Shown here: in pieces, positions 1 through 36,059 of the stretch
Position numbering within the stretch: the stretch's first letter is position 1
Layout: every line of letters starts with the position of its first letter
Assembly (NCBI GenBank): GCA_022538095.1
Contig: JAKYXN010000054.1
Coordinates: 1 to 36,059, forward strand
Length of the DNA stretch: 36,059 bases
Source: Puniceicoccaceae bacterium K14
GTDB taxonomy: Bacteria > Verrucomicrobiota > Verrucomicrobiia > Opitutales > Opitutaceae
Direction of reading: 5' to 3'
The notes under the pieces: model-generated
Seen by the model: only the letters and a program-made list of their open reading frames with translations
What the model was told of the DNA's origin: nothing
Databases searched by the model: none
Translations under genes and position numbers: made by a program

Positions 1-29
1 CTAGATACGAAAAATTGCCGGAAACTTAC

Positions 30-692
30 CTAGGATTTGTAACTATCGCTGCAATAAGCGATTGGGTGAAAATGTAATTTGTCCGTACGGCCTAAATCTG
101 TGTATACTACCCCGTAAAGCCCAGAGATTATAGTGTATCCGAAGGCTGCAATTGCCAATCCTAAGAGAATTGTAATCGTCGGAGTGATTTCTCCTATGAT
201 CGGGAAGGAAAAGAGTGGTTCACTGGAAAGATCGAGTATCGATACTATAATTTTTGACATGGCGAGAGTTACGGATGCCATGATAACTGCGTTAATCAGT
301 ATGCCGTCGAATAACGCTTTGAATATTCGCAAAATATTGCTTAGTTTATCTTCTCCATACCTTAAGGCAACGAATTCAACTTCGGTGACTGCTTCAGTAC
401 GACGCCATAAACGAGCGAAGAAGAAAACGGAGGCCATGATGCCGGTTGCAGATGACCACCAAAACCAGTTTCCGTTTATGCCTTCTGAGCGTGTGATGCC
501 AGCGACAAGCAATGGGGTGCCAGAGGAGAAGGTGGTTGCAACCATCGAGGTACCGGCGACGAACCAATGGAGGCTTCGACCGGCCACAAAGAAGTCGGTT
601 GAGCTTCGATTCGCTTTTCCAGAAAAATATACTCCTATTGCGAGAGCTGAGAGGACGTAGAGAATGACGATGAGCCAATCGACGGTTTGCAT
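30..692 (-). pseudogene. Sodium:solute symporter (SSS/SLC5) N-terminal part, truncated
   Basis: The 220 residues from the ATG at 692 match the first third to half of the sodium:solute symporter family: a first helix in WLIVILYVLSALAIGVYF, the family motif STDFFVAGRSLHW, then GTSMVATTFSSGTPLLVAG and the later segment GLYGVVYTDL. Family members usually have 500-600 residues. Here the similarity stops right after YTDL, at about position 90, and the frame ends at 30 after a polar tail unlike any transmembrane helix. Neither other frame gives a convincing continuation in the remaining bases. The gene is therefore frameshifted, deleted or interrupted, or the sequence is faulty at the window edge. 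I chose the start at 692 (MQTVDW) because a longer frame to 752 would run through a terminator-like hairpin. It lies downstream of the BNR_4 gene in the same direction. Identification as SSS is firm; pseudogene status is moderate. Confidence 0.7.
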
Positions 693-714
693 AGTTCGGA
701 GGTGAGGATGATTT

Positions 715-748
715 AAAAACCACCTACTAGATAACATCGAGTAGGTGG
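715..748 (-). terminator. Intrinsic terminator or attenuator 3' of the BNR_4 gene
   Basis: On the minus strand CCACCTACT pairs with AGTAGGTGG (9 bp, 11-nt loop) and is followed directly by five T. It sits between the stop of the BNR_4 gene (797) and the symporter ATG (692). It would end the first transcript or attenuate read-through into the second, since no separate symporter promoter fits in between. Confidence 0.7.
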
Positions 749-758
749 CCATAAGTGT

Positions 759-772
759 CCGCTTTAAAGCGG
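759..772. repeat. 14-bp perfect palindrome in the 3' untranslated region
   Basis: CCGCTTTAAAGCGG is its own reverse complement and lies just before the terminator hairpin, in the 3' UTR of the BNR_4 gene. As RNA it would form a short stem with a TTAA loop, so the gene ends in two tandem hairpins. Its role is not known. Confidence 0.45.
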
Positions 773-796
773 GTTTATCGGTTTAAAGGTGAATGA

Positions 797-3280
797 TTAT
801 TGGGCCACGCCGTATACTGCAATTTCTGCGATACCGATGCGTTCTTTCTTAGGTGTCCCGTTCTTCTTTGTACCGCGTTCTGTGCCTGAGCCAATGATGC
901 GAATGCCGTGCACGTCGTTTATTGAATCGAAAACAAAGTTCACAATTGGTTGGGGGCCAGTTGGGCAGGTGTCGGGTGTTGGAAGGACGATGACGTCAGT
1001 GTAGTTGCTTTCGAGGTTTGTGACATCGATCCAGTGACCATCGACTTCGGTTGTGTATTGAATCTGTGGGGCTGCGGGAGCAGAGCCTGAATCATCTGAA
1101 CTGTCAAACCATCCTCCGTTGTGGGAATAGTAGTGAGTCAGATCGACCTTGCAGATGTTGTCCTGAGGCTTTGCCCAGACGATACCGGCATATGCCAGAT
1201 TGACTGTGCGATTAGAATAGTCGAACGATTCTGTATCTTCGTCGTTTATGGCGCCGGTAAGAAGTACCTTGCCTGGAGTACCGTCGGTTTTGTTCGTAGT
1301 GCCGAATATTCCAATACCCTGTGTTGCAAGGTTGTCTGTGTTTTCCGCTTGTCCGACGAAGTAAGCGCCTTCCGGGATGCCGAACCACGGGCTTAAGGCA
1401 GTTGCGGGAATCAAAGAGGGAATGCCGGTATTAGGAGCCGCCCAGGCGACTGCAACGTGATCAATGCCATCGCTTTCTTTGTGGAGGACTTCGAAGTAGT
1501 AGCGATTGGCGCTATCGAGTGTTACGGTGGCTGATTTTTGCTCTGGGGTAGCGAGCCAATCGTAACTGGCTCCAGGCTGTGTCGTCTTTGCTATGAGTTT
1601 CGCTTTTTCCAGCGTTGCATCAGAGCTTAGCCAAAATTCACAGTTGTCATCGCCTGCTATGTAAAAGGTGTATTCACCGCTGGTAGGTGCGTGAATCATT
1701 CCGCGCATACGGCTGCCATAATCTTCGCCCCAGCTTATGAAGCTCTCAAGACTGCCTTCGACTTCTTCTTGAAATTCAGGGGCGTAGGGGAAGTTTGGAG
1801 CTTCCGATAAAGCTGCTAAGCCGTCGCCTTCGATTCCGCTCCAAAGTTCATGCGTAAAGCTTCCTTTATTTGTTAAGGAGACGTCATGCAATGAAAGAGT
1901 AGTTCGGTCTTGTGAGACACCTACCATACGGTAAATCCCGGTCTCTCGCAGGAATTTTTGGTCGACACCGGAATAGGTGACTTGCATTGGCCAGATGACG
2001 TGTGGGGCAGCTGTTGGGTCTAGGCGGCGAGTCATTTGTCCCCATCTTAGGTCAGACATGTAGGTCATTATTCCGTTGGCGTCCGGGAGGTGGATAACCT
2101 TTGTGTTACTAGCCGCTACAGGAGAGGCGTATTGATCACCCCATGATTGGGTCTCAGCGTCCCAAGTATTTACCCAGCATTCGCGGGATTTAAACTGAAA
2201 ATAGGATACAGAAGGATTTCCTTTTCCGTCGGTGTAAACTCCGGCAAAGCTCCAGAAAAAATCATCTGACGGGCGTTGGGCAACGATACTGGCTTGGTTG
2301 GGCCCTGCTTCGGCTCGCATTGGGAGTCCGGCTATTGGGGTATCGTCGGCTCGGTTGAATGTGATGCCTCCATCATTCGAATAGGCATAGACGATGTCAG
2401 TTGATCCATTTACAGCCCCGTTGTTGTTGATGGATGCCGCGAAATGCATGCGGTTATACATATCGAAGTAGAGTGTGACCATGAAGCCTTGATAGGCTTC
2501 TTCTACACCTGTGACGGTGTTGAAGTGACCGTTGTTCTCCCAGAGAATCGAAGGATAGAATGGGGTGAAAGCAACACTCGGTGCGGCTCCACCACGTGCG
2601 GTCCACGTTTGCGTTTCAGTGTCATAGACATAAAGGCCAACGGCATACGCACCGACCGTGTAACTATCTGTTAAGTTCGACCGGCATACCATGTAGAGCT
2701 CGCCTAATCGATCTGTATAAAATTTTGTGTAGGAGGGGCCGTAAATCGGTATCTTGCGTGGGTTTCCAGTCTTGTTGCCCATGAAGCTAAAACTACTAAT
2801 ATCCTCTGGCGAGTCCGATACCCAATACATTATATTGGCGTCGTCGAATCGACTGAGGTAAGTTGGCTGGCGGATTGGGTCGAAGTTGTGGTTGTCGCCG
2901 ACTATATGTATGTATCCATCTTTATCGATACCCATTGTGAAACCATGGTGAGCATCGAGTCTGATGGTGTAGTCGTCTGGTTCGAGTTGAACTTCGGTCG
3001 TTTCCTGTGGGGTTATTTTGACGACTTGGGGGCGAAAATTGACGTCTAACCGTATTAAATAGGTGTTGCCATTGTGAGTGACGGCTGGGGTTGTATTATT
3101 TTCGTACCCCGGTGCATCATTCGAACTGAAGTCGAGGTCTGTTGTAGAGTAAAAGACCCGTTCTGTTAGTCTTTCTTTGGTGATGTCGTAGGCTTGTGTG
3201 GAAGAGAGAGTGCAGGCGACTGCTAGAATGGCTGAAGCGCGCACGATTAGGTATTTCAATATATGATACGTTTTGTTCAT
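797..3280 (-). CDS. Exported BNR_4 beta-propeller + PA14 domain protein, candidate polysaccharide lyase/hydrolase
   Basis: This 827-residue protein has an N-terminal signal peptide (hydrophobic core about residues 11-27, cleavage near STQA). Residues about 60-470 resemble the BNR_4 propeller family, with the typical block DAHHGFTMGIDKDGYIHIVG (His111, His112) followed by DNHNFDP (His131). BNR_4-like propellers occur in ulvan-lyase-type and GH145-type enzymes, which use histidines in this blade. Residues about 478-615 look like a PA14 sugar-binding domain (SGEYTFYIAGDDNCEFWLS). The last 190 residues are a probable beta-sandwich of unknown type ending in EIAVYGV. It probably acts in the periplasm, outer membrane or outside the cell on the polysaccharide before uptake. 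A copy of the shared 29-bp element lies about 100 bp upstream, and a terminator follows. Domain calls are good; lyase versus glycosidase versus pure binding is open. Confidence 0.75.
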   Translation of the reverse strand: MNKTYHILKYLIVRASAILAVACTLSSTQAYDITKERLTERVFYSTTDLDFSSNDAPGYENNTTPAVTHNGNTYLIRLDVNFRPQVVKITPQETTEVQLEPDDYTIRLDAHHGFTMGIDKDGYIHIVGDNHNFDPIRQPTYLSRFDDANIMYWVSDSPEDISSFSFMGNKTGNPRKIPIYGPSYTKFYTDRLGELYMVCRSNLTDSYTVGAYAVGLYVYDTETQTWTARGGAAPSVAFTPFYPSILWENNGHFNTVTGVEEAYQGFMVTLYFDMYNRMHFAASINNNGAVNGSTDIVYAYSNDGGITFNRADDTPIAGLPMRAEAGPNQASIVAQRPSDDFFWSFAGVYTDGKGNPSVSYFQFKSRECWVNTWDAETQSWGDQYASPVAASNTKVIHLPDANGIMTYMSDLRWGQMTRRLDPTAAPHVIWPMQVTYSGVDQKFLRETGIYRMVGVSQDRTTLSLHDVSLTNKGSFTHELWSGIEGDGLAALSEAPNFPYAPEFQEEVEGSLESFISWGEDYGSRMRGMIHAPTSGEYTFYIAGDDNCEFWLSSDATLEKAKLIAKTTQPGASYDWLATPEQKSATVTLDSANRYYFEVLHKESDGIDHVAVAWAAPNTGIPSLIPATALSPWFGIPEGAYFVGQAENTDNLATQGIGIFGTTNKTDGTPGKVLLTGAINDEDTESFDYSNRTVNLAYAGIVWAKPQDNICKVDLTHYYSHNGGWFDSSDDSGSAPAAPQIQYTTEVDGHWIDVTNLESNYTDVIVLPTPDTCPTGPQPIVNFVFDSINDVHGIRIIGSGTERGTKKNGTPKKERIGIAEIAVYGVAQ

Positions 3281-3378
3281 TGTTTTATCTTTCGATTTAT
3301 TGCGACCCTGAGCGTATTTTCAGAGTCTGGGTGTCGGATAGAATTAGGGGTTAAGATTCGGCTATAAGATTAATTAAT

Positions 3379-3408
3379 AAGTCTATTGGATAACTCAAAA
3401 ATTAACTT
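3379..3408 (-). promoter_or_regulatory. Shared operator-like element, copy 1 (upstream of BNR_4 gene)
   Basis: In the gene direction it reads AAGTTAAT, six bases, GTTATC, then ATAGACTT. It has the same register as four other copies in the window, with the third block weaker and shifted by one base. It lies about 100 bp before the ATG at 3280. The 9-mer ATTAATTAA follows 22 bases after AAGTTAAT, the same spacing as in copy 3. Confidence 0.55.
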
Positions 3409-3464
3409 ATTATGCTTTGGAGTATCTCAAGCTCTGAGTGTGAAATGGACACTCGTGAAGGTAT

Positions 3465-3498
3465 GAAAAAGCGAGCCCCCATTGCTGATGGCTCGCTT
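3465..3498 (-). terminator. Intrinsic terminator of the TonB-dependent receptor gene
   Basis: On the minus strand AAGCGAGCC pairs perfectly with GGCTCGCTT (9 bp, 12-nt loop), and the T-run continues with three more T. It lies about 30 bases after the receptor stop codon at 3529 and separates this gene from the next one downstream. Confidence 0.85.
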
Positions 3499-3528
3499 GA
3501 AGTATTTCAAAATTATGGAAACGTCTTT

Positions 3529-6447
3529 CTACCAGGAGATAGTGTTTGTTAACATATAGGACCTTGGTTGTGGGATCCTGTAGTTGTAGTAAACAGGGAG
3601 GTCGTCAGCTTCAGCTCTCTCAATTGCCCGACTAGCAGTGTATTCTTGATCATCCAAAACGTTTCGAATGTTCAATTGGATGCTCCAGTTTACCTTGTCG
3701 TTCATTAGTTTTCGGCTGTAACGAATGTGAAGACCGGTATCCAACTTGTCGGAGCCATAGTACGGCTTGTCGAGATCTATGAGGTTCGTTTCGTCTAGGG
3801 CATGACCGATGACGGGTTTATCCTGCCAGTTTAAGTATCCGCCGATAGCGACGCCTTTGAGTGCGCCGTCCCATGCGAAATCATAATTGGATACGAGGCT
3901 GAACTTCCATTCACGCAATTCGGTTTGTGGTGTGCCGTCTTGACGCTTAAGGTTGGCAATGTCTCGCTTCATTTCGTCTAGCAATTCACCGACCGTGATG
4001 TTGTTGCTTGCAGCGACTTGCAGGTCGGAGAATTCCCGTAGAGCAGCTTCGTTTTCAGTGTAGTATTTGCTTCCAGAAGGAAGGCTGTTGCTGCGTACTG
4101 CTTCGTTTCGACTTCCCATCAATGAGATTCTCCATCGCTTGGTTGGGTTGTAAGAAGCTGAGAATTCTATTCCTTCTACGTCGAGATCGACGGTGTCGGT
4201 GACAGATGTAAGGATTTTTTCTGACATGCCAAGTTCTTCCCAAATAGCATCGAACTTCTTAGATATGCTGCCGGGTGTACCTCCGCCTAGACGGGCATTT
4301 CGTTGCCCTCCTTCGAACCAAGAGATTTTTGCCTGCAGTTTGTCTTCAAACATAGCGAACTTGAATCCATAGTCGATCGTTTGTCCCTGGGAGTTCGGGC
4401 TAGTGAAACCTTGGAAGTTTTTCGCTACGGTAGCTGGCTCGAAGTTGTTTGCTCGATTGTAGGTAAGGGAGAAATTGTTTAAGATTCCATCGCTTTGTAT
4501 GAGCTTGTATACTACACCGTAAGAATAGGTTTCTTCGGAGATTCCGGAGACAGCCTCGTTCAGGGTTAGGGGTGTGAGGCTTTCTTTGAAGGATGCCCAG
4601 GATCCGTCACTGTTTTGTACCCAGTTTGCTCTGTCAACTTCGTAAGCGTCTTGCGTATCACGGCGGATACCGTAAGTGGCTATTAGCTTTTCGTTGAAAA
4701 GGTGACTTTGCCCTGCGAAGAGTATGGCCGTTTGTTCAGTCTCCGTATCGTATCCGGGAACGAAATTTAAGTATTCCGCTTTTATGCCTGGAAGCTTGGA
4801 CAATTGCGTAGGCCAGTTTTCTAGTTTTAGATCTTCGGCCGGTGTTCGATCTCCGCTTTCGAGATCTTGGTAAAAGACGGGAGCGATTAGGTTTTCACTG
4901 TGTAGTATATTTGCGTTGTAGCCTTCCAAGGGCGTGACGTTGTAAAGGCGGCCGATATCGACTGCGAGCGTGCCAGATTCTTCTGAAAACATGGCGGAGA
5001 ACATGTGTCGTCCGAGTAGCTTTCCTTTATCTCGTAGGTCGAGTTTGTAAGAGGCGGTTAACCGTACATTCTCGTTTGTGTATGCGGTTGGTGTGTACCA
5101 AACGGAGTTGGCGAAAGTAAGTAGGCTACCTGCATTCAAGTTCGGAGTGACTCCATCGTTGAGTGTTTCGCTGGCGTCACCATAGAGGCTGTATCCACTT
5201 GCCCATCTTACATCCTTGTTGTGTTCATTTTGGAAGTAGGCTAATTGAACGTAGAAGTTCTCATTGATTTTTTGTTCGATGGAAATGTCACCGATCATGA
5301 AGTCTCGAGAGTCTGTCCGCTGATTTCCTAAGTTTATTGTATGATCGTAGAGATCGAATGGTGTAGGCTGTGAGTGTTTTCTTTCAATTCCTATGGGGTT
5401 CCATCCGGATACTGCGTAGTTTTTCCAACTTTGGACTCTGTTGTTTGGGTCTGGGTCGAGTGAGCCAAACATGATACGAGTATTGTCTACACCGGTGATG
5501 CGATTTACCTGATCGAGCTCACCTTCTGGTGTATCGCCGGGGTTAAGGATACCGTCTACGACTATGGTTGGTTTTCCGGCGTCTAGCCAGTTTGTAACCA
5601 TGTTTGTGATGACATTGGGTCCAGCAGTATTGCGGATGGATTCTCCGAATTCGAGATTAGCATTAATGGTTGTGTTCTGAAAAGGTTTCCATGCTACGGC
5701 GCCGTAGAAGCGGCGTTGATCGAAGTATTGAGGATCGCGGAAATACTCGTGCTTGTCATTGAGGTAGTTAAACCTAACGCCCAGCTTGTCCTCTACGAGG
5801 ACGCGGTTGAATGCTAATTCTAAGCGGTTCGAGCCGTTATCGTCAATGCGATTTCTTATTTGATTTGTATTGCGATTGGTGTTTGCTGGGCTGAGTTGTG
5901 TATTGACGACCCCAGCCGGATTTGCGATGCCGAATAGGATCGCGTTAGCTCCCGCAGAAAGGGTTGCTCGGTCCATATTGTATCCATCTGCTTGAGGCAT
6001 GTATTCGCCTTTTGGAGCCGAGAAAAAATTACGAGCAACTGATTGAGTAGGCAATCCGCGGATTCTGATCGCGGTGGCGAAGAATACGTCATTTTCGCCC
6101 TGAGCCGCTGTTTGAGTCGATTCCGGTTCGGTACTGGGCAGGAATTTCGCAAGGTCCTGGATATTAGAGACGCCCAGGTCATCCATGAATGTCTTTGAGA
6201 CGAGAGTGAGTGCTGCCGCTACGTCCTCTGAATTGGAGTTTAGGCGATTTGCGGCCAAAGTGTCGCTCACGAAGTAGCCTTCTGACTGGTCCGCTTGTAT
6301 GGTGAACGGTGAGAGTTCGTAGACTTCCTTGGGTTCAGTTGTCTCATCCTGCGCAAATAGTCCGGTGGAAGCGATTGTTGCAAGGCTCACAGAGGCTTTG
6401 AAGACGCGACTTGTTTGGCGTGTTAGATTGTTTTGGGGTTCTTTCAT
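3529..6447 (-). CDS. TonB-dependent receptor (outer membrane oligosaccharide uptake)
   Basis: The protein has 972 residues. A signal peptide (about 1-32, cleavage near LFAQ) is followed by the lead-in EVYELSPFTIQADQSEGY, which is characteristic of verrucomicrobial TonB-dependent receptors. The plug spans about residues 50-200, with IRIRGLP and ANAILFGIANPAGVVN marking its core. The rest is a beta-barrel with repeated aromatic strands, ending in an aromatic residue (TNTISW), as expected for BamA-dependent insertion. No SusD-type partner is encoded nearby, which is normal for this phylum. It should carry oligosaccharides of the target glycan into the periplasm, where the ABC importer at 17.5-21.0 kb can take over. 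It is probably transcribed alone: the shared element lies about 205 bp upstream and a strong terminator follows. The family is certain; the substrate is inferred from neighbours. Confidence 0.95.
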   Translation of the reverse strand: MKEPQNNLTRQTSRVFKASVSLATIASTGLFAQDETTEPKEVYELSPFTIQADQSEGYFVSDTLAANRLNSNSEDVAAALTLVSKTFMDDLGVSNIQDLAKFLPSTEPESTQTAAQGENDVFFATAIRIRGLPTQSVARNFFSAPKGEYMPQADGYNMDRATLSAGANAILFGIANPAGVVNTQLSPANTNRNTNQIRNRIDDNGSNRLELAFNRVLVEDKLGVRFNYLNDKHEYFRDPQYFDQRRFYGAVAWKPFQNTTINANLEFGESIRNTAGPNVITNMVTNWLDAGKPTIVVDGILNPGDTPEGELDQVNRITGVDNTRIMFGSLDPDPNNRVQSWKNYAVSGWNPIGIERKHSQPTPFDLYDHTINLGNQRTDSRDFMIGDISIEQKINENFYVQLAYFQNEHNKDVRWASGYSLYGDASETLNDGVTPNLNAGSLLTFANSVWYTPTAYTNENVRLTASYKLDLRDKGKLLGRHMFSAMFSEESGTLAVDIGRLYNVTPLEGYNANILHSENLIAPVFYQDLESGDRTPAEDLKLENWPTQLSKLPGIKAEYLNFVPGYDTETEQTAILFAGQSHLFNEKLIATYGIRRDTQDAYEVDRANWVQNSDGSWASFKESLTPLTLNEAVSGISEETYSYGVVYKLIQSDGILNNFSLTYNRANNFEPATVAKNFQGFTSPNSQGQTIDYGFKFAMFEDKLQAKISWFEGGQRNARLGGGTPGSISKKFDAIWEELGMSEKILTSVTDTVDLDVEGIEFSASYNPTKRWRISLMGSRNEAVRSNSLPSGSKYYTENEAALREFSDLQVAASNNITVGELLDEMKRDIANLKRQDGTPQTELREWKFSLVSNYDFAWDGALKGVAIGGYLNWQDKPVIGHALDETNLIDLDKPYYGSDKLDTGLHIRYSRKLMNDKVNWSIQLNIRNVLDDQEYTASRAIERAEADDLPVYYNYRIPQPRSYMLTNTISW

Positions 6448-6651
6448 ATTTTCGTAGTTATAGCAATTATGGTCTATTGTTGGGATTCAACGTGGTCATA
6501 ACTCAACCGATTGTGGCTGTAGGGTGGGTAAGGGGGGAGATGGGTGTTTTTCTTGTGACACTTTTTCTCTGGCGCCATCGCTTAAATAGAAATCGAACGA
6601 CAGGCGAATCAGGAGATTTAATAGAATGAAAATTCAATTCAGATATATTAC

Positions 6652-6680
6652 AAGTAAATAATTAATCAAATAATTAACCT
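6652..6680 (-). promoter_or_regulatory. Shared operator-like element, copy 2 (upstream of TonB receptor)
   Basis: In the gene direction it reads AGGTTAAT, six bases, ATTAAT, two bases, TTTACTT. Block spacing is identical to copies 3, 4 and 5. It lies 205 bp before the receptor ATG, further out than the other copies, which suggests a long 5' leader. Confidence 0.6.
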
Positions 6681-6803
6681 TCATGATTAATCATTGGTTT
6701 TTTCGGATTAGGATCAGTGTAAATCGATGTTTTGATGCTCTCGTTTTTACTTTATTGAGAGTGTTATTGGCGCTTGGAGTGCGCCTGTTACGCACAGTGA
6801 GGT

Positions 6804-6830
6804 TAAGCCGAAAGGCTTAGCCCTTTCGGG
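6804..6830. terminator. Two adjacent GNRA-like hairpins 3' of the GH172-like gene
   Basis: TAAGCC-GAAA-GGCTTA (6804-6819) is followed by CCC-TTTC-GGG (6821-6830). They lie about 40 bases after the stop at 6869. Neither has a T-run on the minus strand, so they may be a processed or Rho-dependent 3' end rather than a classic terminator. Confidence 0.4.
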
Positions 6831-6868
6831 TAAAACTGAAGATACGCGAATTCCGGTTAATCGATTGC

Positions 6869-7921
6869 TTAGATTATTTCCAAGCTGTCGCGGTTGGGCA
6901 ATTTAGGGAATTTCGCAGAGGGAAGGGTTTGGTACCAGAATGCAACCGAAGCGATATCGTCTTGAAGCGGGAGGTATCGTTTGCCTGATCTCCAGCCAAG
7001 CGCTTGCATGGTGACTTTGAGGTCACGAGAGAATCGAATTGGGTCAGTTATATGCCACCGGTAGAGGCTGAAGCGGGTTTGGGAGCGGTAGACTCCGTCG
7101 GGACGCAGGACCTGAGGCATGCCGGCGTAAGGTGTATTGTATTCCTGATACTGCTTGGTCTGCTGGTTCTCGAAATTGTAGGAACCGCAAAAGTAGTCCT
7201 CCGTGCCGGTGCCGCAAATGGTGGGGAACTCCCGGTCACCATCGAGGTAGAACTTGATCTCACCTTCGCCCCACCAGTTTGAGTTGTTGACGCCCCAGGC
7301 CATGTAGGTGCCGACGTAGCGCCCGTGCCCTTCGATGCCGTCGAGGATCGTGTAGACGCTTTTGTAGGGGAGGGGATTGACGCGGCGGAACTGGGCGTGG
7401 AAGTAGCCGGCCCCCTTGTCGACCGGACCGAGCGAATGGTTGATTTGGTAGTAGAGCGTCATTTGCTCGTCCGATGTATTTGAGAGAGTAATACGGCACT
7501 GATTTCTGAAAGGCATTTGCCAGTAGCAATTGAAGGAGCTGCCGGGATTAACGCAGACAGCAGTTGAGGTGACTTGCGCGAATTCGCCCCAGCCGCAGGC
7601 AAAGAAGTCGCCGACCGGACATTCTACTGATGGGTGTTCTTGGCCGTCCCAGTATATGCGAAGGATGCTGAATCGCCAGTTTCCGGTGGGGGTCATCCAA
7701 ATTTGCTCAATGAGTCCGGGGCCATCGATGTTGGCGATTTCAAATTCTTGACCTGCTTCAATATGAACAGAGGGGGAGACCTTCCAGCCTTGGCCAAGTT
7801 CACGAGCCGGCTTTTTTCCAGTTCCTTCGGTTGCCATGCCTCCTCGACCTTTTTTGCCGTCGAAATTTTCGGGGCTTATTGAGCGGGATTCGCGATTGTC
7901 AATGATGGCTAAGTTTTTCAT
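6869..7921 (-). CDS. DUF2961 / GH172-family glycoside hydrolase
   Basis: This 350-residue protein matches the DUF2961 family, now GH172, whose characterised members act on alpha-fructofuranosides and arabinofuranosides or form difructose anhydride. Visible hallmarks are NIDGPGLIEQIWM near the start, the segment GEGEIKFYLDGD with Glu221, and TICGTGTEDYFCGSY with Glu241. The two glutamates are in the places expected for the catalytic pair. It has no signal peptide, so it should be cytoplasmic. I chose the ATG at 7921 because it overlaps the TGA of the SGNH gene (ATGA), which implies translational coupling. A frame open to 8047 would overlap that gene by over 120 bases. It is the last gene of the group starting with the beta-helix protein. 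Substrate in this pathway is unknown. Confidence 0.85.
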   Translation of the reverse strand: MKNLAIIDNRESRSISPENFDGKKGRGGMATEGTGKKPARELGQGWKVSPSVHIEAGQEFEIANIDGPGLIEQIWMTPTGNWRFSILRIYWDGQEHPSVECPVGDFFACGWGEFAQVTSTAVCVNPGSSFNCYWQMPFRNQCRITLSNTSDEQMTLYYQINHSLGPVDKGAGYFHAQFRRVNPLPYKSVYTILDGIEGHGRYVGTYMAWGVNNSNWWGEGEIKFYLDGDREFPTICGTGTEDYFCGSYNFENQQTKQYQEYNTPYAGMPQVLRPDGVYRSQTRFSLYRWHITDPIRFSRDLKVTMQALGWRSGKRYLPLQDDIASVAFWYQTLPSAKFPKLPNRDSLEII

Positions 7922-8574
7922 AAATTTAGGGCGTTCATCACCGATCGGGCGAGAGCATAGTGTCCAGTAGCGTTTATGTGGATACGATCCCATGCAATCT
8001 CGCATGGGTGCTGGTAGGTCATGAGTTTGTCCATCTCGGCTTGGCAATCGATGAATCGAGCATCGTTTTCTGCGGCGATGTCCTGGACGATGCGTCCGTA
8101 TTCGTTCATCCGATTGAGGAACGGATCAGTTGGGTCCTTTTCGAGTAGGAATGGAGCGAGGAGATAGATCCCCTTGAGTTCAGGTGTTTCTCGAGCTTTT
8201 TTGATGATTCGCTGGTAGGTACTTTTGAATACAGACGCATCGATATGCTCGTCGGTCTTCATCGGGCTATCGAATTGTCTCCAGACATCGTTGATTCCGA
8301 TGGAAACGAAGAGCCATTGCGGCTTGAGGTTGAGTACGTCCTGCGTCCAGCGGTCTTCTAGATTGCGGACGGTGTTTCCTCCGATGCCACGATTGATTAC
8401 GCGGATTCGACAGGATGGGTGTTCATTTGCGAAGATAGCGTTGAAGAGCTCCACGTAGCCTTGGCCGAGGCCGGTGTTTCGATTCCAAGGGGTGGGCTCG
8501 CCTGTTTCGTCTCGTCCGGTCTCCGTGATGGAATCGCCGATGAAGAGAAGGGTATCGTGTTCTCTGATTTTCAC
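7918..8574 (-). CDS. Cytoplasmic SGNH/GDSL hydrolase, probable carbohydrate esterase
   Basis: This 218-residue protein has all SGNH blocks: FIGDSIT with Ser15, NRGIGGNTV with Gly63, SIGINDVW with Asn95, and DRIHINATGH with Asp196 and His199. Single-domain enzymes of this layout commonly deacetylate plant or algal oligosaccharides. There is no signal peptide. It starts with GTG inside the TAGTG that also ends the beta-helix gene, and ends in ATGA shared with the GH172-like gene, so all three are translationally coupled. The likely role is removal of O-acetyl groups so that the GH172-like or other hydrolases can act. Family assignment is firm; the acyl group and substrate are inferred. Confidence 0.9.
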   Translation of the reverse strand: MKIREHDTLLFIGDSITETGRDETGEPTPWNRNTGLGQGYVELFNAIFANEHPSCRIRVINRGIGGNTVRNLEDRWTQDVLNLKPQWLFVSIGINDVWRQFDSPMKTDEHIDASVFKSTYQRIIKKARETPELKGIYLLAPFLLEKDPTDPFLNRMNEYGRIVQDIAAENDARFIDCQAEMDKLMTYQHPCEIAWDRIHINATGHYALARSVMNALNL

Positions 8575-11327
8575 TATTCGTCGGACGCGAAACCGGGCAT
8601 TTGAAGAAACCCAGCTTCGTGGGTTTCCCAGAAGCTGCCGCCAGGGCGTGCCCAGGCCATCCAGGATTCGTCTGCCATGCGACGGATGTTTATATTATAA
8701 GCGATTCGATCCAGCTCTGCGGTGGACATATCCATGGCGTCCAATGGGAGTCGCAATTCAAGAGTCCAATCTTGTGGATTTGTTTTTGAAGCGAAGGTGA
8801 TGGCTTCCTGTACGCGCGATGCTTGCCTTTCAGTGGTGTTGCCAACTGGGATTACTTCAAAGGAATTGTCTGGGTAGCAGTGTAGGAGGAATGTTGGACT
8901 CGTCCCGGTGCGTGGATCTCGAATGACGATTTCGAGCCCGTCGCGTTTTCCCCATTTGCCTTTCATTACGAGGGGTTTGGACGTTTCGTGGACGACCTTT
9001 GCAAATAGGAAAAACGCTTGGCCGTCGTAGCCGACTTGGCTGTATCCAATTTTGTCACAGTAGTTGCCTGCAATGGCGATTTGGCAATGTGTCTTATGTT
9101 TTGCATTTTCGCTCCATTCGCCGGAGCTGGCTTGTCCATCGATTTGGATAGCGCCTTCTTCAATGCTTTGAATGACTGCCGACTTCCGTGCGCCTCTTAG
9201 GTCGGCGGCGGAAGCAATGTCGGAGAGTGGGGTGACGTCTGGGCCGTATTTGAATGCGGGGGAGGGACGCCATGGGTCTGGATACAGACCCATTTTTGTA
9301 TATGGAATTGGGGTGTAGTCACCTAGGTCCTCAATGGATGATAAATCGCTCGTACTGAAATCTAATGAATCGATGTCACTGAGACCGGGGTCACCGTCTA
9401 CGATCGCGTTTCCTGCAATTGTGGAGGTTTTCATAACGTAGGCTCGGTTTTGCACACGAATTCCGCCACTTCCTGCGATTAGGTTATTCTCAATCTCGTT
9501 CCCGGAGGCAAAGTGAGCTTCAACGGGATCCAAGTCGAAAATCGGGGGAATCTCAGGGTATCGAGAGCGCCAGATTTCCGTATTCCAAGGAGCTTGCTTC
9601 GTTGCGATGTAAGTACCGTCTCTGGCTCCGTTTTGCGCGGCTTGAGCTTTGAAGCTGTCTGTGCCTCGGCTTGCGTAATCGATAGAAGTATCACAGTTGA
9701 GTATCATGTTATTGGTTACCGAATTGTCTTTGCCGCCACCAATGTGAATCCCGATGGAGGCCATGGTTGCGATGTTGCCGTGGACGGTGACTCCGCTAGT
9801 GTGATCGTCGAAGTAGTAGGCGCGGCAACCGGCTCCATCCAGGGGTGATCCGAGGGCGTGAACGAGATTGTGACGGATGATTGTTCCGCGTTTACTCCAG
9901 TCTCGTGTGCAGGAATATATTGCTCCTGTGTCGCTCGCGTGAAGGGCGACATCATGAATGATATTGTATTCAATTATATGGTCGTTTCCGTCGAACGTGA
10001 GGGCGGTGTGAGGCGTATTATATATCAGGTTGTGTCGAGCGCTTGCCCCTGTTCCGTTGAGGGATACGCCGGGGCGATAGGTGCTTACGGTTTGGGCAAT
10101 GTCGTGGATGTGGCAGTTTTCGACTCGGTGACCGCTAGGAGTTAGGGTGGCTCTGTCGCCTCCGTGCAGCTCGCATCCTCCTTCTCCAAGGTGGTGAAGG
10201 TCGCTGCTTAGAACTTGGCAGTTCCAACCGCCGTTTATATCGACTGCCCATCCTCCGGTTTGTCGGATGGTTGATCCGATGATTGTTATGTTTTCGCAGT
10301 TGGTGAGGTTGATTGCGCTTCCGGTGGAGTTCGCGGCTGTTAGTTTTTCTATTCTAAGATGTTTTGCGTTGTTTGCATCGATAACGTGTTGATTCATCGA
10401 GAGGCTGAGCGGAGCTTCGCTAGGAGGAGCAATCGGCCAGATATAGAGTATTTGGTTTTTGCGGTCGATGGCCCATTCGCCGGGCGTGTCTAGTTCGGAA
10501 ATAGCGTTGAATACGTAGAAGTCTCGATTTTCGCGGAATCCATAAGCGTGGGTTTCCGGATTTTGCAGAGCTACTGTTTGTTCGATGAGATCAATGCTCT
10601 TTAGAGGCATGCGCTGGTCGGCCCAATGGTGAAACCATTTGCCGTCGAACCAGAGGTCGGTTTCAGTTTTCCACCTGCGTAAGCGTTCAGTGTCTTCATG
10701 TTTGAATACGCCAGAATAGGAGGTCAGGATGTCCTTGCGGTCGCGGAATTGTTCGACTTTGCCTATGATTTCGCCTGTCTTTGCGTAGCCTTTGTTCGGC
10801 CAGCGAGCGATTGGGAGGCGAGTGTTGTTTTGGTAGAGTTGGACGGGATTCTGTTTGTCTCCTTGGAATCCTGCTCCGCCCGAGCTGAAGCCTTCAAGGG
10901 GTCCTGAGGTGAGTGAAGAGAGGTCGAATTGTTGGACGTGGTCTCTCGCGGAGAGAGGGATTTTATTTAAGACGGCATCGTCTTTTATTTCTTGAAGCTT
11001 TGAAATTTGGATCCCCGCCGAAAGAATCGTTTTTAGGCAGTCTGACCCTCGGTAGATTGCCGGAGCGTTGGGAAGTCCGGAGTCTGCTGCCTCGAAACGA
11101 ATTGCATTTGCGAGAGGGTAGAGGCCGGGAGCTATTTCGACAATGACTCCGTCTTCTGGGTAGGAGGAATTGGATTTGATGTTTCGTATTTCATCGCGAG
11201 CGGCCTCGATGGTCGTGAAGCCGCCCTGTTGGGTTTCATCGCCTCTGGTATGTACCTTGAGGAGTAGAGGCGCGGCGGATAGTTGAAAATGAGCCAGCAC
11301 GGTAGCTAGCAGTATTGGGATTCTCAT
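8574..11327 (-). CDS. Exported right-handed beta-helix protein (GH141-like) with C-terminal CBM9/DOMON-like domain
   Basis: This 917-residue protein starts with a signal peptide (MRIPILLATVLAHFQLSAAP). The first domain has the pectate-lyase-like entry (FTTIEAARDEIR, then VIVEIAPGLYPL). Residues about 330-560 contain repeated Asn-rich beta-helix rungs (INLTNCENITIIGSTI, HNLIYNTPHTALTFDGNDH). The combination of ARWPN after an inserted beta-domain and the helix resembles GH141, a family with alpha-L-fucosidase and xylanase members, but I cannot separate it from other beta-helix families by eye. Residues about 705-905 look like a CBM9/DOMON-type module (IQIDGQASSGEWSENA, then WTLELRLPLDAM). It probably acts outside the cytoplasm. 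It opens the coupled three-gene group and lies 141 bp downstream of the exported SGNH gene. Beta-helix fold is high confidence, GH141 membership moderate. Confidence 0.75.
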   Translation of the reverse strand: MRIPILLATVLAHFQLSAAPLLLKVHTRGDETQQGGFTTIEAARDEIRNIKSNSSYPEDGVIVEIAPGLYPLANAIRFEAADSGLPNAPAIYRGSDCLKTILSAGIQISKLQEIKDDAVLNKIPLSARDHVQQFDLSSLTSGPLEGFSSGGAGFQGDKQNPVQLYQNNTRLPIARWPNKGYAKTGEIIGKVEQFRDRKDILTSYSGVFKHEDTERLRRWKTETDLWFDGKWFHHWADQRMPLKSIDLIEQTVALQNPETHAYGFRENRDFYVFNAISELDTPGEWAIDRKNQILYIWPIAPPSEAPLSLSMNQHVIDANNAKHLRIEKLTAANSTGSAINLTNCENITIIGSTIRQTGGWAVDINGGWNCQVLSSDLHHLGEGGCELHGGDRATLTPSGHRVENCHIHDIAQTVSTYRPGVSLNGTGASARHNLIYNTPHTALTFDGNDHIIEYNIIHDVALHASDTGAIYSCTRDWSKRGTIIRHNLVHALGSPLDGAGCRAYYFDDHTSGVTVHGNIATMASIGIHIGGGKDNSVTNNMILNCDTSIDYASRGTDSFKAQAAQNGARDGTYIATKQAPWNTEIWRSRYPEIPPIFDLDPVEAHFASGNEIENNLIAGSGGIRVQNRAYVMKTSTIAGNAIVDGDPGLSDIDSLDFSTSDLSSIEDLGDYTPIPYTKMGLYPDPWRPSPAFKYGPDVTPLSDIASAADLRGARKSAVIQSIEEGAIQIDGQASSGEWSENAKHKTHCQIAIAGNYCDKIGYSQVGYDGQAFFLFAKVVHETSKPLVMKGKWGKRDGLEIVIRDPRTGTSPTFLLHCYPDNSFEVIPVGNTTERQASRVQEAITFASKTNPQDWTLELRLPLDAMDMSTAELDRIAYNINIRRMADESWMAWARPGGSFWETHEAGFLQMPGFASDE

Positions 11328-11468
11328 TGGTTGGAAATAGGTTGGTTAAAAATAGGGAGTACCCGTTTATATGGGGATTTCTTCCGGAACTGGACATCTG
11401 TCGTATTCTTTGTGTTCGAGAGGTGAATACGATTTTTGGCGATCGGCTTATTCCGTCATTCGTTTTCT

Positions 11469-12764
11469 TTATTTTTCGTTTTCGATGAGCTCCCCTCGGA
11501 TTAAGAGCGCGTTTAGGTAGAGATTGTGTTGTTCGTACTTTTCTGGGTTTTCTTTGAAATCGCTGAAGCTTTTTCCTTCCGCCATGATGGACTCTTTGTT
11601 GGGCAGTGTATTGGAAGGATTGATGTGTATGGTGTGAGTGGTGTCCTGCAGGTTGGTGGATAGTATGCTCGAATTTAGGCGGGCGAAACTGCAGTATTTG
11701 TCGAACATGGTTTTACTGCGTGTCGTTCCATCTATGGTGTAGTCGAAAGTTCCAGAGTTCGGAGCGGCAATGCCGTAAACGCCGATGTAGGTCCCTTTGA
11801 AGGCGAAGGAGAGATAGTCCTTGGGTGAGGAGGCACACCAGAGTTCGTCTATGCGATCGCTAACCTTTTTAGCGATTGAGTTGTCGCTTGGGTCGAGACG
11901 TTGCCATTTTCCTTCGAGCGTAAGTTTGCTTAGCGGAATCATTTTGGCGTCTTCGAAGTTATTTGCCTCGAGTGGCGCTGGAAGCGGGTGTTCGCCAATG
12001 GGGCTTGCTTTGAAAAAGACGGGTAGGGCTCGTCGGATCTGTTTGAAGTAGAGAGGGTGCCCTGTGTCCGGGTAAGGGTGGACGCCATCGGGCGCGAAGA
12101 GGATTTTGCCAGCCAGATTGTTGAGTTGTTCTTCCGTGGTTGGCTTGGCTGCTTTCATCAAGAGGCTGCCGCTTTCTGCTAATATTGGAATTTCGTATCC
12201 CATGTAAATGGATGGAATCCCATAGTAGTCGGCTACTTCCTCCATGGCATTGGCTGCGTTTGCCAATAGTGTTCCGCCTTGAGTTTGGTCGAGGTAGGGT
12301 TCGGAGATGGAGTAGACGAAACAGATGTCGGTCCGAGGGTCGGCTTTTCTGATTTGGCGGACGATGCCTTCCATCGATTCGCGGAGGCTCTGTTTGGCGG
12401 TGTTAGCGTCGTTGACTGCGAATTCAATGAAAATGAGGTCTGGAGCGTATTGGAGTACGTCCTGCTGTACTCGGAATGCTCCCAACGCGGATGGTGTGCC
12501 TCCGACACCCGCTTCAATTTCTACATGTTGAGATTGTGGGTAGGACGCTTGTATCCAGCTTTGAGTAAGGACGCGCCAGCCTTCTTGTTTGGTGATACTT
12601 CCTCCAAGATAGCCGATGCGTACCGATTCTCCCGCTTCAAGCTTTTCGAAAGTATTGGCTAGCCCATTTCGACTCGTATGCGGGACGGCTTTTCTGTTTT
12701 CCGCCATGCAGGAGGTGGAAAGTAGCGCGAGTATCGTGGCGATTAGGGGAATCGTGAGTTTCAT
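11469..12764 (-). CDS. Exported SGNH/GDSL-type esterase with C-terminal beta-sandwich
   Basis: The 431-residue protein from the ATG at 12764 begins with a signal peptide (MKLTIPLIATILALLSTSCMA). A Cys in STSC might allow lipidation, but the lipobox is poor. The SGNH blocks are YLGGSITKQ with Ser56, GVGGTPSA, EFAVNDAN with Asn118, and APDGVHPYPDTGH with Asp226 and His229. The last 160 residues (LEGKWQRLDPS onward, FKGTYIGVYG) form a likely beta-sandwich, as in two-domain acetylxylan-type esterases. It probably deacetylates the glycan in the periplasm or outside. A frame open to 12830 adds 22 residues without a better start, and the hydrophobic core supports the inner ATG. It is the first gene of the minus-strand unit running to 6869. 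The shared element lies 92 bp upstream. Confidence 0.85.
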   Translation of the reverse strand: MKLTIPLIATILALLSTSCMAENRKAVPHTSRNGLANTFEKLEAGESVRIGYLGGSITKQEGWRVLTQSWIQASYPQSQHVEIEAGVGGTPSALGAFRVQQDVLQYAPDLIFIEFAVNDANTAKQSLRESMEGIVRQIRKADPRTDICFVYSISEPYLDQTQGGTLLANAANAMEEVADYYGIPSIYMGYEIPILAESGSLLMKAAKPTTEEQLNNLAGKILFAPDGVHPYPDTGHPLYFKQIRRALPVFFKASPIGEHPLPAPLEANNFEDAKMIPLSKLTLEGKWQRLDPSDNSIAKKVSDRIDELWCASSPKDYLSFAFKGTYIGVYGIAAPNSGTFDYTIDGTTRSKTMFDKYCSFARLNSSILSTNLQDTTHTIHINPSNTLPNKESIMAEGKSFSDFKENPEKYEQHNLYLNALLIRGELIENEK

Positions 12765-12855
12765 TTTTTGGAGCGATGATTGATTCGAGCCGTGGTTGTG
12801 GAACGTGCTTGGTTTTGGACGAATTTTCAAAGGACTATTTTGGAGTTAATTAATA

Positions 12856-12884
12856 AAGTCAAGAATTAGCTATCATATTAACTT
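12856..12884 (-). promoter_or_regulatory. Shared operator-like element, copy 3 (upstream of exported SGNH gene)
   Basis: In the gene direction it reads AAGTTAAT, six bases, GCTAAT, two bases, TTGACTT, followed by ATTAATTAA. The TTGACT could double as a -35 box. It lies 92 bp before the ATG at 12764 and just after the LacI-gene terminator. Confidence 0.65.
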
Positions 12885-12898
12885 GTTGGGGCTGTGCC

Positions 12899-12928
12899 AA
12901 AAAAAAGCCCCGTCCGTAGGAGGGGGCT
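12899..12928 (-). terminator. Intrinsic terminator of the LacI-type regulator gene
   Basis: On the minus strand AGCCCC pairs with GGGGCT (6 bp GC-rich stem, 11-nt loop) and is followed by a run of eight T counting the last stem base region. It lies about 60 bases after the regulator stop at 12991, so the regulator is transcribed separately from the SGNH gene. Confidence 0.88.
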
Positions 12929-12990
12929 GAGCGATGATTGGCGAACTTTGAGGGGAGCGTTCGAGCCACCTGGCTTTTTTTGGAGGCCTC

Positions 12991-14013
12991 TTACTTTGTT
13001 TCCGCGATACTCTCTCTTTCTATAAGGTTAGAGGATATGACGATTCGGGAAGGGCGGTCTTCGGCTGTCCAGAGGTTATCGTCGTTAATTACGTTCACTG
13101 CGACACGCCCCATTTTGCTGAATTCGGGAGATATCGATGAAATAGTTGGGAGCGAATTTTCACATAATGGCTCATTGTCTATTCCGATGATGCTCAAATC
13201 GGCTGGTACATTAATGCCTTCGCGGAGGGCGACATTGATGATCTTGAAAGCGAGTAAATCGTTGAATGCGATGATTGCCGTTGGGCGTTTTCGCTTTGTG
13301 AAGCTGCGGAGAAAATCTCGAATTTCTTCGCTCCGATCTTCGGTCTCTTGTTTGGGATCGCGTATTAGATGAACAATGCTATCGCTTGGGTTGATGCCGC
13401 AGGCTTCGAGCGCTTCATGGAAAATTGTTGTGCGTTCTCGTGTGCGAGAAGCGGATGTGTCTGAGGTAAGCGACTTGTAACCAACGAAGGCAATTCTCTT
13501 ATGACCCATTTCAATGAATCGCGTAATGGCTTTGTGCATGCCTTCGAAGTGGTCGGAGGCTATAGCGATCCCTGAGAATGGGGCTCTGCGTTCGATATTG
13601 AGAGTCGCAATTCGTAGTGGTAGGTTAAGGTTTTTTTTAGTATTTCTCGGGTCGAGTAGTGTAAAAGAGGAGACTAGAAGTCCGCGGGCTTTTCGAGTAG
13701 CTAGCAACGTCGAAAGATCTTGGGCGGGGGTGATGATTTCGAATTTCAATCCTAGTTCAGCCGCTCTTGCCTGAGCTCCGCTGAGCATGCTGTTGCCGTA
13801 GTGGAAACGGAGTATGCTTTCATCCGTTAGGAAAAGAACAGTGTCTGCTGAATTAGCGTTTTGGCGCATGCTGGATGCAAGTTCTAGAATACGCTTTTTT
13901 GTTTCCTTGGAGGCTCGACTGGTTTCTGGGGAACGCAATACAAGCGAGACGGTGGCCGGCGAAATGTTTAGTTTTTCGGCGATATCCTTCTGGTTTAGTT
14001 TCTTTGAGGCCAT
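12991..14013 (-). CDS. LacI-family transcriptional regulator
   Basis: This 340-residue protein has the LacI helix-turn-helix at residues 6-27 (LNQKDIAEKLNISPATVSLV), followed by the periplasmic-binding-protein-like sensor domain (DLLAFKIINVALREGINVP, LSIIGIDNEP). An oddity is the linker: after RILELASSMRQN the core starts within about six residues (ANSADT, then VLFLTDE). Usual members have a longer hinge helix of the RPN...AR.L type, so roughly seven residues are missing. It is divergent from the GH2-importer operon across a 324-bp gap that holds one shared element, and it has its own terminator. It is the best local candidate for controlling the regulon in response to an oligosaccharide or its product, but the shared element lacks the central CG of common LacI operators. 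Family assignment is certain. Confidence 0.95.
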   Translation of the reverse strand: MASKKLNQKDIAEKLNISPATVSLVLRSPETSRASKETKKRILELASSMRQNANSADTVLFLTDESILRFHYGNSMLSGAQARAAELGLKFEIITPAQDLSTLLATRKARGLLVSSFTLLDPRNTKKNLNLPLRIATLNIERRAPFSGIAIASDHFEGMHKAITRFIEMGHKRIAFVGYKSLTSDTSASRTRERTTIFHEALEACGINPSDSIVHLIRDPKQETEDRSEEIRDFLRSFTKRKRPTAIIAFNDLLAFKIINVALREGINVPADLSIIGIDNEPLCENSLPTISSISPEFSKMGRVAVNVINDDNLWTAEDRPSRIVISSNLIERESIAETK

Positions 14014-14337
14014 TTGACTCTTTTGTGTTTTTGGAGCGTTGCTCTCTCTAGTTTATTTTTCTAGTTTTTTAAGTTAAGCGGATCTAGCGCTCAGCCTGTT
14101 GACTGAAGCGTTATTGATATCTAACTGCAAGCTTAATGTTAGAGGTGATGAATGGCTAAGTTGTTGTTAGTTAAGTGCCTTTAGGGCAGGTGTTTGTTTA
14201 GGTTTTGAAAACGACGGCGAAAGGTTTTTACTTTAAAAGTTAATTTATAGGTTAATACTTGACCTGTTTGTTGCGTGGTGACAGTGGTTTTTCTCTTGAG
14301 TCGTTGCCTGCTGTTGAGCGACGAGATCTGACCTGTC
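14014..14337. promoter_or_regulatory. Divergent promoter region, LacI regulator / GH2-importer operon
   Basis: The 324 bases hold no gene. The half next to the operon contains copy 4 of the shared element at 14237-14265. AT-rich stretches such as TTTATTTTTCTAG near the regulator start could hold its promoter, but I see no clear -35/-10 pair. Confidence 0.6.
14237..14265 (+). promoter_or_regulatory. Shared operator-like element, copy 4 (upstream of GH2-importer operon)
   Basis: It reads AAGTTAAT, six bases, GTTAAT, two bases, TTGACCT. This is the best direct repeat of GTTAAT with a 12-base period. It lies 73 bp before the GH2 ATG. Confidence 0.65.
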
Positions 14338-17300
14338 ATGTCTGAGAACACAAATGCCCTGAAGTCGAATGACGAGAGAAGCGATTTCTTCGCTGATATC
14401 GCTGCCCAAGATATTCTTTATCGGGAAGGCGGTTTGATAGAGCCGCAGCCGCAGCTGCTCCCGGATGTAGACCTTCCTGTTGAAATTGAAAGTGACGCTG
14501 GCGTGTTTGATCCGGTTAAGCGGTTGGCGAGTGGAGACGAACTTGATGAAGAGTTGGCGAGGGTGCGCGATCGGTACATGCCTTTTATGCAAAGGTTAGA
14601 TGCTCCTCTTGAAACGCTTCGCGACCGCGTGTATCTGGATACATTCGATTGGAGAATGGAGGGAGAGGGAGATCGCTGCGATCCGCATCTGGCGCAGGCG
14701 GGAGGAGGCGAGTGGACTCGTGTGCGGATCCCTCATTTTGAGGGCCCTCTCGGTAAGGCGACGGCGTTGTATCGGACTGAGATTGATGTGACGCCCGAGC
14801 AGTTGGGTATTGGCGCTGCGTTGCTGTGCTTTAATGGAGTCGACTATAAGGCTAATGTATTTGTTAATGGATACTTTGTGGGGTCCCATGAAGGGTTTTT
14901 TGCTCCATTCGAATTTGATGTTTCTTCGCTGCTTAAGGTAGGTGCGAATGTCGTTGTTGTCCGAGTCGAGAACGACGCAGTCTTTAATGGCAATCGAGCT
15001 TGGGGGCAAAACTACTCTGGCGACAAAATCTATGCTGCGACGGGCCCGGGCTATGATGACCCGGAGTTTGGTTGGCATCATTGTCCGCCGGGTATGGGGA
15101 TTTATCAGAAAGTATTTATCGAATACCGTCCGACTGTGCATGTCGGCGATATTTTCGTTCGACCCCTGTTGGGAGAGAATCGAGTGGAAGTTTGGTTGGA
15201 GGTTGAAAACACGACTATGGAAGACGCTGGGATCAAGGCGAGCGTGTCGATCTTTGGGCGAAACTTTCGTGAAACGGTAGTTGAAGGCCAGATACTTAAT
15301 CCCGAAGTTGTGCACGATTGCGGGCTGGGAGATACCTTTCAGATCGCGAAGGCGAAGGCGGAGAACAAGTATCAAAAAGCGGTTCCGCTGAAGATGGAAC
15401 GCGGGGTGAACTATTTGCGTATGTCGATTTCCATGGAGGAGTATCGGTTGTGGAGCTTGGAATCACCTTGGCTATATCAATGCAAGGTTGAGCTTTTAGA
15501 TAGCAATGGCGTGGTATTGGACCGCGCGGAGCAGCACTTTGGGATGCGTTCCTTCGTTATGGACGAGGAAGCGGAAATGAAAGGGGGGCTATTTTTGAAT
15601 GGGTCTCCTATTCGTCTGCGTGGGGCTAACACGATGGGGCATGAGCAGCGTTGCGTTATGGATGAGGATTGGGATCAATTGCGTGATGATTTGTTGTTGG
15701 CGAAGATCTGCAATATGAATTTCTTGCGCTTTACCCAGCGTCCGGTTCAGGAGGAGGTTTATACGTTTTGCGATATGCTGGGTCTTATGGCTCAGACGGA
15801 TTTGCCGCTGTTTGGGGTGATACGTCGAAACAAGTATTGCGAAGTCTTGCGTCAGGTTGAAGAGATGGAGCGGCTTGTGCGATCCCATCCCTGCAATATT
15901 ATGGTGACTTATATTAACGAGCCGACGCGCAATGCGGATAATCGCCCCCATCGCCACATTCAAAGGGATGAGATGGAGCAATTATTTTCTGCGGCGACTG
16001 ATATTGTACACCAACTAAATCCAGAGCGTGTGGTGAAGCCGTGCGATGGGGACTACGATCCTCCGTCTCCAGGCATCCAAGATCGGCACTGTTACCCGTT
16101 GTGGTATAACGGGCACGGAATGGATATAGGTAAACTTCATCGGGGGTATTGGCAACCGACGAAGAGCGGTTGGTATTATGGTTGTGGCGAGTTCGGAGCG
16201 GAAGGTCTGGAGTCTGCCGATCTGATGCGAGAATGCTATCCCGAAGAGTGGCTCAAGGGGGCGGATCAGTCTGGGGCTGGCTGGAGTCCATCTGATATTC
16301 TTTGGGCTCAAACGGGGAACTATCACTACTTCTTTTTCGATACTCAGGATACTCTGGATGAATGGATCTTGGCTAGCCAAGAGCATCAGGCCTTTGGTAC
16401 GCGAATTATGACGGAGGCCTTTCGTCGCGACGAGCGAATGGTGACATTTGCCATTCATCTGTTTATCGATGCATTTCCTGCGGGGTGGATGAAGACGATC
16501 ATGGATTGTCGTCGCCGTCCGAAGGCAGCCTTTTTTGCATACAGAGATGCTTTAGCTCCTTTGTTGCCTAGTCTGAGGTCCGATCGGATGACTTATGCTT
16601 CGGGAAGCGCTGTTCGTTTGGAGGCTTGGGTTTGCAATGACTTGAATGAGAGCGTTTCGAATCTTGAATTAAAGTATTATTGGAAGTTGGGGAAGCGTGT
16701 GCTTGGATCTGGCCGTTTGCCCGCCAATGCTCCAGTTTGCCACCCTACGTTTCAGGGGTTCCTGTCTATCGACGCTCCAATTGTGAGCGAACGTTCTCAG
16801 TTGTCGTGCCATCTCGCCGTGGTCGATGCGGCAGAAAATGTGTTGAATGACTGTGAGCTGAAGGTCGAAGTCTTTCCTGCAATAGAATGCGAAAAGGGTG
16901 AGAGGCTTGCTGTCGTGGGAATTGTTGATGGGCCAGCTGTGCGACTTGCGAGAGAGTTGGGGGCCGATTTGACGGATTTCGACGAGGCCGCGACCATTGT
17001 CATTGATGATTATTCTGAATACAATTTGAATCGTTCATCGATCGATGAGTGCGTGGCTAAAGGAGCGCGTGTTGTATTCCTTGCTCTCGAGCCGGGAGAA
17101 TATGAAATCGGGGGGGAGCAAGTTCGCGTAAAGTTGAGTGATTTCAATCCAATCTATTTCGCGTCGCGCAAAACCGGTAGTGAGTATGTTGAAGGGTTTA
17201 AGGAAAAGGATTTTGGATACTGGTATGATCCTTCATTGGATCGGATTTCTCATTTGCTCGAAGCGACGTTTACTTCTCCTGGCTTCGATCCGATACTGAC

Positions 17301-17514
17301 ATCGGGGAACACCGAAGGAGGGAAGTGGCGCTCGGTGCTCGCTGTTGGTGAAAAACGGGTCGGCTCTGGCTCAGTGATTGTTTGCCAAGTGGATTTGGCA
17401 GGACGTACCGAGAGTAATCCTGTTGCTGGTATTTTTGCGAGAAGTTTGCTCGGCTTGGCTTCTGTGGCTATTGAGTCTAAGCGTGAAATAGGTCTAGGGA
17501 ATGTGCCATGTTGA
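14338..17514 (+). CDS. Cytoplasmic GH2-family glycoside hydrolase with C-terminal amidotransferase-like domain
   Basis: This 1058-residue enzyme has an unusual extra segment at residues 1-95. It then shows the GH2 jelly-roll domain (about 95-225, NGVDYKANVFVNGYFVGSHEGFFAPFE split over 167-193), an Ig-like domain (about 265-400) and the TIM barrel (about 410-730). The acid/base is probably Glu528 in TYINEPT and the nucleophile Glu618 in GCGEFGAEG. Residues about 870-1045 look like a class-I glutamine-amidotransferase-like or trimerisation domain (AVVGIVDGPAVRLARELG, AKGARVVFLALEPGEY, a final GSGSVIVCQVDLAGR). There is no signal peptide, so it works on imported oligosaccharides. GH2 covers beta-galactosidase, beta-mannosidase, beta-glucuronidase and others, and I cannot choose between them. 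It opens the operon; its TGA overlaps the next start by 7 bases. Confidence 0.88.
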   Translation: MSENTNALKSNDERSDFFADIAAQDILYREGGLIEPQPQLLPDVDLPVEIESDAGVFDPVKRLASGDELDEELARVRDRYMPFMQRLDAPLETLRDRVYLDTFDWRMEGEGDRCDPHLAQAGGGEWTRVRIPHFEGPLGKATALYRTEIDVTPEQLGIGAALLCFNGVDYKANVFVNGYFVGSHEGFFAPFEFDVSSLLKVGANVVVVRVENDAVFNGNRAWGQNYSGDKIYAATGPGYDDPEFGWHHCPPGMGIYQKVFIEYRPTVHVGDIFVRPLLGENRVEVWLEVENTTMEDAGIKASVSIFGRNFRETVVEGQILNPEVVHDCGLGDTFQIAKAKAENKYQKAVPLKMERGVNYLRMSISMEEYRLWSLESPWLYQCKVELLDSNGVVLDRAEQHFGMRSFVMDEEAEMKGGLFLNGSPIRLRGANTMGHEQRCVMDEDWDQLRDDLLLAKICNMNFLRFTQRPVQEEVYTFCDMLGLMAQTDLPLFGVIRRNKYCEVLRQVEEMERLVRSHPCNIMVTYINEPTRNADNRPHRHIQRDEMEQLFSAATDIVHQLNPERVVKPCDGDYDPPSPGIQDRHCYPLWYNGHGMDIGKLHRGYWQPTKSGWYYGCGEFGAEGLESADLMRECYPEEWLKGADQSGAGWSPSDILWAQTGNYHYFFFDTQDTLDEWILASQEHQAFGTRIMTEAFRRDERMVTFAIHLFIDAFPAGWMKTIMDCRRRPKAAFFAYRDALAPLLPSLRSDRMTYASGSAVRLEAWVCNDLNESVSNLELKYYWKLGKRVLGSGRLPANAPVCHPTFQGFLSIDAPIVSERSQLSCHLAVVDAAENVLNDCELKVEVFPAIECEKGERLAVVGIVDGPAVRLARELGADLTDFDEAATIVIDDYSEYNLNRSSIDECVAKGARVVFLALEPGEYEIGGEQVRVKLSDFNPIYFASRKTGSEYVEGFKEKDFGYWYDPSLDRISHLLEATFTSPGFDPILTSGNTEGGKWRSVLAVGEKRVGSGSVIVCQVDLAGRTESNPVAGIFARSLLGLASVAIESKREIGLGNVPC

Positions 17515-19178
17515 ATCGGGTCTATTTAATTACAGGAAGTCTTGTTGCGCTGTCGGCCTATGCGATCTTTGCTTGGTTGGATCATAGGGCTCTTTCTGCG
17601 GCGGATGCGGCCGCAGCGATTGCGAATCCAGAGAGTGTGGATTGGCTGTCGATTGAAGATGATCCGGAACGTCTAATCGAGATCAGCTGGATGCCCTTGC
17701 CCCGATACCCGAATGGGCTGGAAGGGGCGTATGGGGAGGTGGTTCTCGAGAAACGTTTCAATGTAGATATTCAGCCGATTCTTTTAGACAAGCCAGGTTA
17801 TCCTCAACGTAAGCCGCTTATGTTTGCCGCGGGTGACATTCCAGACATTGTTTGGGACGGTAATCCGAGCGACGTGCAGAAGGATATATATCACGGATGT
17901 ATTCGACCGATCCCTATTGATTTGATCAAGAAATACGCTCCGAATTATTTCAAGCTCATCTCGGATTTTGCCCCAATGGGCTGGTTGTATGCTGATTACG
18001 CTGGTGAGAATTGGGGACTGCCCGTGATTTGGGCGGATGGAGGATTGCCGACGCCGGGTGTTTGGCGGAAGGATTGGCTGGAGGCGGTTGGAATCGAAAA
18101 AGAACCTGAAACGCTTGCTGAATTTGAGGAAGCTTTTCGCAGATTTGCTTTCGATGATCCAGATGGTAATGGAAAAAATGATACGTACGGCCTTACGAAT
18201 ACGACTATCGGATGGCACCTGATGTTTTCGGAGTTTTTCGGAGCCTATGGAGTGTTGCCGTTCGATTGGGTTGAGCGTGACGGATCAATTGTATGGGGAG
18301 GAATTACATCTGAGGCCAAAGAAGTTCTTGCGCTCTTGCAGCGTTGGAATGCCGAGGGGGTTTTAGATCCAGAGTGGATTACGGATGGTCTCGGTGAAAA
18401 GCGGAGACTGAAGGAAAAATTGATGAACGGCCGTGTCGGCTATGCGTACGGGATGGCTGTGTTTAATGAGTTTGATACGAGTTCTCCGAAGAGTCTTGTT
18501 AGTGTGCTGGAAGGACTGAATCCCGAGGCCGTTGCTGTGCCTGCTAAGCTCCCGGTAGGGCCTGATGGTCAAAGGGGTGTTCGAAATTGGGGGCGAGCTT
18601 CCAATACTTATGTGGCTGGTCCTGGTGTTGTGGCAGAACCACTGAAGTTGATCCGCACTTTGAAAATGATGGAGTATCAGGTGGGCAATGGCATGGATGT
18701 CTATTTGGAGTCTATGTATGGGAAGCGGGGGACTCATTGGGATTATGCAAATGGGAACCCTTCTGAGGGCATCACTCGTTTAGCTCCCTTTGTTGAGGAA
18801 CGAAGCTTTCAGCAGAAGGTTTTATCTGTCTGGACTACGGAGCATCCTGTGTATCATGAAAAGAGCCACGCTGCTGCTGAATCTGCGTTTAACGAAAAGT
18901 TTCGAAACCCCAAGCACTGCCTCTTCAATGCGATTGGACGACCGGAAATGGTTCCGTCTGCTCAGCTCTATCTCGAAGACTTGCGGGCATGGCAGATGAA
19001 TGTATACACCGAAATTATACGAGGCAATTTTCCGATAGAGTACTTTGATGAGTTCGCCGAGGAGTGGTTGCTGCGTGGCGGTGCTGAGATGACCGAGGAG
19101 GCGCAAGGAGTGATGCTGCGGAAGAACGAAATTTTTGCATCTTTGGGAATCGAAAATGAGGAAGGAGGGCAGAGATGA
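17508..19178 (+). CDS. ABC transporter solute-binding protein (LplA-type family 1)
   Basis: This 556-residue extracellular solute-binding protein belongs to the large family paired with LplB/LplC-type permeases, which binds oligosaccharides. An N-terminal hydrophobic helix (about 5-24) is followed by ALSAADA, a possible cleavage site; there is no lipobox, so it is free in the periplasm or anchored by the helix. Typical features are FAAGDIPDIVWDG, the segment GLPVIWADGGLPTPGVWRKD and the EF-hand-like loop DDPDGNGKNDTYGLT. It overlaps the GH2 gene by 7 bases and the first permease by 4 (ATGA), which indicates tight coupling. It should capture the oligosaccharide delivered by the TonB receptor and define the importer's specificity. 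Family is firm; ligand unknown. Confidence 0.93.
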   Translation: MLNRVYLITGSLVALSAYAIFAWLDHRALSAADAAAAIANPESVDWLSIEDDPERLIEISWMPLPRYPNGLEGAYGEVVLEKRFNVDIQPILLDKPGYPQRKPLMFAAGDIPDIVWDGNPSDVQKDIYHGCIRPIPIDLIKKYAPNYFKLISDFAPMGWLYADYAGENWGLPVIWADGGLPTPGVWRKDWLEAVGIEKEPETLAEFEEAFRRFAFDDPDGNGKNDTYGLTNTTIGWHLMFSEFFGAYGVLPFDWVERDGSIVWGGITSEAKEVLALLQRWNAEGVLDPEWITDGLGEKRRLKEKLMNGRVGYAYGMAVFNEFDTSSPKSLVSVLEGLNPEAVAVPAKLPVGPDGQRGVRNWGRASNTYVAGPGVVAEPLKLIRTLKMMEYQVGNGMDVYLESMYGKRGTHWDYANGNPSEGITRLAPFVEERSFQQKVLSVWTTEHPVYHEKSHAAAESAFNEKFRNPKHCLFNAIGRPEMVPSAQLYLEDLRAWQMNVYTEIIRGNFPIEYFDEFAEEWLLRGGAEMTEEAQGVMLRKNEIFASLGIENEEGGQR

Positions 19179-20083
19179 AAAAGCTTAGCGATAGTCCGTT
19201 TCGCAAGAATCAGGAGCTATTCTTGATGTTGGCCCCTTGTCTCTTGCTTGTATTCGTTTTTCTATACATTCCGATGGGCGGCTTGATTGTGGCGTTCAAG
19301 GATTTTAGATTGAGTCTTGGAATACTCGATAGTCCTTGGAATGGAGTGGATACCTTTAAGAAGCTTTTCAGCAGCTCGGATTTTCCACTCGCGCTTAGAA
19401 ATACGATTATAATAAGCGGCCTTAGGCTGACCGTCGGGTTTGTCGCTCCCATCTTTTTTGCGATTTTACTCAATGAGGTTCGTTTGAAGTGGTTTGGCCG
19501 CAGCGTGCAAACGCTGACGTATTTGCCTTACCTTTTTTCTTGGGTCGTTTTGGGTGGAATATTTCAGATGCTTTTAGCTGAGAGTGGGCCGATTAATAGT
19601 TTGCTGATTTCGTTAGGAGGGCAGGCAATTCCTTTTCTTACAGATGATGTTTGGTTTGTCATTACGCTCGTTGTTACAGCGATATGGCAGACGGCGGGGT
19701 ACACCGCAGTTATCTATCTTGCCGCATTGGCGGGCATTGATCCGGGGCTTTACGAGGCCGCTGATATCGATGGCGCAGGGCGTTTCCGGAAAATCATTCA
19801 TGTGACGCTTCCGATGCTGCGACCTACGATCATTGTACTGTTCGTATTGCAAATTGGCTACATTCTGAATGCGGGATTCGACCAGATTTATAATTTATAC
19901 AATCCGAGTGTCTACGATGTGGCTGACGTAGTGGATACTTATGTTCTGAGGCGTTTGCTGACTATGGATTTCAGTTTGGCGACGGCGGCGGGATTGTTTA
20001 AGTCGGTGGTCGGGTTCATGATGGTGATGTTTGCAAATAAGCTTGCTCGACGATGGCAAGGTGGAGGGTCCGGTCTGTGGTGA
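19175..20083 (+). CDS. Sugar ABC transporter permease, LplB/UgpA type
   Basis: This 302-residue inner-membrane permease has about six helices, starting at LFLMLAPCLLLVFVFLYIP. The EAA loop that docks on the ATPase is at about residues 193-216 (YEAADIDGAGRFRKI, then LPMLRP). The ATG lies in the ATGA overlap with the solute-binding-protein gene and is preceded by a clear GGAGG ribosome site, one of the few in this window. It forms the channel with the next permease. The cognate ATPase is not in this operon but at 31.2-32.4 kb. Confidence 0.94.
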   Translation: MKKLSDSPFRKNQELFLMLAPCLLLVFVFLYIPMGGLIVAFKDFRLSLGILDSPWNGVDTFKKLFSSSDFPLALRNTIIISGLRLTVGFVAPIFFAILLNEVRLKWFGRSVQTLTYLPYLFSWVVLGGIFQMLLAESGPINSLLISLGGQAIPFLTDDVWFVITLVVTAIWQTAGYTAVIYLAALAGIDPGLYEAADIDGAGRFRKIIHVTLPMLRPTIIVLFVLQIGYILNAGFDQIYNLYNPSVYDVADVVDTYVLRRLLTMDFSLATAAGLFKSVVGFMMVMFANKLARRWQGGGSGLW

Positions 20084-20115
20084 GTTCTCCAGTTAAACGA
20101 AAAAAAGGAATTAGG

Positions 20116-20991
20116 ATGAAAGAGGGAATTGGAGAGAGGATTTTCACGCTACTTAACACGCTGTTTCTTGCTGTGTTCGGTTTTTTAGCTTTATATCCAT
20201 TTATATATACTCTATCCATATCGCTGAGTACGCCGGGTGAGGCTTATCGTTCAGGTCTTCATCTGTATCCAAGAGAGGTGAGTTTTGAGGCCTATAAGAT
20301 GATTATTGGAAATCCAGATATGGTCTTTGGGTACATGAACACTATTTTCCGTACAGTCGTTGGGACGGTTCTTACTTTGCTGATGACTTGTCTGTGCGCG
20401 TATCCGCTGTCTAGAAAGTATATGCCTTATCGTAGGGGGATTACGCTTTTTATCGTGTTTACGATGCTGTTTTCTGGAGGGGTGGTTCCAACCTATTTGC
20501 TAATAAAAGGAGTCGGTTTGTTGGACAGTAGATGGGTCTATATTTGGCCCGTGCTCATCACTGGGTTTAACGTCATTATTGTGAAAAGCTTCTTTGAGCA
20601 ATTGCCCGATAGCTATTCGGAGGCGGCGAAGATTGATGGGGCAGGCGAATTCCGGATTTTGTTTGGAGTTTATATTCCTCTGTCGAAACCTGTATTGGCT
20701 ACAGTTGGGCTGTGGACAGCGGTGATGCATTGGAATATGTGGTTTGACGCGATGATCTACATCACGGATGAAAACAAGCAGGTGATGCAGACTTTTCTCC
20801 GCCGAATCGTTATCGATAACAGTGTCGAGCTGGCTGACAAGGGATTCGTGGGAGGGGGGATCGAGTCGTTGGCCTCCGATACGATCAAAGCAGCAACTGT
20901 GATAATAACCGTCCTTCCTATGCTTATTGTTTATCCGTTCGCCCAGAAGTATTTTGTTAAAGGCATCCAATTAGGCGGAGTTAAAGAGTAG
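20116..20991 (+). CDS. Sugar ABC transporter permease, LplC/YtcP type
   Basis: This is the second permease (291 residues from the ATG at 20116), with helices starting at FTLLNTLFLAVFGFLALYPF and the EAA loop at about residues 167-180 (YSEAAKIDGAGEFR). The segment MLFSGGVVPTYLLIKGVGLLDS is diagnostic for this subfamily. I chose 20116 because AAGGAATTAGG lies just upstream. A GTG at 20080, overlapping the previous stop as GTGA, would add 12 residues and is a real alternative. It heterodimerises with the upstream permease to import oligosaccharides. Confidence 0.93.
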   Translation: MKEGIGERIFTLLNTLFLAVFGFLALYPFIYTLSISLSTPGEAYRSGLHLYPREVSFEAYKMIIGNPDMVFGYMNTIFRTVVGTVLTLLMTCLCAYPLSRKYMPYRRGITLFIVFTMLFSGGVVPTYLLIKGVGLLDSRWVYIWPVLITGFNVIIVKSFFEQLPDSYSEAAKIDGAGEFRILFGVYIPLSKPVLATVGLWTAVMHWNMWFDAMIYITDENKQVMQTFLRRIVIDNSVELADKGFVGGGIESLASDTIKAATVIITVLPMLIVYPFAQKYFVKGIQLGGVKE

Positions 20992-21032
20992 TGAGATTTC
21001 AAATTCAGTAGCACACAATCGATAAAATAGTT

Positions 21033-22346
21033 ATGGCAATATCTGAAAATCAGAAGTGGTTTCCCGAATCTAGATTTGGTCTTTTCTTACATTGGGGTCC
21101 GTATTCGTTATATGGGCGTGGCGAGCAGGTTCTCTTTCGTGAACATCTGGATCAGGATGACTATGAAGCGAAGGCTCGGGCCTGGAACCCAGAGGAGTTT
21201 GATGCGAAGTCATGGGCGAAGACTGCTCGAGAGGCTGGCTTTAAGTATGCGGTTTTGACTACGCGGCATCATGATTCGTACGCTCTATGGGATACGAAAT
21301 ATTCGAATTATAATTCGATGAAATGTGCTCCCAAGCGAGATTTTGTACGAGAATATGTAGATGCATTTAGGGAAGCCGGATTGAAGATTGGGCTTTATTA
21401 CTCGTGGGCGGATTGGACTTCAAAAGCGTATTGGTCTGATCCTGACGAACATCCGGAGGAATGGTCTGCTCTTCGTGATATGACGCACAATCAAGTGGAA
21501 GAGCTGCTGACGAACTATGGAAAAGTAGACGTCTTTTGGTTTGACGGTAGTTGGCCTCATCCCGCCCTTAAGTGGGACAGTCAGGGATTGCTTGATCGCA
21601 TGCGCGAATTGCAGCCTGATATATTGGTAAATAATCGTTTAGATGCAGATTCGCCGTTTACGAAATCGCAGGGAGCGGTTGAGTTTGCTGGGGAGTCCAG
21701 AACAATGGGCGATTTTGGAACGCCTGAACACCATATCACTGCCGACGAGAGCCGTATCTGGGAGAGTTGCCAAACGAGTACTTGGCGACTTTGGGGCTAT
21801 TGTCGCGGCGAGCGTTGGAGGCCGACTGACCTTTTGTTAGACTTTCTTTGCCAGTCCGCTAGCCAAGGAGGCAATCTCCTGCTGAATGCTGGCCCGCAGC
21901 CTGATGGTCGTTTGCCTGCAGAGTTTATTGAACGGAGTGCGGCGATTGGACGCTGGCTTGCAGTGCATGGCGAAGCGATATATGGTACCCGGCGAGGTGA
22001 TCTTACTGAGTTTACGACTAAAGGGTGGCAAACCCGTCGCGGAAATTCCTTGTATCTGATCTATCGTTTTTGGTCTCAGGAATCAGCAGAACGTATCGCT
22101 GAATTGGCTACTCCGGTTAAGTCCGCTACCTTGTTAACGACCGGACAGTCGCTGGAAGTGGAAAACAGAGAAGATGCGGTTTATATAAAGGGACTTCCTT
22201 TGTTGCAGCCAACTGAGCTTTTCCCAGTGATTCGGCTAAATTTTGATTCAGCTCCTGAGGCGAAGGATTGGGCCAAAGGAAGGCTTTGGAATTTGGATCC
22301 TAAGGAAATGCTTCCATGGGTGCGCGAAATAGATCAATCAAAGTAG
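21033..22346 (+). CDS. GH29 alpha-L-fucosidase, cytoplasmic
   Basis: This 437-residue enzyme carries the GH29 signature: FGLFLHWGPYSLYG at the start of the barrel, TTRHHDSYALWDTKYSNYN around residues 76-94, and VDVFWFDGSWP with the probable nucleophile Asp171. Later, LLLNAGPQPDGRLP closes the catalytic domain before a beta-sandwich tail. Without a signal peptide it should remove terminal alpha-L-fucose from imported oligosaccharides in the cytoplasm. The ATG is preceded by AT-rich sequence rather than a Shine-Dalgarno. It lies 41 bases after the permease gene in the same operon. It is the strongest hint that the substrate contains L-fucose. GH29 assignment is firm; the acid/base residue is not obvious by eye. 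Confidence 0.94.
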   Translation: MAISENQKWFPESRFGLFLHWGPYSLYGRGEQVLFREHLDQDDYEAKARAWNPEEFDAKSWAKTAREAGFKYAVLTTRHHDSYALWDTKYSNYNSMKCAPKRDFVREYVDAFREAGLKIGLYYSWADWTSKAYWSDPDEHPEEWSALRDMTHNQVEELLTNYGKVDVFWFDGSWPHPALKWDSQGLLDRMRELQPDILVNNRLDADSPFTKSQGAVEFAGESRTMGDFGTPEHHITADESRIWESCQTSTWRLWGYCRGERWRPTDLLLDFLCQSASQGGNLLLNAGPQPDGRLPAEFIERSAAIGRWLAVHGEAIYGTRRGDLTEFTTKGWQTRRGNSLYLIYRFWSQESAERIAELATPVKSATLLTTGQSLEVENREDAVYIKGLPLLQPTELFPVIRLNFDSAPEAKDWAKGRLWNLDPKEMLPWVREIDQSK

Positions 22347-22367
22347 TTATCTTGGACAAATAGATTT

Positions 22368-23387
22368 ATGGCGATTATTCAAAATGGAATCCGATTCTTT
22401 AATACGGAAGTATTGGAAGAACGAGAGGAATCAACTGGCTATCTGTTGCCGCGTATAAAGAAAGAATTTCGAGATCGACTCAGTCCTCGCGGCCAGTTCG
22501 TTGGTATGTGTTCCATTGGTGTGGAAATTCAGTTTGTCACAGATGCTCGAGATTTTCGAATAACTCTCTCAACTCCAGACCCTGAGCTCACTTTTGTGGT
22601 CTATTGCGGGGAGCTTGAGCATACGACTTTCAAAATTCCTGGGGGTCAAATTGTCACCACTCATATTGCGGCGTCAGAGCAATTAGCTTTGATCGATAAG
22701 GAAATTGTTGATGGCGCCTATGATTCGTCAGTATGGAGAATAGTCATACAGAAAGGATCAGCGATCTTTCATGGGCTTGATACATTCGGTTCGTCGCATC
22801 GAGCTCCAAGCGATAGCGAATTACCTCAATTGACGTGGTTGGCCTATGGATCATCCATTACAAATTCGACCGGCAAGGGCTATCCTCATCAAGCGGCTCG
22901 GGAATTAGGAGTGCAGATAGCCAATAAAGGCATGAGCGGCGCTTGTCGGGTCGAGCAGGAGATTGTGGACCAATTTACGCAGGTGGAATGGGACTTCGCA
23001 ACCTGCGAGCTTGGGGTGAATATGCGAGGCGATCAATTGCTAGCAGACCAGTTCGAAGATCGAGTAAACTACTTGCTTGATCAATTTTCCACTTCTCATC
23101 CGGGGAAGCCCATTGGACTCATTACCTTGTTTCCTAACGACAATCACTACTTTAAAGACATGCAGGCAATCGGGCCACGTCATCAAGCTCATTACAGCGA
23201 TGTGCTTCGAAAGTTGGCAGCGGAGAGAGCAGGAGAGGGTGTCTTCTTGATTGAGGGCTTCGATGTTCTTGATCGCTTCACGGGTCTTTATGTCGATTTG
23301 CTGCACCCCTGCGACTATGGGCATATTCGGATGGGGTTGAACCTCGCGCGAATTTTGAAGGAGAAACTGCCGGAGTTGTTGAAATAA
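22368..23387 (+). CDS. Cytoplasmic two-domain SGNH esterase (GxSSIT type)
   Basis: This 339-residue protein has an N-terminal beta-sandwich (about 1-150) and a C-terminal SGNH domain. The catalytic blocks are LAYGSSITN with Ser163 (Ser162 alternative), NKGMSGAC, CELGVNMRG with Asn218, and VDLLHPCDYGH with Asp310 and His313. This layout resembles CE2/CE20-like acetylesterases. No signal peptide is present, so it probably deacetylates imported oligosaccharides before GH29 or GH2 can act. It starts 21 bases after the fucosidase stop. It is the third SGNH enzyme in the window, with a different architecture from the two on the minus strand. Confidence 0.9.
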   Translation: MAIIQNGIRFFNTEVLEEREESTGYLLPRIKKEFRDRLSPRGQFVGMCSIGVEIQFVTDARDFRITLSTPDPELTFVVYCGELEHTTFKIPGGQIVTTHIAASEQLALIDKEIVDGAYDSSVWRIVIQKGSAIFHGLDTFGSSHRAPSDSELPQLTWLAYGSSITNSTGKGYPHQAARELGVQIANKGMSGACRVEQEIVDQFTQVEWDFATCELGVNMRGDQLLADQFEDRVNYLLDQFSTSHPGKPIGLITLFPNDNHYFKDMQAIGPRHQAHYSDVLRKLAAERAGEGVFLIEGFDVLDRFTGLYVDLLHPCDYGHIRMGLNLARILKEKLPELLK

Positions 23388-23473
23388 ACTAATTCAATTG
23401 GACGGATCCACTAAAAAATTAACGAGAGCGCTGCGATTGCGGCGATCGATAATGTTGCTCTTTGAGCGAAAGA

Positions 23474-25984
23474 ATGAAAAAATCAAATACATCTAAGGGA
23501 GCTGTGTGCTCAGAAAATACCGACTTGGTAGCTGTTAAGGGATTCGTCTCCCAACAAGTCGCAGTGCTAGAGAATAGTCACGTTCGTTTCGAATTTGATC
23601 TAAAGACAGGAGCTTACTCAGCTTCCGATATTGAAAACTCTGCTAATTGCATCGAGAAGGTCTATTTCAGTGTAAATGACGATAAATCTACTGATGGTTA
23701 TCACTTCAAAGCTGCTTACAGTTCCGTAGTAGAAAAATTGGGATCAGGCTCTGTTCTTACTGTAACTGGAAGTAGAAAAGGTTCAGCGGACATTATCTTA
23801 GCAGTTACTGTGTACGCCGGTAAGGGCGAAATTGCTTTGGGCTGCGGAGTGAAGGCGAATGAAGCAATGCGTATAATGAAGTTTTCACCGCTGATCGGCC
23901 ACGCTTTTAGCAATGCTAGTTTTGTCGATTTTAAGACGCTTGATGGAGAAAATGGTGAAGACCTAACCAGTGTTTCTTCTGCGGATACGCGTGAGTCGCT
24001 CAATAACGTAATGGCGACTTTTGGTGGTAAGGGCAAGGATCGACAGTCGATTGTTTTCGGCGGTTTGAGTTATGCAGAGTTTGTGAAGCATGCTGAAGTC
24101 GTGAGAAAAGAGGCACATTTGGAAATTGCAGCTTGGGCAGATGATCCGATTGGAAAACGTGTCGATGAGGGGGCTGTGTATCTAATGGATCGCGATCGAT
24201 TCTATATAGATTTTACTACTGAGAATCCGTTTGAAGCACTCGAGAAATACGGCGAAGCCCTCAAGTTGGCTAATCATGTAAAACTCGATAACATGACAGC
24301 TCCTGGGTTGAATTTCTGGTATTGCTCGACTCCCGAGTGGGGTGGCGGGAAGTTCCGCAATAATTCTACTGGAACCTTGGAAGCATTGCGGGAGGCAGAG
24401 GCGACCGGCTTTTTAGAGTATTCACCCTTGTGTGTCAGACTTGAGCCAGATGATTATGCCGAGCCAAATAACCAACAAGGATGGTGGGATGACGAGCATT
24501 GGCGAATGTATGAAGGGGGGCAGTTGCTCGAGCCATACGAGACCATGGAGAAATGGGGCAAAGCCATTTATGACAAGGGAGGCGTTCCCCTGATGTACTG
24601 CCAAACTGCAAGACGATCTCAAGATTACGCCGATGCGTATCCAGATCATATGTTATTCGGCGGTACGCTTACTCCTCGCAAACTAGGAAAGATCTACTGG
24701 TACGACGAGACGTATTGGAATTACGACTTCACTTCACCTGAGTTTCTTGAGCACATGAAGAAGGTGTACGAGAATCTTAATAAGTCAGGTGTTCGAGGTA
24801 TGAAATTTGATTACCCTGATACGGGATGGGCTTATGAAGGAGGATTTTGCGATCCGTATGCTACAACGACTTCAGCCTATCGCGCTATTTTTGAGCTCGC
24901 CCACCATGGTTTGGGTTGGAACTCGGATATTCATGAGCGATTGCCGCTGCATGGAGACGTATGTCTCGGCGTTGTGAGCACTCACCGTACTGAGCCGGAT
25001 ACAGATCGATTCTACCCCTCAATGGCCATGAAATGTGGACTGCGTTGGTATAAGAACCGGACAGTCGTTAAGTATGTAAACGATGTCATAAATCCTGAGC
25101 ACGCTTTCCCGCATAATAGCGATGGCTGGCGGACTATGTTTACCATGAGCTATTTGACCAATGGTCGGGTTGAGATTGGTAAATATATCGAAGACATGAG
25201 TGATGAAATGCGTAAAGATCTTACGCGAGTGATTCCATTGTATGAAGGGGAGAGGAGCGCGAAACCGGTCGATGCCTTTACGGGGGGCGAGTATCCTCAA
25301 ATATTTGAATACAAGATTAGCGATTCGTGGCGCTTGGTTGTTTTCTACAATACTGAAGTAGAAAAAGATGTTGAGAAAGCGAAGCTTTCGTGGAAATCGA
25401 TACCCAGAGAGTCGAATGCGAATTTAGAAGATGTAGAACCTGACGCTCTGACAAATTGGCCTAAGCAGCGTCCCGGAATTCGAGAGCCGGCCTTAACCGT
25501 TCCGGTAGCTTCGACTATTTCCGTCTCTTTGGAAGATGAAGATCAGGACGGAGGATTAGGTTTGGATGGGAGCCGTAGTTACTATGTTTATGATTTCTGG
25601 AACCAATGTTTTATTGGGAAATATCAGGGCTCGTCGAAACTTAGCCAAAGTCTGCGACCGGGTGAAACTCGCATGATGGCCATTCACGCTGTCGAGCAGC
25701 ATCCTCAGTTCATTTCTACTAACCGGCATATCATGCAAGGCTATGTTGATATGGCCCGCTATCCGGAATGGAATGAAGTGAATCGAACTCTCAGCGGAGT
25801 ATCTAAGGTCGTGGGTGGAGAAACTTACAAGGTCGTTATTGCACTCAATGGAGGGACTCCTACTCAGTCCTGGGCTGGAGGGGCTGATTGCCAGCTTCAA
25901 GTTGTCGATGGATCGAATGGAATTGTAGAACTTTGTATAGATGCATTGGAGACCGGCGATGTCGCATGGTCTGTTAAGTTTTAG
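23474..25984 (+). CDS. Clan GH-D-like (GH36/GH27-related) glycoside hydrolase, cytoplasmic
   Basis: This protein of about 836 residues has an N-terminal beta-supersandwich (about 20-255), a TIM barrel (about 275-590) and a C-terminal beta-domain. The strand VRGMKFDYPD (Asp446) matches the place of the catalytic nucleophile of GH36 and GH27 enzymes, and THRTEPDTDRFYP in the next strand region could carry the acid/base. The tail has YDFWNQCFIGKYQG and FISTNRHIMQGYVDM, seen in uncharacterised alpha-galactosidase-like proteins. Alpha-galactosidase or another alpha-glycosidase is likely, but the subfamily seems remote from known ones. I chose the ATG at 23474 over a TTG at 23462. No signal peptide. 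It lies between an esterase and a sulfatase in the operon, so a sulfated or acetylated galactose/fucose backbone is plausible. Confidence 0.7.
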   Translation: MKKSNTSKGAVCSENTDLVAVKGFVSQQVAVLENSHVRFEFDLKTGAYSASDIENSANCIEKVYFSVNDDKSTDGYHFKAAYSSVVEKLGSGSVLTVTGSRKGSADIILAVTVYAGKGEIALGCGVKANEAMRIMKFSPLIGHAFSNASFVDFKTLDGENGEDLTSVSSADTRESLNNVMATFGGKGKDRQSIVFGGLSYAEFVKHAEVVRKEAHLEIAAWADDPIGKRVDEGAVYLMDRDRFYIDFTTENPFEALEKYGEALKLANHVKLDNMTAPGLNFWYCSTPEWGGGKFRNNSTGTLEALREAEATGFLEYSPLCVRLEPDDYAEPNNQQGWWDDEHWRMYEGGQLLEPYETMEKWGKAIYDKGGVPLMYCQTARRSQDYADAYPDHMLFGGTLTPRKLGKIYWYDETYWNYDFTSPEFLEHMKKVYENLNKSGVRGMKFDYPDTGWAYEGGFCDPYATTTSAYRAIFELAHHGLGWNSDIHERLPLHGDVCLGVVSTHRTEPDTDRFYPSMAMKCGLRWYKNRTVVKYVNDVINPEHAFPHNSDGWRTMFTMSYLTNGRVEIGKYIEDMSDEMRKDLTRVIPLYEGERSAKPVDAFTGGEYPQIFEYKISDSWRLVVFYNTEVEKDVEKAKLSWKSIPRESNANLEDVEPDALTNWPKQRPGIREPALTVPVASTISVSLEDEDQDGGLGLDGSRSYYVYDFWNQCFIGKYQGSSKLSQSLRPGETRMMAIHAVEQHPQFISTNRHIMQGYVDMARYPEWNEVNRTLSGVSKVVGGETYKVVIALNGGTPTQSWAGGADCQLQVVDGSNGIVELCIDALETGDVAWSVKF

Positions 25985-26040
25985 TATTTTCCAGAATTTG
26001 GTTTTGGTTGATTTTTTTAACTGATGAGTTCTTTAACATT

Positions 26041-27393
26041 ATGAGTTCGCCCAATGTCCTATTTGTAATTGCTGACGATCATAGGTTCAGCGCTATTGAA
26101 GCTCTCGGTCGGGAGTCGGTTGCGACTCCTTTCATCGACGAACTGATGAGCCAAGGGACAGCGATGAGCGGCGCTCGTATTATAGGTTCATGTCAAGGAG
26201 CTGTCTGCATACCTACTCGCGCTTCGATTCATACTGGAGTAAATCATTTCAAGAATGCTCCGCTCGATAATGATATGCCGGGTATGGCTCTTCGCCCGGA
26301 GCTGCCGTTGCTGGCGGAAGTTTTCCAGAAGTCTGGTTATCGTACATTTGCCACCGGAAAATGGCACAATGATCGGGCTAGCTTTAACCGTTCCTTCGAT
26401 TCTGGTAAGGCCATTTTTTTTGGCGGAATGGCGGATCACTTTGATACACCGCTTTGGGATTATGATCCGACGGGCGAGTATGGCATGGAGAGTTCGCGTA
26501 AGGAATCTAAGCACTCGACGGAAATTTTCTGCGATGCTGCAATTGATTTTATAGTACAACAGGATAAGGGGACCCCCTTTTTTGCTTACCTGGCGTTAAC
26601 TTCGCCTCATGATCCCAGAACCGCTCCCACTGAATATCATAGCTTGTACCCGGCTGAGTCTATCGATTTGCCATCCAACTTCACGCTGGAGCATCCATTT
26701 GACAATGGCGAGTTGGCGGTGCGCGACGAGTGTCTGGCAGCGCATCCAAGGAGCGAATCGGAGATTAAAAAGCATATCTCGGATTACTATGCGATGATTA
26801 CGCATCATGACCGTAACCTCTCGCGAGTTAATGCTGCTTTGGAGGCGATGGGCTTAGAAGATAACACGATCATCGTTTATATGGCGGACCATGGTCTGGC
26901 GGTGGGGCAGCATGGTTTGATGGGGAAGCAAAATGTTTATGATCATAGTATTCGTGTGCCCCTCATTGTAAAAGGGCCGGGAATAAAAGAGGGTCAAAAG
27001 CGTTCTGAATTGATATACAGCTACGACATCCACCCGACTTTGTTGGATATGTGTGGATTGGATCACTCATCAACCATTGAAGCGGAGAGCTTTTTCTCGG
27101 CACTCAGTGGGGATTCGTATCGTCCTCGTGAGACTTTGTATACGCATTATTGCGACAAGCAAGCAACTGTGACGGATGGTCGTTGGAAATTGATACGATA
27201 TTTCGAGCCTAGCTCGAATGGCCACCAGTGCGTGCGCCAGCAGCTCTTTGATTTAGAAAATGATCCTTATGAAACCTGTGATCGATCGGAAGAGGCGATA
27301 GCTAGGGCGATTATTGAAAGGCTCACTCAGGCGATGTTTGAATGGCAAACTCAATTAGGGGACCCTCTTGGGCGTTCAGAATCCGTTTGTTAG
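26041..27393 (+). CDS. Cys-type sulfatase (formylglycine-dependent), without signal peptide
   Basis: The 450-residue protein starts at the ATG at 26041 (MSSPNVLFVIADD); an in-frame TTG at 26008 is less likely. The metal-binding pair is Asp12-Asp13. The sulfatase signature CIPTR lies at residues 56-60, so Cys56 would be converted to formylglycine. MADHGLAVGQHGLMGK in the second half supplies further metal and sulfate ligands. It should remove sulfate esters from a sugar. It lacks any export signal, unlike most carbohydrate sulfatases, so it probably acts on imported oligosaccharides in the cytoplasm. No maturase is encoded in the window. It is the last gene of the plus operon and overlaps the convergent isomerase gene by 18 bases at the 3' end. 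Sulfatase family is certain; subfamily unknown. Confidence 0.93.
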   Translation: MSSPNVLFVIADDHRFSAIEALGRESVATPFIDELMSQGTAMSGARIIGSCQGAVCIPTRASIHTGVNHFKNAPLDNDMPGMALRPELPLLAEVFQKSGYRTFATGKWHNDRASFNRSFDSGKAIFFGGMADHFDTPLWDYDPTGEYGMESSRKESKHSTEIFCDAAIDFIVQQDKGTPFFAYLALTSPHDPRTAPTEYHSLYPAESIDLPSNFTLEHPFDNGELAVRDECLAAHPRSESEIKKHISDYYAMITHHDRNLSRVNAALEAMGLEDNTIIVYMADHGLAVGQHGLMGKQNVYDHSIRVPLIVKGPGIKEGQKRSELIYSYDIHPTLLDMCGLDHSSTIEAESFFSALSGDSYRPRETLYTHYCDKQATVTDGRWKLIRYFEPSSNGHQCVRQQLFDLENDPYETCDRSEEAIARAIIERLTQAMFEWQTQLGDPLGRSESVC

Positions 27394-28197
27394 CCTGATT
27401 AGAGTGGCTGCGTCTTCTCTTGCTTGAGCTAGGGTATCGTTCTTAACAAACTCGAGTAGGGCAAAGTGGTCTCGTCTCGTTTGAGAGGCGATTTTGAAGT
27501 ACTTTTTCCAGTGATTCTCACCGTCACTGAGGGGATGCCTGTGAAAGTCGTCTGGATACACAAGCGGGCGAATTGTTTCGTTAAGGGTGTTCGCTTCGTA
27601 AGAGCCGATTGTCCAATGATAGGTGTGCAATGTGCTTAAGCGGTCAATGAGGCCGATGAGACCGTGAAGTTTGTGTAGCAAATCGTATCCATGAGGGGGT
27701 TGCCACGAAAAAAAGACGTTGGGGTGGGGGACTCGTTTCGAAAAGGCGACTGCGTTCGCGCTGTTGTCAGTGAGTGACCCGCCGTGAAATTCGAAGGTAA
27801 TTGAGATGTCTTGCGCGGCGGCCATGTCGGCAATCCGATGAGTGTCATCGACTACTTTTTGGATATAGGAAGAATCGGCTTGAGAGGTATCTTTGTCTCC
27901 AGCCCAAACCCTTATCGCAGGGGCTCCTAGGGCGCTTGCGGACGCCAAGATGTCGTTGAACGACAGCCCTTCTGACTCGCTGATGCCAGCTCGATAGTAG
28001 GCGCCATAAGACGCGACTTCGAGACCAGTTGATCGAGTGAGGTTTCCGACTTTTTGAGCAGTTGAAATATCACCGGGTGGTACGTGTTCGCCGCCCCACC
28101 ATTCCATACCTTGGAGGCCGGTTTCGCTAGCGAATGCAATGATGCTTTCTGGAGAGTAGCGAGCGAGTGTGATAGTGCAAATTCCGGCTTTGATCAT
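27376..28197 (-). CDS. Sugar phosphate isomerase/epimerase-type TIM-barrel protein (AP-endonuclease 2 superfamily)
   Basis: This 273-residue protein matches the xylose-isomerase-like TIM-barrel superfamily. It has GICTITLARYSPESIIAFASE at the start, GLQGMEWWGGEHVPP on the second strand, APAIRVWAGDK, the metal-ligand strand ISITFEFHGG and the late HTYHWTIGSY. Members isomerise, epimerise or dehydrate sugars, inositols and keto-acids. Its ATG overlaps the TAA of the dehydrogenase (TAATG), so it belongs to the symporter-dehydrogenase-isomerase operon and is translated with it. The operon probably imports and converts one monosaccharide or sugar acid released from the glycan. Exact reaction not recognisable. 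Confidence 0.85.
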   Translation of the reverse strand: MIKAGICTITLARYSPESIIAFASETGLQGMEWWGGEHVPPGDISTAQKVGNLTRSTGLEVASYGAYYRAGISESEGLSFNDILASASALGAPAIRVWAGDKDTSQADSSYIQKVVDDTHRIADMAAAQDISITFEFHGGSLTDNSANAVAFSKRVPHPNVFFSWQPPHGYDLLHKLHGLIGLIDRLSTLHTYHWTIGSYEANTLNETIRPLVYPDDFHRHPLSDGENHWKKYFKIASQTRRDHFALLEFVKNDTLAQAREDAATLIRLTNGF

Positions 28198-29201
28198 TAT
28201 GAAACTACTTTGTTACGAAGAGGGCGGCCCGCTCTCCATCGTTCGAAATCTTCGATTATGAAGTCTGCCATTCGTTGTATTTCGTCGTTCGAACTGCCAG
28301 CTATGTGGCTCGTCATATAGACGTTTTCCAGTTGATAAAATGGACTTCCTATCGGAGGGGGCTCTGGGTGTTGGACGTCTAATAGCGCGTTTAAATCAGG
28401 GCGTTGTTTGAGTGTTTTGACGAGCCCTTCTTCATCTACCTGGGTACCTCGCCCTGTGTTTATGAATGTGGCGTCTTGTCTCATCGATTTGAAGTGGGAT
28501 TCCTTGAGTATCTTATAATTTTCTTTTGTCTCACAAAGGTGGTTACTGATGACGTATGATTGAGCGAATACCTCCTCGATGCTCACCAATTCGTGGATTC
28601 CCAATGTATGAGCATCGCCTGGGTTTTCGCTTAGTTCGGGGCTCACTGCGATCACGCGTAGGTTGAGAGGCTTCAGCAAGCTAAGTAGGTGACGACTCAC
28701 AAAGCCGACTCCAATGAGGCCGATAGTCTCGCCGTACGCTCCTTTGCCAACAGGCATATCGCTCTGTATCCACGGTCCTGTTTTGCAGAGCCGCATGTTT
28801 CGGTAGGCGCCTTTTAGTGAAAGAAGAATCTGAGCAAGGCAAAACTCTGCGACTGGAATGGCATTGGCCTCGATCGCATTTATTACTTTGATGCCTTTGT
28901 CCAGAAATGGCCTTGCAAAGTGGTCGACTGACCCACCTGCATAAAAGACGGCCTTTAAAGAAGGCATTTTTTCGATCATTTTCGCGTCAAGCGAAGGCAT
29001 GCCCCAACAGGAAAAAATTGCTTCTACTTGGCCAAGATTATCTATCTCGTCTTCAATGTTTTTGGACGTGATTCGAGTAGGATGCAGGTCGGTTTGTTTA
29101 GCGATGTGTTCGCAACGATCAGCTCCGTAGACGAATTCGACAATGTCCCCTTGGTGAAAAGAGACGTCATCGGCCATGATTACGGTTTTTATTTTACTCA
29201 T
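28197..29201 (-). CDS. D-isomer-specific 2-hydroxyacid dehydrogenase (NAD-dependent)
   Basis: This 334-residue protein has the D-2-hydroxyacid dehydrogenase layout. The dinucleotide motif GLIGVGFVSR is at 161-170. The catalytic residues are Arg251 in INTGRGTQVDE, Glu280 in DVQHPEPPP and His299 in MTSHIAGS. The family reduces 2-keto acids or oxidises D-2-hydroxyacids. In a carbohydrate locus, the substrate may be a sugar acid or a keto-deoxy product. It overlaps the symporter gene by 8 bases and the isomerase gene by one. The second residue of the usual GxGxxG is intact, with Ser169 in place of the last Gly, which is tolerated in the family. Family certain, substrate unknown. Confidence 0.93.
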   Translation of the reverse strand: MSKIKTVIMADDVSFHQGDIVEFVYGADRCEHIAKQTDLHPTRITSKNIEDEIDNLGQVEAIFSCWGMPSLDAKMIEKMPSLKAVFYAGGSVDHFARPFLDKGIKVINAIEANAIPVAEFCLAQILLSLKGAYRNMRLCKTGPWIQSDMPVGKGAYGETIGLIGVGFVSRHLLSLLKPLNLRVIAVSPELSENPGDAHTLGIHELVSIEEVFAQSYVISNHLCETKENYKILKESHFKSMRQDATFINTGRGTQVDEEGLVKTLKQRPDLNALLDVQHPEPPPIGSPFYQLENVYMTSHIAGSSNDEIQRMADFIIEDFERWRAGRPLRNKVVS

Positions 29202-30990
29202 ATAACCCGGTGGGGAGGCTCTTGCGTTTTTTCAAATAGATTCGATAGAGCATCGCTCCGATGCCAAAGATGATTCCGCCGACAAATAGAAAGCAAAGGC
29301 GACCCTCGATGGGGTTGGGGATAAGCATACCCAGCAAAGCGAATGTTCCGAATATTAAGCATATTATCCCGACAGTGCGGTATTGCATTTCGTCATGGTC
29401 GATTACGTCTTCTTTTTCGTGATCGATGGGCGTGTTCATCTTCTCGAAAAAGTGGTCGACCTGTTTGCGGTAGTCCGGGCTTGTCTTTTCGTAGAAGACT
29501 GAAGTGAAGAAAAACCAAGCGATGGATACGGCAAATACGATAACGGAGATATAAATGAATTCCGCGTCTGATGCTTCGAGCTTGTTGAGGGGGCTGCCGC
29601 CGCCAAATAGATTCTCAAGAAGCGAATCCGAAAGGCTCGCCTTGGCTAGCGCGCCTGCGAGTAGACCGACTAGGACAGTGCTCCAGCCAGACCACCCGGG
29701 AGTGCGTTTGTAGATGACGCCCAGAGCAATCGGAGTGATGGAAGGTACTAGAACCATCGAGTTGAGAACCTGGAAGATCTCGAACAGGTTCATTGAGCGG
29801 AGTTCATTGAAAGCGAGCCCTATGATGAGTGTTATGAAACCGAATACGAGGGTGAATATTCGTCCCATGAAGAGTTGTTTGCTCTCAGTCGCTTCGGTGG
29901 AAATATATTTTATATATACATTGCGCACGAAATAGCCGGCATTTCGATTGAGGGCTGAGTCCATGGAGGACATGGCTGCTGCGAACATCCCGCAGATCAA
30001 CAGTCCCATCATCCCTTGTGGGAGCGTAAGGAAGGCCATGGCGAGGAAAGCGCCTTCTTCCGGGATTTTCATATCAGGGAATATTGCGCTCATATCTGGA
30101 ATGATATTCGCGGCACACATGGCAGGGAGCTGCATGATTAGAGTGATCGGAATAATGGTTATCATAAAGCGCATGGCGATTGTGCCCCGCGCCTGTTTTC
30201 CATCTTTTACTAGCAAATATTTTCCGCCTTCTCCGTTCAGGTTCAGGGTTTGGAATGCGTTGCTCATCTGCATGACGAGTATCCACATGATTAGGATGCT
30301 CGGGCGAAGGTCCAAAGTGAAATCGAAGTGTCGATCTGGAAGAACGTTTTTTAAATTAGAGATTCCACCAATGTCTGATAGGCGGAGTGTGAAGAAGACA
30401 ACGACGAGTACGGTCAAAAACATCAATAGCCCTTGTACAAAGTCGCTTGCAGCGACCGCCCATTGCCCGCCGAAGAGGGACATAATCGTGACGATGGAGA
30501 CGATTCCAATCAATGTGATGGGTACGTTGATGCCTAAGGCGCCTGCGAAGAAAACAGCAGCTGCGTTGGCCCCTACGCCTCCCCAGAATAAGCCCATTGG
30601 CAAAATAAGGTAGACGAAGAACTGCTCGGTCCCAACGCCGAAACGCTGGGCCACCGCTTCGATTGTGGTTATGACTCGCATTTGGCGAAATCGTGGAGCC
30701 ATAAACCAAAGTATGGAGACTGAAATCAGTCCGCCAATCAACCATGTTAAAGGGAGAAGAAAGCCACTTTGGTAAACTTTTGCTGAGGCAGCCGTAAAGC
30801 TCCAGGTGCTTATGCTTGATATTATTGCGGACATGCCTGCGATCCACCAAAGCATGTTTCCGCCACCGCGGAAATAGTCGCTAGAATTCCGGTTGATTCG
30901 TCTAAATAGGAAGCCAATTCCTATTATGAAGGCGAAGTAAAAGCAGATTACGACCCAATCCCAGGAGTTTAGGTTAGTGTTAATATTCAT
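29194..30990 (-). CDS. Sodium:solute symporter (SSS/SLC5 family)
   Basis: This 598-residue inner-membrane symporter has about 14 helices. It starts with WDWVVICFYFAFIIGIGFLF and the family motif NSSDYFRGGGNMLWWIAGMSA. FAAAMSSMDSALNRNAGYFV is the conserved segment near helices 8-9 that contributes the sodium site. It imports a small solute such as a monosaccharide, sugar acid or inositol with sodium. It is the first gene of a three-gene operon with a dehydrogenase and an isomerase. A copy of the shared element lies 60 bp upstream, so it should be co-regulated with the glycan operons. Compared with the truncated symporter at the left edge, this one is complete and of usual length. Confidence 0.94.
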   Translation of the reverse strand: MNINTNLNSWDWVVICFYFAFIIGIGFLFRRINRNSSDYFRGGGNMLWWIAGMSAIISSISTWSFTAASAKVYQSGFLLPLTWLIGGLISVSILWFMAPRFRQMRVITTIEAVAQRFGVGTEQFFVYLILPMGLFWGGVGANAAAVFFAGALGINVPITLIGIVSIVTIMSLFGGQWAVAASDFVQGLLMFLTVLVVVFFTLRLSDIGGISNLKNVLPDRHFDFTLDLRPSILIMWILVMQMSNAFQTLNLNGEGGKYLLVKDGKQARGTIAMRFMITIIPITLIMQLPAMCAANIIPDMSAIFPDMKIPEEGAFLAMAFLTLPQGMMGLLICGMFAAAMSSMDSALNRNAGYFVRNVYIKYISTEATESKQLFMGRIFTLVFGFITLIIGLAFNELRSMNLFEIFQVLNSMVLVPSITPIALGVIYKRTPGWSGWSTVLVGLLAGALAKASLSDSLLENLFGGGSPLNKLEASDAEFIYISVIVFAVSIAWFFFTSVFYEKTSPDYRKQVDHFFEKMNTPIDHEKEDVIDHDEMQYRTVGIICLIFGTFALLGMLIPNPIEGRLCFLFVGGIIFGIGAMLYRIYLKKRKSLPTGLYE

Positions 30991-31049
30991 TGATAGAGGT
31001 AGTTTCTTTACCTCTGATCATTGCTGGCTGGAGAATATTGCAAACAAAT

Positions 31050-31078
31050 AAGTTAAAAATTAACAAAAATATTAACTT
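31050..31078 (-). promoter_or_regulatory. Shared operator-like element, copy 5 (upstream of symporter operon)
   Basis: In the gene direction it reads AAGTTAAT, six T/A-rich bases, GTTAAT, two bases, TTAACTT. Here the outer blocks AAGTTAA and TTAACTT are perfect inverted repeats, which reveals the dyad character of the element. It lies 60 bp before the symporter ATG. Confidence 0.65.
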
Positions 31079-31187
31079 GCTAGTGATCGGGTGGACTTGC
31101 GAGCGATTGTTAGCGTATTCAGAAATCTTGGAGATTGTATAGGTAAGCTAAATACACTTGCTTGAAGGAAGTGGCCTGAGCATTTTG

Positions 31188-31202
31188 TCTATCACTGATA
31201 GA
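31188..31202. promoter_or_regulatory. 15-bp palindrome resembling a TetR-type operator
   Basis: TCTATCACTGATAGA is a perfect dyad (TCTATCA-C-TGATAGA). Its inner 13 bases CTATCACTGATAG are the same as the core of the classical tet operator. It lies about 200 bp upstream of the symporter and 20 bp after the ATPase stop. No TetR-family gene is in the window, so it may be an operator for a distant regulator, part of the ATPase 3' end, or chance. Confidence 0.35.
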
Positions 31203-31222
31203 GCGGAATCAGAGAATATCGA

Positions 31223-32365
31223 CTAGGCTGTAGTAAGGCGTTTTTGGGAAACTTCGTCGAATAGGTGAGCGTTGTCGAAATTGAACCGAACGCGGGCAGT
31301 GGTTCCAGATTCGTATAGGCTAGTGGAGGAGAAGCGTGCAACTAATTGATGGCGTCCAGTGTTTAAGAAAATATTGGTTTCTGAACCCATGGGCTCGGAG
31401 ATTTCGACATTTAGACTGTGAATTTGCTCGGAGGTTGAGGCTTCAGTTGTATCCGTGACTTCCATGATGTGTTCAGGGCGTATACCGAAGACGGTGGGTT
31501 TGCCTATCTGCGATCTAGCGAGTTTTTCGAGACTATCATTTAATTTGAAAGAAAGTGTGCCGCCGTTAGCAGTATCTTCGACAAAGCGAAGGTCGGTACC
31601 TTTCTCTTCGATGTGGCCGTGGATTAGGTTCATTGGTGGAGTCCCAATGAAACCTGCAACGAATAGATTGATAGGTGAATTGTAGAGAGTGAGTGGTTTG
31701 GCTACTTGTTGAATAACGCCGTCTTTCATGACGCAGATACGATCACCCATGGTCATCGCTTCGATTTGGTCGTGCGTGACGTAGATCATCGTCGCATCCA
31801 GGCGTTCGTGCAGCTTGGCGATCTCAGTACGAGTTGATACGCGCATTTTTGCATCTAGGTTGGATAGGGGTTCGTCGAAGAGGAATACTTTGGGTTTGCG
31901 TACGATGGCGCGGCCTAGGGCGACGCGCTGGCGTTGCCCGCCAGAGAGCGCCATTGGCTTACGGTCGAGTAGGTCCTCGAGTCCCAACATCGCAGCAGCT
32001 TCATTGACTCTTTGCGCGATGTCTGCTTTTTTGTGTTTTCGAATTTTTAGGCCGAAGGCCATATTGTCGAAGACGGACATGTGTGGATAAAGAGCGTAAT
32101 TTTGGAAGACCATGGCGATGTCTCGGTCTTTGGGTAATTTGTTATTCACTACGTTTTGTCCGATAGAAATTGTTCCGTCAGTGACTTCCTCAAGTCCCGC
32201 GATCATTCTCAATGTAGTCGACTTGCCGCAGCCAGAAGGTCCAACGAGAACCATGAATTCCTTATCTTTTATCTCGAGGTCGATACCTTTTACGGCATGA
32301 AACGAGGGGCTATTTTTTGTCCCAGAATATTCTTTGGAGAGTGCGTTGAGAGTTACGGTTGCCAT
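31223..32365 (-). CDS. ugpC: Sugar ABC transporter ATP-binding protein, MsmK/UgpC/MalK type
   Basis: This 380-residue ATPase has Walker [10 protein letters not shown] (42-50), the Q-loop FQNYALYPH (Gln88), signature LSGGQ (140-144), Walker B FLFDEP (161-166) and switch His198. A C-terminal TOBE/OB regulatory domain follows (about 235-380; FGIRPEHIM). Such ATPases energise family-1 oligosaccharide importers and are often shared between several of them. It most likely serves the permeases at 19.2-21.0 kb, which have no ATPase of their own. It is divergent from the XylR-type regulator across an 88-bp gap, so that regulator may control it. The gene symbol reflects the common family name, not a proven glycerol-phosphate role. 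Confidence 0.95.
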
Positions 32366-32453
32366 AATATGGGTGTACTTTGGAGCAGAAATTATGCGTT
32401 AGTCGATGTGATTTATATCGTAAAAACCGTCTGATTATACATGAAAATACGAC

Positions 32454-33635
32454 ATGCCAGAGTATCAGGTAAATATAGAGCGAAAGCGAATTGCATTGCT
32501 GTTATCTCCGTTGAATCTGCAACGTTTGGCTCCAGGATTGAGAGGTTTGGTAGGTCCGTTGTGTGAGTTCTGGCATATAAATACCCATCAGGATGAGTTC
32601 AGAGTGTTGCGAGATTTGGAGCGGTGGAATCCTGATGGGATTATTGCGGAAGCTGATCCGGTGCTTATGGAATCTGTGGTTTCGCTTGGAAAGCCATTGG
32701 TCTTTGCACCTGGTGAGTTGGTGGTGGAGGGGTTCGGTTGCGTTTCTGTAGATGAGCGAGCGATTGGTTCCCTTGCGGCGGAGCATTTGTTGGAAAGAGG
32801 GTATGCGGGTGCAGCATTCGTTGGGCATGATGATCCGATGGAAGTGTTGTGGCGGGATTCCTTTTGTTCGGTATTTAGCAAAGCTGGTATTAAATGTTCA
32901 GTATGGGGTTTGACTGGGAGATCGTATGCGCGGAATAACGAGTTTACTGGTACTCTTTCGAGGAGCTGTGTGAGATGGCTGGAGAGGTTGCCTCCGGGAC
33001 TAGGCATTTTTGCGTCTAGTGATGTGGCGGCGCGAACAGTGGTTGAGGCCTGTCGTGATTTGAGAATCGAAATCCCGGAGCAAATCGGTTTAATCACGTC
33101 TGAAGATGCTTCAGTTATGAGCGGCCTTATCTCCCCTGCACTTAGCCAAGTGTGTATTCCTTGGGTGAGGATTGGGCAGGAGGCTGGACAGTTGGTTTTG
33201 CGAATGATAAATGGTTCAGAGTGTACTCACCGTATTCAAGTTGAGCCAACCGGTGTGCGGGCTAGAGAGTCGACCCAGCGAATAAATTGTAGTAGTGGCT
33301 TGGTGGAAAAAGCTATTTCGATTATGCGTTCCGAGCTTTCGGTGCGTGGTAACCTTGATTGGCTTTGCCGAAATTTGTGTGTGAGTAGACGACGTTTGGA
33401 GAGAGAGTTTTCTACAAAAGGTTATTCGTCGCCAATGGCGTATTGGTTAGATTTGCGACTGGAAAGAGCTAGGGAATTACTGGTCGCAGACCCGAGTAAG
33501 ACGATCAAGGAGCTGGCCTCTTCATGTGGGTTTCCAAATGTTGATAGCTTATCAGGTCGGTTCAAGCGTACTTATGGTGAGGCACTTCGTGATTTTCGTA
33601 TGCGTTTGCGGGGTACTTATCGGGATCTTAGCTGA
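32454..33635 (+). CDS. XylR-type transcriptional regulator (LacI-like sensor + AraC DNA-binding domain)
   Basis: This 393-residue regulator combines a LacI/periplasmic-binding-like sensor (about 10-275; GCVSVDERAIGSLAAEHLLERG and IGLITSEDASVMSG) with a C-terminal AraC double helix-turn-helix (about 283-385; LDWLCRNLCVSRRRLEREF, then TIKELASSCGFPNVDSLSGR with FKRTYG). This is the XylR architecture found widely in Planctomycetes and Verrucomicrobiota sugar loci. It is divergent from the importer ATPase. A TTATAC at about 32435-32440 could be its -10 box. AraC-type proteins bind direct repeats, so it is a second candidate binder of the shared element, although no copy lies in its own promoter. 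Confidence 0.93.
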   Translation: MPEYQVNIERKRIALLLSPLNLQRLAPGLRGLVGPLCEFWHINTHQDEFRVLRDLERWNPDGIIAEADPVLMESVVSLGKPLVFAPGELVVEGFGCVSVDERAIGSLAAEHLLERGYAGAAFVGHDDPMEVLWRDSFCSVFSKAGIKCSVWGLTGRSYARNNEFTGTLSRSCVRWLERLPPGLGIFASSDVAARTVVEACRDLRIEIPEQIGLITSEDASVMSGLISPALSQVCIPWVRIGQEAGQLVLRMINGSECTHRIQVEPTGVRARESTQRINCSSGLVEKAISIMRSELSVRGNLDWLCRNLCVSRRRLEREFSTKGYSSPMAYWLDLRLERARELLVADPSKTIKELASSCGFPNVDSLSGRFKRTYGEALRDFRMRLRGTYRDLS

Positions 33636-34062
33636 GAATTTGGAAACGGTCCTACAGAGCCATTGATGAGTGATATAAGAATTCCGATACGTTGGGGCAT
33701 GATAGTTTCTTGTAAAGTGTGATCTATCATCGTGAGAGGGTTGAGTAATGAGCTAAGGCATTCATGTAGGTTCGTCATTGAAATTCCGTTATACGAAAGT
33801 GAGTCCAGTTATTGCGTTCGATTGCGAGTTAGTATTCGCATTTCTTAAAGTGATTTATCTGACTTGGGCGCAAAGAATTTGCGTGGCTGGCATCTTTGGG
33901 GTTAGGTGTGATGCCTTAACTCACCTTTGTTTGAGCCTACCCTATATCTATAGAAGCAAAGGTGTTGATCTGTGAGCGCTTTTGTAAGTTGAATTTTGAG
34001 CGAATAGCTAGCCTACAAGCATTTTTGGTTGATCTGATGTGGAATCGCATGAATTCTCCTGT
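33636..34062. other. Intergenic region, XylR-type regulator / redoxin
   Basis: No convincing gene is present in these 427 bases; a 65-codon frame at 33778-33975 has no recognisable features. The only structure I see is an inverted repeat, CACCTTTG (33922-33929) and CAAAGGTG (33957-33964), separated by 27 bases and without a T-run. Confidence 0.5.
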
Positions 34063-34635
34063 ATGGCTTGGACGCGATTTTTAGTGTTGGTTTTGTGTCT
34101 ATCAATCTCGCAATTGTGGGCGAGCGATAGAGCGTTACCTGAGGACTTGGAAGGGCGAGCTATTGATCCCTTTGAAGCTTCCAGCGCTAAAGTGATCGTG
34201 TTCGTATTCCTTGCGGAGGAGTGTCCGATCGCGAATCGCTATGTTCCTCGTTTAAACCGCTATGCCGCAAAGTATGGTGCAGGTGGCGTGTCATTCAGGG
34301 CGGTCTACGCGGATGAGAAATTATCAGTTGAGCGTATCCAAAAACACCAGAAAGATTATTCTCTAGAAATGCCTGTTTTGAGGGATGTCGATAAATGGTT
34401 GGTCGCGAAAACGGGAGTCAAGGTGACGCCGGAAGCTGCTGTTTATAATCGAAGTGAGAGCGGATTATACGAACTAGTTTACCTGGGTCGAATTGATGAT
34501 CAGTATCAAGATTTTGGGAAGTGGCGCCGAGAGCCTAATAAAAAGGAATTGGAAGAGGTCTTGGACGCTTTATTAGATGGAGAAATCCTTGCGTTTCGAG
34601 AGACCCGAGCTATCGGGTGCTATATCGGAGAATAG
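34063..34635 (+). CDS. Exported redoxin-family (thioredoxin-fold) protein
   Basis: The 190-residue protein from the ATG at 34063 has a signal peptide (MAWTRFLVLVLCLSISQLWA). A frame open to a GTG at 34039 adds only 8 residues. The thioredoxin-like fold shows VIVFVFLAEECPIANRYVPRLN, with a single Cys in the active-site position instead of a CxxC pair, and the later cis-Pro region VKVTPEAAVYN. This form (ECPIxNRY, C-terminal GCYI) is common in Planctomycetes and Verrucomicrobiota redoxins. It may be a periplasmic peroxide or thiol protein. The coding end contains a hairpin (ACCCGA-GCTA-TCGGGT, 34603-34618). Nothing links it to the glycan locus; it may mark the edge of it. Confidence 0.85.
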   Translation: MAWTRFLVLVLCLSISQLWASDRALPEDLEGRAIDPFEASSAKVIVFVFLAEECPIANRYVPRLNRYAAKYGAGGVSFRAVYADEKLSVERIQKHQKDYSLEMPVLRDVDKWLVAKTGVKVTPEAAVYNRSESGLYELVYLGRIDDQYQDFGKWRREPNKKELEEVLDALLDGEILAFRETRAIGCYIGE

Positions 34636-35329
34636 GAGTGATATAAACGTTTACGAATTTGAAACCGAAGTGTCGGCATTATCTCGTAGGATGGTGTCGG
34701 AAATTGCAGAGTCTGTTATGTTATTGGACTCTACGTTGTTAATACGTCTGTTTTTTGCCGGCAGGCTTCACGAGCGGCCGCTTTTTACTACCCCCCATGA
34801 AAAAGATAATTAAGGAAATTTGAGATTCCGAAAAAGTCCGTATAGCGATTTGTCCGTTGTATCGAAAAGGTGGCTGTTGCAAACAAGGATATCTAGAGCT
34901 CGACTTTTAGTTTCAATGAAATGCTATTAGGAGTGTATTGAAACAGCGGATTTGCTACTCTTCAATACCTTTGATTCGATCTGGACTACCTGTGATGGTT
35001 AAGTGTAAGCTACTTTAGTCGGTCCGATCTCGTAGATTGAGGTACGTTTTGAATCGTCCCGAGAATTTGAGCACTGTAGATGAAGTGTTATCCTTTCGTT
35101 TATTTAGATGAATTTGGAGTCTTTTATACAGTCTAGTGCGGTCAAACTTGAGATTAGTGCGACTTTTGTGAGAGTTCGATCAAAGGTATGCCGTGTCTCC
35201 CTATGATTATTTTGGGGGAGCGACAAAGGGGGGGATGCGTAACGTGTGAGAAATAGAATGTACAGGTTAGCTCCTGTAGCGGCCCTAGGCATGGAGAAGG
35301 CCGGAATCCTAATCGGAGTCCGGACTTCA
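34636..35329. other. Gene-poor region between redoxin and tRNA fragment
   Basis: I see no supported gene, RNA or repeat in these about 700 bases. The 78-codon frame at 34577-34813 starts inside the redoxin gene in another frame and has no family features. The gap is long for this otherwise dense window, which fits a decayed or junction region. Confidence 0.5.
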
Positions 35330-35377
35330 TGGGTGCAGGGCTTGGATTTGAACCAAGGACCTTCAGGTTATGAGCCT
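35330..35377 (-). tRNA. 3' half of an initiator-type tRNA-Met (CAT), 5' half missing; candidate attachment site
   Basis: On the minus strand the segment contains the anticodon loop CTCATAA with CAT, the 3' anticodon strand CCTGA, the variable loop AGGTC, a perfect T-arm (CTTGG, loop TTCAAAT, CCAAG), the acceptor strand CCCTGCA, one base and CCA. The order and the phrase GGCTCATAACC...AAGGTC are those of bacterial initiator tRNA. Upstream of GGCTCAT the sequence becomes AT-rich: the 5' anticodon strand pairs for only three bases, and no D-arm or 5' acceptor strand exists. The discriminator is C rather than the usual A. It is therefore not a working tRNA but a 3'-half remnant, as left by integrases that use the anticodon-to-CCA half of tRNA genes. 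Confidence 0.8.
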
Positions 35378-35394
35378 CGAAAATTTTTTAAGTA

Positions 35395-35709
35395 TCAAAG
35401 GGTTACAAATCGATTGCCAGAAATATTGGCAACTGAAAGGCTTTTGCTTAAAAAATGAAGTATTGAGGCTCTCTCAAACGGATTACCTAGTTTCTCTATA
35501 GTTATAGTAAATTCGGCGGGTTCTGCGGCTTTGTAGGCGGTGCGAAATTCTTCGACAGTGCTCAAGCTTTTTCCGAGGACGAATCGAGCGGGGGCTTTAA
35601 GTTCGATGCTGGGTTTGTCTAATGGGTAGGGACTCAGTTTGTGTTGGTTGTTCAAAAGAGTCCAGCAAACGTCCAAGGGCAGGTACTTGGAAATTTTCGC
35701 TGTCGGAGT
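35395..35709 (-). pseudogene. Unrecognised coding fragment next to the tRNA remnant
   Basis: A minus-strand frame is open from about 35709 to 35395. Its middle part (35490-35690) has codon usage like the minus-strand genes of this window, with many C- and A-ending codons (for example KAPARFVLGKSL, VEEFRTAYKAAEPAEF). Below about 35490 the sequence turns AT-rich and loses this pattern. Only a TTG start (35676) is available, and a stop lies just upstream. I do not recognise a family. It may be the remnant of a longer gene cut near the tRNA fragment, or a small real gene. Confidence 0.25.
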
Positions 35710-35863
35710 GATTTAGGCACTGTATTTGGCCCGTTGCTGCGAAGCCTGATCTATTTCTAGATGGGCTCCTTCTGGGCGTTTCCCCTTTTTAGCTTAGCGC
35801 TTTTGCTTCCGATTTACCTTATTTCTAAGGTTTCAGTGGCTAACGGTCGCTGATTACTTTTTC

Positions 35864-35893
35864 ACGCGCGACGCGTTCGGTTTTTATTTTTAT
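35864..35893 (+). terminator. Possible plus-strand terminator hairpin
   Basis: ACGCG-CGA-CGCGT (35864-35876) is followed by TCGG and T-rich sequence (TTTTTATTTTTAT). It would act on plus-strand transcripts, yet the only coding frame nearby runs on the minus strand, so its role is uncertain. Confidence 0.3.
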
Positions 35894-35933
35894 ACACTGA
35901 GAGGCGTCAAATGTTCGCTTAGCTCTATTTTTG

Positions 35934-36059
35934 TTAGTCTGGTAAGTGCTTTGCATCTTTGGAGCTGGGTTTCCATGCGTATTGATTGCGTTCAGGGCGG
36001 ATGAATGGATCTGCTTCGGGTACGTCGATTGCTCGCATTCTAGCCGGATCCCAGCGTAT
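35934..36059 (-). CDS. C-terminal end of an unknown gene, cut by the window edge
   Basis: A minus-strand frame enters from the right edge and stops at 35934-35936. Its 41 residues (IRWDPARMRAIDVPEADPF, then IRPERNQYAWKPSS) have protein-like composition and the codon usage of the other minus-strand genes. The family cannot be told from this short end. It is probably the first gene outside the junction region around the tRNA remnant. Confidence 0.5.
   Translation of the reverse strand: MRWDPARMRAIDVPEADPFIRPERNQYAWKPSSKDAKHLPD

Follow-up and report, generated by a model that had tools for sequence, protein, structure and literature searches.

A 29/30-bp element upstream of five transcription units in a glycan locus of Puniceicoccaceae bacterium K14, and its candidate LacI-type regulator

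Five transcription units of a glycan locus in Puniceicoccaceae bacterium K14 are preceded by a shared intergenic element of 29 bp, or 30 bp in one copy (S1 to S5, Table 1), found within the 36,059-nucleotide stretch analysed here (the window). We read this element as an operator that co-regulates the five units, with the hinge-less LacI-type protein of the locus as its likeliest regulator, and give this reading a probability of about one half. The earlier note on this DNA had proposed that the sites define a glycan regulon. Our analysis bears this out for a local, lineage-specific regulon, confined to the locus, whose genes are probably switched together.

Confinement of the element to the locus

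The full pattern, with up to three mismatches, occurs four times in the 5.72-Mb assembly, always inside the window, while the reversed pattern used as a genome-wide control gave no forward and two reverse matches. Searched by itself with up to one mismatch, the outer dyad (AAGTTAAT-N14 or N15-TTNACTT) is found at exactly five places in the genome, namely S1 to S5, each intergenic and ahead of a unit. In 100 shuffles of the window the 29-bp pattern was never matched, and leave-one-out matrices ranked each of S2 to S5 directly after its three training sites. No Rfam match that would indicate an RNA element was found in the window.

A chance likeness of AT-rich intergenic DNA, which the earlier note had named as the finding that would undo its proposal, is thus hardly credible. 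The five upstream regions do have a G+C content of only 38-47%, and the inner 13-bp core GTTAATNNTTNAC, tried as a signal, is at chance level and uninformative alone (7 genome matches versus 18 for its reversed control). However, the five upstream regions reached a seed-and-match score of 66, whereas 150 dinucleotide shuffles averaged 53.4 and peaked at 56, and together with the genome-wide exclusivity of the full pattern and the outer dyad these counts already refute chance; the five-site element is real. The same exclusivity makes it unlikely that the binder is a regulator whose gene lies elsewhere in the genome. Neither local protein is physically tied to the DNA by the data, which speaks for such a regulator, but no site lies beyond the locus at up to three mismatches, which would leave a distant regulator's own gene without one.

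Table 1. Sites, genes and upstream block of the window
Feature	Position	Strand	Description
S1	3379..3408	-	30-bp variant, AAGTTAATTTTTGAGTTATCCAATAGACTT; BNR_4/PA14 gene 98 bp away
S2	6652..6680	-	AGGTTAATTATTTGATTAATTATTTACTT; 204 bp ahead of TonB-receptor-like gene
S3	12856..12884	-	AAGTTAATATGATAGCTAATTCTTGACTT; 91 bp ahead of probable SGNH esterase start 12764
S4	14237..14265	+	AAGTTAATTTATAGGTTAATACTTGACCT; 72 bp ahead of GH2-importer operon, 223 bp ahead of divergent lacI
S5	31050..31078	-	AAGTTAATATTTTTGTTAATTTTTAACTT; 59 bp ahead of SSF symporter operon; perfect outer dyad
BNR_4/PA14 protein	797..3280	-	unit 1
TonB-receptor-like protein	3529..6447	-	unit 2; Plug E 0.0024, NCBIfam TonB receptor E 9e-6, both below cut-off
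SGNH/GDSL protein	11469..12764	-	unit 3; lipoprotein-type signal peptide
Unit 4	14338..27393	+	GH2, solute-binding protein, two permeases, GH29, GDSL, 840-aa protein, sulfatase
Unit 5	27376..30990	-	SSF symporter, 2-hydroxyacid dehydrogenase, xylose-isomerase-like protein
LacI-type regulator	12991..14013	-	340 aa, no hinge helix; Pfam LacI + Peripla_BP_3; favoured candidate binder
XylR-type regulator	32454..33635	+	Peripla_BP_3 (PF13377) + HTH_18 (PF12833) (sugar-binding domain + AraC HTH); rival candidate binder
UgpC/MalK-type ABC ATPase	31223..32365	-	divergent from xylR; no site
Block before xylR	32418..32453	+	TCGTAAAA...ACGAC; conserved in G082; candidate XylR or promoter site

Units 4 and 5 are inferred to be operons from their gene spacing. 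The SGNH gene, previously started at 12830, more probably begins where the translation reads as a lipoprotein-type signal peptide, and this start sets its distance from S3. Site-to-start distances range from 59 to 204 bp, four of the five lying inside 30-140 bp; more than 75% of LacI-type sites fall in this same interval in the available text of PMC4052901. The claim that no site precedes the ATPase gene or either regulator stands for the ATPase gene and xylR. Because S4 lies in the divergent lacI/GH2 region, it is true of lacI by orientation only.

Arrangement of the half-sites

S5 matches the 29-bp pattern without mismatch and, as reported earlier, its outer blocks form a perfect dyad; S3 and S4 carry one mismatch each and S2 carries two. 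S1 has a perfect block 1, a degenerate block 2 (GTTATC) and a block 3 (TAGACTT) shifted one base outward. The fixed internal spacing attributed to five copies therefore holds for four, whereas the outer dyad is kept in all five. Its arms in S1 can be extended to 13 nt with 85% complementarity. Among placements of inverted 7-bp arms in S2 to S5, positions 1-29 are best with 23 of 28 matches (next best, 19), and inner 17-bp arms match at only 3 to 6 of 7 positions. The outer octamers are inverted and widely, slightly variably spaced (13 bp apart in four sites, 14 bp in S1), and the dyad of 29-30 bp has an AT-rich centre with no central CG.

The 12-base period of GTTAAT was likewise confirmed: agreement in S2 to S5 is 25/32, and other periods from 8 to 25 give at most 18. 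A dimer simply seated on the outer half-sites leaves this middle GTTAAT copy unexplained. AraC-type sites are direct repeats about 21 bp (20-22) apart. At periods of 20-22 bp the agreement in S2 to S5 is only 14-17/32, so a direct repeat of about 21 bp is absent.

Each site is oriented with its own gene, as the earlier note held, and the relative direction is the same in all five. This uniformity (chance 1 in 16) is easier to reconcile with an activator that works in one direction than with a symmetric operator. A fixed orientation would also suit an element that serves as a promoter or is recognised by a sigma factor, TTNACTT being its -35 box, and S3 has TTGACT followed 17 bp on by AATAGT, while S2 has a 4/6 match at 15 bp. 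Such a function is nevertheless improbable: the -10 matches of S1, S4 and S5 do not exceed the 3.2 of 6 that random sequence gives on average, a sigma-factor gene is absent among the 22 window proteins scanned, and the dyad would go unexplained. Other promoter placements were inconsistent across the sites and were set aside; the best of them (TTGGCA-17-TATGAT) has its -10 within S3, and in a weaker one the -10 falls in block 1 of S1.

Candidate binding proteins

The LacI-type protein scores 28.8 bits against PF00356 (cut-off 27) and 105.7 bits against PF13377 (cut-off 26.5). Two alignments place its segment between HTH and core nine or ten residues short of the usual hinge, and in its structural model (mean pLDDT 83.5) the third helix ends at residue 53, the core strand begins at 58, and a separate hinge helix is absent. 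The element was described earlier as unlike the CG-centred LacI operator, and this is correct: in PMC4052901, as far as its available text goes, the palindromes are even for 1251 of 1303 regulators, and 1173 have a central CG. That argument does not rule out the LacI-type protein of the locus, because the hinge helix, which makes contact with the CG, is missing from this protein; in the accessible part of PMC2978694, the central CG is connected with Leu-54 of the hinge. In our reading of the recognition helix, Leu replaces the Arg that is linked to a G in the usual TVSR set (1490/2639 domains). Each outer half-site nonetheless has a G, which counts against binding by this protein. The LacI recognition code in the accessible part of PMC2978694, with the triplet read as Pro/Ala/Leu, yielded no usable prediction.

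Binding by this LacI-type protein is favoured by its missing hinge helix, by the position of its gene, which S3 and S4 flank, and by the fact that neither the motif cluster nor the protein has a counterpart in the other 251 family genomes. At E 1e-21 only its own genome matched among 252 family genomes searched; the best other match had E 1.4e-20 (150 family genomes), with identities of about 23-36% among the matches listed. A GTDB scan gave 61 loci with best-segment identities of 22-32%, a search whose exact-peptide seeding may miss moderate relatives. L054 and L059, planctomycete LacI-type proteins whose HTH begins in the same way, have an upstream palindrome that differs from the element.

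Scans of the 252 family genomes and a 384-genome class sample with the site patterns found no cluster of sites elsewhere. Since the LacI-type protein also has no close match there, related genomes do not decide between the binders. Matches to the pattern occur in 34 of the 384 class genomes, and besides the genome itself only G265 and G315 have two apiece, unlinked. A single two-mismatch match in G011 (L005), before a DUF899 gene, was taken as chance. GH2 orthologues at E 1e-100 are present in 6 of 149 other genomes (42-45% identity) among mostly different neighbours, which include GH29-like genes in G117 and G063, a sulfatase-like gene in G117 and a TonB-receptor-like gene in G144; neither lacI nor xylR had a match at E 1e-8 in the neighbouring DNA examined. 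A matrix scan covering seven of ten stretches from related loci, with two further stretches left out, gave best scores of 4.6-17 at the GH2-orthologue loci and G082, versus 32.7-35.5 for the real sites.

The XylR-type regulator could instead act as an activator on the element, by analogy with XylRA at the AT-rich direct repeats of the Vibrio xylan locus, and we regard this as a less probable, though serious, alternative. It would fit the single orientation of all five sites and the 12-bp recurrence of GTTAAT, and the XylRA precedent is a strong one as far as PMC12125979 is available. The inverted outer blocks and the low agreement at AraC-type periods argue against it, as does the lack of a site at xylR and the ATPase gene in the window. 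XylR matches at E 1e-43 occur in 5 of 252 family genomes. An ATPase gene was seen next to xylR only in G082 (XylR 39% and ATPase 70% identical); the other three, whose loci are short, showed none. This one relative, whose XylR differs in its second recognition helix so that its sites could differ, keeps the xylR-ATPase pair with a different conserved upstream block (25/45 ungapped identities to the block before xylR, reached in 3 of 20,000 single-base shuffles) and has no element copy at up to three mismatches in its genome. Five intergenic stretches of its xylR locus shared no motif exceeding the shuffle maximum, which also counts against XylR.

Relation to known regulators and significance

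Under the favoured LacI-type reading, the predicted binding form is a dimer seated on the two outer half-sites, AAGTTAA on one side and TTNACTT on the other. About two helical turns separate these, and the half-site word occurs a third time (GTTAA) in the interval. Loss of the hinge helix would remove the need for a central CG and allow wide, slightly variable spacing of half-sites, as in CytR. A sugar fragment of the glycan bound in the sugar-binding domain would then change expression of the five units jointly; that the protein represses is a guess from its family. More tentatively, the locus may exemplify a hinge-less LacI-family regulator on a three-half-site operator (a direct repeat plus an outer inverted repeat, no central CG), gripping two major grooves two turns apart with no DNA bending at a central CG.

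The closest parallels differ in some details. In the portion of PMC12125979 available, XylRA is the local sugar-binding regulator of one algal-glycan locus in which five genes are preceded by AT-rich two-repeat sites; every site was bound in vitro, though one of them weakly. Its sites are two direct repeats, whereas the element described here has inverted outer blocks that enclose a third copy, and another candidate binder is better supported than the XylR-type protein. Enterobacterial CytR is a LacI-family regulator whose half-sites, inverted or direct, have variable spacers, its inverted octamers being 10-13 bp apart in the accessible text of PMC3454398. CytR, however, acts with CRP on half-sites (GTTGCATT or similar) unlike the element, and its profile gives the LacI-type protein 71.3 bits against a cut-off of 436, below CytR orthology. 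Canonical local LacI-family regulons have mostly CG-centred palindromes of 16-22 bp (PMC4052901, available text), in contrast to the AT-rich centre found here. The outer dyad is also longer than those motifs, which tells against the LacI-type reading.

Among the matches listed, literature searches returned nothing relevant to the half-site letters and no title on such an operator in Verrucomicrobia, which is weak evidence that little may have been written on how such loci are regulated. Five sites and two candidate regulators stand ready for testing in this locus. Should the sites prove to be bound by the hinge-less LacI-type protein, this would provide a clear non-CG operator architecture in a family whose recognition rules assume hinge contact.

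Anatomy and confinement of the element

The three-block intergenic sequence at sites S1 to S5 (block 1, a middle GTTAAT block and block 3, TTNACTT) is, at a probability of about 0.95, a real cis-regulatory element. Sought as the 29-bp pattern AAGTTAATNNNNNNGTTAATNNTTNACTT at ≤3 mismatches, it gives four matches in the window, at S5 (0 mismatches), S3 and S4 (1 each) and S2 (2), and 0 in 100 window shuffles. S1 escapes this pattern, as it measures 30 bp, its middle block being degenerate and its third block displaced by 1 base; the fixed spacing that the earlier note ascribed to all five sites holds for S2-S5 and fails at S1. When the five upstream regions are compared, the strongest seed 29-mer agrees with its three best partners at 66 of 87 positions, against a mean of 53.4 and a maximum of 56 in 150 dinucleotide shuffles. 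In leave-one-out tests on S2-S5, the matrix finds the missing site in 4/4 cases, ranked directly after the three training sites.

Features of the window bearing on the element and its candidate regulators
Feature	Position (strand)	Description	Site end to start codon (bp)	Outer-dyad agreement
SSF symporter reading frame	30-752	240 aa, matches first third of profile, contig left end		
S1	3379-3408 (-)	before BNR_4/PA14 gene	98	5 of 7
S2	6652-6680 (-)	before TonB-receptor-like gene	204	5 of 7
GATTAATCA	6657-6695	inverted repeat of S2 with an extra copy upstream of and overlapping it		
SGNH/GDSL gene	11469-12830	mechanical ORF, start TTG 12830 probably wrong, ATG 12764 preferred		
S3	12856-12884 (-)	before SGNH gene (distance counted from 12764)	91	6 of 7
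LacI-type protein	12991-14013 (-)			
AGTTAAG stretches	14067-14187	between lacI and S4		
S4	14237-14265 (+)	before GH2-importer operon, divergent from lacI	72	5 of 7
840-aa protein	23462-25984	in GH2 operon, weak Melibiase_C (E 0.051)		
S5	31050-31078 (-)	before SSF symporter operon	59	7 of 7
UgpC-type ABC ATPase gene	31223-32365 (-)			
TCGTAAAA block	within 32366-32453	before xylR		
XylR-type protein	32454-33635 (+)			

Each element carries three copies of the half-site word GTTAA, two direct at a 12-bp period and one inverted. In S2-S5 this period, already described in the earlier note, is upheld by an agreement of 25/32, against at most 18 at all other periods from 8 to 25, while the outer copies form a dyad (23/28; next best 19) that is indeed perfect in the symporter copy, as had been claimed. 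The middle block of S1 is worn, and its outer arms extend to 13 nt with 85% complementarity. We take the outer dyad to be what is essential in the element. All five sites point towards their genes, as first reported. The extra copy at S2 forms a 12-nt inverted repeat with that site (92% complementary, 15 nt apart).

The assembly spans 5.72 Mb in 358 contigs and is 97% complete; across it, matches to the full pattern at ≤3 mismatches are restricted to the places of S2-S5 (reversed control: 0 forward, 2 reverse). At ≤1 mismatch, the outer dyad AAGTTAAT-N14-TTNACTT finds S2-S5 again, one of them on both strands (control: 2 forward, 1 reverse), and with an N15 spacer its sole match is S1 (control: 1 and 3). 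Since these controls imply that an occasional chance match is expected at outer-dyad stringency, the weight rests on clustering and placement: all five places lie on this 36-kb contig, each intergenic and ahead of a transcription unit. The inner core alone is chance-like (7 matches vs 18 in the control). Similar matches in AT-rich intergenic DNA genome-wide, which would have spoken against the element, are not seen; the full pattern and the outer dyad are confined to the contig.

Candidate regulators

The LacI-type protein, encoded between S3 and S4, has roughly even odds of being the binder. Its HTH is barely over the Pfam cut-off (28.8 vs 27), and nine or ten residues are absent at the hinge-helix position in two alignments, one of the 51 among 87 retrieved LacI-type N-termini in which an HTH word can be recognised, and one of the full length with 17 others. 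This deletion is the longest in both, in the full-length one by only one residue over the LacI-type protein at locus L081. The segment is shortened also at loci L060 and L039, so hinge loss is not unique to this protein and, from these three proteins, may be recurrent in the LacI family. In an AlphaFold model (18 sequences, mean pLDDT 83.5, pTM 0.75), the third HTH helix reaches 53 and the core begins at 58, with the hinge helix absent and pLDDT <50 at 52-54.

Canonical family members insert a hinge Leu at a central CG, according to PMC2978694, and PMC4052901 records a central CG in an even palindrome for 1173 of 1303 catalogued regulators. The element has no central CG and is thus, as the earlier note held, unlike the usual LacI operator; a hinge-less LacI-type protein reading a CG-less putative operator would be coherent. 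CytR, whose half-sites are inverted or direct with variable spacers (10-13 bp between inverted octamers; PMC3454398), offers a precedent for the arrangement proposed here. The LacI-type protein has two points against it: the five sites share one orientation, and the middle block is unexplained.

The two AGTTAAG-containing stretches between lacI and S4 are related (24 nt each, 97 bp apart, 71% alike) and are possible half-sites for lacI autoregulation. Two planctomycete LacI relatives share the HTH start NQKDIAEKLNIS; just upstream, two adjacent TTTTCGAAAA palindromes conserved in both (L054:9941-9960 and L059:9941-9960) are a likely autoregulatory operator.

Binding by the XylR-type protein appears less likely. 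XylRA of a Vibrio strain is a strong precedent, as the AT-rich two-repeat sites that it binds precede five genes in an algal xylan locus (PMC12125979), but another genome, G082, keeps the xylR-ATPase pair with a different conserved upstream block and without the element. There, the genes for a 39% identical XylR and, next to it, a 70% identical ATPase diverge as they do in the window. The xylR/ATPase intergenic regions of both window and G082 lack the 29-bp element, the 16 kb of G082 scanned give no good matrix score, and the G082 genome has no match at ≤3 mismatches. The 45 bp ahead of both xylR start codons share 25 ungapped identities, reached by 3 of 20000 single-base shuffles, a count that is indicative, the stretch having been picked after inspection. 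The stretch includes TCGTAAAA, a sequence present as a single copy in the window, which may serve as an XylR site or a shared promoter. This comparison suggests that XylR controls its own gene and the ATPase gene via a sequence other than the element, and stays suggestive because it involves a single relative whose second recognition helix differs.

Locus content and taxonomic range

Pfam matches (BNR_4/PA14, DUF2961, GDSL esterases, a beta-helix protein, GH2, GH29, sulfatase and the SSF symporter operon) mark the window as a glycan locus. A solute-binding protein and two permeases share one gene run without an ATPase, and the UgpC-type ATPase gene adjoins xylR. A 972-aa protein is weakly TonB-receptor-like; the 840-aa protein, unmatched in Pfam and NCBIfam at E 0.001, is a possible unnamed glycan enzyme. 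The SGNH start is probably ATG 12764, the codon that opens a lipoprotein-type signal peptide, and the SSF frame at the contig end is probably truncated or frameshifted. No RNA families match in the window.

Among 252 family genomes, 9 have an element match at ≤3 mismatches and the organism's own alone has more than one; of 384 sampled class genomes, 34 contain one or more, and two genomes besides the organism's own carry a pair, located on separate contigs or at a distance of a megabase. The scan of related genomes proposed earlier thus yielded no second genome with clustered sites in either set. The closest outside matches (two mismatches) are in genomes G011, ahead of a DUF899 gene, and G408. 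GH2 relatives (42-45% identity) occur in 6 of 149 other genomes, with mostly different neighbour genes, and the best matrix scores at their loci are 4.6-17 vs 32.7-35.5 for the real sites. For the LacI-type protein, the own genome is the sole match among the 252 at E 1e-21, and a GTDB scan seeded by exact peptides gave no relative whose best segment exceeded 32% identity; within the set of genomes searched, the protein and the motif cluster are therefore each particular to this one. The element defines a local regulon, a kind already known, in which both the operator and the candidate regulator are unusual, and which looks specific to the Puniceicoccaceae bacterium K14 lineage.
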